DNA from: Lophium mytilinum
Taxonomy: Eukaryota; Ascomycota; Dothideomycetes; Mytilinidiales; Mytilinidiaceae
DNA length: 64,000 nt
Assembly (NCBI GenBank): GCA_010093605.1
Contig: MU004181.1
Location: 186,001-250,000 of the forward strand
Direction of reading: 5' to 3'
Position numbers and translations under genes: made by a program. The notes under the pieces are model-generated. The model had not been told where the DNA came from and did no database searches. It saw only the letters and a program-made list of their open reading frames with translations. This document shows positions 1 to 64,000 of the stretch, in pieces (within the stretch, counting starts at the first letter, position 1; every line of letters starts with the position of its first letter).

Positions 1-104
1 AAGGGATTCGTTGTTGGTGCTTCAAGTGCGTGAAGAGGTGGTGTGGTGGGCGAGGCTGTCTGGGAAACGTTGTTGATGTCGTTTTGGGTTTGGGGGAGGA
101 GGTG

Positions 105-112
105 TATTTATA
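105..112 (-). promoter_or_regulatory. TATA box of a gene lying off the left edge
   Basis: The minus strand reads TATAAATA here, followed down to base 1 by a C/A-rich, G-poor tract like the 5' leaders of the F-box-like genes in this window. Those genes start about 115-135 bp after their TATA-like box, which would place this gene's ATG just outside the window. Seen: the TATA sequence and leader composition. Inferred: that a minus-strand gene begins there. Confidence 0.4.
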
Positions 113-1114
113 GGTAGGATATACAGGCTGTCGACCTACGGGGCGCACAGAAGGAACAGCACGGGTCCGAAGCGGTGAATTTTGTGGATGTCATAAACAA
201 GCCGAGAGAAAATATGCCAAGCCGGGCGTTGATCCGTCGTGGTGAATGAAATTCTTCGATGTCCGTCCCTGGGCAGCCGATGCTTCTTGTATTGGGCGTA
301 GTCGCGTGTCGGCAAGGGCTCATAATCGAAGCAAGCTATATCTCTCGAAGGAGGCTTGTGGAGGTATGTGTCGGGTAGTATATCATCAAGCTATAAGCCG
401 AAATGGCCGTAATGAATGGCGACGAGATTACCCATGAGTCCCGAGGGGACACCCACACGCAGTGCAGCCAGCGCTTCTGCCCATTATATGGAGGACGAAA
501 ATTTCAGTTTGCCTGAATCCTTTCTTACGATTCAACCCCAAGGAAGTCGCGCGAGCAAAACCGACGTAATCCTCACTGAACTTCGAAGCAAACCTCCTCT
601 GCATCCACCATAGGCCTAATTGCTGTTTCAGAGGCGATTTCTCCTTTTTTCCTCAACAGCTCTTCGCCATCCTCATTTATTTCCTAGGCTCAGCATCCCC
701 CGATCCCAAGTCATTAGACTTTCCCACGGTGCTGGTACTATCATCTCTTTCATCCATTTGCCACTCTAATCCATCGTCATTATCTTCATCCCAGCCAAGG
801 TGCCAGTACTAGGATACCTAGCCAGCAATACGAAACTAACCACAACTCGCTCGCTGCCACGAGATGGGTCCTGGCGACTCTTCCCCGCAACTCCCGTCCA
901 GCAAGCGTTCCGCCGAAGACACCTGTCCGAAGTACAAAGCTAGCATCCCGATTCACCGCAAAAGAATGCTAAAAGAGGTCCACCCCTCGCAGACTGACCG
1001 CATGTGACCCAAATGCGCATCCCCAAACTTGCTTTCGGCGTAAGCAGAATGCTGTCCCAGCGCTGCGAGAGTAATGACAACGGAGCTCCTGGCGTCGTTT
1101 CCTCTGCGCAATCG

Positions 1115-1672
1115 TTCGGGAAAAGGTCTCGTGTACGGCATTCTACTCCGCGCTCACCCACGACGTCCAAAACGCAGCCATCTTCCTACGCAAGCTAGAC
1201 AGGCCGCAGAAGCTCGGGTATGGAAGCTCGTCACTAAAGTGCTGATCCGCGGCCCCCTATATCTCTCCCGGTGCGATTATCACCTCGGCGACGTTCTACA
1301 TAGCTTTCTCGCACTCGACAGGTGGCAATGTGTTGTCGGCCATAAACAGGATGTACTCGGCGCTATTCAGAATGACCTCCCTGCCTCCACAGCTTGTCTT
1401 CAAGGAATATGTCGTCGCCGATCTAGGAGACTTTCTCACCACAACTCGGCGCGATTGGGGAAAGATGTCGTTCATGGCCGAGTCCTTCGCCGACTATCAT
1501 GGAGATGAGGGGATCTGGGGTTGGGAAGAAGCCTGTGGACTCAAAAAATGAGCTGGCGTCTCAAATCTGTGGTAGGGACATGAGTGCGACACTTAAGGAA
1601 ATGAAGGTGCTAGCCGACCAGATGGCGGAAGCGCAGGCGAGGATTGCAGAGACGAAGCAGTGTCTGGAGTAG
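1115..1672 (+). pseudogene. Degenerate hypothetical gene with coiled-coil tail
   Basis: One reading frame with natural-looking composition runs from about 1,115 to 1,546 and is interrupted once by a stop near 1,223. A one-base shift at an A-run near 1,546 then leads into a second frame rich in A, E, Q and M (ELASQICGRDMSA, then QMAEAQARIAETKQ) that ends at TAG 1,670-1,672. Heptad-like spacing in the tail suggests a short coiled coil. The middle part carries phrases such as FYIAFSHSTGGN and DYHGDEGIWGWEEACG that look evolved, not random. I do not recognise the family. With two lesions in about 560 bp it reads as a recent pseudogene. A true start may lie near the ATG at 864, in another frame. 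Confidence 0.4.
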
Positions 1673-1811
1673 GGAAGGATAGAGTCGAGGGATCGTCCGT
1701 GAAGTCTTCTTGTTAGTATAGTAAAAATGTCTTCAGCACGGGAAAGTATTCGGTCTGGCCAACCCCATGACTCGCGAAACATGGAGCATGGTCTCCTTTA
1801 GAGATCAAGAA

Positions 1812-2302
1812 CTACTTCGACACCTGCTTAGTCTCCAGCTCGCAGAAACACTCCAGCAGATGCGCTCTCCACTGCCTCAGAAATATCATCGAGGCGATGA
1901 CTCTCCCTCTCTCTTTCTGCTTTACCATATGCTCAACGCTGATCATGAGCCCCGTATTTCCTAGCTTCCTCCAAGCATCAATGACGCCCTCGACATCCGA
2001 GTCACCCAAGAAACTATCCTGGCGGGCTAGCTCTTTATAAAACTCGATGGTCGCAGTCTACGTTCAGCAGATTGAAGAAGCCTTAGACCGGAGAATCTAG
2101 TGTACCAAAATCCTGCCTAAACTGTACAAGCGTAGCAAGATTCCACGCGGCCCTCATCCACGATTAGCGGAACGAAGGCGCTGTTGCCGTTCCCCATGCC
2201 CTCCAGCCTGAGTGAGGTGGCATAGTGGGCTGCGCTGATCTTCCACTGCTCAACATCTTTCTTGTTGAATGCTTCCTCGTCGATGCGAGGGCCTCGTGCC
2301 AC
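1812..2302 (-). pseudogene. Degenerate hypothetical coding remnant
   Basis: Two separate minus-strand stretches look coding but are in different frames: about 2,302-2,117 (with DVEQWKISAAHYATSLRLEG) and about 2,009-1,812 (with DVEGVIDAWRKLGNTGLMIS). Between them the frame changes at least once and stops intervene. The amino-acid make-up is globular and alpha-helical with no membrane segment. It faces the remnant at 1,115-1,672 tail to tail. I do not recognise the family, and the two pieces could come from different genes. Confidence 0.3.
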
Positions 2303-2309
2303 ATCTTAA

Positions 2310-5300
2310 ACAGAGAAACCAAGATTCTCGGCCTGGACTCGACACTCTAGGAGTTCTCTATGACGGTTGTCCTCGTCTCATTCTGCTTGTTTCTCCGGGG
2401 TTCTGGCGGCTACTTCGTTCGAGCCTCCTCGAGATCGGCCGCTCGAAACTTTTCGTGCTCACAGAGAAACAAGAATGAGCTCGTGATCTGTGCTTGTCAA
2501 CTACTCAGGTAAAGCCACAATTGTGCAATGAAGTCTCCAAATATTGCCACCATATGGTAATGCGCCCGAACCGCCATGTGTTCGAAGCGAGCTGGTCCAG
2601 CTGCAACGTTGTAACTCCTCTGAGGCAGGGACGGCGGGCTTAGTACCCTTCCTTCTTGTAACAGCAAATTTCTCCCTCGATCGGGGTTGTAGAGAAGTGA
2701 ACGCAAGGTATTCGAACGAAGCTCGGACGTTCCGCTGCTGATCGTCAAGTCCTCGAATACTCGGCTGAGCATGGCGACGTCTGCAGCATCGAGGTCGTTG
2801 TGATCCCACCTCTCTTCCTTCGATATCTACCTAAATTTCATAATCGCTTGCAGAGGGACCCTCGAAGGAATACCCAGAGCTCATGTGTTCGGGATGGGTC
2901 TCGTTGGTGTGCGCGGAGCTGTCCCAGCTCTACCGAATCCTGCCGCCAGCGCCCCGACGCTGCTGATGATCCAGCCGCTTGAGCTTGGGGAACACCTGTC
3001 GGGGCGAAGGAGCCTAAAAGAGGATGTAGATATGAGCGTCACCGGGTGGGGCTGGTTCGGCAGTATGCCACTCGAAATGCATAGTTGTGTTCCGCTTCTT
3101 TGTCCATGTCAAAGACTCTGACAGGTAGTCCCACGAAACCGTCTGCTTCACCAAGCTCGCCCTTCGACTCGATCTCGGTTCCTGGTCGGATTGCTGGTCA
3201 CCCATGGCGCTGCCCGCGAACATTTCTCGTGCACAGAGGCTGTCTTCATTCTTCGAGGATTCCCCCTAGCTTTCCCGTCCGCCCTTGGTGTCTAACCCAT
3301 TCTCGCCACTGTGTTATCAAGCTGTTATGCTATTTTCGAGGATTGTCGGGCCTACTACGCGAGCTTGGAGATAAGAGGCCTGTAGCACACTGCGTTAGAT
3401 GATTAATGCCTGTCGCAGACCGAGTTCAACTTACCAATGCCTGATGCACCATTAGCCGTGAGACAATACTATCGTGGTGTGGAGTTTCTGGAGGGGTCCG
3501 CTCTCGTGCCGTCGTTGCGTCTCTGTCGCCTGTAAGAATGCCTTGGACTGTCTACGTGTAGCTGTGGGGGCTGATATAGAGACCGTCGGCTGCTCATCGA
3601 GGTTATGGAGTGAGATGGACTGCTGCGGGGAACAGAGGTGTCCAAGGCGGCTGCGGTTGACCATTGCAGACGGATGTTTTGGAGAACGGACCAGAGTTGG
3701 ATTAAACGAATTCAGCGGGTTGGCGATGCCGTCGTGGAGCTGTTGGTTTTGACGCGTGACGGACGCGTCTAGAGAGTCTATCATGGGATGTCAACATGCG
3801 GAGGAAGCACATGATGGCGTGGTGTTGCCTCGCGACATTGACAGTAGGAGAGTCAGCCTGGGAGCCTACCTCGAATCCGGCTTTGCTCCAAACATCATGA
3901 AGAACTGGACGTCAGGCGGTAAAGACCCGCAACTCCATCCTCTCAGGATCTTCAGGTCGCACAAAAACGCTCAATTTGTGGAAATCTCATCACAGCCCCA
4001 ACAACTTCAAGCAGCAAGAAGTCCAAGAACACAACAAACAGAGAACACCTGCCACTGTCTCACAGCAACACCTCCAAGCCCAGCTTCAGCTTCACAACAC
4101 CACCAATCCCTTCTTCAGCCTCCCGCACAAGGCGAGAAAACCAATGAAAAGAGTTTGTTGCCCAGAGGTTGAGCGGACCATCAAAAATTGTGCCGGTTAA
4201 CCCCCCCGAAGGGTGATTAATAGCAGTCCCCTGACGCGTTGTGCAATGCAGGAGGGGTCTGCCAGGTGGACCAGATTCATGAGCTTGGACACCCCAACGT
4301 GGTACCCGCATAGGGTGAGGAGCAGGAAGGAGGCAGAGGGGAGGCAAGCTTATATAGCTGGAGGAGGGCGTCGCCAAGGCGGGTGACTAATCAACACTAG
4401 GCCTATTGCGGAGCTTCTAGAAACTGGCGGAAGGGAGGGCGTGGAAGGCTGGTAGCCGGGCAGTGGAGCGGCTGGTGCCTGTTGTCCTGCCGCAGGCGGC
4501 TGGGTCTGATTCGGCTCTGAGGGTCCCCGGCATAGGTGTGTGCCTCATATCTTAGGCTTCAGGAGACTGGTATGGTCCGCGGGTGGCGTGGGTGGTCAAG
4601 AGTGTCATTGGGCCCGACAGAGCATGATGTGATCTATGTGAGATGTGAAAATGAATTCATTTTGGAAGTATTCAGGTATTGTCTCCGCAACATTCAGATT
4701 TCAACTCTACACCCCGATCATTTGTCGAGTTGTAGTACACAACTGAGGTAGCTCGTCTCAAGTCATGGCCAGGTAGTGTATAGCGCCACTCAATCGTTGT
4801 TGTATCTTGAAAGCAGAAGGAGCTTATTTTCTGCAACCCCTTTCCTCGCCCACCTGATTTCTGCATTCACTTGCCTTGACCGAGCCAAAGATCTTTCGGA
4901 TCCTGCCTACTCCGCATCAGTACCATGAAGTCAGCTATGGTAAGCTCATCGAACTACGCTTGGATGGCGTCGAGCTCTCGATACACGACCTCCGTCTCAC
5001 TAGCTCTGATTAGTCTTGCGAAGTATTCTCTCATTTGCCGGTTGCAGCTACTTGACGTGTAAAAATAGCCGTGCGACCTCCTCCACAGCCCTTCGCCCAA
5101 TCCAGGCTGGAGTGAGACTTGATCAGGACTTTCCGGACCAGGATCTTTTTGTTAGATTGCCCTAGCAGCTACATCGTCCGAGAAGAAGCAACAGGCGTGG
5201 CTAGAAGACGAGGTGAGAGAGGTCGTAGGAGTAGCTGTTGCTGAGATTAGTCGCTCGGGAGATGCCGATTCCCTTATGGGCGAAGGAATGCTCCGTCGTG

Positions 5301-6240
5301 ATCACGATGGGCTGTCCGGTTGCTTAGCTGTCACGTGTCCATTATAGGATGCCTGCTGCGGCCAAGACGAGCGATAGAATTGGGGAAAGTGCAGTGGCAG
5401 TGCTGGGGCCTAGTTGAGTGGTGTTGGGAAGTGGATGCTCCCAGTTGTTAGACTCTGGGACGGGACAATGTTCCTACGTTGTGGAGAAGGCTCGCTTTTA
5501 GAGATCAGTGGATCGTCACTAGGCAGAAAAAATTGTGCTTGCTTGTCATGTCTTCCACGTCATGAGGTTACGCGCTGAGCAACTGTGTGAAGACTTGAAT
5601 AGAATTGTCTTCCCGCTAACCCTGTTTGCAATGGCATCTTCTAAACTTGCCCTCGGCAATTAACCGTGAACCCTTTCAACGCCATGCTAACCGGGGAATG
5701 TGTCGTTCCTGATCAATTAGTGTATAGAAACCCGTTTTTACCCCTTGTCCCATAGAGGATTCACAACTCCGTTCCGTCCATTGTCTCAAATGAGAGGCTA
5801 GAAATGAAAACGCTACGCAAGACCCTTCGATTAGGATCAGATCGAGCTGTCGTGCGGGAAACTAGATGATATTGACGTCGAGTATGTGAGATACGGGGTA
5901 TTAGGGAGTCGATAGGTCCAGTATCGGCGACGTAAACGTCGAAGGCGAAAGCGTACTGCGTAAGGCAAAACAGGCTTCGTCCATTCGGGCAGAGAGGGAG
6001 ATTAGGTCTTCTTTACGACGTCCTCTATTGATTGTTATTGATTCAATTCGCGGCTAGGCTTCATTCCAACCCGATTGAAACTCGCCTCTTGCAGTCTGCA
6101 TCACCTCATCCAATACCGAACTTCACCTGGGGCGCAATAATATAGTCCTAGACCGCGTCAGTGTCTATCCGAGTAGAAGATCGCTTGAAGTGTTGACTCA
6201 CTTCACGAAGGAATCCCCCAGTTTCGGCAATGTCCATGTC
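2310..6240. other. No supportable gene
   Basis: Open frames here are short, mutually overlapping and without recognisable motifs. Minus-strand pieces near 2,500-2,800 and 3,014-3,140 (for example TVSWDYLSESLTWTKK) have a faint coding look but cannot be assigned. The stretch from about 4,870 to 6,240 has no open frame over 60 codons on either strand. Base composition is ordinary, so this part is not RIP-affected. A TATATAAG on the minus strand near 4,349-4,356 has no gene behind it that I can support. Confidence 0.4.
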
Positions 6241-6292
6241 CATACCCTTCTCAAAGCTCGACTCTTCCAGTGACCGTGTCGCTAGCGCCATC

Positions 6293-6610
6293 GAAAACAT
6301 CATGCTCACCCTCCATGTCTAGTCGATTGATGGCGGTATTGGTGGAACCGACATGGTGCTTATCTATCAGGTCGCACTCGCTGTTCTTGTAGAATGTCGC
6401 ACATCCATCAGCCCACTTTGCTTCTTTTTCTGCCATCGTCCTCGCTCTCGACTTGGGCCAGAAAACTCCAATGTAGTCGGTATGCGCCAGTGAGGAGTAA
6501 AGACAGATGTCGTAAGATCCTAGGTCAAATTCCTGGAGACACACGATATCGGCATTCCGTTCTCGGAGTTCTGCTAGAGTGACTTCTTCCGGTGATCCGA
6601 GGATAGTGCG
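6293..6610 (-). pseudogene. CCR4-type deadenylase fragment, copy a
   Basis: CCR4 is the exonuclease/endonuclease/phosphatase-fold catalytic subunit of the CCR4-NOT mRNA deadenylase, in cytoplasm and nucleus. The minus strand encodes the family's first catalytic block: LRERNADIVCLQEFD, containing the metal-binding glutamate of CLQE, then YIGVFWPKSRARTMAEKEAK, then DGCATFYKNS, and an NTAINRLDMEGEHDVF block. Length is about 105 residues out of a catalytic domain of more than 300. At the low-coordinate end homology stops right after EHDVF and the frame continues into unrelated sequence. The last 55 bp overlap the start of copy b near 40.0 kb at roughly 85 percent identity by eye, so these are two copies and not two halves of one. 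Confidence 0.8.
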
Positions 6611-6646
6611 CGTGAAGGCGTGTACCTAGATTGGGCCTACGTAGCG

Positions 6647-6690
6647 TGCTTGTTACCGGGCGTATCGTTGCTTGTTACCGGGCGTATCGT
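6647..6690. repeat. 22-bp exact tandem duplication
   Basis: The unit tgcttgttaccgggcgtatc plus gt occurs twice in direct succession (6,647-6,668 and 6,669-6,690). It lies at the upstream border of the CCR4 fragment. Confidence 0.85.
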
Positions 6691-7370
6691 AAGTTAGAGC
6701 CGTGAACGTTTCTTGGCCAGCCCTTGGGCTTCCTTGTCCGAGTGAGAGCCGGTAGGTTCTGGGGCGGACAAGTTGCTCGGCCATGACATTGTCGTGACCG
6801 CTTGGCTTCATATCCCACTAGGTACGGCAGAAATTGCGTAAGGGGCGTTGGTGGCGTTGATGAAGTCTGCATTTCCGAGAGAGGCTCGAGGAAGCGAATG
6901 ATTCTCCAAAGGTCGTCGTGTCCCCTCGGTGAGGCGCAGTAGTATCCAGCAGTGAAGAGGGCCAGTGCCCAGAATGTGAAAAGCACGAGTGTCCGGCACG
7001 TGAGGAGAAAAGAGAGGCTGTCGTCCGTCTCGGTCGCGTGCATATACGGCACTGGCTTAGAGGCATCTAAGAACCTCAGCAGATTAGAACGTGCCGTGGA
7101 AGAGCGGAGTGGGTGACTTGCCGTACGCGGTTCATGTTGACCTCTGCTTCTCGCCGAAGTTTTCCTCGTCTTCGCCGGTAGTGTTTTCGCGACGTTCTTG
7201 TTGCGACCGTAGAATCTGACCACATTTCTGCCGCGGAAGAAGGGCTTGAGGTAATTAGCAGCACTTCGACGTGAAGTAGACGTTGTAGATAGGTTGGAGG
7301 GCGGATGATGTTTCGGGTCGGTCGGCGGCACAACGGGGTTGACACTTGTTCTCACCCAGGTTTGTATCAC
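6675..7370 (-). CDS. Open frame with one membrane segment, uncertain
   Basis: A 231-codon open frame without an ATG at its upstream end; the first in-frame methionines are internal. About residues 118-145 form one strongly hydrophobic segment (LVLFTFWALALFTAGYYCA) that could span a membrane; the rest is basic and of low complexity. It lies between the CCR4 and pyruvate kinase fragments on the same strand. I do not recognise it. Given the decayed surroundings it may be chance or a relic. Confidence 0.2.
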   Translation of the reverse strand: MIQTWVRTSVNPVVPPTDPKHHPPSNLSTTSTSRRSAANYLKPFFRGRNVVRFYGRNKNVAKTLPAKTRKTSARSRGQHEPRTASHPLRSSTARSNLLRFLDASKPVPYMHATETDDSLSFLLTCRTLVLFTFWALALFTAGYYCASPRGHDDLWRIIRFLEPLSEMQTSSTPPTPLTQFLPYLVGYEAKRSRQCHGRATCPPQNLPALTRTRKPKGWPRNVHGSNLRYAR

Positions 7371-7429
7371 GAGACCTCACTGAGCGGAACGCTATCTTCT
7401 CTGACATTTGCTATCTACTTCAGATCGAT

Positions 7430-8736
7430 AACCCCTCAAACTCCTCCTTGATTGCTTTGATGCGAGTCCACTTCTCCATGATAGGGTAGACTGGACAGTA
7501 CTTGGAGACTAGACGGATGGTGTTCTCGCTAATAAAAGTTAGCTCTGGATGCTGTGACATGTCACTCTATTAGAACGTGACTTACCTAGTGGTCAGGACT
7601 AAGATGGCACCAGCATTCTGCTCCAGGCTGGCACTGACAGCAGCCATAGCGCAGGTCTCGGTAGTAGGAGCAGGCACAGGGACGACCTCCTCAGCTCAGG
7701 AAAGGGAGATATCCACTTCGGCGGGCAAACAGGTCTTGTGCACCATGGTGACATCCTCGGCCCGCGAACCAACTGTGTATTCCCACCACACGTTTGAGAT
7801 TCCATCAATCCCACCCCAGATAAACTCCACAATCATCCCAGGTAATTGCCCTTGGTGGCCTCGCCTGACAGTATAGCGCAGTCGGTCTGCACCGTTCAAC
7901 ATGACGATTCCTGCCTCGCTCTCTTCAGCACGGGTGGGGCGGGGCTTGTAAGTTATACTCTTCAGGATCTCAGTGGCGCAGATAGCGGGCTTGCCGGCGA
8001 TGTTGCACTTAGTAATCATCCTCTTCTGTGCGATTAAGATCTGGCTTGGAGGAATGTCGATACCGAGATCACCACAGGCGATCATGACGCCAAACGAAAC
8101 CAGAGTGTCCGCAGTGTCGTTTGCCTTCGTCCTCAACACGTCGGGCTACTTATCGTTGAGGTACCACAGGCCGATGAAACTGTTCACACTGACGTGAGTC
8201 AAGTTGAACGGAGGTGCATCCGGGTGAGTCTCGAAGTCCTTCACATGTTCGTGGACGGCCCTCACTACATGTCAGCAGTAGTACCTAGATCCGGTTTCTA
8301 TCGCCTCACTTTTGATTCTCGAAGTCGCACTGGCACTTGGGTAGGTGGAAAAGAGTTTCGGTGGCTTCGAGCGACTCTTTGACCTTCGCCTTGTCTGGCA
8401 CGTTGACATCGAGGGAGAAGAAGTCAAGGAAACGGACCACAAGCGCTGGCTTCCTGGGAATGTTGGGTTGGGACATGTCGTTAGGCTTCTGTTTGGATAA
8501 ACGATGATAGTAGGATGTGCGCATGCAAAAACGGCAGCTTGGGCGGAGCCTTGGCAGTGTTGAGACGGCCAGCGAAGAGATCGTCTTGCAAAGCATCGGC
8601 AGTAAGATAAGCGTTCGCAAAGCCAGCAGCAAGGTTCTCGTCGAAGTTGTTGACTCACTCCCTGCTGGCTCTTGATCTTGGCAATGATCTGGATGTCCTT
8701 GCCCTCTTCGCCCAGGACCTCGACGATGTTGAACAA
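7430..8736 (-). pseudogene. Pyruvate kinase pseudogene, interrupted
   Basis: Pyruvate kinase makes pyruvate and ATP from phosphoenolpyruvate and ADP in the cytosol. The minus strand shows EVLGEEGKDIQIIAKIKSQQ (about 8,730-8,660), a shift, NNFDE, and then about 500 bp of unrelated coding-like sequence. Homology resumes at about 8,105 with [33 protein letters not shown] and RPTRAEESE, and continues through TCAMAAVSASLEQNAGAILV to RLVSKYCPVYPI. The invariant arginine of the ARGDLG loop is a cysteine. A phase-2 intron at about 7,529-7,588 (GTAAGT donor, GCTAAC branch point, TTAG acceptor) still joins VLTTS to ENTIRL in frame, so this is a DNA-level copy. The missing C-terminal exon type occurs on the plus strand at 62.7 kb. 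Confidence 0.88.
8140..8650 (-). other. Foreign coding-like insert inside pyruvate kinase
   Basis: Between the two pyruvate kinase parts lies about 500 bp whose minus-strand frames read like pieces of other proteins: AAGFANAYLTADALQDDLF near 8,620, VRFLDFFSLDVNVPDKAKVK near 8,420, and FETHPDAPPFNLTHVSVNSF near 8,230. The pieces are in different frames and do not belong to pyruvate kinase. I cannot name their sources. The placement suggests later insertion or a composite origin. Confidence 0.4.
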
Positions 8737-8869
8737 GATTTACTCCGGTACGGCTCTCAACGCAAGATGCACGGTAAGTGTCGCGGTCGTCACGGTCGCG
8801 GGGACCATCTCGGTTGCGGCCGCGGCGCACGCCATGGGGCTTGCATAGGTGCTTGTGCTCGAGGCAGGT

Positions 8870-9450
8870 AGCAAGTTGCTGGACGAAGACCGTCTGTCTG
8901 TCACGCTCGTCCACGGTCGGCATTGGCTCCGGGGTCTTCGTGCAGCGCTTAGGGCTCTCGTCGCAGGATCCACATCGTCCGTATTTGCCTCCACGGTAGG
9001 AGTTGCGGAAACCATCTTTATCTCGGCCGCGGCGCATACCACGGGGCTGATAATGGCGATCTGGGATCTTGAGCGGGTTCGGCGATGTCCACCTCGACAC
9101 TAGTCACCGCGTCTGTCGTCAGGGCGACAAGGGAACCTAGATCTGTGTCTGTGGTGCTGTAAGTCCCTACTCCTGTCACTGTCCGGGGCGTCCATTATCT
9201 CGACGTCGTCATCTTCCTTCTGGATTCTCGTGCGGCTACGATTGCGACGATGGTCTCGATCGCGGTCGTGGGCACGGGCACAACCCCAGTCAGTGTCGAC
9301 CGGAACTTGTATCCAGGCTTCCATCTCAGATCTGGTCGCCTTTTTGGTGGCGGTCTGCTTGGCTCTACATCCATAGGTGTCGAAAGACATACAGTAAATC
9401 CCCCGCACGTGCAGCCCATATCCGTCGTTCGCTCGAGACAAGAGAAGAGG
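8870..9450 (-). pseudogene. RBM39/Rsd1-type splicing factor, N-terminal fragment
   Basis: RBM39 (Rsd1, Pad-1 in fungi) is a nuclear SR-like splicing factor with an RS/RD-rich head, two RRMs and a C-terminal U2AF-homology motif. The minus strand reads an arginine/aspartate head (RDRDHRRNRSRTRIQK), then DDDVEIMDAPDSDRSRD, a frame change, NSYRGGKYGR, and PTVDERDRQTVFVQQLA. The last phrase is the start of RRM1 including its RNP2-like strand, where homology ends. The order matches the family. At least one frame change and the loss of both RRMs make it a fragment. A 30-nt stretch (9,228-9,257) recurs at 44,076-44,105 with one mismatch, and the family's C-terminal domain recurs at 40.3-40.6 kb. Confidence 0.75.
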
Positions 9451-11272
9451 AGATCGTTGTCCATGTGGAAGGTAGTTGCCCAGCTGGCTAGGGCTTGTGA
9501 TGGACTATTGTAGTGAGGAGTTGAAAGAGGCGGGTTGACATCACTAGCGATATCTTGTGTGGGTTACCATGTTAGTACGTTTGGACAGGAAATCTAAAGA
9601 CGGCGGTGAGGTCACTCACCTTACTCAACAAGAGTCAAACCTCGAGCGGCGCGAGTGGGTGCGTCGTAGGAGTCGGGACGTTCGATGTAGAGGCGCTCGA
9701 AGTTCCGGAGGAGAATCAGGTCTTTGCACGTCCTAAGCAGCGGCAATTGTCATTGTCAGTGTCTTTCTCAGGTCGCGGGAAGATACTCCTGGGTAGCTTG
9801 TCGGTCTGTGGGCTTCGTGGGGCAGCGAGGATGTCGAACGCCAGGAAGAGAAGGTGATGGAGTGGGTGAAGCGAGGAATGAGGAGCTAGGTGAGGCGGCC
9901 GCCGGGGCGGTTCTGGATAGCACGCTGGGCATGGAAAAGTGGCACTGCGAGCGGTCCGTCTTCCTCAGTCGTGTGTCGACGAAATGCGTAAAATCAAGGG
10001 AGATATGGTTGCAGAGCGGGAGAAGTAAACGATAGAAAGTGAGAGGCCGATAAAAGCAAACGAAAAGATGAAGAAAGACGTCAATGAGGCATAGATAGAT
10101 TAGGATTGCTTACGGACTGAGCGCAACGGCGCTAGCGCCACCGTTGAAGCACTTAAGGCGCAGCGAACGGTTGTTGATGAGGAGGGACTAGTACTCTCCC
10201 ACACGATATCTAAAAGATGTGGGAATACTCCTAGAAAGAATTGCATTAAAGAAAAGCCGAGAAGGCCGCCACACGGTCGCAGCTCTTGAGTGGTATAGCA
10301 GATGTTTGTACACGACTGTCAGCGATATTACGGACGACATCATCATCGGATGGTAATCTTATAGAACAAGGCGAACACTACGAACGGTCCCCGCATAGCT
10401 AAGCTGCAGAGGATACACGAGCAGTATTCGAATCGACTTTGGTAAAACTCCTCAACCTTATCTATTACACTCAGACAATTGATCCTGTTCCACTCTCTCG
10501 TCTGTCTCTTTACAGTCTATGGCGATCAGGTATTCTCTTAAATCACGGAACTTGTAAGAGCGGCTATACCACCAAATGTCTTGCACGATGCGCTAGTAAG
10601 ATTGCTTAGAGAAGAAAAGCCCGAGTTTGATGTAATATTCCGCACCTAGCTAGAAAAAATGTAAAAGGAGTTGTTTCAAGGAATCACGGATCCGTTCAAG
10701 CTTATGGTACGCTAAGGGGCCTCTACGAGTTTCCCGGTAGCTTAAAGCTAAGAGTTTCTTTCTCATTAATATTTTCGAAAGTGCATTGAAGCAATATAAA
10801 TAGCGGCAAACAGGTAAACAAAGGCATTCGGGAGATAAGATAGTCGGCACATATAGCAAGCATTCCATCTCGTGCATTCCTGCATGCACCTCTACGTTAC
10901 TGCTTGAGTTGCTTCCACAACTTTGCACATCACATAAAAGTACAGGTTGCCACCTCGTTGATATTGTTTGGGATGTATTGAGACACTATAAACAGCGTCA
11001 GAGATGTATATAGAATGCAAGAGAAAAGCTGCAGTATTGACACATTGATAATCATTGGCGAACTAGATTAGAAATGCTACACTAACGAGGTATAAGATCC
11101 AGTATCTAGGCTCAATCCTTTGAGGAGCTCATGATCCAAACTGAAGTCCTACGAGGAGAAGCTCAGACCTTGTGAACCCTCTCCATGTCCTACCTCCGAA
11201 ATACGCAGCATAGGCGCTGAACACTATCCCACGCGCCTTGAGACCGTCTGTCCTGAACCTTTCGCTCGCCAA
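9451..11272. other. Intergenic, no supportable gene
   Basis: Frames near 9,600-10,035 are open on both strands but carry no recognisable motif, and the minus-strand frame at 10,650-10,928 has no ATG. From 10,040 to 11,270 nothing coding is visible. The part just below 11,272 would hold the 3' end of the F-box-like gene A. Confidence 0.4.
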
Positions 11273-12514
11273 CTACGCCACGTTGAGGCGACTTTCCGCT
11301 TCCTCGACCAGCTTGTTGATCTGCGCATTGACCACTGCGTTGATCTCCTTGGCCGTAGCAGCAATGTCATCAAGCGAAAGTGGGATGGCGTCGCCCGCCT
11401 TGCCGCAGACTTGAGCCCGTCGAATTAACTCATGAAATCTCCTATAGCAACCGTTGGACTCAGCATCAAATATAAACGTGATGTTGCCTCTACGTTCCGC
11501 CCGGAGCGGCAGTAAGAGGTCTCTCTTGCACTTATAGAGAATCCAGCTAAAGATCTCAAGACACTTGTGGTTAAACAGATCTTGGCGATCGCCTGCTTGG
11601 TAGACGTAGCAAGAGCCATGGAACGTCGACCGACGCAGGCTGGATAAGCCCTTGAGGCTTATCATCATATTTTCCACGTCACCTCTGACCTCGGTGAGAG
11701 TGACAGAACGTATTTGGTCTAGGAACATCGACTCGGTCCGCAGCAAGGTGTCGATGAGGACGTCGCAGCTATCGAACTCGAACGTATTGTGGCGCCAGAA
11801 GTTCTTGTCGGCCATGTTGCGAAGCTTCTTGTTCACCAATCGAAGACACATGTAAGTTGTTATGCACTCCGAGTCAATCGAGTGATTTGCAATGACGAAG
11901 CGGGCGGGGTGGTTGCTGCGAGTTCCGGTGGAGCTATACATAATCACGTCTCCACCTCCTCCGACGGATATATAGATGACTTCATGCAGGAGCTCGTTGG
12001 GTAGAGTTAGTAAAAGACATGGCTCCTTGTTGTCCTTACTGGCGTCCGAATTGTCATACTTATTATCGACCTTGTCCTCTTTTCCGGTGTTGCGTCCGTC
12101 CTCGTGTAGAGTGATCGTCTCTGCATCTGACGTTTTGTCGCCAACTGTTTTGTTGCCTACATTATCTGCAATCTCTCTATAATCTGCAGTCTCTATATTA
12201 TCTGCATCCTGTGCATTATCTGCGCCGAGTCCGGAGCTAAATGCATCTTTCCGAAGGGAGGTGACAGCGTGAGCTGACCCCGTCGCATCCTTCAACTCTA
12301 GACCATTGAAAATGGCGTTTACATTTCCATCTGGCACGTCTTTCCTATTGTCGCTAGGGATCGTACCTAAATCTTGGATGTTTTCCTTGCCAATGGCCGA
12401 CACCTCCTCGTAAGCTCCCTTCGAAAGTCCCCCATTCTTCGGCAACTCTTTGACTAAATGCTGAATGTTCTTGACGGGAGGCAAAAGAGAGAATCCAACA
12501 TCTCCATGCTGCAC
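11273..12514 (-). CDS. F-box-like protein A (5'-truncated)
   Basis: The frame is about 413 codons. A hydrophilic, acidic first part (residues 1-160; GNKTVGDKTSD, KVDNKYDNSDASKDNK) is followed by an F-box-like helix at about 166-182 (LLLTLPNELLHEVI) with VGGGGDVI. Then come TYMCLRLVNKKLRNMADKNF, a YVYQAGDRQDLF block shared with paralogue B, and the family tail RRAQVCGK..PLSLDDI. The frame has no in-frame ATG: it is open up to a TAG at about 12,565 and the upstream-most start-like codon is GTG. Paralogues have about 40 more basic residues at the N terminus. A CAG acceptor sits at 12,536-12,538, so a 5' exon may have been lost. The transposon's left target duplication is only about 150 bp upstream. 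Expected role: SCF substrate adaptor, by F-box analogy only. Confidence 0.75.
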   Translation of the reverse strand: MQHGDVGFSLLPPVKNIQHLVKELPKNGGLSKGAYEEVSAIGKENIQDLGTIPSDNRKDVPDGNVNAIFNGLELKDATGSAHAVTSLRKDAFSSGLGADNAQDADNIETADYREIADNVGNKTVGDKTSDAETITLHEDGRNTGKEDKVDNKYDNSDASKDNKEPCLLLTLPNELLHEVIYISVGGGGDVIMYSSTGTRSNHPARFVIANHSIDSECITTYMCLRLVNKKLRNMADKNFWRHNTFEFDSCDVLIDTLLRTESMFLDQIRSVTLTEVRGDVENMMISLKGLSSLRRSTFHGSCYVYQAGDRQDLFNHKCLEIFSWILYKCKRDLLLPLRAERRGNITFIFDAESNGCYRRFHELIRRAQVCGKAGDAIPLSLDDIAATAKEINAVVNAQINKLVEEAESRLNVA

Positions 12515-12705
12515 GGTCTGCTGGTGTCCATCATCCTGAACGTGCCGCTTTATAGCCGAGTCCTAAGTCATATTCTACTTCCCCAAGGGCGGGGTGGGGT
12601 TGCTAACCATATCGAGGTAGATTGGTGAGTGTAGTGTAGAGTTACTAGCTGTGTGTTAAGAGATGCCCTAAAGTGGGTTGTGGTGGATAGTTCAGGGCTA
12701 TGCGA

Positions 12706-12713
12706 AGGAGGAT
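12706..12713. repeat. hAT target-site duplication, left
   Basis: The 8-mer aggaggat directly precedes the transposon's left inverted repeat and is repeated exactly at 24,168-24,175 directly after the right inverted repeat. Eight-base duplications are the hallmark of hAT transposons. Confidence 0.85.
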
Positions 12714-12725
12714 TAGGGCTACCGT
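12714..12725 (+). repeat. hAT terminal inverted repeat, left
   Basis: tagggctaccgt; its exact reverse complement is at 24,156-24,167. Just inside it (12,725-12,800) lie repeated ccggttgat/atcgacc motifs in both orientations, as expected for subterminal transposase-binding sites. Confidence 0.88.
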
Positions 12726-13479
12726 TCGATCGACCAGTTGACCGGTTGATCGAGTTAATTGACAGTTTTGTTAATCAATTCAATCAACCGGCCATCTAAA
12801 AAAGGTTCAATCGATTAATTTAAAGAGGCGCACTTAATTAAATTAATTAATTAATTAATATATAAGTTTATATAAGTTTAGTATTATAGTTTAGTATTAT
12901 TAGAGGCCTAGAGGTCTATAATTCTTAGCCTTTTATTAGTCTACCTATATAAGCTAATAAACTCTATATACTTACTATACTTATACTTACTATACTCTAT
13001 ATACTTACTATAATCTATATACTTACTATAATCTATATACTTTCTATTTTATATAGCCTTAATTTATTACTAAAATATAGAGTTTTTATAATAGCTTCTA
13101 TATAATAGTACTACTATTCTTATTACTATCGCCCCTATACTTATTGCTACTATTCTTATTACCGCTATGCCTTCTACTGCACGCGGCCGCTATACTTAAC
13201 GCCCTTAGTACTATAATGCACGCTATACTAACTCTTCTATTACTACTACTACTACTACTATAAATAAATATAATATTTCTCTATATTTTACCCGCCCTTC
13301 TATAGAGGTATCTATATATTATAATATTACTCTTTAAGAATCTAATAGTAATAATAGTAATATATTTAATACTATTACTAATACCACTACTATAGAGAAC
13401 GCCTACTAGTAATAGTAATAGAAAGCGGCTATATAGCTAGAATACGCTATAATATATAATAGAATTAATTAAACTCGCC

Positions 13480-14464
13480 TTTCTAGATATTATTAGCCTA
13501 TACTAAGTACTTTTATATAATCTAGTAATTTCTAGTTCTATAGCTATAATATCTATAGAGAAGTAGATAGTAAGCGCTTCTAGTACTATAAAATCTACTA
13601 TCTATAAAAGGCCTATAGCTACTATATCTATAATAGTAAAGGTACTAGAAATTATATAAAATACCTAGCTAAATAATATAGAATATTTCTTAGCTAGTAA
13701 TAAGAATATTTTAAGAAGCTTTTTATTATTAAATAGCTAGCTCTAAGTATAGTAAATCTAGCTAGCTAAAGAATAATTAATACTATTATCTATAGTTTTT
13801 AACCTATCTACTTCTTCTAGCTTCTTATCTAATAGCTAGTATATATAAAGATGCCCTTTCTAGCTATTAAGAATCTATACTTCTATACTCTTTTTATCTA
13901 CCTTAATAATGCTATAGATATAGGCAACTATCTACTTAGTTAAATAGCTACTTATATAATAGTAATACTAGAATATAATTACTACTAAGGTATAATTAAG
14001 AGCCTACTTACTACTATACCTAGAAAGCTATACTTCTCTATAGATATCTAGATATTATATAACTAGAAGATATTACTTAGAATTAATATCTACTTTATAG
14101 ACGCTATAAATATATACTAATTAATAGTTCTAGCGTTACCTAAGCTACTTACTAAGTATAGAGGTATTAATATTAAGAATATAGTATTATAAATATTCTA
14201 AGTATATACTTACTATTATTATATAGCCTTCTATATACTTACTATTATTTTATAGCCTTCTATATACTTACTATTATTATATAGCCTTCTATATACTTTC
14301 TAGATAGTTTAGTAGCTAATATATATCTTAGCTCTTTAAAATTTACTTTAATTAAGTTGGCTATATTATTACTAATAACGCGTTAAATCTTAATATATTT
14401 ATACGCGATATAGTGTTCTTTAGTATTAATAAACTTAAATAATAGCTGCGCTACCTTAGCTATA
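13480..14464 (+). pseudogene. hAT transposase, N-terminal and middle part
   Basis: Plus-strand frames with many RIP-type stops keep the hAT layout. A Cys/His-poor remnant near 13,550-13,640 sits where a BED zinc finger would be. A hydrophobic FxPIYFFxLLI block near 13,800 corresponds to the region before the catalytic core. LYFSIDIWILYN near 14,030-14,070 corresponds to the conserved 'lSlDlWTs' motif carrying a catalytic aspartate, followed by INIYFIDA and LIVLALPKLL. The gene is then cut by the LTR insertion at 14,465-14,469. All identifications are by motif order; no frame is intact. Confidence 0.6.
14206..14300. repeat. About 31-bp tandem repeat, three copies
   Basis: The unit tatatacttactattatt..atagccttc is repeated three times with single differences inside the transposase region. 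Related tatatacttacta and tatatactttctattt strings recur near 12,960-13,050, 22,550-22,680 and 23,085-23,190, all within the hAT element. Confidence 0.6.
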
Positions 14465-14469
14465 TTATT
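14465..14469. repeat. LTR element target-site duplication, left
   Basis: ttatt precedes the left LTR and is repeated at 22,175-22,179 after the right LTR. Confidence 0.8.
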
Positions 14470-14679
14470 TATAGGGGGCTAATATAATATAAATAATAAG
14501 GTATATTAACTATTATAAAAATCTAAGCTAAGAAAAAGAGAGAGAGCTAGAAGCTCTTAAGAGGTTATAGTTTAAGGCCGGCGTACGGGCTATAGCCTAG
14601 CGCGCCTCGCTTAGGTTACGTAAGGGCAGCACGTAACCTAAGTATATAATTATTAGAATTCTAGGTTTATACTATAATA
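14470..14679 (-). repeat. LTR (left, 3' LTR in element orientation)
   Basis: A 210-bp repeat, beginning tatagggggct and ending actataata on the plus strand, aligned without gaps to 21,965-22,174. About 17 differences, all transitions, counted by eye. Confidence 0.88.
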
Positions 14680-17600
14680 CTACCCCCTTCTTTATAAGCT
14701 AAAGTTCTATAAGGCTTATAATATATTATAGCTCCTTTATCTATTCTATTCTATCTATATTAAGCCGCTTATGCAGCCCTTCTATTATTATACTTACTAT
14801 TATCTATAGCTGCTTATATAGCCTTACTATATCTATTATTTCTATACTTATATTTATTCTTATATTTATTCTTATATTTATTTTTAAGCGCTGCAAGCGG
14901 ACTATATAAATTAACCTAAAGCCTATTATTAGCTTCTACCTATTAGAGTTTTACTTTAGGTTACCTATATAGAATAGCCTTCTTATAAGATAACTTAGCT
15001 ACCTAATAAGGTTACTATTTATACTTACTTAGGCTAGTACTAAGAATATTCTATAGGCCTACTATTGCTATAGTAGCACTTATACTTTTATCTATTATTT
15101 TTGTAACCTTCTACTTAGACATGCTAAATATTAAATAAGGTTCTAGTTTAAGGCTATATTTTGCGTAGTATTCTATAAGGAGTTTATTATAACTATTAGT
15201 ATTCTAATAGGGTTTCTATTTAGGCTATATATTATTATATCTAGTCTAGGCTATTCTATAGACTAAGTAAGGCTTCTTACCTATATAGAAATTAAGGCGT
15301 TAGCTATTAAAGTAGAAGTCTAATATCTTATTAATATAGTATTCCCCTATAAAGCTATCTTCTTCTATCTTAAGCATAGGTAGGGGTTCTAGATATTATC
15401 CTAGAAGGGGAGGATTTTTATTAATTTAATAGAGTAACTATAGATAGAATACTAGAAAGATTCCCTTTATAGAGTTAGAAAGTTCTAACTTATAGGCTAT
15501 ATTATTAATAACCCGTGTTATATAAAAGGGACTAAGATTCTTATAGTTAAGTAACTTACTTAGCTGCGTAGTATAAATATTCTTAGTATTAAGTATAACT
15601 ATATTATTAACCTTAAACTTAGGGGCTAGTAGGCAGTTTTAGTTAGCTAATTTCTTTATTTTAGATTAATTCTAGTATAGTTCGCCTTTAAGAAACTTGC
15701 GTAAATTATAGATCTATATAATAAGCTTTTTAGCAGCGTCTACGCCTTATTTCTCCGGGCCTAGCATAATAATTCTATAGAAGAAAGATTTAAGACTACT
15801 TCTAGGCATATATTCTTTAGTAGCTTTAAATAGTAATATACTAGTAGACTAATTAATATTAGCATTAGCCTTAAATTTAGTAAAGGTAATAAGGTTTATC
15901 TAGTTATCTTATAGGTAATAAATATACGCGCGCAGGTACTACTTTAGGCCTGTATTAATAATTTTAGTTTATCTATTAGTTTCTAGATAGGCTATAGTAG
16001 ATAGCTTTAAATATATTTCTATACGCTTATATAGGTACTTCTAAAAGAAAAATATAAACTACGCGCTATAGTTAGATATAATATAGTCTAGATAGCTTTC
16101 CTTACGCTAGATTTAGTTAATAAAGGCCTATATAATATCCTCTAGCTCTATAGAGTTTAGCGGAATAAACTTATACTTTTTAGAAAGTTAATTAATAACT
16201 ACTATAATGTGTTAGTATATATAGCCCTTAATAGTATAAGAAGGCAGCTTAGTAATAAAGTTAATAGAGATATCTATCTAGTATTAATTTAGAATAGGTA
16301 ATAGCTTAAGTAAGCTATATTTACTATCTTTATAGACCTTAGTATATCTATATATTTAATAGGCGTTAATATATATAGTAATAGAGTTTATAATACTAGG
16401 CTAGTAGTACTAGAAGAAGAGGTAATAATAGAGGGAGTTTCTTCTAGTATAGCCTCTAGAAAGAGAGTTATAGGCTTTCTTAATTAACTATATATAGAGC
16501 TTTGCGTTATATAAAATATATAGGCGGCCGTTAATAAATAGCCTATTTTTATAGATCTTGCAGTTACTAAGCTTAATTTTAATTTCTTATTTCTAAATAA
16601 GTTTAAGAGGAATTTATTATTTACCTATCTCTTTAGTATATATAATACGCTAGAGGATATTATTCTCTATATATATATAATTAATCTACTAAATAGTAGT
16701 ATTATTAGTATAGTCTTCTAGTAAGTCCTTATTTAACTTATTACTAGGCTTAGATACCTTTAGTACTTCTTCTTTAGTAGGGTCTATAGGTTTAGGGGCA
16801 ATTAGCGCGGTAATATTAGAGGTAGTATTCTATAGATCTTTATCTAACTTACTATATTTAGCTACAGCCTTAGCTAAGCGCTTCTTTTCTCTAGTTTTAT
16901 TAGCGGCTAGAATAATATATAGAATATTAGTTAGATACTATTTAGCTATTTTATATATAAGCTAGGCTATTTAAATAATAGAAACTTTCTATTTATTTAG
17001 AAGTATACTAGCGAGCTAGAGAGCTTAGTATATACTATCTAGTAGATTTCTCTTCTTTAAAATTATTTACGTTTAATATATAGTTCTAGAATTATTTAAA
17101 TTATTTAGAATATTACTAGGCCTATAAGTAAGGCTATTAGACTTAGTTAACTACTTACCTAGTCGCTAGTTTAGGATAAAGTTAAATTAAGAAAGGTACT
17201 TAGCCTAATAGGCTTATTAGCGGTTTAATTATTTAGAAAATATAAAGTATTCTAGGTTCTTATAATCTATTTATATAAGCGTAGGGTTAATTATACTAGT
17301 AAGCTTAGGGCGCTATTCTTTAAAGGTATAGATAATAGTAAGTAACTTCTTATTATATATCTTATAGTTGCACTTAGCTAGAGTTATTTTCTTAGAAAGA
17401 AAGGCGACGGGGCGGAGGATTCTATCTAGGCCTTATTAAGAGAGGATAGCGGTAATAATATAGTTAGATGCGTCTATTTCTAATATATAGTCTAGGTCTA
17501 GATTAAAATAGGCTAAGACTAGTACTAAGAGAAAAAAGGCTTTAAGCTTCTTAAAGGCTTACACTACTAGACTATTAGTAAGTAAGAGAAAATTACCTTA

Positions 17601-20600
17601 TTCTATAGTTTTCTTAGTAAGCTTAGTTAATAGAGTAGTAATTTATAAGTATCCTGTAATAAATTATTAATAGAAGTTATAGAAACTAAGAAATAATTAT
17701 ATATTCTTAATATTACGCGGTAGCTTCTAGTTCTAGATAGCGCTAACTTTATTTAGGTCTATTTCTATACTATTAGGCGTAATAATAAGTCTAAGATACT
17801 TAACGCGTTTAACTAAAAAGTAGTATTTATTAATATTAAGAAAGAGTCCTATATTATATAGGGCTATAAGAATATTTATATAGTCTCTTTTATAGTCCTC
17901 TTTATTATTACTATAGATAAGAATATTATCTATATAGGCTATATAGTAGACGTCTAGATATAGATAAAGTATAGAATTAATAAAGAATTAGAATATTCTA
18001 GAAGTATTATATAAGCTAAAAGGTATAATATTAAATTTAAAGATACTATATTAGGTATAGAATACTATCTTAGGTTAATTACTATTTTTAATATAGATAT
18101 TATTAAAGGCTGTAATAATATTAAAGATAGAGTATATCTTAGCTTTATAAAGCTATATAATTATATTATATAAAAGAGAAGAAGTATTTCTATTCTTAAC
18201 TATAATTTTATTTAGTAAGCGGTAATTAATATAGATATAGAGTCCTCCGCCTAGTTTATAGATAATAATAACCGGCGCTATAAAGAGTAAGGTACTAGAA
18301 TAGATAAAGCTTTTACTAAGTATTTTATTAATATAGGCTTTAACGGCCTATAATTTATTATAGAAAAGGCTATACTAATATAGAACTAGTAGTTTTGCAT
18401 TAGAGTCTTTAAAATTAATAGCGTAATTAATACTAGGCCTATATAGAGGCAGCTTATTAGCTACTTATAGATTAAATATATTTAAAATCTAGTAAAAGAA
18501 GGGAGAAACCTTCTATTATAGCTAGTCCTTAGTATATAGTAATTTAGTTATTTTCTCTTTAAACCGGCGGTAGTCTTTAGTAGTAATATCTACTAGGTTT
18601 ACTATCTATTATCTATATATGTATTACTTATCTATATTCTATAGTTAATCTAGTTGCTTAAAATCTTATAAACTAATAGTTATTACTATATCTTTATTAT
18701 ATTTTACTATAATAGAATAGGTATATATAGAAATAAATTAAATATTATATACTAGCGGCTTATCTAGTAGAACTAGTTTAGGCAGGAAAGGCTTACTATT
18801 ATAATTAAGCTAAGGGGAGTCTTCCGCGTTATTAGGGCCTTTAATAGTTAGGGTAAGGTTAAAGTTAAAGTTAGGGTTAGAATTAGAGTTAGAGTTAGAG
18901 TTAGGGTTAGAGTTAGAGTTAGGGTTAGAGTTAGAGTTATATTAAGAGCTATAGAAGTCGCCTAGATTCTAGTATAGTTTAATTTTAATATATTTTAAAT
19001 AGATAAGGCTTTTTATAATAACTAGCCTGCTATAATAGAGGTAGTTAGATATATAATAGTTAGATTAGAAGATAAGTTGCGTCTTTCTAAAGCTAATAGT
19101 AGGGTTATAAAGTTAAAGCTAGAGTATACCTAGAATTATATTATATTAGCTAGTATTAGTAATATAGTAAATAATAGTATTATAGTAGTTACCTATATAG
19201 AAGGTAATATCTACTATATAGTCTAATATAATAAAGGGTTTACTATTAGTAAGCTTAAGAATAATAGGTTATAAAAGGGGTTAGGTAGGTATCTTATAAA
19301 GGCGCGCGGTCTTTAAATAAAGAAACTAAGAGCCTAATTCTATATTAGAAAGAATTTTAGTAGTAAATAAATTAGAATTAGATTAGAGAATACTACCTAA
19401 GAAGCTAAACTATTTACTATTAACTAGTTAAGGCGTAAGTATAGATATACGCATAATAACTAGCTTAATTTCTTATTCTAAAATAGTAATTCTATCTATA
19501 ACTACTCTTAATTTTCTATTATTAAAGGCTATTAAAGGTTCTTAGTAGCAACTATTACTAAAAACTAAGTATTTTCTATTATCTTATTATAGGTAGAGCT
19601 AGTATTTATAGCGCTAATATTAACGCCGGTAAGGTTAATCTTATCTATAAGGCCGCTAACTTTATAGATTAGAACTAGCTATTAGCTAATATATAGTATA
19701 TTACTATTAGCTATATATCCGCGCTTAAGGTAGTTCTAGTAGCGGCCTAGCTACTTAAGGCGCGTAATAGTACGGTAATTATAGCTAAAGGGGCCTAGAG
19801 AGTTATTTATAATAGTAGTATTACTTAAGGTAGTATTACTAGTATTATTCTTAGATATATACTTAGCGTTAGTAAGTAGCGGGTAGTAAGGCGTAGTAGA
19901 GCTAGCGCTAGTAGCTTTATAAGTATTACGCGTAGACTTAGAGCTATTCTTCTCTTTATAGGTATTCTTATTTAGCTTAATAATATTAAGCTATAACTCT
20001 AGAGTCTATAGAAAAGTAATAAAAGTTATTATATTAGTATTCTATCTATTAGTAGCCTTATACTTAAGGCTATTAGTAAGATTATATTATATATAGTAGA
20101 TCTTCTTAGAGTCTTTAAGATAGAGGGAGGCTATACTAGTATTAAAATATTCTACCTAGGTTATAACGCGCTTATCTTTCTCTTATATAAACTTACTATT
20201 ATATAAATTAGTGCATATATTAGCTACTTTATTAAAAGGTCTATAGATCTTATTAAGGTTATTAATTAGTTTCTCTATAGAGAGGTATAGCTTATTACTA
20301 TTAGGTTTAGCGCGGTAGAAGATTATATTAAATACTTTACTCTTAAGCCTATTACAGACGTATACTATATAATAATTAGTAGTAGCGTATAGTAGTGTAT
20401 AGATATCTAGCTTACTAAGTACCTATATACGCTACTACTAGTAGAATAGCTTATTTTTATTACTACTACTAAACTTATCTAGGTTAGAATAATAAGATAT
20501 TACTATATATATGTCTAGATTCTAAATAGATATAAATAGAGTAGTAGACTTACTCTTAATAGAATTAAACTATAGAGGTTAGCTAATAGAATAACAGTAA

Positions 20601-21964
20601 ACTAGTACTGCGGGCGTAGAAGAGCGGGTGCTATTATTATTATTATTATCTAAATTATAGTTAGGGTTTAAGGGCTATAGGTAAGCCTATTAATAAAGCT
20701 ACTATTTAAGCTTCTTAATATAAGTAGTAAGCTTCTTATATATCTCTTTAAGAGTCTAGTACTTACTATACTAGTAATTATAGCGTAGGCGCATCTAGTT
20801 AAGCTTAAGGTTAGCTTAATAACTACTTATAACTTACTATAGCTACTTAGTATAATAGGCCTCTAGTTCTTATTCTACTATAGTAGTATTATTAGTAGTA
20901 TTCTATTTATACTTTTAGTATTTATTCTAGAGTTTATTATAGAGCTTATCTTTATTATTAGCTTTTTTAAAGTCTACTTTATACTCTATATAGAGCTTCT
21001 AGAAGGATTTCTACTATACTAGGTTATCTTTATTTACTATAGTAGTAAATTTAATCTTATTAGTAACTATAGTATTAATAGTAGTTATACTATTACTATA
21101 ATAGTTAAGAAGCTAGACTAGTAGCTATATATAGCGCTATAGGTTAGTTTCTTATAGTTTCTCTAGAATATCTATATACTTAGGTTTAGTATTTAGAACC
21201 TATTTAGTCTTATAATATATAACTAAAATAGAGGCTTATTAGTCTACTATAGATACGCAGTAATAAGTAGAATATAGCTTACTACCTCTAGCTTATATTT
21301 TATTTATATTATCCTTAGTAATAAACTATATAGCGCGCTTACTAAGAATATTTACGCTAGGTATAATAAAGCCTTCTTTATTATTAGAGTTATAGTCTAG
21401 GTTAAGTTTATTAGTAATAGTCTAGGTCTAGTTCTAGTTAGAGAATCTAGTAGTATTAACTTATTTATCCGCTAGGCGTTTAAGGCGCTAAGTATTAGCG
21501 CGCTAGGTATTATTTATTATCTATAAGGTAGCTAGAAGAGTTATAGAGTCTTAGGTCTATTCTTAGGTATTTAAAATTAGTTCTCTAGTTCTATAGTAGA
21601 AGCTAGAAATAATAACTAGAGTAGAAGAGCTTTTAGCTACACTATAGAAATATATAAGGCGCGTAGTATAGCAGGCTTTCTTATTACTAGTAGTTAATAG
21701 AGTTATAGAAGTATTTAGGTTAGCGCTACTTATAGTACCTAGAGTCTTTAGGTTATTTTAAAGCTTAGCTATAGTAACTAGCTTATTTAAAGGAGGTAGT
21801 ACTAGATTATAGTTTACTAGGTTAGATTTAGGTACCGCGTGTAGCTATATAGCTAGGCTAGCAGAAGGGTATTTAATTAGTTTTAGTAAAAACGCCTAGA
21901 TCTTATAATAGAGTTCTAGAAAAAATTAATAAGATTCTAAGTATAGAAGAGTAAGCTTAGATTA
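14680..21964 (-). pseudogene. Gypsy internal region (gag-pol fossil)
   Basis: This is the internal region of the LTR fossil, read right to left: gag about 20-21.6 kb, zinc knuckle about 19.7 kb, protease about 19.4 kb, reverse transcriptase about 17.7-18.6 kb, RNase H about 17.2-17.5 kb, integrase about 15.6-16.7 kb. Borders are approximate because RIP has broken every frame many times. A run of TTAGGG-like hexamers lies at about 18,847-18,938. Confidence 0.65.
18847..18938 (+). repeat. Telomere-like hexamer run inside the LTR fossil
   Basis: About 15 consecutive six-base units of the gttagg / gttaga / gttaaa type, that is TTAGGG repeats with G-to-A changes as RIP would make. It sits between the protease and reverse transcriptase regions and may be ordinary low-complexity coding sequence of the element. 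Confidence 0.6.
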
Positions 21965-22174
21965 TATAGGGGGCTAATATAATATAAGTAATAAGGTATA
22001 TTAACTATTATAAAAATCTAAGCTAAGAAGAAGAGAGAGAGCTAGAAGCTCTTAAGAGGTTATAGTTTAAGGCCGGCGTATAGGCTACGGCCTAGCGCGC
22101 CTTACTTAGATTATATAAGGGTAGTATATAATCTAAGTATATAATTATTAGAATTCTAGGTTTATACTGTAATA
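21965..22174 (-). repeat. LTR (right, 5' LTR in element orientation)
   Basis: The partner of the left LTR, 210 bp. In element orientation it begins TATTACAGTATAAACC and ends CCCCCTATA, consistent with an original TG...CA pair after RIP. Confidence 0.88.
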
Positions 22175-22179
22175 TTATT
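22175..22179. repeat. LTR element target-site duplication, right
   Basis: ttatt, identical to 14,465-14,469. Confidence 0.8.
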
Positions 22180-23840
22180 AACCTTATAGTCGCCGCGCTA
22201 TTTACTAGTAAGTAGAAGAGTAACTTTACTACTTATTATAAGTATAATATTTTTAATAAATATATAGTAACTAAGCTATAAGTCTAGTAGTAGCTTAGTC
22301 TAATTATAAAGCTTTACTATATTATAATATAGCTATTTAATAGTAAGTAGCGCATATAACGCCTTATTACGCACTAGATAGATACTAGTAAGAAGAATAG
22401 CCTTCTTTCTATTAAGCCTATTACTACTAGGTAGAATATACTTAAAGCTATAATAGAGCGTAGCATTTAAATATAGGCATCTCTAGATACTATAGTTATA
22501 GAGAAGGTTATTAGTATATTATATCTATTCTATATATACTATAGCTTATTATATTCTTTCTATTTTATTCTTTCTATTTTATTCTTTCTATTTTATACTT
22601 CTTTTTTTATACTTTCTATTTTATACTTTCTATTTTCTATATACTTACTATATATACTTACTATACTCTATAGCCTATTATATAATACCTACTAATATAT
22701 ATATAGAGTAGAATACCTATTAGACTACTATTATCTAAAATAGTATATAACTACTACCTATAAAATAGCGCTTATAGCTAAAGATTATTAATAACTACCT
22801 CTTAGATAATAACTAGATTATAATTATATAGTATCTATAGCTTTTAAAGCTATTTAAAATCGCTATAAAGCGCCTTAAGAGTTATATTTATAAAGAAAGA
22901 GAGGGATCTCTATAGAAGATTCTACCTATATTTAAACTTCTACTAGCTTATCTTAAAAAAAGTAAGATTTAGTATACCTTATACCTAGAAGCGCACTTTA
23001 AAAATAGTATTAATCTAGGTATATATTAGACGCTATATAAAATAGAAAGTATAAATAGAAAGTATTTAGATAAATAGAAAGAATAATCTATATACTTTCT
23101 ATTTATCTATATACTTATAGTTTCTTATATACTTTCTATTTCTTATATACTTACTATTTTCTATATACTTTCTATTTTATATAGTCTATCTATATCTAAC
23201 CTTATATTAGCTAATCTTTAATAGCTTAAATAAAGCTTAAGAAATACTACTATTTTTCTAACTACTCCCCTATATATATTACTGCTATTATTCTTTATTC
23301 TATGCATAAATAGATATAGATAGAGAAGAGGTAGCTAATAAACTAGATTAGATCTACCTAAGAGAAGGTGCTATAGCTATAGAACTTAAAGTATAAAAAC
23401 CTAGTAATTATTTAGCCTACGCCTATTTAATAAGAGGCTTTAGCTTATAATAATAATAAATAGTTTAGTACTAGCTTTATAAGTAGCTTTTTAAACTTAA
23501 TACTAGAAATACTAAGCTTAGGTATAGGCTGTAATAATAAGTATATAAGGTAGCTTACCTAGAGTAGTTATTATAATAATATCTAGGTAACTAATCTAGT
23601 ATAGTATTAGGTTATAGAGCTTAAACGCTTTAAGTTTCCCTAGCTAGTATAGATAGCTCTTAATTATATATTAGTTTCTACTATAAGTATATCTAATAAA
23701 TAAGACTTTAACTAAACTAGCCTACTCTAAAACCTAAGAAGATTCGCCCTATATACTAATATTATTAGCGCCTATATATTACTATCTTTATAGAATAAAG
23801 AGGGGGTAATTAATCTACTAGATAGTTAACTTATATAAGA
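22180..23840 (+). pseudogene. hAT transposase, C-terminal part
   Basis: Plus-strand continuation of the transposase after the nested insertion. The clearest part is about 23,600-23,830. A phrase of the LKRFKFPxLVxIALNYI type corresponds to the hAT 'yPxLsxlAldiLsipa' stretch. It is followed by a decayed 'vSseRxFS' equivalent and a region ending LLSLxNKEGVI, equivalent to 'eallcLksWlkxgli'. This is the dimerisation domain shared by hAT transposases. Many RIP-type stops are present. Confidence 0.6.
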
Positions 23841-23890
23841 AAATTAACTAAAGTAATATTAAGCTAATATAATTAAGGCATCTATTAAGG

Positions 23891-23940
23891 ATATTAATAT
23901 TAATATTAATATTAACGTTAACGTTAACGTTAATATTAAT
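23891..23940. repeat. Hexamer run (attaat / acgtta)
   Basis: Eight consecutive hexamers near the 3' end of the hAT. In frame they would encode an alternating (N/V)-I/N run. Confidence 0.6.
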
Positions 23941-24155
23941 AAGAACGGTAATACTAAGAAGGATAGTACGGATAAAGATAATAATTAATTATAACTTAAT
24001 ACTATATATATAAATCTATAAAGAATCTTTACTATTATTTTATTAATTAATTAATTACTTTAATTTTATATTAATTAATTTAATTAATTATAAATACTAC
24101 TAACTAAGGCTTTAATTTATTTAATTGTAACGTGTCTAGTTAATTAATTAAATAG

Positions 24156-24167
24156 ACGGTAGCCCTA
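24156..24167 (-). repeat. hAT terminal inverted repeat, right
   Basis: acggtagcccta, the exact reverse complement of 12,714-12,725. Confidence 0.88.
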
Positions 24168-24175
24168 AGGAGGAT
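24168..24175. repeat. hAT target-site duplication, right
   Basis: aggaggat, identical to 12,706-12,713. Confidence 0.85.
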
Positions 24176-24921
24176 AGTAAGAAACGAGGCTTCTTAGAGA
24201 AGAGTAATTATAGACAAGATCCGCAAAAGAGAACTATAAATGCGAGCTATCGTAAGGAATTGGAGTGTGTTGGATAGGTTAATGATTGACAAAGCTTGAA
24301 TAGATTTTGTTGGACTGTAATTGTTGAGGGTCTGTTCCAGCAAACCGCCCATTAATCCAATTGTGGATTGGACGGTCTACTGACCACGCTGCTTCCAAGC
24401 AAACTCGCTAAAACATAGCATACCCCTCCATTGAACGTATTGAACGGATTTTCTGTGACCCGGTAGACAATCTCATTAATCCATAGACCTTTGAAGCGCT
24501 AAGCTCAAACCTCTCGCATTCACAGTACCTGTATGTGGGCTCGGGGTGGTCAAGGTATCGCAGCAAAACTTGACCTTCAGCAACCATTAGTTCGGCAGCT
24601 TCCCTCCGCTCGTTCTCCCAACAAGAAAAGTCTCTTGAAACGCTTATCCAAATGCTTAGATGTTCGCTCGATCCCGTCTGCCGCCAGCGGAACCACGCCA
24701 CGCAGAGAAACCTAGACGGCCACATAAATCGTCTCTCGATTGCGTTGTCCGGGGAGGTCGGTCGTGGAGTGTTTTCGGCATCGGTAGCTTCATCGTTATC
24801 ATCGCGTTCCAGGTCAGAGGCTTTATTTTATCACTGCGGCCGTTCGCGATCGGTGCTTCTTCTCCTTGCTTCTTGATTGATCTGGAAGGCCAGGCAGACT
24901 TGCTCACGCGCTGGCTGCTGT
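24176..24921. other. Flank of the transposon, no supported gene
   Basis: Base composition returns to normal directly at the target duplication. Minus-strand frames at 24,408-24,725 (with REAAELMVAEGQVLLRYLDH and ELSASKVYGLM) and 24,656-24,907 look partly coding; the first is vaguely like the middle of a BTB-type protein, but this is too weak to call. Confidence 0.3.
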
Positions 24922-25125
24922 TCAGGCCTGCAGCGCATTGTCAGAAGCGCCACTTGCAGATGCTAAACCAAAGGGCTTACCATATCCCAGCGTCTCCGTT
25001 CTGTTTGGAGTACCCCTACGCCTCCTCTCGCGCGACAACTCCAGTCGCTGTTCAAGCCATTTCCGGCGTAGCCGACGGACAGTTTCTCGTTTTACGCGGA
25101 TTCGAGGGCTCCGTTGGGCACCCAT
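24922..25125 (-). pseudogene. Orphan N-terminal exon of the F-box-like family
   Basis: The ATG at 25,125 has a good context (ATCATGG) and opens a 67-codon frame: MGAQRSPRIRVKRETVRRLR, then EQRLELSRERRRRG, then GYGKPFGLASASG. Three blocks match the N terminus of paralogue B, 2 kb away on the same strand, in order (GAQKS, QRLEL, AFGLA). No F-box or C-terminal part follows before the transposon. A GTAAGC donor near 24,979 could end the exon after GGATATG (phase 1). Either this is the N-terminal exon of gene A, now on the far side of the 11.4-kb transposon, or the stump of a seventh member. The phase does not match A's candidate acceptor (phase 0), which weakens the first reading. Confidence 0.5.
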
Positions 25126-25565
25126 GATGAATAGCGCAAAAGTAGGATTGTGATAGAAGCGTGAGAGAAGCTGTGAGTACGTGAAGAGCCTGGAAGATTG
25201 ATTTTGGTGATGTGCTGGTTCAGACGCCCGTGCCGATCCAATCTGATAACTAGGTAGCGCCGTAAATGCAGAATTCGGAGCCATCGCGAGAATTTGCTAC
25301 TTCACAGTAAGATGGGATATGCATATACGCGAGCAGAAGGTTTCTCTTTTTACTCTTCCATTGTCACATTATGTTACACTAACCACCATTAATAGGTTCG
25401 ATCTTGCACTCGACGCTCTATAGCAACAAGACGCAGTTTCTCGTCGGCCATCGCCGAAGACATATATCAAGAAACTCCCTATACATCGAGAAGACCCTCA
25501 ACACAGTACTTCCCCCATCAACGCCTCCGGTCTCGTCGGTTGATCGAAACATCTACGCCATCCTA

Positions 25566-26927
25566 CTACTCTTCAGCCGCTCCCTCTGCCTCGCTCGCCG
25601 CCTCGATGTTCGCGATCATGTTATTGCACCGCCGATTGATGGCAGCCGCTCGATCCTCTATCTGCTTCAACGAGAGCGGGACTTGGCCGGCCGCCTTTCC
25701 ACACAGCTGTGCTCGCCTCATCAGGTCGTGAAACCGGACGTTCCGGCCTTTGCACAATGCGTCGAAGACGATCTCGAAACGATTCTGCCCGTACGCTTCG
25801 CGAAGAGGCGTGAACAGCTTCTCCGTTCGGCCTTGCACCAAGTCTTCGAATAAGGATTGGCACTGCGCCTCGAACTGGTCCTGTGAATCTCCTGCTTCGT
25901 ACACGTATGAGCAGCCGGTAATCGTGAGCCGGCGCAGGCTGGAAAGTAACAGTAGGTAGTGGAGTAGGAACTCTGACGAGCCATCCACGACGTTTATGGT
26001 TACGCGCCGGATCTCGTGAACGAACTTAGGCTCCGTCCGGTCCAAGAAGTCGCACATCACGTAGCCAGTCCCGAATTGGAAGCCGTTAAGTCTCCAGAAG
26101 GATTCATCCACGATGTCTCTGATCTTCTTATTCGTGCATCGGAGTGTCATATATGAGGTGACGTACTCTCCACCAAAACTATGATCAGCGATAGCGAATC
26201 GGTTAGGCACGTTCACCTCATCGCCTTCGGTCGTTTCGATGATGACATCGCCTCCTACGCCGACTGCTTTGCTGAAGATGTCGATCAGAATCTCGGTCGG
26301 GAGATCGAGTAGGAGAAGGGGTTTCTTGTTCTCTTTATCTGCATCGGGGTCTTCTTTCCTGTCAACTTCCATTACAACCTCGTCCTCGTCGTCCAAGAAA
26401 ATGATGGTGCTGGCTTCCGATACATCGTCCCGGAGATCGTCGTTGACAGAAGACGTAGTGATGGTGGCAATGGCAGCTCTTGCGCAGACGTTCGTGTTGA
26501 CAATCAAATCCCCTTCGGATCGACTACCCGTACCGTCATCTTTAATCGAGCTAAGAGGTTCAAGCTGCATCGTACTCCTGAGGCTGATGGCACTGGCATC
26601 CACCAGATCTTCGACCTGTTCTCCAGCATCGACTTCCATATCCTCGTCTGACGAAATGGTGGAGTCCTCATTCTGGAAAGAGCCTGCAGCCAAGAGGTCA
26701 TCCGTGCCAGTATGTAGACCCAAGGTACCAACTTCCTTCGGAACCTTGGCCCTTTTCGATCGCATGACCAGGTGTTGGTTCACCGACCCCTGGGCAAGAC
26801 CGAAAGCTCGATTGGCTTTAAGCTCTAGCCTCTGTTGCTGTCGGGCTCGGTGAGCTTGCCGCTTCAAGCTTGACTTCTGGGCACCAGTCTTTCGCGAACG
26901 GGACGACCAAGGGTACGTGACAGCCAT
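25566..26927 (-). CDS. F-box-like protein B
   Basis: A single-exon frame of 453 codons; ATG in good context (AGAGAATGG). Residues 1-45 are basic (RSRKTGAQKSSLKRQAHRAR), possibly a nuclear signal. Residues 50-200 are acidic and Ser-rich (SDEDMEVDAGE, DDEDEVVMEVD). The F-box-like helix is at about 204-222 (LLDLPTEILIDIF) with VGVGGDV. Next are TSYMTLRCTNKKIRDIVDES, a leucine-rich stretch, YVYEAGDSQDQF, and the tail RRAQLCGKAAGQVPLSL. Closest relative in the window is A, by the shared YVYxAGDxQDxF block and tail. Divergent from C with 419 bp between starts, and a TATATAAG-type box about 130 bp upstream. Probable role: adaptor of an SCF-type ubiquitin ligase; substrate unknown. No lesion seen. 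Confidence 0.85.
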   Translation of the reverse strand: MAVTYPWSSRSRKTGAQKSSLKRQAHRARQQQRLELKANRAFGLAQGSVNQHLVMRSKRAKVPKEVGTLGLHTGTDDLLAAGSFQNEDSTISSDEDMEVDAGEQVEDLVDASAISLRSTMQLEPLSSIKDDGTGSRSEGDLIVNTNVCARAAIATITTSSVNDDLRDDVSEASTIIFLDDEDEVVMEVDRKEDPDADKENKKPLLLLDLPTEILIDIFSKAVGVGGDVIIETTEGDEVNVPNRFAIADHSFGGEYVTSYMTLRCTNKKIRDIVDESFWRLNGFQFGTGYVMCDFLDRTEPKFVHEIRRVTINVVDGSSEFLLHYLLLLSSLRRLTITGCSYVYEAGDSQDQFEAQCQSLFEDLVQGRTEKLFTPLREAYGQNRFEIVFDALCKGRNVRFHDLMRRAQLCGKAAGQVPLSLKQIEDRAAAINRRCNNMIANIEAASEAEGAAEE

Positions 26928-27052
26928 TCTCTTGAATTGGACTGTCGAGATTTGTAGTTGATAAAGAAAGTGTTGAGTGGGCGAAGAAGGTGTGTGGTGG
27001 TGTCTCGTGGATATTTTGGAGGGAGGTTGTGGCAGGAACGATCTATCAGAGT

Positions 27053-27218
27053 CTTATATGGGTAAGGTATTAGGGAAGAAACGGCCAAGCTTTCGCCAAA
27101 AGAGAGAACCGAAGCCTCCTAGCATTCACGTTGTAGTCGCGCTGTGGCTCCATAGCCGGCGACAACTCCGTGAAACCTGACATTCACGTTCAGCTGGAAA
27201 ACCTCCCGAACATATAAG
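27053..27218. promoter_or_regulatory. Divergent promoter between B and C
   Basis: The 419 bp between the two start codons contain a minus-strand CATATAAGAC (about 27,052-27,059, about 130 bp before B's ATG) and a plus-strand CATATAAGGT (27,211-27,220, about 134 bp before C's ATG). Both are followed by C/A/T-rich leaders typical of fungal 5' UTRs. Confidence 0.55.
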
Positions 27219-27346
27219 GTTGCTCGTTCACATTCTTTTCTTCCTCTTCAACCACCCCACCGCAACCAGAATCTGCTCTACTCCCCCATTGTATCACCAC
27301 CTCTTCACCAATTTCATCCACCTCCTCACAACCGAACTGTTCAACC

Positions 27347-28582
27347 ATGGCTAAGCCAATTGCTCCTACTGGAGGCTCGGAGGCCAATACCCGAGGACGG
27401 CAGATGCGAGACAATCAGAATTCGAAAGTCAGAAAAACTCGGGTTCCGCTCAAGCTGCAGGTTCGCAACTACCAACGTCGGGTGCTTCAATTGGAGCATG
27501 CCATGACCACATCGAAGCTCGCATCGAAGCCGGATGCCGCTATCGGCGATCCTTCCGGTGGGATGTCATCCCAATCCGACAATGCGGCGGATTTCTCTAA
27601 CGCAGAGAATAACGACGGGCAGGACGAATCGCAACTGGGGGGCAAGGAACCACAAGAAGATCTCGAGATGGATGACGCGGACCAGGATGATGTCAACATC
27701 GAGGAACAGAAGGCCGGCATTGACCCCAATATGGATGATGGTGAACTAGATGCCACTTCCCAGTCGGCTGATCAGGAACAGCTACAGCCAGCAAGGAAGC
27801 CAACCGAGCTCCTGGACTTGCCTCTAGAGATGCTCCGCAAGATCGTCGAATTCGCGGTTGGAGCGGGAGGAGACATTATTCTGAACAGGTCACAGCGGAT
27901 TCTCTTCGACAGCGGGCGTCCCGTGCCCAACTACGCGCGGCACTCCTTTAACGACGACTACGTCAGCACCTACATGTCCCTACGAATGGTCAGCAAAGCC
28001 CTCCGCCCCATTGTTGAGGAATCCTTCTTCAAGTACAGCCCCTTGAAAGCGCTCAACCTAGTCGCACTCCGCGGTGCTCTCGCCCGGAGGGGGTTGCAAA
28101 AGTTCAATAGCAATATTCGCCACGTAGTCCTGGCCTGCTTGCTTTTCAAGTGCGATGAGGAGAAGGTTAATGAAATCCTCATGAGCTTGCCAAGTCTACG
28201 TCGGCTTACCTTTTGCGGGCTCCCTATTAATCGGGGAATTCCTCAATGCACCCCACACGAGCACGAGCAGGCGTCTTTGAACCATTCACGCGACATCCTC
28301 GACTGGTATCTTCCGACTTTGATGGCGCTGAGGGACAAGTTTGGCAAGAACGGCATTCTTATCGAGTTCAACGCGAATGAGAATGGCTGCTTCGATGACC
28401 ACGAAGAGGCGGTACGACGGGCATGCCTATGCGGAAACTCTCCCACCGACCCCCCCACGGAGCCCCTGTCTCAGCAGGCTATCAAGGAGAAGACGGAAGA
28501 GTTGAAGACAGCGTTCATCGATGCGCTGGTAGCCAAGGAAAGAGAAGTCTTGGACGCTGGGAGTCTGGAGGTCCCTGGTTGA
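27347..28582 (+). CDS. F-box-like protein C
   Basis: A single-exon frame of 411 codons; ATG in strong context (TCAACCATGG). The basic stretch at 20-50 (KTRVPLKLQVRNYQRRVLQL) is followed by an acidic, disordered linker at 60-150 (QEDLEMDDADQDDVNIEE). The F-box-like helix is at 152-170 (ELLDLPLEMLRKIVEFAVGAG) with GGDII. Then STYMSLRMVSKALRPIVEES, an LRR-like strand (EILMSLPSLRRLTF), IEFNANENGCFDDHEEAVRR, and the tail ACLCGN..EPLSQQAIKEK, ending in a helical segment. Expected to bind SKP1 through the F-box if functional; no catalytic residues are expected. Intact, with an upstream TATA-like box. Confidence 0.85.
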   Translation: MAKPIAPTGGSEANTRGRQMRDNQNSKVRKTRVPLKLQVRNYQRRVLQLEHAMTTSKLASKPDAAIGDPSGGMSSQSDNAADFSNAENNDGQDESQLGGKEPQEDLEMDDADQDDVNIEEQKAGIDPNMDDGELDATSQSADQEQLQPARKPTELLDLPLEMLRKIVEFAVGAGGDIILNRSQRILFDSGRPVPNYARHSFNDDYVSTYMSLRMVSKALRPIVEESFFKYSPLKALNLVALRGALARRGLQKFNSNIRHVVLACLLFKCDEEKVNEILMSLPSLRRLTFCGLPINRGIPQCTPHEHEQASLNHSRDILDWYLPTLMALRDKFGKNGILIEFNANENGCFDDHEEAVRRACLCGNSPTDPPTEPLSQQAIKEKTEELKTAFIDALVAKEREVLDAGSLEVPG

Positions 28583-29560
28583 TGCTCTAGCGCTAGGCTG
28601 ATGGCGTAAACAAGAATGTCGCATCTCTAAGGCGTATATGGAGCGAGCAGAGGGAAGAAATTGAGCGACCTAGTGCGGGTACAAAGACCTCTTGGCGTAT
28701 GTGTTGTCCGAGTCCATATATCTGCTTATCCCGTGAGTTCAAACTAGGATTTGGGGCAAAGTTTCCTTCTTCTAGTATAAAACAAAACACATCGATTATC
28801 AGAGATCTCCACATGAAGAATCAGGGTTCTGGAGTGGATATTTTGCCCTTAGGTATCAGTGATCCGAATCACCTCACAGTCTACAGGCTCATCTCGTAGT
28901 ATACGTAAAGCAACGCGGCCAGATATAGGACATCCGTGATGTAGAAAAGCCTTTAAGATGTAGAAAGTCCCAGGGGCACTAAGGGACGCTATCATCATCC
29001 GCAAATGAGAGTTTAGTGGCGTTTGATCCGCATTGTGTCTATATCAATGCTGGTGTAACGATTGATTTTCTCGCGTTCTGATTTACAGCGAGGAAACTTT
29101 TACATCGTGATATCCATATACTTGAAATGCCCAAGAGCACACGGATATATTTGATCATATGACACCGTTTCTTTGCTAAGAGAGCAGTTTTGCAAACTGT
29201 CGAGCATTCAACCCCGTTTAGCCCTTTAAATCTGAACTTGATACTAAGTCAACAGAGATTGGTACTTTTGGCACAAAGGGTAGGATGCTTCTCTTCACAT
29301 TGCGATATCAATGGTGGAGCTTTTACATCCTATATGCTAATTTTTAACATTGTTAGCGTACTTCATACGGCGTTATGATATTACCACAATTAAACCCTTC
29401 ACAACACGATTCAAAGCATGATTCGAGTCAGGACGAAACAACACTCAATTTTCACTTCACGATAGCCCGACCAGCAGAAAACTCCGCAAACCTACCCGAA
29501 TCCGCCCCCAGAGCACCGAACCCGCAGCGCCCAAACCACCACCTCCCGCCCATCCCCTCG
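28583..29560. other. Intergenic, no supportable gene
   Basis: 3' region of C and spacer. Short frames at 28,699-28,899 and 29,190-29,378 have no motif and low coding quality. The imperfect palindrome gcagttttgcaaactgt near 29,190 is not a tRNA, because no T-arm or acceptor pairing is found. Confidence 0.4.
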
Positions 29561-29575
29561 CCTCCACCCCGGGAA

Positions 29576-30079
29576 TCAGGCCCAATCCTCCGCCTCTCCT
29601 CCCTTCCCCTTCCGAACGACTCGCGAACGCCGGCCACCCCCCACCGTGATCTTCAGCACCGGTGTGGAGGGCGCCAAGGTGTTGCCCCTCTGGACAGTGG
29701 TGGTCGTCGTCCGCTCCACTCTCAACCCCATGGCCGAAGCCGATCTCGAGTGGGAGAACTCTTCGATTCCTCCCGGGTTCTGCACGCGGTCGACCGCCAC
29801 GTTCCACAATTCGACTGCCTTTGATGTGTTAGCTATGATGTCAAAAAGTTGAAGGACGTGGTGTGAAACGTACTCTGGCCCAGAGGCGACGCATGCTAGC
29901 CCGCAGGCCGGTCTCTTTCCTCTTCTTGCCGCCAGCGGCTTGGGGATTGGTGCGCATGATGATGTTTTTTGGAGGAATGGTGGAGAGGCTGGAGAGGTTT
30001 GTGATGGTTGAGAGGTTGGAAGTTTGCTGTGATGATGTTGAGGATTCGGAGGCTGGAGAGGTAAGAGAGTAGATATCAT
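29576..30079 (-). CDS. Hypothetical small protein
   Basis: A 167-codon open frame from an ATG at 30,079. The first 50 residues are rich in Pro, Gln and Ser (PPNPQHHHSKLPTSQPSQ). The middle carries FDIIANTSKAVELWNVAVDR and the end a basic Gly/Arg-rich tail. A GTACGT...GCTAAC...AAG intron candidate (29,819-29,873, 55 bp) would change the frame if removed, so I keep the unspliced frame. I do not recognise the family. It lies between the F-box-like genes C and D. It may be a real minor gene or a relic. Confidence 0.35.
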   Translation of the reverse strand: MISTLLPLQPPNPQHHHSKLPTSQPSQTSPASPPFLQKTSSCAPIPKPLAARRGKRPACGLACVASGPEYVSHHVLQLFDIIANTSKAVELWNVAVDRVQNPGGIEEFSHSRSASAMGLRVERTTTTTVQRGNTLAPSTPVLKITVGGGRRSRVVRKGKGGEAEDWA

Positions 30080-30569
30080 AGTTTAGATAGAATGCTATGG
30101 AAATGGACGCAGAGTGAAGGTGGCTAACAATAGGATCTTCTTATTGATGAAGGATGAGTATTGTCGAGGCCGGGCTGGATAGAAAGGTGAAGTGGAAGAA
30201 TCTCAGAGCTGGGAGTGCAGGGAAAGGCGGTGAATGTCATGAATATGGGGCCTTGCAGGCGACATAAGACTGTGGATCCGTGAATTCTTGCAGTTCGAGA
30301 TATCTTCCTGGCTCAGGAGTCACTGTTCTCTTGGACACCCTCTGCGCATTAAAGCCCTGCGTCGAGAGCTCTTCTGCCTTCGTTCTCGGCTTCCAACAAC
30401 ACCACCCACCCTCCAAACTCAACACAACCAGCACCACCAAAGTTACCTGTTGCCTTGCCCTAACAACAACCATCAATCCGCAAAATAGCATCTGGTTGCC
30501 ACAGCGTGACTGGCAGACTCGATCCTCGCAAGTACAATCTTTTCCATTCCATCAGACCGTCTAAAAAGG

Positions 30570-31832
30570 ATGGGGAACAAGCTCTCACTCCCCCGGGCCC
30601 CCGGACTAGGCGTTGAGGACCAGCACATATTAGCAGGTGATAGACCGAAAGAGAGTCACCTCGAGACTACCTCTGGGGCTGATAATCCGAATAAAATACC
30701 ATCCACGGGTCCTAATGATGATAATGCTACCGACGCTGAGTTGGGCGTGGATCCTGACATGGACGCTGAAGATCAAGAGACACGCTTACCGGCAAAAGAA
30801 CCGAAAAGTGAGGTCCACGATGGAGTTTCAGACCAGCACAACGAGCGCGCCCGTGCCGATTCCCTCGTTCCTGCCGATCCGAAACAAGGCCCAACCAACA
30901 CGAGCGCTGAAGCCCCCGAAGCTCTAAATAGGGCCTCTGAGCAGACCAAGCTGGAGAATGGGGAGACGCAGGAAGAACAGAAGGCGCATGAAGAGGAGGA
31001 GCAGAAGGAACCAACAGAACTCATGGATCTCCCACCAGAGCTCCTCCTCGAGATTGTTGAACACTCAGTTGGGACGGGGGCGGATATCAGGATGCAGAGC
31101 TCATTGATCGGGGGTCGTCGGGCAATGCTAGCTGATCATTCCTACGGTGGCATGTACTTCAGCACATACATGGCCCTTCGACAAGTCAACAAAACCCTCA
31201 GCGAGATGGCAGGACAAGGTTTCTACGGGCAAAACAACTTCGAAGCGGGAGACTTTGCCATACTTAACAGTGCGTTCCGACGAGGATTGGGCAAATTCGT
31301 TGGACAGCTCCGCACCATCACAATTGCCAGAGTCACCGGCAACGTTAAGAAGGCATGGCAAAACTTGATACGTATCAAGAATTTGCAACGATTGACCTTC
31401 GGGAACTTCCAGGCATACGTGTATGCTCGAGGCGAACGCGAAGGGTATTTCGAAGGACGAGTTCGAGAGAAAATGCAAGAGGTTCTTAATGCGACTGCGA
31501 CGGACCTCCTCATACCTCTTCGACGCCATCATGGCAAGAAAGGGATCAAGATTGTGTTCGATGGGAACCGCGGAGGTTTATGGGACGAGTACGAAGAGAC
31601 CGTTCGACGAGCTAATCTCATGGGTAAGACAAACGTAGTGGCGTTGTCTCCGGAAAAGGTCGCAGCAAAGGTGAAGGAGCTCGACGACGAGTTCAACGAG
31701 ATGGTGGTCGCCAAAGAGAATGAGTATCTGGAGCAGGAGTTGGCTTCGGCAAAGCGGTTACTCGATGTTGCCCAGTTCCGGGTCAACGAGCTGATAAAGT
31801 ACATGGGAGATTCTGAGGCGACGCGGGACTAG
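30570..31832 (+). CDS. F-box-like protein D, possible N-myristoylation
   Basis: A single-exon frame of 420 codons from ATG 30,570. Unlike its paralogues it lacks the basic head and begins MGNKLSLP, which fits the N-myristoylation consensus (Gly2, Ser6). Residues 20-145 are acidic and disordered (AHEEEEQKEPTE). The F-box-like helix is at 149-167 (ELMDLPPELLLEIVEHSVGTG). Next are STYMALRQVNKTLSEMAGQG, an LRR-like LIRIKNLQRLTFGNF, IVFDGNRGGLWDEYEETVRR, and the tail ANLMGK..ALSPEKVAAKVK. It ends in a longer helix (KENEYLEQELASAKRLLDVA) likely to be a coiled coil. If myristoylated it would be membrane-tethered; this is prediction only. Convergent with E. No TATA-like box at the position used by B, C, E and F. 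Confidence 0.85.
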   Translation: MGNKLSLPRAPGLGVEDQHILAGDRPKESHLETTSGADNPNKIPSTGPNDDNATDAELGVDPDMDAEDQETRLPAKEPKSEVHDGVSDQHNERARADSLVPADPKQGPTNTSAEAPEALNRASEQTKLENGETQEEQKAHEEEEQKEPTELMDLPPELLLEIVEHSVGTGADIRMQSSLIGGRRAMLADHSYGGMYFSTYMALRQVNKTLSEMAGQGFYGQNNFEAGDFAILNSAFRRGLGKFVGQLRTITIARVTGNVKKAWQNLIRIKNLQRLTFGNFQAYVYARGEREGYFEGRVREKMQEVLNATATDLLIPLRRHHGKKGIKIVFDGNRGGLWDEYEETVRRANLMGKTNVVALSPEKVAAKVKELDDEFNEMVVAKENEYLEQELASAKRLLDVAQFRVNELIKYMGDSEATRD

Positions 31833-32723
31833 AGATAGGTCACCGCCGTGCCTTACTGACAGAGAGGAGGTGACGAGGCTTTTCGTTACTTTAAAATATC
31901 ATGAGAATTCAACCTTTATTTGATATCGCCTGATCATCCGTTCAATCAAGAGATGTCATCGTGACGGGGCCGCCCCTGATTGTGGTGACCAGCCGGCCAA
32001 TGTGACACTCAAGCAGTGATATCCGCGTGCAGAAACTTATGACCCCGTACTATATATCTAGAACTATGAGTCTGGGCACCTATCAACCACTACCAGGAGT
32101 ACCCCCATTGGGCGACCACAGCCTAGGCGCTATCTCAAGCTTTGCTAAGCGTAGTCTAAACTTGCTTTTGACAACAGGTATCATCGCGAAGGGCACGCCC
32201 CTAACAATGGCACCTAGCTTGCAAAAGCGACAGCCAAGCAGTGATATCCGTGTGAGCTTCTACTCATTGGCTTTCCGGCGTCCAAATACGACAGCGTAGT
32301 CGATGTAATGAAAAGAGGCTACCCTTTGACTGAAAGAATACCTACTAGCCAAGCTGCTCCTCACAGTACTATTGAGAGAAGAAAATTGGAACTAATGTAG
32401 TCCATGTCAGAGAGAAAAGACAAATTGTAGCCAAATTGGATATCCCAATAACGCAAATGAGAATCCAAGATTCTATGTCACATGTGCAGTCACAAACACA
32501 CTTCTATCGTCAAGTTTGGGACTGGTAATAATGATATGACATCTAGAAAATTCCAAAGAGAACCACAGATACGCCATGTGACCCTTGGAGTGTTATGCAC
32601 TTCCAACCATATATCAGTCCTGAGTTGACTCTATTATTCATGATCCCACTTTGGAAAGACTTCTGCATTTGTTGGAATTTCCCGAATTTTCATCAAGTCT
32701 CGTTCTTCATGTCCTCGTGCCGC
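31833..32723. other. Spacer between convergent genes D and E, with a degenerate repeat
   Basis: No gene supported. Two related stretches of about 90 bp lie at about 31,955-32,045 and 32,180-32,268. Both contain cgcccct and, at their ends, aagcagtgatatccg followed by cgtg or tgtg. The rest is AT-moderate 3' flank. Confidence 0.45.
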
Positions 32724-33761
32724 CTACGAGTCGTCTAGGAAGCTGCGGAACGTCTCCATAGAGAAGTTGAGCTTTCCTTCCTCCCTCTTCAGCCCATTCA
32801 GCTGTTCTTTGATAGTCGCGATTGACTGCTCGTGTATGACCCGTTCCCTCGCCTCCAAAGCCTGATTGAACATCTCGTTGATCTCCTTCGTCTTGACTTT
32901 GATTTGATCTGGCGACAGCGGTACAGTAGGGCCCCTGCCAGCAATGAAGTCTCGCCGGACAACTTCTTCATGTCCGGCGAATGCTCCATTTCCATCAGCA
33001 TCGAATTCGATACTAATCCCTCGCTTGCCGTACTTGAGCCTCAGCTTCATGAAGACGGTCAAGAGTGCATCTAGAATGATCGTGTATTTCGTGATGCAGA
33101 TGTTCTCGAAGTTGTTCGGTAGAGAACCTTGCACACTCGGGGTTTCCCAACGAGAGTAGAAAATGAGACGCCGGAGGTTAGGCAGCGTTATCAGATTCTC
33201 GAACATGCGCCCGTAACCGTCTGGATCACCATCATACGCGAACTTCCATATCGAAACTGCCCGAAGCTGGTCACCAAAGTTCCTCCCAATGTTCCGGTCG
33301 AAGGCCATGTTCAGCTCTTCGAGGTACTCGAACTCGACCACGCCGTGCCGGAAGAAGCTGTTGTCGGCGATCGCCTTCATCGGCTTGCTGACGAGGCGGA
33401 GGGCACTAAACGTGCTAATGTGCATACCGTCCCACGAATGGTTCGCAATCATGATTTCATTGCTGCCATCCGAATGGTGGCCACCGGTTCGGTAGAATTG
33501 GATGTTACCACCCGCTCCTAGGGCTATTTCGACCATTTTCGTGACGATTTCCGGTGGGAGGTCCATGAGTTTGAGGGGTTTTTCCTTCTCGATGTCCTTC
33601 ATCTTGATGGGTTTGGAGAATCGTTGGACACGGCGTTGATACCGGTGGATCTGCGAGTCGATAGTAGTACGGTCAACTCTGCCCCGGAGCAGCCGACGGC
33701 GACGCGTTCCCGCGCGTTGTGACGAGCGCTGCTCGCCTGAGTGTGGGTCAACTCGCGTCAT
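32724..33761 (-). CDS. F-box-like protein E (short form)
   Basis: I start it at ATG 33,761 (context GCTACCATGAC). The frame is open further upstream but without ATG. The product is 345 residues, the shortest member, because the acidic linker is missing. A basic head (AGTRRRRLLRGRVDRTT, HRYQRRVQRFSK) runs directly into the F-box-like helix at about 64-81 (LKLMDLPPEIVTKMVEIALG) with AGGNI. Then STFSALRLVSKPMKAIADNS, LPNLRRLIFYSRW, GISIEFDADGNGAFAGHEEV, and the tail RRDFIAGRGPTVPLSPDQI plus a terminal helix. The C of the family tail (LCGK) is replaced. A TATA-like CATAAAAGG lies at 33,875-33,883, about 115 bp upstream. Intact. Confidence 0.85.
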   Translation of the reverse strand: MTRVDPHSGEQRSSQRAGTRRRRLLRGRVDRTTIDSQIHRYQRRVQRFSKPIKMKDIEKEKPLKLMDLPPEIVTKMVEIALGAGGNIQFYRTGGHHSDGSNEIMIANHSWDGMHISTFSALRLVSKPMKAIADNSFFRHGVVEFEYLEELNMAFDRNIGRNFGDQLRAVSIWKFAYDGDPDGYGRMFENLITLPNLRRLIFYSRWETPSVQGSLPNNFENICITKYTIILDALLTVFMKLRLKYGKRGISIEFDADGNGAFAGHEEVVRRDFIAGRGPTVPLSPDQIKVKTKEINEMFNQALEARERVIHEQSIATIKEQLNGLKREEGKLNFSMETFRSFLDDS

Positions 33762-33874
33762 GGTAGCTTTGAAAGTATGGATGAGGTTGAGTGGATGGTG
33801 TGGGTTGGGGTTCGTGGTGCTGGTTGGTTCGTGAAAGAATGGTGTAAGGGAAAAATCTGGCTTGCGAGGCACTG

Positions 33875-33883
33875 CCTTTTATG
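33875..33883 (-). promoter_or_regulatory. TATA-like box of gene E
   Basis: CATAAAAGG on the minus strand, about 115 bp before the chosen ATG, at the spacing seen in B, C and F. Confidence 0.45.
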
Positions 33884-33889
33884 CGTAAT

Positions 33890-34977
33890 TCTTGGAGCAA
33901 AACGTGAATCCCTAGGTCCGGCAGATGAAATATAGTAGGTGAATGATCTCGACGCCCGGATCGCGAGTATATGAACCTAACATTCTCCTCATATCTCCTC
34001 TCAACTATCCGAAGGTTTCTTGTGTGATTTCGCAGATACGCAGCCGTATATGATGAACATATAAGTCAGCTCGGTCCGGGGGTGGAGAGAAGAGGCCGGA
34101 GATTGTAACGATTGTGTCGGCTGGGCGGAGGAGGGTTGTAATGTGGAATAAGGAAGGGGGTTTAGGTAGTTCGCACCGCTAGTAACAACCGGTTGTCTTG
34201 TGCTTTGAGATATGGCGTTCTGGGTTGTACATTGCATTCGACTCTTCGTCGGGCTGCCCGAGGGCCCCAGACGCCGGCAGCACCCGTTCATACTTGCTTT
34301 GAAGATGGCACAATTCAAACAATTTAACCAATGATAAGAAAACATGACCTAATCTCAATCCGAGTGCCGCGAGGCCGGTTGGGGGAACGCAGATAGAAGC
34401 TTCTTATTTGCCTTGTATCCCGACTTTTATCAAGCATGCAGAGGAGCTCAAACGACGCTATCATGGGATTCAACTTCACAAAACTCATCACGAGCTTTGA
34501 AGACACGTGTCATATTGACCTGTCACGGTCGGGATATAGCTAATCTCTGGTGTCAAGCTCCAGTTATGAGGGTGGAGGGTTAGCAACAAATCTGCGTTTT
34601 TAAACGATATACAATGGACCCTAATCGGCATCATAAAGCATTCAAATTGATACCGATGTTACTCCTACTCAATCAGACATGCAGGTGGGATATGAAATGG
34701 TATATTCCGAACAGCCATCTGGCCTAAAGCTCGAGTTTCTTCATGCTGTGTTTTTACCACATCTGCATTTTTACAGTGAGTCGAGGAACGTCTTAAGGTG
34801 CTTTCAGGCATGCAGGGTTCAATCCATATTATTCAACTCAATCGCGTTCCACTCGTACGACACGCTGACGTGACTTGTATTCTCTATCCAGCCGGGAAAC
34901 CTCCCGAATCTACCCACGCCGCTTCCCTCTCTTCCCCATCTCCTGAATCACTCCCACTTCTCCTTCCCCACAGGCCG
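33890..34977. other. Spacer between F and E
   Basis: No supportable gene. At 34,888-34,912 the sequence cagccgggaaacctcccgaat closely resembles the promoter element cagctggaaaacctcccgaac upstream of gene C (27,191-27,211), although here it lies at the 3' end of F. This suggests a leftover of a duplicated promoter. Confidence 0.35.
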
Positions 34978-36567
34978 CTATTCAGGCTGGGCCAAGAACG
35001 CCCGGATGTCCGCGTTCTTCTCATTGTGCATATCGATCAATAAATCATTGATCTCAACAGTCTCCTCTAGGTCTCTTCGCTCTTCGGCCACAATCATCTG
35101 CTTGAACTCTTCGTTCAGCACCCACGCCGCTTGCTCGATATCGTGAGCAGAAAGCGGCTCAAATGATATATGACCGAGCAAATGGGCGCGTCGGACTTTC
35201 TCCTCGTAGTTGTCCCACGTGCCTTCGCAATTCGCCTCGAACTTAATCTCAACATTGCGCTTACCATGCTTGCGGCGAGCATGCGTGAAAGACTGATGCA
35301 TTGTGAGCACTATCTGCTCAATGTACGTCCGGCAATCCTTTTCAAACTGGTCAACTTCGTTGGCCTCGGTGAAGTCCACATGAGGCGGTGTGAAAAGTAT
35401 TCGTTTCAAGTTCGGCAAGGTCTTCATGATCTCATCAAGTGTCTTTGAGTCCCCTTCGACGCTGCAGATGTAGACCGCCCGAATCTCGGCGCGGGTCGCC
35501 TCGCACATGTCGTTGATTACGATGTTGAACATGTCTAGATCTTCGAAGACGAGGATAGTTTTGAGGAACACGCTCTTGTCTGCAATGTCGCGGAGGTGCT
35601 TGTTGGTGAGGCGGAGCGCCATGAAGGCGCTGATGCACGAGTTGCCTTTGGAGTGCTCGGCGCTCATGCATTCACGTGGCTCCGTCGGGTGGTCATTGTT
35701 GTTGGAAAAGAACACCATCCGGCCGCCAGCGCCCACGGCGTGTTCTGCGATCTTTGCGAGCAGCTCGTTGGGTAGGTCGAGCAGCTCTGTGGGCTTCTTC
35801 GGCTCTGCCGTAGATGAATCCAGCTTAGTGGTCGGCGTAGTAGCTCCTTTGTCTTCTTCAACATCCATCAGTGTATCGCCGTCGAGCGAATCGATCAAGG
35901 TAGCGTCAGGATCGTCCTCGGCGTCCATGTCAACGTCCTCGCCAGACGTCTCTTCATCTCCAGATTCGTGGCCTTGGAGCTGCTTGTCTTCTTCCTCTTC
36001 TTCATCTACTGCTTCTTCAACTTCCTCCTTCTCTGCTTCCTCCTCTTCTTCTTCTTCTTCCTCTTCCTCATCCTCATCTTCATCCGTTAAATTCTCCAAA
36101 TCCTCCCCGTTCGCCGCACGAAAACCGAACTTCCTCGCCTCAATGATAGCACCCGCCGTAAGCTTAGCGATACCCCTCGCGATCCTCGCATCAAAGTGCA
36201 GCTCAGTCTCCGAGTTCTCAGGATCACGATGCTGTCGAGCCCTCGCAGCCTCCGCCATCAAACGGCCGAACATTCCGGGATACTCGATACGTGGGGTGGC
36301 CTGGCAAGGGCGTGCTTGCGCAATCTCCATGCCCTCCATGGCGTCAGCGATCGTATCTTCGACTAACTCTTGAGCTTTCGAAGTAGCCTCAGCGGCCTCG
36401 CGGCGAAGATGCTTCTTCTCGCGGTACCGACGGCGCTGGTTGCGACGCTTACGGCGGATTGTAGCGGCGGACGTTCCTTGGCCGAGTCCGCCGATTGGGG
36501 TGCGGGCGATTGACGGATGATGAGATTTGGCTTTCTTCGCCGTTCGGGCGCGTGGGTTGAGGGACAT
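34978..36567 (-). CDS. F-box-like protein F (long form, poly-acidic)
   Basis: A single-exon frame of 529 codons from ATG 36,567. The head is basic (residues 36-56: TIRRKRRNQRRRYREKKHLR), likely nuclear. Residues 70-155 include GMFGRLMAEAARARQHRDPE. A long Glu/Asp run spans about 162-195 and is encoded largely by GAA/GAG repeats. The F-box-like helix is at 260-278 (ELLDLPNELLAKIAEHAVGA) with GGRMV. Then SAFMALRLTNKHLRDIADKS, LPNLKRILF, IKFEANCEGTWDNYEEKVRR, and the tail AHLLGHISFEPLSAHDIEQA. Largest family member. TATATAAG lies at 36,693-36,700, about 130 bp upstream. Intact. Confidence 0.85.
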   Translation of the reverse strand: MSLNPRARTAKKAKSHHPSIARTPIGGLGQGTSAATIRRKRRNQRRRYREKKHLRREAAEATSKAQELVEDTIADAMEGMEIAQARPCQATPRIEYPGMFGRLMAEAARARQHRDPENSETELHFDARIARGIAKLTAGAIIEARKFGFRAANGEDLENLTDEDEDEEEEEEEEEEEAEKEEVEEAVDEEEEEDKQLQGHESGDEETSGEDVDMDAEDDPDATLIDSLDGDTLMDVEEDKGATTPTTKLDSSTAEPKKPTELLDLPNELLAKIAEHAVGAGGRMVFFSNNNDHPTEPRECMSAEHSKGNSCISAFMALRLTNKHLRDIADKSVFLKTILVFEDLDMFNIVINDMCEATRAEIRAVYICSVEGDSKTLDEIMKTLPNLKRILFTPPHVDFTEANEVDQFEKDCRTYIEQIVLTMHQSFTHARRKHGKRNVEIKFEANCEGTWDNYEEKVRRAHLLGHISFEPLSAHDIEQAAWVLNEEFKQMIVAEERRDLEETVEINDLLIDMHNEKNADIRAFLAQPE

Positions 36568-36692
36568 TGTGGGTGTTTCGGAGAGAGACTGCTGAAGGAG
36601 AAATCGACAGGGGCTCTGGTGGTTGGGGATGACTGTGGTGTGGGGGATGCCGACGGTCGATGTAGAGAATGTGGGGCCCGAGAGAGGGGGGT

Positions 36693-36700
36693 CTTATATA
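36693..36700 (-). promoter_or_regulatory. TATA box of gene F
   Basis: TATATAAG on the minus strand, about 130 bp before F's ATG; the flank AGACCC resembles B's AGACTC. Confidence 0.55.
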
Positions 36701-36778
36701 CCCCAGGGTGGAAATGATGGTTTAGTGAAAGAGCAACACATGTGACAGATATGGAGACGTGAATGATATGTGACTTAC

Positions 36779-37100
36779 ACTTCCTCCGCCTCAACTTGAC
36801 GAGATGGGGGTCATTCACAGCCCCAACGTCGAGGTGAATGCACCTGTCCCAACATTGTTCATCCATAACATCCCCTCTTTGTAACTCAATGATTATCTCG
36901 GCTACTAGCGTGGCTATCGCGAGACCTTCAATCTTTCTAATGCGAGTCCTGCCCTTGTACTCGCTGATCTGCCTTCTCGCGTCTTTCCAGATTTTCAGAC
37001 CCTGATCATCGAGCTCCTCATGGGCCACATCCAGCCTCACATCAAGCATGACCGCTGCCGCCGCTTTCCAAGGGAAATTGACTGCATAGACTTTCGCTCC
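36779..37100 (-). pseudogene. Coding remnant, family unknown
   Basis: A minus-strand frame reads AVNFPWKAAAAVMLDVRLDV, then IWKDARRQISEYKGRTRIRK, then AIATLVAEIIIELQRG, ending at a GTAAGT donor (36,773-36,778). It looks like a real alpha-helical exon, but the presumed next exon falls inside the promoter of F, and frames upstream (to about 37,480) are broken. I do not recognise the family. Probably the 3' part of a displaced exon set. Confidence 0.35.
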
Positions 37101-38029
37101 TCGCGATTTTCAACATTGTTTGCAGAAGCCTCTCCGCCTTCGCATTCCAGCGCCGGTTCGACACCACCTACGTCTTATCCGCCTGCTTTGCTAACCTTGA
37201 TATGCTGGTCGAGCAACTCCATGCCAGCTCGCATTGCGACACTGGGAAGGCCGCACCGATAGCCTGTCAAGGCTGTGGCAGCGAACCGAAGCTTCCTGGG
37301 TGATGCTCGATACCCAAGATCATGAGCGGATCGTTGGGGTAGAGGTTCATTGTAACCAACGTCCTGAGTTCCTTCCAAAGAGACACGTCCTGGTTGGGCA
37401 ATGCATCTTCATTCCCTTGTTGAATGCGCGCGCTCCTACCCCTGCGTCAGAGCGCTGGTGTTTGTGCGACATACATTGCTCCTGACAGTTGTTGTCACCA
37501 CGATACTAGGCTCCCATGCGGTGGGGTTGGCGGTACATATCCCGCTATTGACCAACGCCCCGTTTACACAGCTCTCGACTTGAATTTGGACGGTATCGAT
37601 ACCGAACGTGGCTCCCCTGGGACGATCTCTGATTCTTGTATATACTTACGTTTTGGGGAGACGAATACTAAGCTCCGCAACGCAGACGGTGCCTCGCGTG
37701 GACCAAGGCTGGTACTGGGAGCGGTTGCTAGAAAGGTGGTTGGAAACATGAAGGAGGCTCGGGGAGAGGGAAGCACGGGAGAGGCACGTGAAAGTCGTGT
37801 ATGAGGCGAATCCTGAACAGATCTGTGAGTATCATGAGACGTTAGTTGCCGGATCTTTTAGGTAGAGAGGAGTACTTGCCTGTCTCCAGCAACCCAAAAA
37901 ATGAAAAAAAAGAGGCTCCCTCCACCGCCGGACAGCCAGTGGCGCTATTCCACGATGGCAGCATCACCCGTAGACCATAAAAGACGGCTGAGAAGGATGA
38001 GCTCATGCTATTGGAGAATAGTGCCCTGG

Positions 38030-38430
38030 CGTGGAGTTTATGTGAGCGACGACCCGAAGATGATGCTGAAGACCACAATGCCAGCGATGGTGGCAAGTAT
38101 GATAGTGGCTCTCGGCTTCGGATAATACTCGCAAGTCTGGCGGGATATCTGCTGGGGCTTCCCCGTTGTCAATGCTGGTAGGTCGACTCCAGCTTCTTCG
38201 CATTCGCGTGGAGTTCTTCTGCAAGCGGCTAGATAAGGCTTCGATATTGTCAGTAGGTCGGTCTTGTATCTACGATTGGAATGAGGTTGTTGGTAGAGGA
38301 GGGGAGGACGCCGACGTGTGGCGAGTTGCGGAAGCGGTTCGAGGTAGATTTTGGAACGCGGAGGAGCATGTGGGGAGGCTATCTTTGAGGAAGTTAGAAG
38401 AGCAAGGAAAGTCTTTGCAGATAGAAGACT
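38030..38430 (-). pseudogene. Coding remnant with one membrane segment
   Basis: Minus-strand frames change within this stretch. One contains SRLQKNSTRMRRSWSRPT and DIPPDLRVL; another then reads PRATIILATIAGIVVFSIIF, a clear single transmembrane helix. The combination of a hydrophilic N part, proline-rich junction and membrane helix suggests a broken small membrane protein. Family unknown. Confidence 0.3.
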
Positions 38431-38743
38431 AGGTGCTGCAGCAGGCGCGAGTTGGGGGTGTGAGGGGATGATATCGGCCTGAGTTCTTGGGGTCTCTTTG
38501 GAGAATGTTTACGCTGCTGCGAGTCAGCTGTGTCCTTGGAGGGGAATAAGGCAAGTCATACTGTCATTTCACAGTCAAGTCTGAAGTAGCCAGTGTTTCT
38601 TGGAGCTTCAGGCGTCAGGCCTCAGGCATTCGATGAGAAGTACAGTGCGATACGTGAACTTGAACTTTGTATATGATTACTCGGTATTCCGTCTTCCGCA
38701 ATAACCCACTGCTGCATCCATCTCCCAGAGAAAACATGCATAC

Positions 38744-39537
38744 CTACCTTAGCGTCTGCCGACACAAAGCCACGAGCCCGCTGCGACCCCCGCCTCCTCT
38801 TCCTCCCTTGTCAGCCGCCTCCTTCCTCGCCTTGTTCTTCGGTCTCGGTTGGTCGTCGACGAGCAGCGTATCGAGTGGGAGACTATCGGGTAGGATGAAG
38901 TGCCGGACTCGTCTTCGAAGATCTGCAAAGCCGAGCACATCTAGAGCGACATCAGTGAGACGAATTGAGTAGAGGCATACAAGAATAAGTACCGTTGGAA
39001 GGCGTAGCCCGCACCACCATCTCCTCCATCCCACCCCACGCGATGGCCATCGGCGGAAGATGCAGTATGTCCAACTGTGAAAAGGTGTCCAGTTCGCCAA
39101 GATCCTGCAGCGAGTTGGGAGTCGGGGAGTAGAAGTCCAGACCGGGAAGGCGTAGAGACTTCTTGTGGTGGCTCCCGATGCGACACAGATGGTGGACATC
39201 GATGTCTTCCTCCGTATAAGGAACATGGATATCGAGTTCCTCTAAGTATTTGCATCCCTGAACCAAGTTCTCATAGTTGTCCATGCCGGCAAAGAAGCCC
39301 TTTAAGCTGAGGGTGATGATTTCGGAGGACGACTGCGGAACATTGCAGGCCGTGTTGTCACATTCTTTCAGACTGAACAAGCCGAAGCCAGCAAAGTGGC
39401 GGAGGCACGGGCTTGACGCCCTGAAGAACGTTAGTAATGCTTCGACGTGTTGAGGTGCGCACATGAGCACTCACCATGTCGGCCTCCAAAGGCTTAGGAA
39501 CCTTCGCTTTGGGAACCCCAGGCGGGGAAAGAACGCA
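38744..39537 (-). CDS. LRR/F-box-type protein, three-exon C-terminal part
   Basis: I see three exons: 39,475-39,537 (start uncertain), 38,993-39,420 and 38,744-38,940. Introns are 39,421-39,474 (GTGAGT donor, TACTAAC branch point, TTCAG acceptor) and 38,941-38,992 (GTACTT donor, CTAG acceptor); both joins keep the frame (RPTW to ASSPCLRHF, and PSN to DVLGF). The protein has leucine-rich repeat-like strands: [51 protein letters not shown], then [20 protein letters not shown], and a basic, Gly-rich end. Fungal F-box proteins often have this tail. No F-box is seen upstream: the sequence there is a CCR4 piece. Probably the 3' part of a gene, or a chimera. Confidence 0.5.
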
Positions 39538-39671
39538 TCATCTGGGTTGGTTAGCAGAGGAGCGGTGGAACTGGGCCGAGTGGGGTATGATGCTGCTCAC
39601 GTACCTGTCGTCGGCCTCCGAGTCCTCGTGGTAGGTTGACTTGTAGTCCATCTCAGGCCGCGGTGGAGGTG

Positions 39672-40075
39672 AGTTGAAATCGCCGCACATGATCAGCGGG
39701 ACTTGAGAACCACTGGAATATTCCATCGATGGGGCGGGCTCTTGGGGGGTTTCTTCTGGATCATCTTCGCCGTCTTCGTTGGTGAACCTGTATAACACCT
39801 TGTCTGTGCACGCCGGCCATTTCGCATACTTTTCAGCGAGCTTCGTGATTTGCTCCATAAGAATTGCAACCTGGACTACTTTGACGTTTACGAAAACTTC
39901 GTTCCAGAAAATGTGTGCGTTACTGAAGATCGAACGTGGTTCCAGTCGCGCGGTTTTCCAGGAATATTATGACGGCGATGTCATCTCGAGGCATTACCCG
40001 GTTGAAAACGTCATGCTCACGCTTCATGTCTGGTCAGTTGATGGCAGTATTGGCGAAATCAACAAGACGATCAAA
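39672..40075 (-). pseudogene. CCR4-type deadenylase fragment, copy b
   Basis: The minus strand continues the CCR4 catalytic domain from where copy a (6.3-6.6 kb) overlaps it: RLVDFANTAIN, a stop, PDMKREHDVFNRVMPRDDIA, VIIFLENRATGT, a frame change, NAHIFWNEVFVNVKVVQVAI, LMEQITKLAEKYAKWPACTD, and PLIMCGDFNS. The last is the catalytic D-x-N motif of the exonuclease/endonuclease/phosphatase fold. After GDFNS the frame leaves the family (PPPRPEMDYKSTYHED) and reaches a GTACGTGAG donor. The first CCR4 exon here abuts an acceptor (GCTAACTCGGGAAGACAG, about 40,081-40,098). At least two lesions. Together copies a and b cover much of the catalytic domain, but they are separate, overlapping copies. Confidence 0.82.
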
Positions 40076-40103
40076 CGTGCTCCAGTCGCGCTGTCTTCCC
40101 GAG

Positions 40104-40607
40104 TTAGCCTTCGCTCTTCCACTGTGCATCATCAAGAATGAACGTACCTTTCCTCGGCACACCAATGGCGCGCTTCTGGTCGATGACGGCGATGCCTTTA
40201 GCGCCGACTTCAGCCATGGCCTGGGCCATGTTAAAGCCGAGTCCGCGAGCCTCACTGGTTTTCTGTCAGTGGAAACTCAACAAGTGAAGAGCGTGGAAGA
40301 CTACTCACCCAGTGACCACGACGATCTTGTCGACGAGGTGAGGGTCGAATCCCCTTGTGCCAGCAGCAGTGTCGATGAACTTAATGTAAACGTCTCCTGG
40401 GCTTGACACCGGATCGACGCCGACATGCGCCACGTCGCCGTACATCTCTCTGCACTCCTCTCCGATTTCGTCGATAAGCTCGCGCTTCCAGTTCGGTCCC
40501 TCTCTATCAGCTTGTTAGCGTCTGTGTCAAATAACTAACAGGTATACCTACTTCTCAAGCTCAGTCTGGTTGTACATCTCCTTGATCACGAGGCATTGGC
40601 TCGCCAT
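40104..40607 (-). CDS. Chimeric gene: RBM39 UHM piece fused to short-chain dehydrogenase piece
   Basis: ATG 40,607 (context CCAATGG). Exon 1 is 40,552-40,607 (MASQCLVIKEMYNQTELE) and exon 2 is 40,309-40,503 (EGPNWKRELIDEIGEECREM, VAHVGVDP, GDVYIKF). These are the U2AF-homology motif of RBM39/Rsd1. Exon 2 then runs, without stop, through AGTRGFDPHLVDKIVVVTG into exon 3 (EARGLGFNMAQAMAEVGAKG, AVIDQKR), the Rossmann start of a short-chain dehydrogenase with its glycine motif. Introns 40,504-40,551 (GTAGGT, GCTAAC, TAG) and 40,255-40,308 (GTGAGT, CAG) keep the frame; stop TAA is at 40,104-40,106. Alternatively a GTACGT donor at 40,147 would splice toward the CCR4 piece. The open frame of about 134 residues holds only partial domains, so enzymatic activity is unlikely. 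Confidence 0.6.
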
Positions 40608-41099
40608 TGGAGCTGGGACCCGAGTGGCCGGTCGACAGTTGACTTGTGGTGGCTTGCGTTCGTTATTGGCGGGCTGGGGATCATCGGCCCCCGCAAAAGA
40701 AACAAACTTTGACGCGCATACCTGGGAGGGAAAAGCTATACGAAGTCAGTGAGGATGAGGTGAGGATGAGGTGAAGACGTACTGAGGAAGGAGTGATGTA
40801 GGAGAGACGGAGGTTGGAGGGGCGGAGCTGGCTTTTGTAGTGTGCGGCCAGCTCGCTTACGTGAAGTCCCGTGAGGCCCACTTTACTCGGCAAGGCGCTT
40901 TGCCGAGCTCTAGGCCGCTCGCGCCGGTAGCGATAAGGGCTCGGCATGGGTTCTAGCCGTTGTGCGGTCAGTATGGTGTGGCTACAGTTTTCCTGGCCTT
41001 TTGGTGAGCATTTCTTATCATCGCCATCTAGTCGTATAGAGCGAGCATGAAGCATTCGGTATGCAAAAGCCATGTCATTCTCCAGGCCTTGGTAAGGTC

Positions 41100-41705
41100 T
41101 GGCCTTTCGATGTTATTGTATCTAGTTCCTCCTAGCTTTTAACGTCTAGAGAGTTATAGATGCTGGATAAGTTCTCGTCTAACAGCAACTCCTACTCAAA
41201 CTAGTATATAGTGGGGTGTTCGGCGAGGCAGATCGCACCGATAAACTAGATGTTGGCTGCTTGAGCATTCCAGAGAACGTAGTGCTTTGCTCCTTCTGCA
41301 GAGATTTTCACAGTAGCGGCAAACTTCAAGCTCATTTTTCCGGTACATTGTGTGTTTTAACTAGAAGAGCATGTTGGTTCCTAGTTTGAGAAAGCTAAAT
41401 ACTTGATCTATCTACCCTCTCCGAGCAGAACATGACTGACATGCTGTCCCGCTTGTGCATTTTCGCTGGAAGACAACTCGGAGCAATTCCGCCGTGACAT
41501 CAAGGAAAACGGGACAAAGACAGCTTGACGGAGAGAGATGCAGTCAACTCTACACCCACCACTAGCTAAACTCCCGGGCGTGGTCCCAACCTGTGGTCTG
41601 CATCCACGGGAGCATCAACTACTAACTCCCTCGTCCGAGCACACGTCCCGCACCGCTCCATCAACTTCACCCAGGCTCAACACTCTACTCGCGCTCCATC
41701 ACCCT
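41100..41705. other. No supportable gene
   Basis: Nothing coding seen on either strand; short frames only. Confidence 0.4.
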
Positions 41706-42293
41706 CTAATCGAAGACAAGCTCAGAGGGTAGATACTGCTCGAAGTCATCTAGGCAAAGAACGGAAGATTCGGCGCCGCAGCACTGCGGGTGGTACTTGG
41801 ATGCGTCGGTAAGTGCAAGACGGAACACTTGCTCGAGACACGCGCCGCACATCGAGTGCTCGCCGCAACCAGTCTCCCGGAGAGGCGTGTCTTCTACCTT
41901 GTCTGTCCTGGCGACTCCGCACGCAACCCCGGACCGATCCATCATGCTGGAGGCAGTGTGTTGCTGAGTTCTTCACTGTGGTGAAGACATGGTGGTGGAA
42001 CGATAAGGTTAATGGCAGTCGGGGTGGTACCGGTTATGTCCTTCACCTCACCCGCTTTCAGCATTCCGTGTTCTGGGGAGGGTGGCTGTGCGGAGTGAGT
42101 TGCGGTTTCGGGCCTTGGGTGAGGAACTCGAAAGACTGGTGAGGATCTCCCTTGCACATTCGTCGAAGTTCTGCTTGCTGAACTGAGGCTTCTCCTCCAT
42201 ACGTCGTTCAAGTTCGTCCTTGTTCCGCACAGACTTTGTGGCGTGCGTGCGACTCCCGATGAGCTTCCTCCGACGTGCAATCCGACTCTTCAT
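41706..42293 (-). pseudogene. RBR-type E3 ligase fragment (first RING)
   Basis: From ATG 41,945 the minus strand reads VARTDKVEDTPLRETGCGEH, SMCGACLEQVFRLALTD, ASKYHPQCC, and LDDFEQYLPSELV. This is the pattern of RING1 of fungal RING-between-RING ubiquitin ligases (CGH..C..CL..LF..A..D.S.FPPrCC). Upstream, 42,293-42,048 gives a charged frame (KNDELERR-type helices) that may belong to the same gene. The first RING cysteine pair is incomplete, and IBR and RING2 are missing since the frame ends at 41,706. Ubiquitin transfer by RBR enzymes needs the RING2 cysteine, so this piece cannot be active. Confidence 0.55.
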
Positions 42294-42299
42294 CTTTGC

Positions 42300-43400
42300 A
42301 GAATCTCCGCTCTGGATCGAAGAGCCCCATCGCGCTCTTGAATGTCTGCCTTGTCAGCTACGGGCTGGCTTTAATACACCAAGGAGATGGGCAGAACCGT
42401 ACCTTCTTGATGTTGAACTAGGAGCCCTTCTTCTGCAGAGAGGGTCATGGCTCCAATTCCGACCTGGTGGCGCGTTTCAGAGGACCGAGGTGGCAGGCTG
42501 TTGCTGAGCCGGCGTCTGTTGAAAGCCATTCATATCGAGGTACCACCTTTTCTGGAATGCGTTCTTCTAGGCTCCGCGCTTCTCGATCTCACAGCTTTGA
42601 CTAAACCGCATTGTCCGCCTGTAGCTCTGCTGCAGGGGCTTGGAATAGTTGAGCCGAATGGCGCCCCATGGCATAGTGTTCAAGCCAATGAGGACCCCTC
42701 CACCACTCATTCCCTGGCCCAAACAACGGCAGCCATCCTCATCAACTCCATTTTGTTGAGCCTGGACTCCACGATCCGGAGCGTGCTCTCTTGAGCCCGT
42801 GAATTGCATTTACCAAAGCGGTAAAAGACCAGTGAGGAGGGGAAGTTACGGAGATTCCTCAGACGGCGGCGCGCAACCGCAGTAGCTTGATTTCGCCACT
42901 TTGAGAAACGTCTTGGGTATGACCGCCAGTGGAGCTGCTGCAGACTGGGACTGAGTTAGCATCTAATATCACACAACCTTGAAGAGGTGAATGTACCTTC
43001 GTCGGCCCTCGCCGCCTCCTTGCCTGCGGCCCGCCTCGAGGATGTTCGTGGCTTGGAGATCCGTGGCCTCCGTACCTTTGACCCTCTTCCAATTCGGTCG
43101 CGCTGAGCTTTGTTATTGGCGATGACCATAGGAACGTCTTGAATCACGGTCTTTTACCATCTGAGCCGCCCACCTCACTCAGCCAACTTTGCTGAAGACA
43201 CCAAGAGGTGTCCAGTCCCAAGGTGAGCAGCTAGCACTAGATGGCACTCGTACGACCATCGCGCATGTCTTCGATCAGCTCGAGCTTCCGTGTCACGTCG
43301 CTCGGGGCTCTCGTCTCAGTTTCCACGTCAGCCATCGCGTCCTCCACCGTCAAACCACAACCGACGGAATTGTCGCGATGATGACGACCATCTCCATTAT
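42300..43400. other. Scrambled coding-like pieces, none assignable
   Basis: Short minus-strand phrases such as ESTLRIVESRLNKMELMRMA (near 42,770), VIQDVPMVIANNKAQRDRI (near 43,130) and APSDVTRKLELIEDMRDG (near 43,270) look evolved but are separated by stops and frame changes. I cannot assign any to a family. Confidence 0.3.
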
Positions 43401-43404
43401 ACTC

Positions 43405-43715
43405 ACACCAGCCTCAGAGAGTACCGAATAGAGAAGCTTCTCCTTCAGCGCACTCTCGTCCTTGCAGATGGGAAGTTTCAACAGGTTCTCGCAGGTGCTA
43501 GTGCTCGGCAGCCTCTCCTTGTCGCCGCCCGCGTCTCGAATACTGAGCGGTGGGTGGAGCGTGCCGAATCCTAGCAGAGGTGATCGTGGGGTTGGAGTGA
43601 CGAGTTTCAGCACAGCGCGTCGTTCCCCGTCGTTGAACTGCTCCATGACACGGCAGAAAAGATCAATGGTTGGGTGGCCGAGACTATCATCGCCGCGCTG
43701 GTGGACGCCTCTACC
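43405..43715 (-). pseudogene. HECT E3 ubiquitin ligase C-lobe fragment (Hul5/UBE3C-like)
   Basis: The minus strand shows HPTIDLFCRVMEQFNDGERR, AVLKLVTPTPRSPLLGFGTL, HPPLSIRDAGGDKERLPSTS, and TCENLLKLPICKDESALKEK, then LLYSVLSEAG. This is the end of a HECT domain: the 'LPsasTC.n.LkLP.Y' box holds the catalytic cysteine, which is kept, and the spacing is right. The final residues after SEAG are replaced by unrelated sequence (VSIMEMVVIIA), so the C-terminal phenylalanine region is lost. No upstream N-lobe is found; before HPTI the frame reads QVATINPIVGGRG. The IRDAG insert and TPRxPLLGF favour the Hul5/UBE3C group; other HECT families are possible. Confidence 0.78.
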
Positions 43716-44075
43716 ACCCACTATGGGGTTGATAGTGGCGACCTGGGGACATCGTGCGTTCCTGGTCCAGGTCAGTGCTGCGAAAACGAAAACTGCCGAT
43801 TTTGATACCTTCGAAGCTTGTGTAGTCAGAACTCCGATATCCATGACCCTACTATCTATGCCTGATGCTCGATTCTCCGCCGTCCAGCTCCGTTGTCATC
43901 TCTATGTTCCGGCTTTGAAGACGTCGCAGGTGCGAAAGCGTGGCGGAGGAGGAAGCTGGGTCGCGAGCGCGCCGATGTCTTGCTCGAGAATACTGGCCAC
44001 GATGATGCCCGTCTTTGCTCTGGTCGCTTCTGAGAGCGTTGGTCATCGCGAAATCTTCAACCTTTTTCTTGATCT

Positions 44076-44105
44076 TCGTGCGGCTACGATCGCGACGATG
44101 GTCTC
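44076..44105 (-). pseudogene. Short RBM39 RD-head fragment
   Basis: Thirty bases match 9,228-9,257 with one mismatch, and the minus strand encodes the same RDHRRDRSRTK-type head before diverging (KKKVEDF). Being Arg/Asp-rich it is of low complexity, but the DNA-level match favours shared origin. Confidence 0.45.
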
Positions 44106-44523
44106 TGGAGGAAAAGAGCGGCCTCCAAGTCTTTGGACGTCCGAGTTGTAATTTGTAGAGGAGGTTTCAGAGAGAGGTAGGAGGGTGGAGGTGGTGGGAA
44201 TTCGAGAATGTGGAGAGAAGGATACCGAGGTGCAGAGCGGAAGAACTAAAGTTGAGGACGAAGGTGGGGAGGGCCTCGGTTAGGTCCAGATTGGTGCTCT
44301 GCCGGGGATATCGACCGAGACGGTAGAGTCTTCATCAAGTTAGGCATCGACGCTTTCTGATCTTTAATGGAGGATGATTCCACTGGAGGACGCAAGCTGG
44401 GATTTTGGGGTTCTTGGTGCGGCAGACGCTATCACTGTAACTACTCATTTAGGGATTCAAACGGTCGAACGAGCAATCTCTATCATAATCAAGCTCCAAA
44501 TTTAAGCTGGGGAGTTCACATAG

Positions 44524-45371
44524 TCAGAGAAAAGAATTAAGAAACTCTCTCCGTACATATTCGTAAGGTCTACATTCCACCATCCCATGCCTCCCACAAT
44601 CGGCCAAGCTGCTTCCAACTTCCCTCATGCCTGTACCGAAAAGCATTCCGGTCAAGTTGCCTTTGGCGCCCGAAAAGTCTGCTTTGCGAAAGACCACTCC
44701 CACTCCCGTGCCGGCACATACCAACCAAAACATTGATACATCAGTCCCTCCGATACCCTACCAACTTCTGAAATATCGCGTGCTTCGTCTATCTTTCGAA
44801 GATGACGTAGATGAATTAATGCCGGCGTCTCTTTCTATTTCAGCCAGCTGCTATTTGCGCTGTTCTCATAGTCACAGGCTCGGCTGGCCCTGTGGTCACA
44901 AATGGGAGTCAAATAGATTGCGGCACCAAGAGTGCTAGAGTCGGCTAGGCTGTGCCCAATCTCTTGCATGCCGGCACTAAGAGGCGTTCCAGTCAAGTTG
45001 CATTCGGGACCCCGAACGGTCAGTTTCGCGGAAGAACTATCGCGCTCTTGTGCAAGTGTGCTCATAGTCGCAGGTTCGGCGCGAGCTGACGAGAACGACC
45101 TGCTATCCCCGTAGTGGCTCGATGAGGGAAGACCTTGACCGCTACGTGTGATCTCGTCGTTTGGCCCAGCATCAAGCATCTCCGTCTCAGTCAACTTGCG
45201 TTGCGCGCCACCGCTCCCGGTTTCTGATTTCGTCGCGACGCGTCCCCATTCGTGCTGGTGGGCCAGAGACCTCACCTCGTCGCTGAGTTCGCCTGACTTC
45301 GGAGTGGGGTTGAGATCGAGCTCGTCCCGCGCAAACGATTCATGAGTATCCTGTGATCTTTCGGTGTTCAT
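44524..45371 (-). CDS. Hypothetical protein with internal duplication
   Basis: ATG 45,371 opens 178 codons to 44,835, hydrophilic and Ser/Thr/Glu-rich (TETEMLDAGPNDEITRSGQG, SSHYGDSRSFSSARAEP). Its end, GPECNLTGTPLSAGMQEIGH then SLADSSTLG, is repeated about 340 bp downstream in a separate frame (44,733-44,524) as GAKGNLTGMLFGTGMREVGS then SLADCGRHG. So the C-terminal unit was duplicated and has drifted. No known domain; no membrane segment. Possibly a decaying gene of the mosaic region. Confidence 0.35.
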
Positions 45372-45404
45372 GGTAGGTAGAGAAGACTCGAATGGCGTTC
45401 TTGC

Positions 45405-45850
45405 TCATCCATTGTGCTCGGACGTCTGTATGACTCTGAAAGATCCCTGGGCAATACCTTCAACAAGACACCTCACTTGTCTTTCCGTGTCGGTCAGATT
45501 CCGCGGTCCAAGTGAAAAAAAACTTTTGTACCACGTGAAACCGAGAACAGGATCGAAAGGACTCTCATGCTCTTCTATTAGGCTTGCCTGCCGCGACGAC
45601 TTCGACTTCTCCTGTGCTCCAAGGTATCCCGGGAAGCTCACCCTCCGTGCCTGCCAACGTACTGCTTCATGAGGTCTTCGAAAGTCTTGCTCGTCTTGTC
45701 TACCTCGGTGTCGCTCTTTCTGGAGTCTTCAAGATTGCCGGAGAGAACGATAAAGATGTCGCGGGCCTTGGATCGTAGAGCCTGAAAATCACAGTTGGTA
45801 ATCAAAGCAGGTCGGACGTCAGCGAGCTTTTCCAGGGCCAGTAGTGGTGG
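45405..45850 (-). pseudogene. Coding remnants, family unknown
   Basis: Two minus-strand pieces. At 45,780-45,650, after an acceptor (TGTGATTTTCAG), the frame reads LRSKARDIFIVLSGNLEDSR, then KTFEDLMKQYVGRHG. At 45,641-45,405 it reads SPFDPVLGFTWYKSFFSLGP, then LTDTERQVRCLVEGIAQGSF. Both look like true exons of different frames. I do not recognise either. Confidence 0.3.
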
Positions 45851-45999
45851 GGGCGGGACGGCCTAGTCAGTCGGTAACTTCATCACGAAAGTTTTCGCGT
45901 CCTCATACTTTAGGATAACTCATCATCGTATTGCTCTATATCATCGGCATGTAGCTGTTCTGCAACGACGTGGTCTAGCACTATCTTTCTTGCACTTCA

Positions 46000-46960
46000 T
46001 CGAGACTTCCACGTTCGGCCATGGTAGCGGATGCAATAGCCTCGCCACCCGGTCCCGTCGTCTCTAGAGAATTCCGCTGTCCTTTGCTTCAAGACAAACC
46101 CAACACGTTGTTCCTCCAGATCATCGGCACCCAGGTCTCCTACGACGACGTGGTCCACTGCCATCTTCATTCGGCCCATCTGGACCATCTTTTCTTCGGC
46201 ACTGGCACGGAGCACAAAGTCGAAGCCCATGTTCTTCTCGATCTGGCTGCGGTCAAGAAGCTTGTCGATGGCGGCGTCGTCGTCGTGCTTCAGGACAGGC
46301 CCCACATCGCGTTCTCCCATATCATCGGCATCCAGCTGTCGGCGTATCCCAGCGCCTCATGAGTATCCGTGCTCTTTAGCCCCTTTATCTCCCGAATCTC
46401 TGCAGCCGAGTAGTTGACTAGCGCGCGACCAACCTCTTTAGGCGCCGGACTGTGTTGCTCCCACGTTACCGTTGCTGCTGCGAATGAGTGGTGGGCGAGG
46501 GGTGCAGGGACGAAGTAGAAGTAGGCGTAGAGGTTTTCTATGACGACGTGGTCCAGCGCCATCTTCCGCTTTGGCGCTCGCACGGATCCTAAACCGAGAG
46601 CCCATGGTATTCTCAATCTGGCTGCGGTCAAGAAGCTTGTCGATGGCGGCGTCGTCGCAGCGAATGGCGTGGTCGGTGCCGTCATCCTTGAAAAGCTCTG
46701 CATTCCCGTGCTTCAATGCGACAAACTCGACCAGGCGACTCCCCATATCATCGGCATCTAGCTGTTCTGCGATGATGCAATCCAGGGCTAAGGTCTTTGA
46801 ACCATTTTTTCTTCGGCGCTGGCACAGATCATGAACTGGAAGCAGAGCCTTCTGCTGTCCGATACCGTGAGCTCAAGACCTGACATTGATATCCTGAGGT
46901 GGGTTGACGTCTGGGCGGAGGATGATGACGGTGTCTGCGCTGGCAAGGTTGATACCTACT
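46000..46960 (-). pseudogene. CHD-type chromatin remodeller fragment with tandem copies
   Basis: At 46,960-46,740 the minus strand reads SADTVIILRPDVNPPQDINV, AHGIGQQK, and SAEEKMVQ. This is the end of the SNF2 helicase C domain, where 'SRAHRIGQ' is motif VI; here its key arginine is changed and a stop precedes it. Next comes the CHD-specific linker: LKHGNAELFKDDGTD, DDAAIDKLLDRSQIENTMG. That linker is repeated: RASAEEKMVQMGRMKMAVDH, VVVGDLGADD and DDAAIDKLLDRSQIEKNMG recur at 46,320-46,050, with a partial copy and an unrelated insert (EVGRALVNYSAAEIREIKGL) between. So three decayed tandem copies of one segment remain. Such ATPases move nucleosomes; this remnant cannot. Confidence 0.72.
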
Positions 46961-47385
46961 CCGCCAGCCGGTGTCAGTTCGAGCTATATAAGGAGCCGCG
47001 GGAAGAACTCCTTGCTGGTGGCATTGAGGAATAACGGCCTGAGGGCAGTTGCGCCCGCTCCTGTCGGGACTCGCGCTGTGAGCCTAGGACGCGTTGTTGC
47101 TGCAAGCCCGAAGCTTTCTCGCAGTAGTCTACACGAACAAACTCCTGGTGGCCGCAATTGCCGTGGAAAAATGGCTATAGTAGCACATACTGATGCAAAT
47201 GCCCGCTCGAGTGCACAATAGGAAGGCGAAGAGCGGCGAACCTGGTCCATTCAACTTATCGATGCGCATTTCCTTTCTCGAAAGACCGAATACTTCCATC
47301 AAGTCGTTCGTACTGCATCCCATAGCCGTCGAGGAAGTCTTCCATAATATCGAGCATGTCGAGAAACTAGCTGAAGACGGGTACC

Positions 47386-47435
47386 CTATGCCCTCGTTCC
47401 TTCACTTGGCCTATGCCCTCGTTCCTTCACTTGGC
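47386..47435. repeat. 25-bp exact tandem duplication
   Basis: Unit ctatgccctcgttccttcac plus ttggc, copies at 47,386-47,410 and 47,411-47,435. Confidence 0.85.
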
Positions 47436-47667
47436 AGCAGTAGATTTAGGAGCTGGAGTTTCGCGGATGCTTCCACTAGGTCGCGGCAAGAGACGGTAGC
47501 AATATCTCCCGTACTGTCGTTCCGAGCCTAACACCAAACGAAGCAAGCAACATTGTAGTGCTTAACGGCGGTGACAGAAGGGTCAATTCAAAAATCGTCG
47601 TTGGCCAGGCGGATGAGGTCCCGGTCCAGTTCTTCCTCGAGATTCTGGTGCCAGTCAGTGGTTTCGG

Positions 47668-48280
47668 TCAGCATGCCGCCTGTCCCAAGTGCTGAACCAG
47701 CGCTAGAGACGTCCGCTTTGAGATCTTCAATATTCTCTACGACTTCTATGGCGTGGCCATCTGGGTTTGATCGGGGGTTCTTGTCGTAGAGGCAGTCAAC
47801 GTCCGTCATCAAGACTAGGTAGTCAGCGTGGACCATGCCGGCGGTGATGGCAGAAAGAGTGTCGTTGTCGCCAAACTTGAGCTCCGTGACGGCGAGAGTA
47901 GCAATGCGCTAAACTTGATATCCGTGACGGCGAGAGGATCCTTGTCGCCACACTTGATCTCCGTGACGGCGAGAGTATCATTCTCGTTGACGATTGGGAT
48001 AACGTTCAATCCAAATAGCGCGGCGAACGTCGCCTGGGCATTCTGGTACTGAGTGCGGTCTGCGATGTCGTTGCGGGTCAACAGAATCTGAGCTACTGGT
48101 TGGTCCCGTTCGTTGAATAGTCTGTCCCATTGACTCATGAGCCGACATTGGCCAATCGCTGCGATCGCTTGAACTTTGGGGAGGTATTTTGGTCTACGAT
48201 CCAGGTTCATTCGTCGTAGGCCGGTCCCAATGGCGCCGGAGGAGACAAGTACGACTTTACGGCCATCGCGCTGCAGTCCA
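47668..48280 (-). pseudogene. Glutamate 5-kinase fragment
   Basis: Glutamate 5-kinase (yeast Pro1) makes glutamyl phosphate, the first step of proline synthesis, in the cytosol. The minus strand gives [80 protein letters not shown], a disturbed part, then [39 protein letters not shown] and [12 protein letters not shown]. The order matches the family's amino-acid kinase domain, including the VSSGAIG loop. The disturbed part comes from a threefold repeat of about 26 bp that triplicates the VTEIKFGD-coding segment and shifts the frame. The N terminus, the end of the kinase domain and the PUA domain are missing; after GTGGM the frame is foreign. Confidence 0.87.
47873..47975. repeat. Threefold 25-26-bp repeat inside glutamate 5-kinase
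   Basis: acttga(g/t)(c/a)tccgtgacgg plus cgagag occurs at 47,873-47,898, 47,911-47,936 and 47,951-47,975, separated by 12-14 bp. An intact gene would have one copy. Confidence 0.8.
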
Positions 48281-48469
48281 GACGCACCCAAGCGTCTCTG
48301 GGTTTGGGCCAGAGTCGGCCCAAACTTTTGGTGGCACTCTAAACTTGTGGGTCGTCCAACCCTAGGGTGAACAGCCTATAGCTCTCGCGAGCTTTGCTAG
48401 GCGTCACGGTTCGGGGGGACACTCCACAGGGCTCTCGTGCTCTTCCACTGGGCGTCGGTGCGAGCGTGG

Positions 48470-48797
48470 CGGCGAAGGGACCATCCAGGCCATCTCGAAG
48501 TCGCGGTCGATGATTGCGCACTCCATCGGCTTGATGCCGACAGGATCCGCATTGATACCAAGGACAGAAGCACCCTCGCACGGAGCAGGATACACACGAC
48601 CGGTAAACTCAGAAAATTTATTCGTCATGAGAAGGCGGTTCAGCGCGTCCTTCCACTGGTCCTGGAAGCCGAGCTCGTTCCACTTCGGGATGATGTTGCT
48701 GATAGGACATGCAAAGTCAGACTGGCAGAAGGGTACACCGTAGTCTGAAACTTGACTTCATCCTCGTGGAGGCGCGTTGAAAGCTCGGTCCAGTCTC
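48470..48797 (-). pseudogene. Glutamate synthase (NADH-GOGAT) small-domain fragment
   Basis: GOGAT makes two glutamates from glutamine and 2-oxoglutarate. The minus strand reads [19 protein letters not shown], then in the next frame [84 protein letters not shown]. This is the start of the beta-like (GltD) domain, with the Cys-rich iron-sulphur loop before CPISN and CPAPCEG (here YPAPCEG, one cysteine changed). A frame change lies at the '[13 protein letters not shown]' position and two iron-sulphur cysteines are lost. The following FAD-binding GxGxxG is absent. About 110 of more than 2,000 residues remain. Confidence 0.85.
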
Positions 48798-49299
48798 AAG
48801 TTTCGGGATGCGACACTTCTCTGTGCGCCGCTGGTACTTTCACGATCAGGATCTTCGCTCCCAGCTTCTTGACGGGAGTGGACGAGGCTCCAGACATCTT
48901 GAGCGTTGACTTGCGATAGAACGAAACAGGAAGACAGGAGGAATTTATACGCATCGGAATCCCAGTGCGTAGGCGCCTGCGTCCTTGACCATCTGCTGGA
49001 GCTTGCGCTCAAAGCTGGACGTCGTCTCGATTGTTACCATACTGGAGAACATCTGGCTAATGACCGCAGCATCTGGCACATTCCTATATCGCAGTCATTT
49101 GTATTGACTTCGCTCACGTTTCCAGGATCCAGGGACGGGAGCCGTCGGGGTCATATCATCAAGGGATTGTCCATATTGGGCCTGGGTAGTTAGGAGCTCT
49201 TGGTCGACAGCGCCGGGTTCTCTGGAGATCTCGTCGTCGAAGTCGAAATCGAGGTCGAGATCGTCATCCGGATCAACAGCAGCATTGGACAAGTTCGTC

Positions 49300-49445
49300 G
49301 TAGAATCTGCTGCTGGAAGGTCATGATCTCCTCGAATGAACGCCGGCCTGTCCTCCAGTAGACTAACAGGAAGCCCTCGCCGGTACGCATGTAGTGCTCC
49401 CGTATGGTCGAGCACTCCTCCTGGCGCCAGCAGCATTCGTAGTCA
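49300..49445 (-). pseudogene. Ras-type small GTPase fragment
   Basis: The minus strand reads [43 protein letters not shown]. This is the Ras switch II region (usually [28 protein letters not shown]) through helix 3. The glutamine corresponding to Ras Gln61 is present, but the preceding DTAG is not readable. Homology stops after QQILR, where a canonical Ras would go on to the NKxD motif; here an acidic foreign frame ([17 protein letters not shown]) follows. About 45 residues remain. Confidence 0.82.
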
Positions 49446-49459
49446 GAGAGGACCGTGGT

Positions 49460-49846
49460 CTAAGAGCCATCTAGGCAAGAGGAAAAGAAAAAGGAACCCA
49501 GGATTCCATGTTTGATGCCGATAAAATGAGACATCGCCGCTGGAGCATGAATGAAGCAGCACGGGATGAGACGACGCACAGCATCTTCTGATGACAACAA
49601 GCTATTTTCCCCCGCCTTGAAGGCCACAGCCGAGTCAACGCGCTCGCGCTCGCGATCAGATTCTTCGCCGACCTTGGAGAGTGGCATGACCAGCGTCGGG
49701 ATCCCCGGTAGAGGCAGAGGCAGCCTGCCTATCCATCGCGTCCACACCGTCGGATATTTGTTGCCCCAACCGGTTTCATGCAAGCGCTGCATACGATGCC
49801 GGATTTCCCATCGCAAGGAAGATTTGCAAGAGCGCAGCTCGTACAT
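49460..49846 (-). CDS. Open frame, unknown
   Basis: ATG 49,846 opens 128 codons: a basic head (RSCKSSLRWEIRHRMQRLH), a Leu/Pro-rich middle (RIGRLPLPLPGIPTLV-like) and a hydrophobic end. It lies directly upstream of the Ras piece on the same strand. No family recognised. Confidence 0.2.
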   Translation of the reverse strand: MYELRSCKSSLRWEIRHRMQRLHETGWGNKYPTVWTRWIGRLPLPLPGIPTLVMPLSKVGEESDRERERVDSAVAFKAGENSLLSSEDAVRRLIPCCFIHAPAAMSHFIGIKHGILGSFFFSSCLDGS

Positions 49847-50259
49847 GAAGAGTACATATACTGAGGGTCATCTAGCGAGAACGTTTGGCGGAAGGAGCGT
49901 CGGGATACGCGGCATGTTTCAGATCAACCAGAGTAGGACTGCTTCTCCCATTTTACGAGGTACTGCTTGTCGTCTTCGTTTACGGTAGCGCATGGGGAGT
50001 CTGGGTAATACTCGTCGACATCAACCGGCCTTCAGGCAATGAGACCTGAAACAGTACAATCCTTATTGTCGTCACAATCTTTTCATCGCCCGCTCTTGAA
50101 GTGTTCATGGAACATCCTTCCGCTGTTTCTTCTTCGTCGCGCGCATTGTCCATGGTGTATGCGTGAAGCGCGGACAAATGGTGGCCATGGCGACATGATA
50201 TACAGCCGTAGTCCCTATCGTCGAGCGCTGTATTTAGGGTTTTCGAGGTCCAGAAAACT

Positions 50260-50445
50260 ATCCTCTCCACCGGAAGAGTCGACGAGCACATCGATCTGTC
50301 CATAGTGCTCCTTGATGTCTTTGACGGCACCAGCGATCTAGGTTTAGTCACGGATGTTGACCTGGTAGAATCGCACATCCATCCACACCACTCTGGGCGG
50401 AGAGCTCTTCCAGCCGCGACACCGATGCGTACGAGTCGTAAAACG
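50260..50445 (-). pseudogene. Short-chain dehydrogenase middle fragment
   Basis: In two frames the minus strand gives YDSYASVSRLEELSAQSG, then DVRFYQVNIRD, two stops, then IAGAVKDIKEHYGQIDVLVD, SSG. In this family the segment after the Rossmann fold reads 'kFYQvdv.d...v...v..i...fGkIDvlVnnAG'; the NAG motif is here DSSG. It would follow the N-terminal Rossmann piece found at 40.15-40.33 kb in a complete enzyme. Whether both come from one gene is unknown. It starts right at an acceptor (TATTCAG). Confidence 0.65.
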
Positions 50446-50508
50446 CTGAATACTGGAGTCTGCGAGCTTCAACGAAGGGCGAATAAACCGGCCTTTCAGT
50501 CCACTCAC

Positions 50509-50706
50509 GCTGGGGCTGTTCATGAGCGGGTGTTTGACATTGAAGTTGTCAGGGTCCTGGAATACGGTGACCGGGGCATCGTTGACGGTGTCGGCACTTC
50601 CATTGCTCTTGGAGTTATCAGAGCCGATGGTGGACTTGTCTCCATCGGGGGAGATGGGGATGGTGTCGAGCGGGACCGGCTGCTGAGCACATGCGACTTC
50701 AGCCAT
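50509..50706 (-). pseudogene. eIF4E first exon, joined to a dehydrogenase piece
   Basis: eIF4E binds the mRNA cap. ATG 50,706 (context AACATGGCT) opens MAEVACAQQP, an acidic/Ser spacer, and DAPVTVFQDPDNFNVKHPLM, N. The last phrase is the conserved start of fungal eIF4E's folded domain, normally followed by WTLWFTKP. Here NSPS is followed by a GTGAGT donor (50,503-50,508) and, after a 63-bp intron (acceptor TATTCAG at 50,446-50,452), by a short-chain dehydrogenase piece. The 66-codon exon keeps frame with or without splicing until a stop at VNIRD. None of the cap-binding tryptophans are present. Confidence 0.75.
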
Positions 50707-51136
50707 GTTGAGGCTTTTCGAAAGGCGGTAAATTACTCGCTACATCATCCTGCATGCTCCACGGTCGCAGCCAGGTCGGGATGGTTCGCTAGTGTGCATA
50801 CCAATTGACGTGACTGTGCAACGTTGCACTTGCGGCCAATCTGCACGACCACCTTCTTGTACAGCAATGCGCCATTCCGCTCGTGGAGCCTACGCGGAAT
50901 CGGGTTCCAAGGAGTCGAGGCGGCGTCGGGTGATGGGAAATCGGGCGCGGTGCATGGTTCCAGGGAGAGGGGCCCACAGCAGGGAATTGGCGGAAGCATG
51001 GATGACAAGAAGAAGGATGAGAAAGCTAGATGGGCGGAAGTAGGATCTGTCTGGAGCCCTCCTGCATTCGGCCAGGACCGTAGTCAGGATGTCTCGCAGG
51101 TGGCCGGAAGGAGGATGGTGTCCCATGCCTAGCGGA

Positions 51137-51660
51137 TCAATTAGGGAGACGCCAACTGGGCTCTTCAACTACGGCGGCGCTGCAGACTCGGTGCGTAGCG
51201 GAACCTGCATCCTGCGATAAACGACGGGAGAAACGGAGCGTTGTGATCTTCTTTGCCGCGGCCTTTCCGACGAGGAGGAACTTGCGCATCGTAGGAGTAA
51301 GGCGCTCAATCAAGGCCTGGTCTAGTAGCGTGACGACCTTCTTGATGTCTTCGAGCGGAGCTGCGACGGCGGCCGGCTGGCCCGAGGTCACCTTTTCGAC
51401 ACGCTTTCCATCTCCAAAGCTGACAACTGGAATTCGGTCAGCCGTGGCTGATTTTCCATCCTTGGGTTTATCACCTTCAGCCTTGCTGCCAATGTCGTTG
51501 TTGTCAGGACGTTTGGTGAAGCGCGGGATGGAGGTGCCGTAGCTCCGACTTCCTCATCAATAGGAGAGTTTGTGGCGAGATGATCGACAATGTTGAGTAG
51601 GATCTCTTCTGGAACTGCGTCTAGCGAGGCTGGAGCACGGTCTGGGTCCTAACAAGCTCG
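51137..51660 (-). pseudogene. F-box fragment plus unknown coding piece
   Basis: At 51,650-51,560 the minus strand reads PASLDAVPEEILLNIVDHLA, TNS, a classical F-box start (LP.Eil..I...L), unrelated in detail to the A-F family. From about 51,545 a second frame runs to 51,137 with DKPKDGKSATADRIPVVSFG, then PLEDIKKVVTLLDQALIERL, TPTMRKFLLVGKAAAKKITT, which I do not recognise. The two parts are in different frames. Confidence 0.45.
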
Positions 51661-51899
51661 CAGAGAGGCAGTCCTGCACATGAACTGCGATGCTGTCAGT
51701 CTGCTTGATCCTGTGGACACGGGTGCTCTTTGACTTACGAGATGCAACTGGTAGTGCCCAAATCGTCGAGGGCAACCTTTTCTGGACATTTACCGAACAC
51801 TGGGTGCCAAAGAGAACAGCCAGTCTCAGAGCTCGCTTCTCTTGCGTCTCGATCTGCTGTAGCAGTGGGCAAAAGCGTGCAACAACTGGAAAAGGGTGG

Positions 51900-54300
51900 A
51901 AAGCGTGGTGTTGAGGTTTGAAGTGGGCAAGGCGAGGTGGGCTTCTACGAGGGTGCGAGCTGCTCGCTTAGCTAGAGCGCCTAACCTAATCGGGACGGCT
52001 AGGCTCCACTTTTGCCACTAGAAGGACCCCCTACGAGGAGTGAGAGATGAAAGCACATTTGCAGTTATCCACGCAGTGTGGGGACTACCGGAGCGGTAGT
52101 GGGAGGGTGCTTGGAGCTTTCACTTCAGGGGCGCGAAGGGTTTAGGCTTTAATAATATGGGAAAAGCTATCACTCCAAGGATTTAATCCATGAGATTAGG
52201 GGGTTATTGACGAGTTTGGGAACAGTTCGAATGGAGCTAATTGAATTTCTTGCTGTAAGGCTACACATCTCCTGGGACATACCCTCGAGTTCCTTTATAT
52301 CAGTATGATCCCCTCCTTGTAAGCCCCAGATAGATAGGGTGTAGAAAAGGCAGAAGAGCACTCGATGCTAGGGTTAGCGTGGTAGCCGTGGCTCAATCGT
52401 AAGAGCTGTAGCTTGTACACCCCAATCCATCTTAGCAGCGGCAACAATTTCCACTTAGGGTACATGAAGTAGCTATGCAGGTAAAGACATTATTTCTCCA
52501 TTCTTGGAAGAGGGTCGGTCCACGTCTTAGGTAGGCACTTCGCTTTCGTATCCCACGTAGAGACTCTCAGATTAGCCTTGAAATATACAGTTTCAACGTT
52601 TTTACGCAAACCTACGAGCTGTTAGAAGACCAGTATGACGACGGATATGACGGGGACCCTTTGGAGATAGTAGTACAAATCTGCGACTACTGGATGGCGT
52701 GGGGCGGGGCTGTGGCTAGCGAAAGAAAACTCCTGCATACCCGGAACCTATAGGCCACAGCGTCGGCACAGCGGAGCGGACTGCCGTTGGACCATGGCCT
52801 GGCCGATGTACGATGCGGTAGCCGTTGCAGCAACGCGCCGTGCTGATCTGCTCTCGGACTGCCGCCGTGAATCTTTTTAACTTCGACGAAAACGCTGCAC
52901 GGTCTTGAAGATGATTCCGTCGAGTACTCGGAGTATGGAACAAATCGAATGAATGGCGTAACAGCTCTCCATAGATGATAGTAGCCATATCGCCAGGAGC
53001 ACCGAGGCGCAGCGGATACCAGAGCTCGGAGCAACGCGTGTGACAGCGGGTTTTCCTAACGTGCTTTCAATGGAAGAAGGTTTGTTGACCTAACAGAACA
53101 CAATCTCAATCTTGCGCCCGAGTATTCATTTAGCAGCTCGGAAGTACGTCTTGTCCCTGACGCCTTCGGTCCTGATGCTGCGTCCACCATCTCCATGCTG
53201 CCGGCTGTTGAAGCTAGGGAAGATTAAGAGGTACGAGGTGCTTCTTATCGTATGTCGCCTAAAAGGTGCTGATGAATAATCTCCAATCCTTGCTTATTTA
53301 GGGCATCGAGACCCTTCCCGTTCTTCTGCGAACCGTACGAGTGCCGCCGAATCTCAGATCCATGCAAGAACCCGTGATGCCGGACAGCTGACCAACCCTT
53401 ATAGAGATTCATCTTCGTATGGATGCCTTCAAGATAGCGTTTGGATCGGAAACAGGTGTGTACTCGATTACGGGGGGCCTGGTCCACGGTTTAGCCTTCC
53501 ATGACATTCATTGGATGGGACACTCGGCGCACATTAACAAATGGCCAGAGATCTCCGCCAAGGCCTTTGCCAGAAGCATGCAGCCGGCTTCTGCGGACCC
53601 TCTCTGACGTATCTTAGTTGTATGATGTACGAACCGCGAGGCCTGCCGCGGTCTCGTTCGCAACTCCCCAGCCGTACGAATGTTGGAGACCTAGGGTTGG
53701 CCATGCCGGGATGATCAATCTTATCCAACGTTCGTGGCCTCCGTATCCGCTTGGTGGGAGCTAAGGTTTCATCCAGGCGTGGTTCGTGGTCGCGTGGTAA
53801 AAGACATGCTTTCTGAGGTAGGCGGACGGACTGATCTTGTACGCCTGTATCGGATTTATGCGCACAGGTCGCTCGCAGGGGGTCGATGAAGGCAGTCAAC
53901 AGTCTCGATAGTTTGTGATCGGCGTTCTTGGATTGGCGGTAGATGCGAAGTCGCAGGTAGGAGGAGGCGGGGTCTCTGCTTATGCTCGCGGTGGGCATTG
54001 GATATTTTGGAGGACTTCCCCCGGCCGCGTAGTCCTTCAAGATCATGCGAGAACTGTCTTGAAGATGCCGCCTGAATGGCTGCACTGCGGGGAGCAAGAA
54101 CAATGAGCGGGTGGTGGAGGATTGAAAGTAAGCGTTGTGATAGGGTACCCCGGGAAATGCCTCCGTCACTGGGCTACAGGAAGACTAGGAGCTGATGGGG
54201 CAAATTTACTTTTATATCACTCTTAGGAACCTGGTAGTGGATAACGCTGGGGGAACGCCGGACTTGGGAAGGTGTCAGGATCTGCCAAAAAGAAAGCCGA
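51900..54300. other. No supportable gene
   Basis: Minus-strand frames at 52,687-53,034 (with RALVSAAPRCSWRYGYYHLW) and 53,534-54,169 are open but without recognisable motifs. A tRNA-like D-arm string (tggctcaatcgtaagagc) near 52,394 has no matching anticodon stem or T-arm. Confidence 0.35.
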
Positions 54301-54307
54301 ACACTGC

Positions 54308-54319
54308 GAGGCTCGAACT
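54308..54319 (-). promoter_or_regulatory. Downstream B box of the U6 gene
   Basis: AGTTCGAGCCTC on the minus strand matches the RNA polymerase III B-box consensus GGTTCGANYCC closely and lies about 25 bp past the U6 terminator. Yeast SNR6 also has its B box downstream of the gene. Confidence 0.6.
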
Positions 54320-54344
54320 TCGGCTCACTGGTCAAAAAATCGAC

Positions 54345-54456
54345 AAAAAAAATTTGGAAGCTACTCTTTGGTAATGCGTGTCATCCTTAGTGCAGGGGCC
54401 AATGCTAACCTTCTCTGTATCGTTTCCAATTGACCAAATGCCCGAAGGCGAAGTGC
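54345..54456 (-). ncRNA. U6 spliceosomal snRNA
   Basis: The minus strand contains the U6 signature in order: a 5' stem-loop CTTCGCCTTCGGGC, TCAATTGGAAACGATACAGA, GAAGGTTAGCATTGGCCCCT (with the invariant ACAGAGA box that pairs with the 5' splice site), then the AGC-triad region, GCACTAAGGATGACACGC, and a short 3' tail ending in eight T. No lesion is visible against the U6 pattern I know, and length is about 110 nt. A TATATATT box lies 15-23 bp upstream and a B box downstream, so the copy looks transcribable by polymerase III. It is the only gene of universal function in the window that looks whole. The exact 5' end is uncertain by a few bases. Confidence 0.9.
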
Positions 54457-54470
54457 GTTGAATTTATTGG

Positions 54471-54479
54471 AAATATATA
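54471..54479 (-). promoter_or_regulatory. TATA box of the U6 gene
   Basis: TATATATTT on the minus strand, 15-23 bp before the inferred U6 start, as expected for a TATA-containing polymerase III promoter. Confidence 0.6.
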
Positions 54480-54489
54480 CCCTTAGACG

Positions 54490-57400
54490 TGGGTTGGTCA
54501 GTGCGCGGTTGTCACAATAATGGGCCTACGGGCCGCGAGAACTTCGGCAAGGAGAGCCTACGGCATGCAAGGTCTCCTCCGCCGCCTTTGCTTCTCTCCT
54601 ATTGGCGACGGCCGATGCAGTTCAATGCTTTCAGCAGGCCTGGCCTGGAACAAAATCCCACCGATGCAACCTACACTCCGGCTGACGTCGCTAACCGTTG
54701 CAGCTGCCAGCCACTCAAACCCAGATTGTGAGGTTCAAGGTTAGTTTTCCCACCAGTTCAAGTCCGCAACGCACTCCAGACTCTGCCTGATGAGCTATCT
54801 AGCGTAAGGCTTCCACGAGCGCTCCTTCACGACAAGTGTCGAGCCAATCGAGACCCGCACTTGGCGGGTCACCGGCTTTCCTCCCACACTCGAAACTAAG
54901 CTAGAAGGCAGCTCGGGCAGCAAAGCGGCTATGCAGTGGGACATCCATTCGACACAGTGGACTCTCTTTGCTGCTTCCATGACTACCAATTTGAGGAATG
55001 ACCCCTAAAACTGCCCCGTCTCCTTCTTTCAAATTTATGAACTAAGCTCTCATACCATTTGCAGGACACACCGATAGCTGGACCACTGTCGCAGACATTC
55101 GGGGTTCTTTCTCGCCCTCTCCTACCCAGCGAACGAAACCTCTTCATATGGCGAGCGATGCGCCAGAGAAATCTCTTGCATACGGTACCGATTTCCCGGA
55201 TTTGCGCTACAATCAACATTATCCATCAGCTGCAACACGACATCAATCTAAATAGTGCCGCCCTCAAATAATCCGTAATGCGGCACCCATCTGTAGCCTT
55301 GTGTGGTTGCACACAAAGCGAATTTTGGAGAAGGGAACCTTGTTCGCCAATACTTGGTTCGAAGAGCGAAGGCGGCGGACGGCTTGAAGTTCTGCGGAAA
55401 CGGGACAGGATTTGTAGATGTATGTGTTCGTGAGCGGCATAAAAGTTCCTCAATCTACCCTCAACTACCTGACAATCGATAGTAGAGGGTAACGCCAATT
55501 CCTTCGCTAAAGGGGTGCGCTACCCGGGCGACAAGCGGACACGGCATACCAAAGCCCATAGCGAGCTGCGACGAGGCCGCAATTGACTCTTAGGATTTTG
55601 CGGCTCTTCTCCTTCTCACTGAGAACTCGTCATATGTGGCGAAATCATCCCTACACTTGCTTGAATGACATCTTGTTATTCCTAGGCGTTGTATTGTCCT
55701 TGGGCTATATGGTGTTAGCAGAGTCTGGGCGAGGAATGAAAACATCTAACGTAGTATGACATACCGTCTATTCGTATGCCGCTTCAGCAATCTTCAGAAA
55801 GGTCACCACACCGCATCCCGATATGAGTACAAAATGGAGTAGCTACTATGGTACACCTCCAAGACCTCTCACCATGACGTCCGCACGCCCATGTACATTG
55901 AGAAACCGGAGACCCTCTGTCCTCCGACTCGAAGTGATGGGTGTCGGTGTCCCTGCATGCAGCGACAAATTCCCCCGTTCCGTCCGGAGGCATCGATAAG
56001 AAAGCACCCCCCACCTCCCCTCTAGTTGATATGTCGATGGGCGAAAGAAAGCTGGATGACGCGAGCTGGCATGGGCCCGCTGGTACCGTAACTACCATCA
56101 AGAGCCATAGTAAGTTTTCTTTGAGTCCTCTGCATACTTGGTTGCATTTGAAATCCGAACCGAGGCTGTCACAGCGCGTATTCTTTGCGTAAATACGCCT
56201 GACGGATTCTGCATTGCATGGAGTGCTCATCATCTGCCAGTAAGTCACAACCCCCAAGACGCTTTCCAAACTTCCGAGCTTGACGAGTTATTCCCGAGAC
56301 GCAGCGAGCGTAGTGACTGTGCCGCTATTCATAGGATCTTCCCCGATGTCGCAGCAAAGTACGCCCTCGATCTCTCTTCAACCCAGCTCGACAGGGAGGG
56401 AGCGTTCCGTTGCGTAGCCGTCAAGTGCTACTTGCGTCCATCGGTGTATCTCTACCAGCTCGAGGCAATTTTGAGCCGCATCGACGATGTGACCACCACA
56501 CGGAAAATCTGCCTCCTCTCCTCGAGACTCTCCTACCTTGTATGCTCCTTGAAAGGTAGGCCAGTTGAAAAGGTGGGCGCAAACGTAGGCGATTTCGTTG
56601 GATAAGTTGAAGGGACCAGAACATCGAATGATGGAGAATTTGACACCGATTCTCTTTCGCTGAGCTCCTCAAGTGGGCGGGATGATCCTCACCTACAGTT
56701 CACCCCGTGTAATCGGTTCTAGACTAGCGAAACCCATCGCTTGCCGCAAGGAGGCTGTGGGCCGCTATCCCGGTCGGCTACGCTCCGTAGGGTATTTGGA
56801 CTGGCTAGGTGTTTCGAGATAAAAGGAATCCATCGTGGTGAATATTCGCTATGTTGAGGAGAATGGCATGAATGGCCTCGAGTAAAGCTCGGTAGTCAAC
56901 CGGGTTAGTTTGGCTGATACCAGATAGCCATTACTGTCCCTTAAGGGTGTAGGATACGAAAAGTAGACGTTACGACGGAAATAGTGTCTAATGCTACTGG
57001 AAAGAAAGCATGGTGCCAGGCGGCTCGTATCATCAATTAATCTACCCTGTGGGCATCCGCTGGGGTTGAATTTGCTCTTGCTGCTGAATTAGGTACCTAG
57101 ATGCTACCCATATGATACAAAGATGTTCGAGTAGGGCACTCCGGACTAGATACTGGCGAGATCTGCCTCACCACCCCAAGTAGATGAACTACCTCCGTAA
57201 ACACCTTATCAAACCGAACTCATTCACTAATGATGAGACGAGAAATTTCTTGCTCTTGTACAGTTCTCGTACGGGCTGGGTGAGTGAATCGGTCGAAAGA
57301 GCACTACTGCGACTCAGGTCCCAACCAGGCCGCCATCTTACCTACACCACCATCCGCCGTCAACATTAGGCCTTGACCGTCGCCTAGTCCGACTTGTCCA
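54490..57400. other. Unassigned frames, no recognised gene
   Basis: Several frames over 80 codons exist: plus 54,489-54,731, plus 55,059-55,271, minus 55,784-56,269, and plus 56,138-56,605. The last has LDLSSTQLDREGAFRCVAVK, then SVYLYQLEAILSRIDDVTTT, and no ATG at its start. The plus frame at 56,138-56,605 looks most like real coding sequence. No family recognised; no introns supported. Confidence 0.25.
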
Positions 57401-60100
57401 CTCTTCTCTTTCCAGACTCCCTTCCGCGCTCAAGATGTGACAAGGACCGAATCGAGATCGGCCCCGCGCGATGCGTTTCCGCTGGAGCCGTGTATTGCTT
57501 TCACCGTCAACGTATTGCAAAGCTGGCTCTTAACAATCTTCCGTGCCTCTCCAGGCCCTTTCGTCCTCCTCCTCTTCGCAAGCCCCTACCGCGCTGAAGA
57601 TGTGACCACGACCAAGTCGAGACGACCGCGGCCAGTTGCTTCGCACTGCTGCTTGCTGTGCTCCCTCCGGATACGTGGATTCCTTTCAGCGTCAGCAGGC
57701 TAATAACTTTGGTCTTCACGATACTCTGTGGCTCTCCAGTCCGTTGTGTCCTCCCAAACTCCGATTTGCTTCCAAGACGCCACAATGAGCACATCGAGAA
57801 CACCTCGACCAGATTCTTGTTGTCCTGCGCCCCGCGTCCCGTGCTGCTACCGGAGAGGCGTGTGCCATGCGTCGTGAGGCATTCGAGAGTATCTTCCTGC
57901 GTACTCGAGCAGATGCGGGGAATGGCTACTGCACGACAAGCTCGCCGCAGCTTCCTCCGACAAACCCAAAACATCACCGGTCCTTGCTGTCCAAAGCTGG
58001 TATTCATTAAACAGATGGCAGACCTCGAGTCCCGATTGCATCTCTTTCCCCGCCAAGCGTCAGAATTTGCGCGGAACACCTACTTCATTCCTCCTTACAT
58101 CTCGATCGCGCCTTGTTCATCCAATACGCGGCACCCGCTGAATGTATGGAAGATATGAGGAGACTCGCCGCGACAGACTAGTCGAGGATCTGGCTGCGCT
58201 TGAATAAACCTAAGTGCGTTGAACAGAGATGGCCCTCCCCGCACCAAATCTCGTCACCGCAAAATCTCCGGGAGCTGTGGAACTGCAGCTGATCCTCGTC
58301 GTGGAAAATGTGGAGCCCTTCCGGGAGAAGGAACTTATCCGAAGAATGACTAACCTCGTCAGCCATGTCGTGCGCGTATGCCAACAATTCCTCCGGGTTG
58401 CGCGCTGCGTTCGCGCATACCTTGCGTATCTCGAACCCGAACTGGCCTACGCTCGTAGATGGAGATCCCAGGAGGGGGCGGCTTCACGTGAACGGTCGCG
58501 GTATGCTCGACAAAGAGTAGGGGAGAGGTCGCGAATGGGCTGGACGGGTCAGCGTTTCTGCCACGACAAGCGACCGAGTCCTACAGCTGATACGGTGTTT
58601 CTGTTCTTCGTTGCGGGCCGCGTCTGGGTGCTGTCCCTAGCTTGTTCCACGACGGCGCGCTACGAGGCTGCTGTTGCAATTGACAAGCCTCGGGCGAGCT
58701 GGTTCGATGAGGAATGGTAAGGCTGGCCTGCCGGCGCCATGAACTGCGCCTCCTCCTAATTCTAGCTCACCGGGAAGGCCGGCGTGTCTGTCCCTGCGTG
58801 TGTCATCGGAGGCAGCGGGAGTGTGTTGAAGTTGGTAATGGCTTGTACTTACTACGCTGTCCTTACTGGTGCTCTGCCCAGCAACGCCCAGTACTTTGCT
58901 TGCCATGGCTACGTTCTCACAACCATTGTATACCCGCTGCAAGGACTGGCTCTTGCGGACAGGATGCCGAGCTTTTGTGGTGACACTGGAGGCATCTCCG
59001 ATTCTTCCTGGACACCTCTCCGCTTCGTTGGGGAGTAGGTCGTGACTCTTGGTTTCCTGATCTGGCATGCCCTGTACGAGGGCTTTCGCGCTTGAGATAG
59101 AGGGGAGGGCCGGTTCCGGTGATCTGTGGCTCTTGGAGAGTCAGAAGCTCCTCGGCGAGGATCTGTGGGCTCTTGGTCCGACTTCGTGCTCATTGGGAAC
59201 CTGGGTCTTGTCAGCATCCTTGCGTCTTCATAATGAAGGTGTGAGACTTGGCGCTTTCTTCATCACCTAAAAACCTTCGTGCGGGAAGATAGGTATCTCA
59301 TGGTCCCTCCGATCCCTCCATGTTCCCTAAGCTTCTCTTTGTCGTTCTTACACCGACCTCGGCAGTCGATGTAATTGCGCTGCTCGCCGACGAATGTGCC
59401 CGATTGCAACTTGTTCAAAAGATAGAGGCAAGCGGCCACGTTATTGTGCCAGATGATGCTGGTAAGAGTGAGAGAATCTTGTGGTAGAGAGATCGTGGGG
59501 TCTGCCTATGTTCCAAGTATGTTGAGAAGATCCGATGGCAGTCGCAAGAGCAGGCGCCCCTTCAGTACGCGAGCTGAGTATCGGCGCAACCATGTGAAGC
59601 GGTAGTATGGCTGCGTTGGTCCTTGCCTAAGAAAAGAAGAAGACACGGAGGAACGCGTTCGCGAGAGGGAGGGCGGCCAGGTTAGCGGCGAGGAGGTGGG
59701 CGAAGAGTAGGAGAGTGACCAGTAGGAGCGCCGCAAGTACGACGCGTGTGATTGTCAAAAGATCCTCGAACGTTTGAGTGGGATGGTCTTCAGAAAACCG
59801 TGGTTGCCTTTCGGAGTGGACGAGGTGGAGAGTTAAATACCGAGACATCTGACCTTTGAGAGAAATGGCGTCCCGGAAACACGATGCAAGCCTATCCCAG
59901 TCAGCAGAGTCTTCAAGAAGTCTTGCTATAGCGACTATGTCGAGGTACAATCATGGCGTTCCAGGTCTAGACGTCTTGTCAGCAGAGGTGTGCTCGAAAA
60001 TGGGCGAGGGTATCAACACCAACTCGCGGGATGCACTCGATGTGCGGAGAAACTGCTGACCTGTACTCTGGCAGAAACTGCCCTGGATCTCTGCCTTTCT
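57400..60100. other. Unassigned frames, no recognised gene
   Basis: Overlapping open frames on both strands. Minus 57,507-58,079 and plus 57,658-58,158 cover the same bases. A plus frame at 58,784-59,038 is hydrophobic (VLKLVMACTYYAVLTGALPS) and a minus frame at 59,627-59,950 ends in a membrane-like helix (VVLAALLLVTLLLFAHLLAA) but has no ATG. Nothing recognised. Confidence 0.25.
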
Positions 60101-60128
60101 CCAATCGCCAGTCTTCCATTCTGCCACG

Positions 60129-60509
60129 TTGCCCGAGCGCGAGTGGTGCTGGGGTCCACTTCAAGCAGGACGCAGAAAAAGAAACACCAAGAGCCAGAGC
60201 GGCGACGCGTCAACACCAAGCGCGACGAGGAGTGAACAGCAACAAGGCGGGGTCTCTACGCGTCACGTCATCAGCACAACACCAACGCGGGTTGCCTCAA
60301 CACGAGGTCAAACACCAAAGCGCCCAACACCACCACTCAAGATACAGTCAAACCAAGAGCTGATCAAGAAACCAAAGCATTTCTTCTTCGAAGACCCAGA
60401 CAAGCTGAGCAGTTCAATGAAAAAAAAGGTTGAAGAGATATCTCATTCGAGTTTGGGTTCCAAAAATTCCCTGCCGATCCGAAGACCAGCAGGAGCAGGT
60501 CGATTGTAG
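60129..60509 (+). CDS. Basic low-complexity open frame, uncertain
   Basis: A 126-codon frame without an ATG at its start: Arg/Gln/Ser/Thr-rich, then TPKRPTPPLKIQSNQELIKK, PKHFFFEDPDKLSSSMKKKV, EEISHSSLGSKNSLPIRRPA. The second half looks like a structured basic tail and may be the last exon of something. Not recognised. Confidence 0.22.
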   Translation: MPEREWCWGPLQAGRRKRNTKSQSGDASTPSATRSEQQQGGVSTRHVISTTPTRVASTRGQTPKRPTPPLKIQSNQELIKKPKHFFFEDPDKLSSSMKKKVEEISHSSLGSKNSLPIRRPAGAGRL

Positions 60510-60783
60510 TTTTCAATCAGCATTACACGGGCTCGGATGACTCCTCACTGCCACGCGTCTAGCCCTGAGAAGATGTTAGTGATGAGGAACTGTGGAAAGG
60601 ATGGGGAGGAGAGGACTTACCTTGCACTAGGATGAAGAACGGAAGGAGGAGCAGTGGCTGTCGAGAATATATGGAAAACTGCTGGGGCCCGTGCTCGGCA
60701 TTACTCATCAACGCTACGCAGTTTAACAGCAGGCAGTCTAGTTGGGGCTTCTTCTTCCGGTTAGCGTGTGGAAAGTAGGCCGG

Positions 60784-60871
60784 CAGGCGGCCAGGAACCA
60801 GGAACCAGGCGGTGGCCAGGAACCAGGCGACCAGGCGACCAGGCGACCAGGCGGCCAGGCGGGCACAGCGG
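60784..60871. repeat. GC-rich minisatellite
   Basis: About a dozen short units of the types ccaggcga, ccaggcgg and ccaggaa in direct succession. Confidence 0.75.
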
Positions 60872-61043
60872 GAGACCTCCACGGATCAACCTCGGGGGAC
60901 TTGGCCACTCGCGTATCGAGGAACTGGGCAGCAGGAGGGCCTTGTTACGGGATATGCCCCAGATTGTACAGCAGCAGTACGAGGCCAGATGATGTGGGTG
61001 CGCTGCGAGCCGTCGATGCGGACTATTCGGCGCTGCAGTTGAT

Positions 61044-61160
61044 TAGCACTCTTAGTCGTTCTTTGAGTGGAGGAACGGTGCATAGCACTCTTAGTCGTTC
61101 TTTGAGTGGAGGAACGGTGCATAGCACTCTTAGTCGTTCTTTGAGTGGAGGAACGGTGCA
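61044..61160. repeat. 39-bp repeat, three identical copies
   Basis: Unit begins tagcactcttagtcgttctt and ends ggaacggtgca; copies at 61,044-61,082, 61,083-61,121 and 61,122-61,160 are identical. Being 13 codons long it stays open in more than one frame: on the plus strand it repeats STLSRSLSGGTVH, on the minus strand MHRSSTQRTTKSA. Confidence 0.92.
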
Positions 61161-61230
61161 TCCAGGGACGCGAGTATGACGATGTCACAGCAGTACGCAC
61201 AGCTCTACTATCGTACATTTCGGCAGATGA

Positions 61231-61662
61231 ATGCGACATGTGTGCTACTCAAACGTTGTCCCAACACTTGGAATATTACTTGGCACTAACTGTCACAAAC
61301 TGCGGGCTATTGAAGACTGCACCGGCACGAGGCGGTGCTGCATGATTGAGGTTGAACAGTTCCTGGGCCTACAGGGTATAGAACACGACACCTTTCCGAG
61401 CTGGAGAGCTCAGCCTCTTTTTTTGCGCAAGGACACAGCATCTGTTCAGATCTTGATCAAGCCAGCTCTGGAGTACACGCTCCAACATCTCGGCGTCCGC
61501 AGCCAACATCTGGACCTTCACTTCGCGTGCAGCTATGCTGATATATGTCGCACTTGGGCATTCTGGAAAGACTGCACGGCTACAGTGTACGCAGGGCACG
61601 CGGCCCGACCTCGAAGGATCAGTGTAAAGAGGGAGCGAGGGTCAACCAGTTGTAGAAGTTGA
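61231..61662 (+). CDS. Hypothetical open frame
   Basis: ATG 61,231 opens 143 codons with several cysteines (CTGTRRCCMIEVEQFLGLQG) and a mixed alpha/beta composition; a Lys/Arg tail ends it. No family recognised. The antisense strand is open over part of the same bases, so confidence is low. Confidence 0.25.
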   Translation: MRHVCYSNVVPTLGILLGTNCHKLRAIEDCTGTRRCCMIEVEQFLGLQGIEHDTFPSWRAQPLFLRKDTASVQILIKPALEYTLQHLGVRSQHLDLHFACSYADICRTWAFWKDCTATVYAGHAARPRRISVKRERGSTSCRS

Positions 61663-62169
61663 TGAGCTAGCAAGTTGAGATTGTGACTGAGGGCTTAGAT
61701 TGATATACGTCAGGCTTGTGAACACGAGGATTTCCCTTCGCAATCCCGGGGTTTTGGTATCCTAGGTGCTCCAAGAGATAAATCCACAAGTGCTGTCTGA
61801 CGTCAAACGGGGGCGTATTTGGTGTTTTCAGTACCTATTGCGCCACCCTCCTCATTCGCTGGGTTTGAATGATCTGTGATTTTCAGCAGAGTTTGTATCA
61901 AGAACTGTACAACATAGTCTAAATGATGGTTCTTGTCGCCGTCCAGTTTATCCTCGCACGTGATCAAAAACGAGGTCCACCGCGAACATCATTGCCCACA
62001 CCATCGCCAGAATCGCTACCTCTCCACCTCCACCTCCACGCCCGACGATCTCTCCGCACACCTGCACGACACCCACGCCTCCAACTCCGTAATCTAGGTT
62101 TCCGATCGCGCTCTTCACGATGAGCGTTCTTTCAACCTGCCGCCAACACCTATGTTGATACTTCCCTCA

Positions 62170-62660
62170 GACTCGCATCAAACTCCCATTTTCCTAGGCC
62201 GTACGATGGACGGTATGAGCGTTATCAGTCCAGGTCAAGATCTAGGTCCCCCTACAGACATCCGACATGCCCCCATGGCGAGAAGCGACCCCGCGACTCC
62301 CACTCTTACCGCGACGAACACGAGTAGACAACCGCCGCTTTAGAGACTGTCGTCGCCAGTCGTTCGAATCGGACAGACACTTCGACTACGAGGGACGGGA
62401 GCGTGGTGGGGAGCTGGCCTAGGCACGGGTTTCGACTAAGCTGGCGGATGAGGAGCGCAAGACGCAAAGATGGGTCGATGATATGGCCACACGGAAACCT
62501 AACAACGTTGAGGACGAGAAAGCTGAAAAAGTTGAGGCTTCGACCAAAATGGCGACGATGCCTCCAATGTTTCATCTCATGAGGTTCTTGAAGCGGCACC
62601 TGCGCGAATTGGCCAGTCCAAATTCAACCCCGAAGAGAAACGATCAGCTCACACGACATA
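62170..62660 (+). pseudogene. RS-rich and charged coding remnants
   Basis: Plus-strand frames read RYERYQSRSRSRSPYRHPT (near 62,215-62,275) and then, in another frame, ERKTQRWVDDMATRKPNNVE and DEKAEKVEASTKMAT (near 62,455-62,565). The first is an SR-type head like those of splicing factors; the second a charged helix. They lie just upstream of the pyruvate kinase exon on the same strand. Source genes unknown. Confidence 0.3.
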
Positions 62661-62689
62661 TTTGACGGTGGCTTTATGAAGACTCTAGG

Positions 62690-62862
62690 GTATGAATTCA
62701 GCCCTGTCATCTCCTCAGAAAGTGCCGCTAACACAATCTTCTCAGTACTCCCATCTCTACCGTGGCGTGCATCCCTTCTACTTCCTGGAAGAGAAGACCG
62801 ACTTCAATACCGTGCCATGGCAAGAGGACGTCGACCGCCGCGTCTATCAGTTCCTCCAGTCA
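62690..62862 (+). pseudogene. Pyruvate kinase C-terminal exon
   Basis: After an intron-like stretch (GTATGA donor at 62,690, GCTAACAC branch point, TTCTCAG acceptor ending at 62,745) the plus strand reads [38 protein letters not shown], then stops. This is the pyruvate kinase segment that follows the 'CPIIMVTRN' strand, so it is the exon type missing from the minus-strand pseudogene at 7.4-8.7 kb. The last about 70 residues of the enzyme (the GWRGG activator loop) are absent. The fragment begins exactly at an exon border. Confidence 0.78.
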
Positions 62863-62869
62863 TCCTGAC

Positions 62870-64000
62870 CGAGGGTGCTGTCAAGGGTGGTTTTGCCCAG
62901 ACGCTCGTCAAAGGGAGTCTGACTGCTCCTCTCCTGTTCTTGCGAAGGAGGGTCGAAAAGGCAAAGCTCTGTAGGCACCGAGTCTGTCTCTTACACGGCC
63001 CTTCTTCTCACGGTTCCTGTGCAGACCGACATTCCGTGGAGAGACTCCGTGCTCACGACACCGCTTTCAGAACGCATTCGAACCCCACGCGAACCTGTCT
63101 TGCAAACCGAAGTGAAGTCTACCCACGAGCAGATCACTGGGTCACTGCATCTTCCACGGGAGATGCACGACCTGCTGCGGATCAATCTCACCCGTCACCC
63201 GTCATGAAGCTTCCAACGCCCGGCGCTTGTAGAGTCCGAAAGCAAACGCGTCGATGTATGTCAAGGTCTCAGCCATAGTCTCTATGAATATGCAGAGGGT
63301 GCTGTTGAGTAGACAATCGCGGCTAAGACAACTACCAGCGGAGCTAAGAGGGCGGTCGTCCTACTTGCTTGGCCTGAACCCACCCTCGTTCAACAAGATG
63401 CCTACAAAGCTAAATGCCAACACCAAACCTCCATCCAACCCTCACGTTACGAAATCTCATTTGGGAAGCTTTCCCGTTCTATCTAGACCAACTTCTACGA
63501 CCGCCGAACATCCTGAGCCGCTACCAAGTCGACTCGCTCGGATCAGGTGCTGAAGCGAAACTCAAGTTCATTCCCGAGGGGACATCTTAAAGCGGCGATG
63601 GGTTACAAGCAACGGACCTCGTAGAGCCAGCTTCACGACACGATAATTAGTGCGTATCCTGTGCGTCCGGCAGACCACTCAGCTACGGCAATCAATCAAC
63701 ACCAGTGCCTTCGACAGTCGGTGGAAAGGCAAGAAAGAATGAGATGAGTAGAACAGATAGAGTCAATCCTCAAGTCACGGTCGAGGTAGAGCACCAGCGG
63801 AACCCCGGTGACGTTTGCTGAAATCGCAGCGGAGTAGGCGCGCAAAACATAGACCCAGTTCTCGCTCCCGCCTGGCAGGCGAGTCGCACCGGAGACAGCT
63901 TTGGCGTACATGTTTCTCGGCTCTAGGGTCATGTCCGCATTCCCATCGCAAGCTCCAGACGACGCCGGGCTGAGGAGCTACAGTCCTAGGCCACAAGTCT
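62870..64000. other. Unassigned frames at the right edge
   Basis: Plus 62,676-63,278 is open for 200 codons and overlaps the pyruvate kinase exon in another frame. Plus 63,019-63,207 and minus 63,932-63,696 (with SGATRLPGGSENWVYVLRAY) look partly coding. No family recognised. Confidence 0.25.

Follow-up and report, generated by a model that had tools for sequence, protein, structure and literature searches.

In the 64,000-nt window of Lophium mytilinum DNA analysed in this study (contig MU004181.1, positions 186,001 to 250,000 of the forward strand), decayed fragments of cellular genes were confined to two blocks, at about 6.2–9.6 kb and 38.7–51.7 kb and about 16 kb in all, and all recognised pieces lie on the minus strand. 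The pieces are fragmentary and disrupted, some of them retain introns, some overlap or are nested in one another, and they stand un-RIPed beside a RIPed retroelement. The one-strand orientation is the strongest new fact.

Six-frame translations, with stops written as X, were used as queries against Pfam and against the sequences of solved structures (PDB). The Pfam scans covered 1–12.6 kb and 24.1–64 kb on the minus strand, 1–10 kb and 37–64 kb on the plus strand, and 13.7–23.7 kb on both strands, while the PDB search was made with the minus strand only, at 1–12.6, 38.5–53.5 and 53.3–64 kb. An earlier note, made from the letters alone, had described a single graveyard of gene pieces reaching from 6,293 to 62,862. 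This extent proved too wide, as a RIPed retroelement and intact F-box-like ORFs lie between the two blocks, and from 51.7 to 64 kb no known family was matched by Pfam on either strand or by PDB on the minus strand. In detail, the G+C content is about 52% in the window outside an 11-kb AT-rich island at 13000–24300, which is RIP-mutated (GC 0.263, composite RIP index +1.63) and whose minus strand contains the remains of a retroelement of Gypsy/Tf type, no longer intact (RT_RNaseH_2, E=1.6e-16; RVT_1, E=2.4e-8); the island is context and lies outside the mosaic. Six uninterrupted F-box-like ORFs, found on both strands at 11.3–12.6 kb and 25.6–36.7 kb (the latter in the segment 24.4–36.7 kb), share 27–37% mutual identity. 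No telomere repeats were found in the window.

In the small block, where all pieces are on the minus strand, a CCR4 nuclease fragment (fragment A) lies at 6326–6625 (PDB CNOT6 at about 6326–6580, E=1.2e-11; Pfam Exo_endo_phos, E=1.1e-4). It is followed by pyruvate kinase (PK) fragment B at 7440–8100, which was matched by Pfam over 7573–8100 (E=4.7e-27), corresponds to residues 256–408 of the 500 of yeast PK in the PDB match, and carries one intron (7529–7585; GTAAGT..GCTAAC..TTAG) whose downstream exon was read by eye. PK fragment A (8628–8740), frameshifted and identified by eye from its translation, follows an F-box-like start that is interrupted by an in-frame stop, and the two PK fragments are near-adjacent parts of the protein with about 530 bases between them, both also by eye. 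The last piece, again a by-eye identification, runs from the RBM39 RS domain to the start of RRM1 (8800–9500) and has 47 nt directly duplicated inside it, the copies standing 207 nt apart.

The large block, also with minus-strand pieces throughout, begins with a C-terminal fragment of SmD1 (38774–38914; PDB E=6.7e-13), a gene absent from the earlier note's list, and a tentative F-box/LRR-like fragment read by eye (38950–39470) with an intron at 39421–39474 on its upstream side. CCR4 fragment B (39600–40080; PDB match within 39541–39966) overlaps fragment A and has an internal partial duplication seen by eye. Next come an N-terminal fragment of a short-chain dehydrogenase (SDR; 40195–40345, by eye) with a 54-nt intron at 40255–40308, and an RBM39 linker/RRM3 fragment (40345–40750) with a 48-nt intron at 40504–40551, whose database matches cover 40359–40673 (Pfam RBM39linker, E=0.0033; PDB RBM39, E=0.0078). 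Further along are a tentative RBR-type RING fragment (41709–41972; by eye, Pfam zf-C3HC4 E=0.064), an E3C-like HECT C-lobe fragment (43401–43700, matched over 43401–43697; Pfam E=3.5e-19, PDB UBE3C E=1.8e-21) and a second copy of the RBM39 RS domain (43950–44110), aligned by blastn at 80% over 61 bases with 9197–9257. A CHD helicase fragment, along with several incomplete repeats of its C-terminal portion in direct orientation, occupies 46000–47411, the PDB matches to CHD1 (E=6.5e-7) and CHD4 (E=4.4e-5) falling at 46612–47411, and a glutamate 5-kinase C-terminus (about 46310–46440; PUA, E=0.034) is nested, as judged by eye, among the CHD copies. A larger, frameshifted glutamate 5-kinase fragment (47663–48282; PDB E=5.7e-27 and 4.9e-11) represents residues 44–225 of 376 and includes a 39-bp tandem array at 47856–47986. 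The block then holds fragments of glutamate synthase (48461–48775; PDB E=7.5e-25, Pfam Fer4_20 E=1.3e-6) and Ras (49265–49429; Pfam E=1e-6, PDB R-Ras2 E=4.2e-9), a weak SDR fragment (50263–50379; Pfam adh_short E=0.011, under the curated cut-off), a tentative by-eye eIF4E N-terminal fragment without a Pfam match (50527–50710) and a tentative F-box-like start, also by eye (51391–51648).

Ten parent genes were thus represented by a match at E<=0.05, namely PK, CCR4, RBM39, glutamate 5-kinase, glutamate synthase, Ras, HECT, CHD, SmD1 and, weakly, SDR, while RBR, eIF4E and those F-box pieces that lie apart from the cluster of intact ORFs are by-eye identifications. Of the core genes named before, PK, CCR4 (two pieces), RBM39, HECT, CHD, glutamate 5-kinase, glutamate synthase and Ras were borne out by match and SDR weakly so, and RBR and eIF4E rest on reading by eye; the claimed second CCR4 piece was recovered by match (E=0.0012), and the first PK, the second SDR, the two RBM39 RS pieces and the glutamate 5-kinase C-terminus are weaker or by eye. 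Every piece is partial so far as the matches reveal, in agreement with the earlier statement that no gene is complete. Among the 19 listed pieces, 12 span less than 400 bases and seven span 406–1412 bases with introns, inserts and duplications counted, two pieces exceeding 660. Frameshifts, in-frame stops and tandem duplications within the piece are seen in several of them, and because of these disruptions the two blocks are presumably functionless.

The strand bias was evident from three kinds of evidence, and the minus-strand prevalence and the retained introns noted earlier were both upheld. Pfam matches at E<=0.05 in the blocks placed eight parent genes (PK, CCR4, RBM39, glutamate 5-kinase, glutamate synthase, Ras, HECT and SDR) on the minus strand, and zero parent-gene matches were obtained from the plus strand over 1–10 kb and 37–64 kb in all frames (8 vs. 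0, two-sided sign probability 0.008). CHD and SmD1 were excluded from this count because the PDB search was made with the minus strand only, and the count also omits two minus-strand matches outside the blocks, a low-complexity BSP_II match in an F-box ORF (35.8–36.2 kb) and an F-box-like match in an intact ORF. Strict introns in 38.7–44.2 kb numbered six on the minus strand and none on the plus strand, compared with a control value of 0.7 on the minus strand and with 100 shuffles of which none reached six; the six include one at 40095–40147 that overlaps the CCR4 alignment and is possibly a chance occurrence, and one at 40736–40782 that is tied to no gene. The small block had one strict intron per strand, 46–51.7 kb had none on either strand, and the other segments were within the control. 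Intron-like sequences with a 5′ site, a branch site and a 3′ site are retained in PK, RBM39 and SDR pieces, that is, in at least three pieces, which is not what spliced retrocopies, with their introns absent, would show.

Codon usage showed the bias also in block windows without a recognised piece. The six F-box ORFs served to train the score, while the block bounds and the set of pieces counted as recognised, by-eye ones included, were the analysts' choice; on this basis 46 of 62 recognised block windows and 32 of 46 unrecognised ones (sign p=0.011; Wilcoxon p=5e-4) leaned toward the minus strand, compared with 32 of 62 flank windows, 31 of 63 at 54.5–64 kb and an intermediate 12 of 18 at 51.7–54.5 kb. 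Since the unrecognised block windows favour the minus strand, some of the unrecognised block DNA probably likewise consists of gene sequence in sense-minus orientation.

The build of the blocks was then compared between pieces of the same gene. The CCR4 pieces at 6.3 kb and 40.0 kb overlap with 68% nucleotide identity over 133 columns, and the RBM39 RS pieces (8800–9500 vs. 43.9–44.2 kb) with 73% over 96 columns, and as such overlapping copies exist, the CCR4 and RBM39 pieces were probably captured separately. Local direct 11-mer repeats were in excess in the large block (23 vs. 3.1 expected) and in the small block (5 vs. 1.2), whereas inverted ones were at expectation (2 vs. 2.0 and 0 vs. 0.4, respectively). 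The direct excess also occurs outside the blocks, with 15 vs. 1.9 at 51.7–64 kb and 10 vs. 2.2 in the F-box region, and is therefore not block-specific. Dispersed opposite-strand 12-mers in 6–11.2 plus 37–64 kb numbered 76, compared with a control of 48 (maximum 58), and those of 14 bases 6 vs. 4. Inverted pairs of 20–28 nt with 71–90% complementarity numbered 17 in 37–64 kb, none of them seen to bracket a block, where ends could have decayed, and 1 in 5.5–13 kb. At one junction, read by eye, about 5 bases are shared; they come from the window's own CHD copy, and the kinase side was inferred from protein. A common end sequence, which the earlier note had raised as something the junctions might share, was not found, no 12-mer occurring more than three times. 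The listed three-copy 12-mers are local arrays, save one that has a dispersed copy.

Random DNA patching fits these features in part, explaining the introns and the nesting but predicting both strands, and so do spliced retrocopies, which explain the orientation but not the introns. A single end copying sense strands at transcribed genes is favoured because it explains both the orientation and the introns. Our leading reading, held tentatively, is accordingly that the blocks may be a dead mosaic put together by synthesis that switched between sense templates not yet spliced, and that it escaped RIP mostly through the shortness of its pieces. A growing DNA end would have copied brief segments of numerous transcribed genes in series, switching templates at short matches and occasionally jumping back to give direct partial duplications. 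The templates would have been single strands of sense polarity, with splicing absent or incomplete, and might have been either nascent pre-mRNA, read by a reverse transcriptase, or a displaced DNA strand at transcribed genes. Against the reading it counts that reverse transcription usually begins from spliced RNA, that poly(A) runs are lacking on the minus strand outside the island, that 46–51.7 kb has no strict intron and the small block one per strand, and that dispersed opposite-strand 12-mers exceed the control. Later, point changes, frameshifts and small tandem duplications would have worn the pieces down, while the RIP that hit the neighbouring retroelement would have spared them, most parent matches being too short. 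We infer the template switching, the sense single-stranded template and the RIP length filter. If the captures were instead multiple separate events, the single orientation would need another cause.

Orientation-blind DNA break repair, in which short pieces of double-stranded donor DNA were inserted time and again by microhomology-mediated break-induced replication or filler capture, appears somewhat unlikely but is the nearest competitor of the template-switching reading. It would leave introns in place, nest and overlap pieces, produce local duplications and account for the one short shared junction read by eye. However, it predicts both orientations, against the 8 vs. 0 of the Pfam matches and the 6 vs. 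0 of the introns in 38.7–44.2 kb, and local inverted repeats are not in excess. Of the repeated DNA-level capture or break-repair patching proposed earlier, repeated capture that keeps introns is supported, and generic patching fits less well, as all recognised pieces are on the minus strand. Templated insertions and chromoanasynthesis, as described in the available portions of the reports, share with the blocks a mosaic structure made by serial template switching (PMC11724301, PMC13065848, PMC8421209), and in the portions on yeast templated insertions very short templated inverted duplications are described, in contrast to the local inverted repeats here, which are not in excess.

It is improbable that a Helitron or other DNA transposon captured and delivered the fragments and has since lost its own genes and ends. 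Maize Helitrons capture multiple genes, according to the sections consulted, and share with the blocks the side-by-side arrangement of fragments of several genes (PMC2575219, PMC3288121), and 27 putative captures are given for Fusarium Helitrons in the excerpted text (PMC5148889). The blocks, in contrast, have no detected Helitron ends or Rep/helicase: no Rep/helicase or transposase family was matched in the Pfam scans over the ranges stated above, although non-autonomous forms lack Rep/helicase anyway, and a scan for the canonical 3′ hairpin with CTRR, to which fungal ends may not conform, was at chance level (one at stem 8, with 0.4 expected per strand, and none at stem 7). The lack of a common end motif also argues against such an element. 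Intact Pleurotus Helitrons are described without host gene fragments in the portion of the source at hand (PMC4289320), and the fungal Helitrons studied show, in the parts of the two reports available, little host-gene capture (PMC4289320, PMC5148889). On the orientation of fragments captured by Helitrons, the literature searched, available in part, yielded no usable statement.

Still less probable is a decayed segmental duplication, that is, a formerly continuous block of neighbouring genes of which most sequence has been lost. The recognised pieces all being on one strand, and the ordering of some same-gene pieces (PK A, then B), would fit it, but RBM39, CCR4 and SDR are each present more than once, same-gene pieces are separated by about 33 kb, and CHD is interleaved with glutamate 5-kinase. 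Misassembly joining the exons of normal genes is very improbable, because frameshifts, in-frame stops and tandem arrays occur within several pieces, unlike in normal exons of such genes, and because the CCR4 copies, like those of RBM39, differ by 27–32% where they overlap.

Among known fungal systems, the chimeric retrogenes of Magnaporthe, formed by LINE template jumps, resemble the blocks in that a filamentous fungus carries copies of different transcripts fused directly to one another with a single transcriptional orientation; the available text describes 33 bipartite and one tripartite retrogenes with flanking direct repeats and, per the authors, no microhomology (PMC2104539). The blocks share the same-orientation parts of LINE chimeric retrogenes, but they differ in combining about a dozen parent genes and in having introns; no flanking repeats were noticed here in the course of a non-systematic inspection, and the Pfam scans of the blocks matched no LINE family. 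When hAT elements of Dothideomycetes transduplicated histone H3, a housekeeping gene was likewise copied into mobile DNA, both with and without RIP, and in the Mycosphaerellaceae, where RIP is present, the copies were destroyed by it, according to the sections seen (PMC3538342, PMC6710886). In that case one gene was captured, as a transcript, within terminal inverted repeats, as these partial sources describe, whereas the blocks hold many genes with introns retained, no ends were found, and the pieces are un-RIPed. The earlier note knew of no standard fungal element that produces such a region. This stands in so far as no fungal mosaic of this many genes was found in the open-access literature searched, most subscription papers lying outside it, but capture of whole or partial genes by mobile elements is known in fungi from the portions consulted (PMC3538342, PMC6710886, PMC5148889).

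The RIP signature, a high composite index with AT-richness, is absent from both blocks, which have composite indices of −0.29 to −0.62 compared with the +1.63 of the island as positive control, and the earlier remark that RIP did not make the pieces is thereby confirmed. In fungi that possess RIP, gene duplication is regarded as almost barred. A contiguous match of 400 bases has been invoked, in the section available, to explain how one gene avoided RIP (PMC6710886); such a limit alone is insufficient here, because seven of the 19 pieces span more than 400 bases. If the template-switching reading is true, short gene copies packed densely and in one direction next to a RIPed element would amount to a length-set leak in the RIP defence, and the direction and template of fragment capture would become testable by comparing parent genes and strains. 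A more general route is speculative and unlikely to hold in full: a polymerase that switches templates at a fragile edge of heterochromatin would draw on transcribed genes for sense copies with their introns, one-way mosaics would result, and RIP would act as a length sieve sparing mainly short pieces, so that gene fragments would be duplicated in a way specific to RIP fungi.

Two further observations were made. No relatives of the CCR4 piece were confirmed in the viral and prokaryote collections, which contain no fungi. Poly(A) runs of at least 8 bases, counted with the island excluded, numbered four on the plus strand and none on the minus strand.

The RIPed island (13000-24300, RIP-mutated) is surrounded by six F-box-like paralogues that share 27-37% amino acid identity and lie on both strands, four on the minus (11276-12562, 25569-27053, 32727-33878, and 34981-36693) and two on the plus (27218-28579 and 30510-31829). 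Each of them is an uninterrupted, single-exon ORF, and a Pfam search that covered all four minus-strand ORFs gave a weak F-box-like match (E = 0.009) in one. In contrast to the gene fragments, the decayed partial copies of core genes, the six paralogues look alive. Within the island itself, a Gypsy/Tf-type retroelement was observed on the minus strand.

A perfect hairpin with a stem of at least 8 bp and a loop of 6 lies at 48300-48345, in the gap that separates the glutamate synthase piece from that of glutamate 5-kinase; by count such hairpins occur at chance level.

At the right-hand end (54500-64000, about 9.5 kb), no known protein family was found by Pfam on either strand or by PDB on the minus strand, and the codon-usage score trained on the six F-box-like ORFs showed no strand bias. 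Perfect tandem duplications were present at 61044-61161 (39 bp, three copies) and 47385-47435 (25 bp, two copies). The copies are 100% identical at both sites, so small tandem duplication has been active recently.
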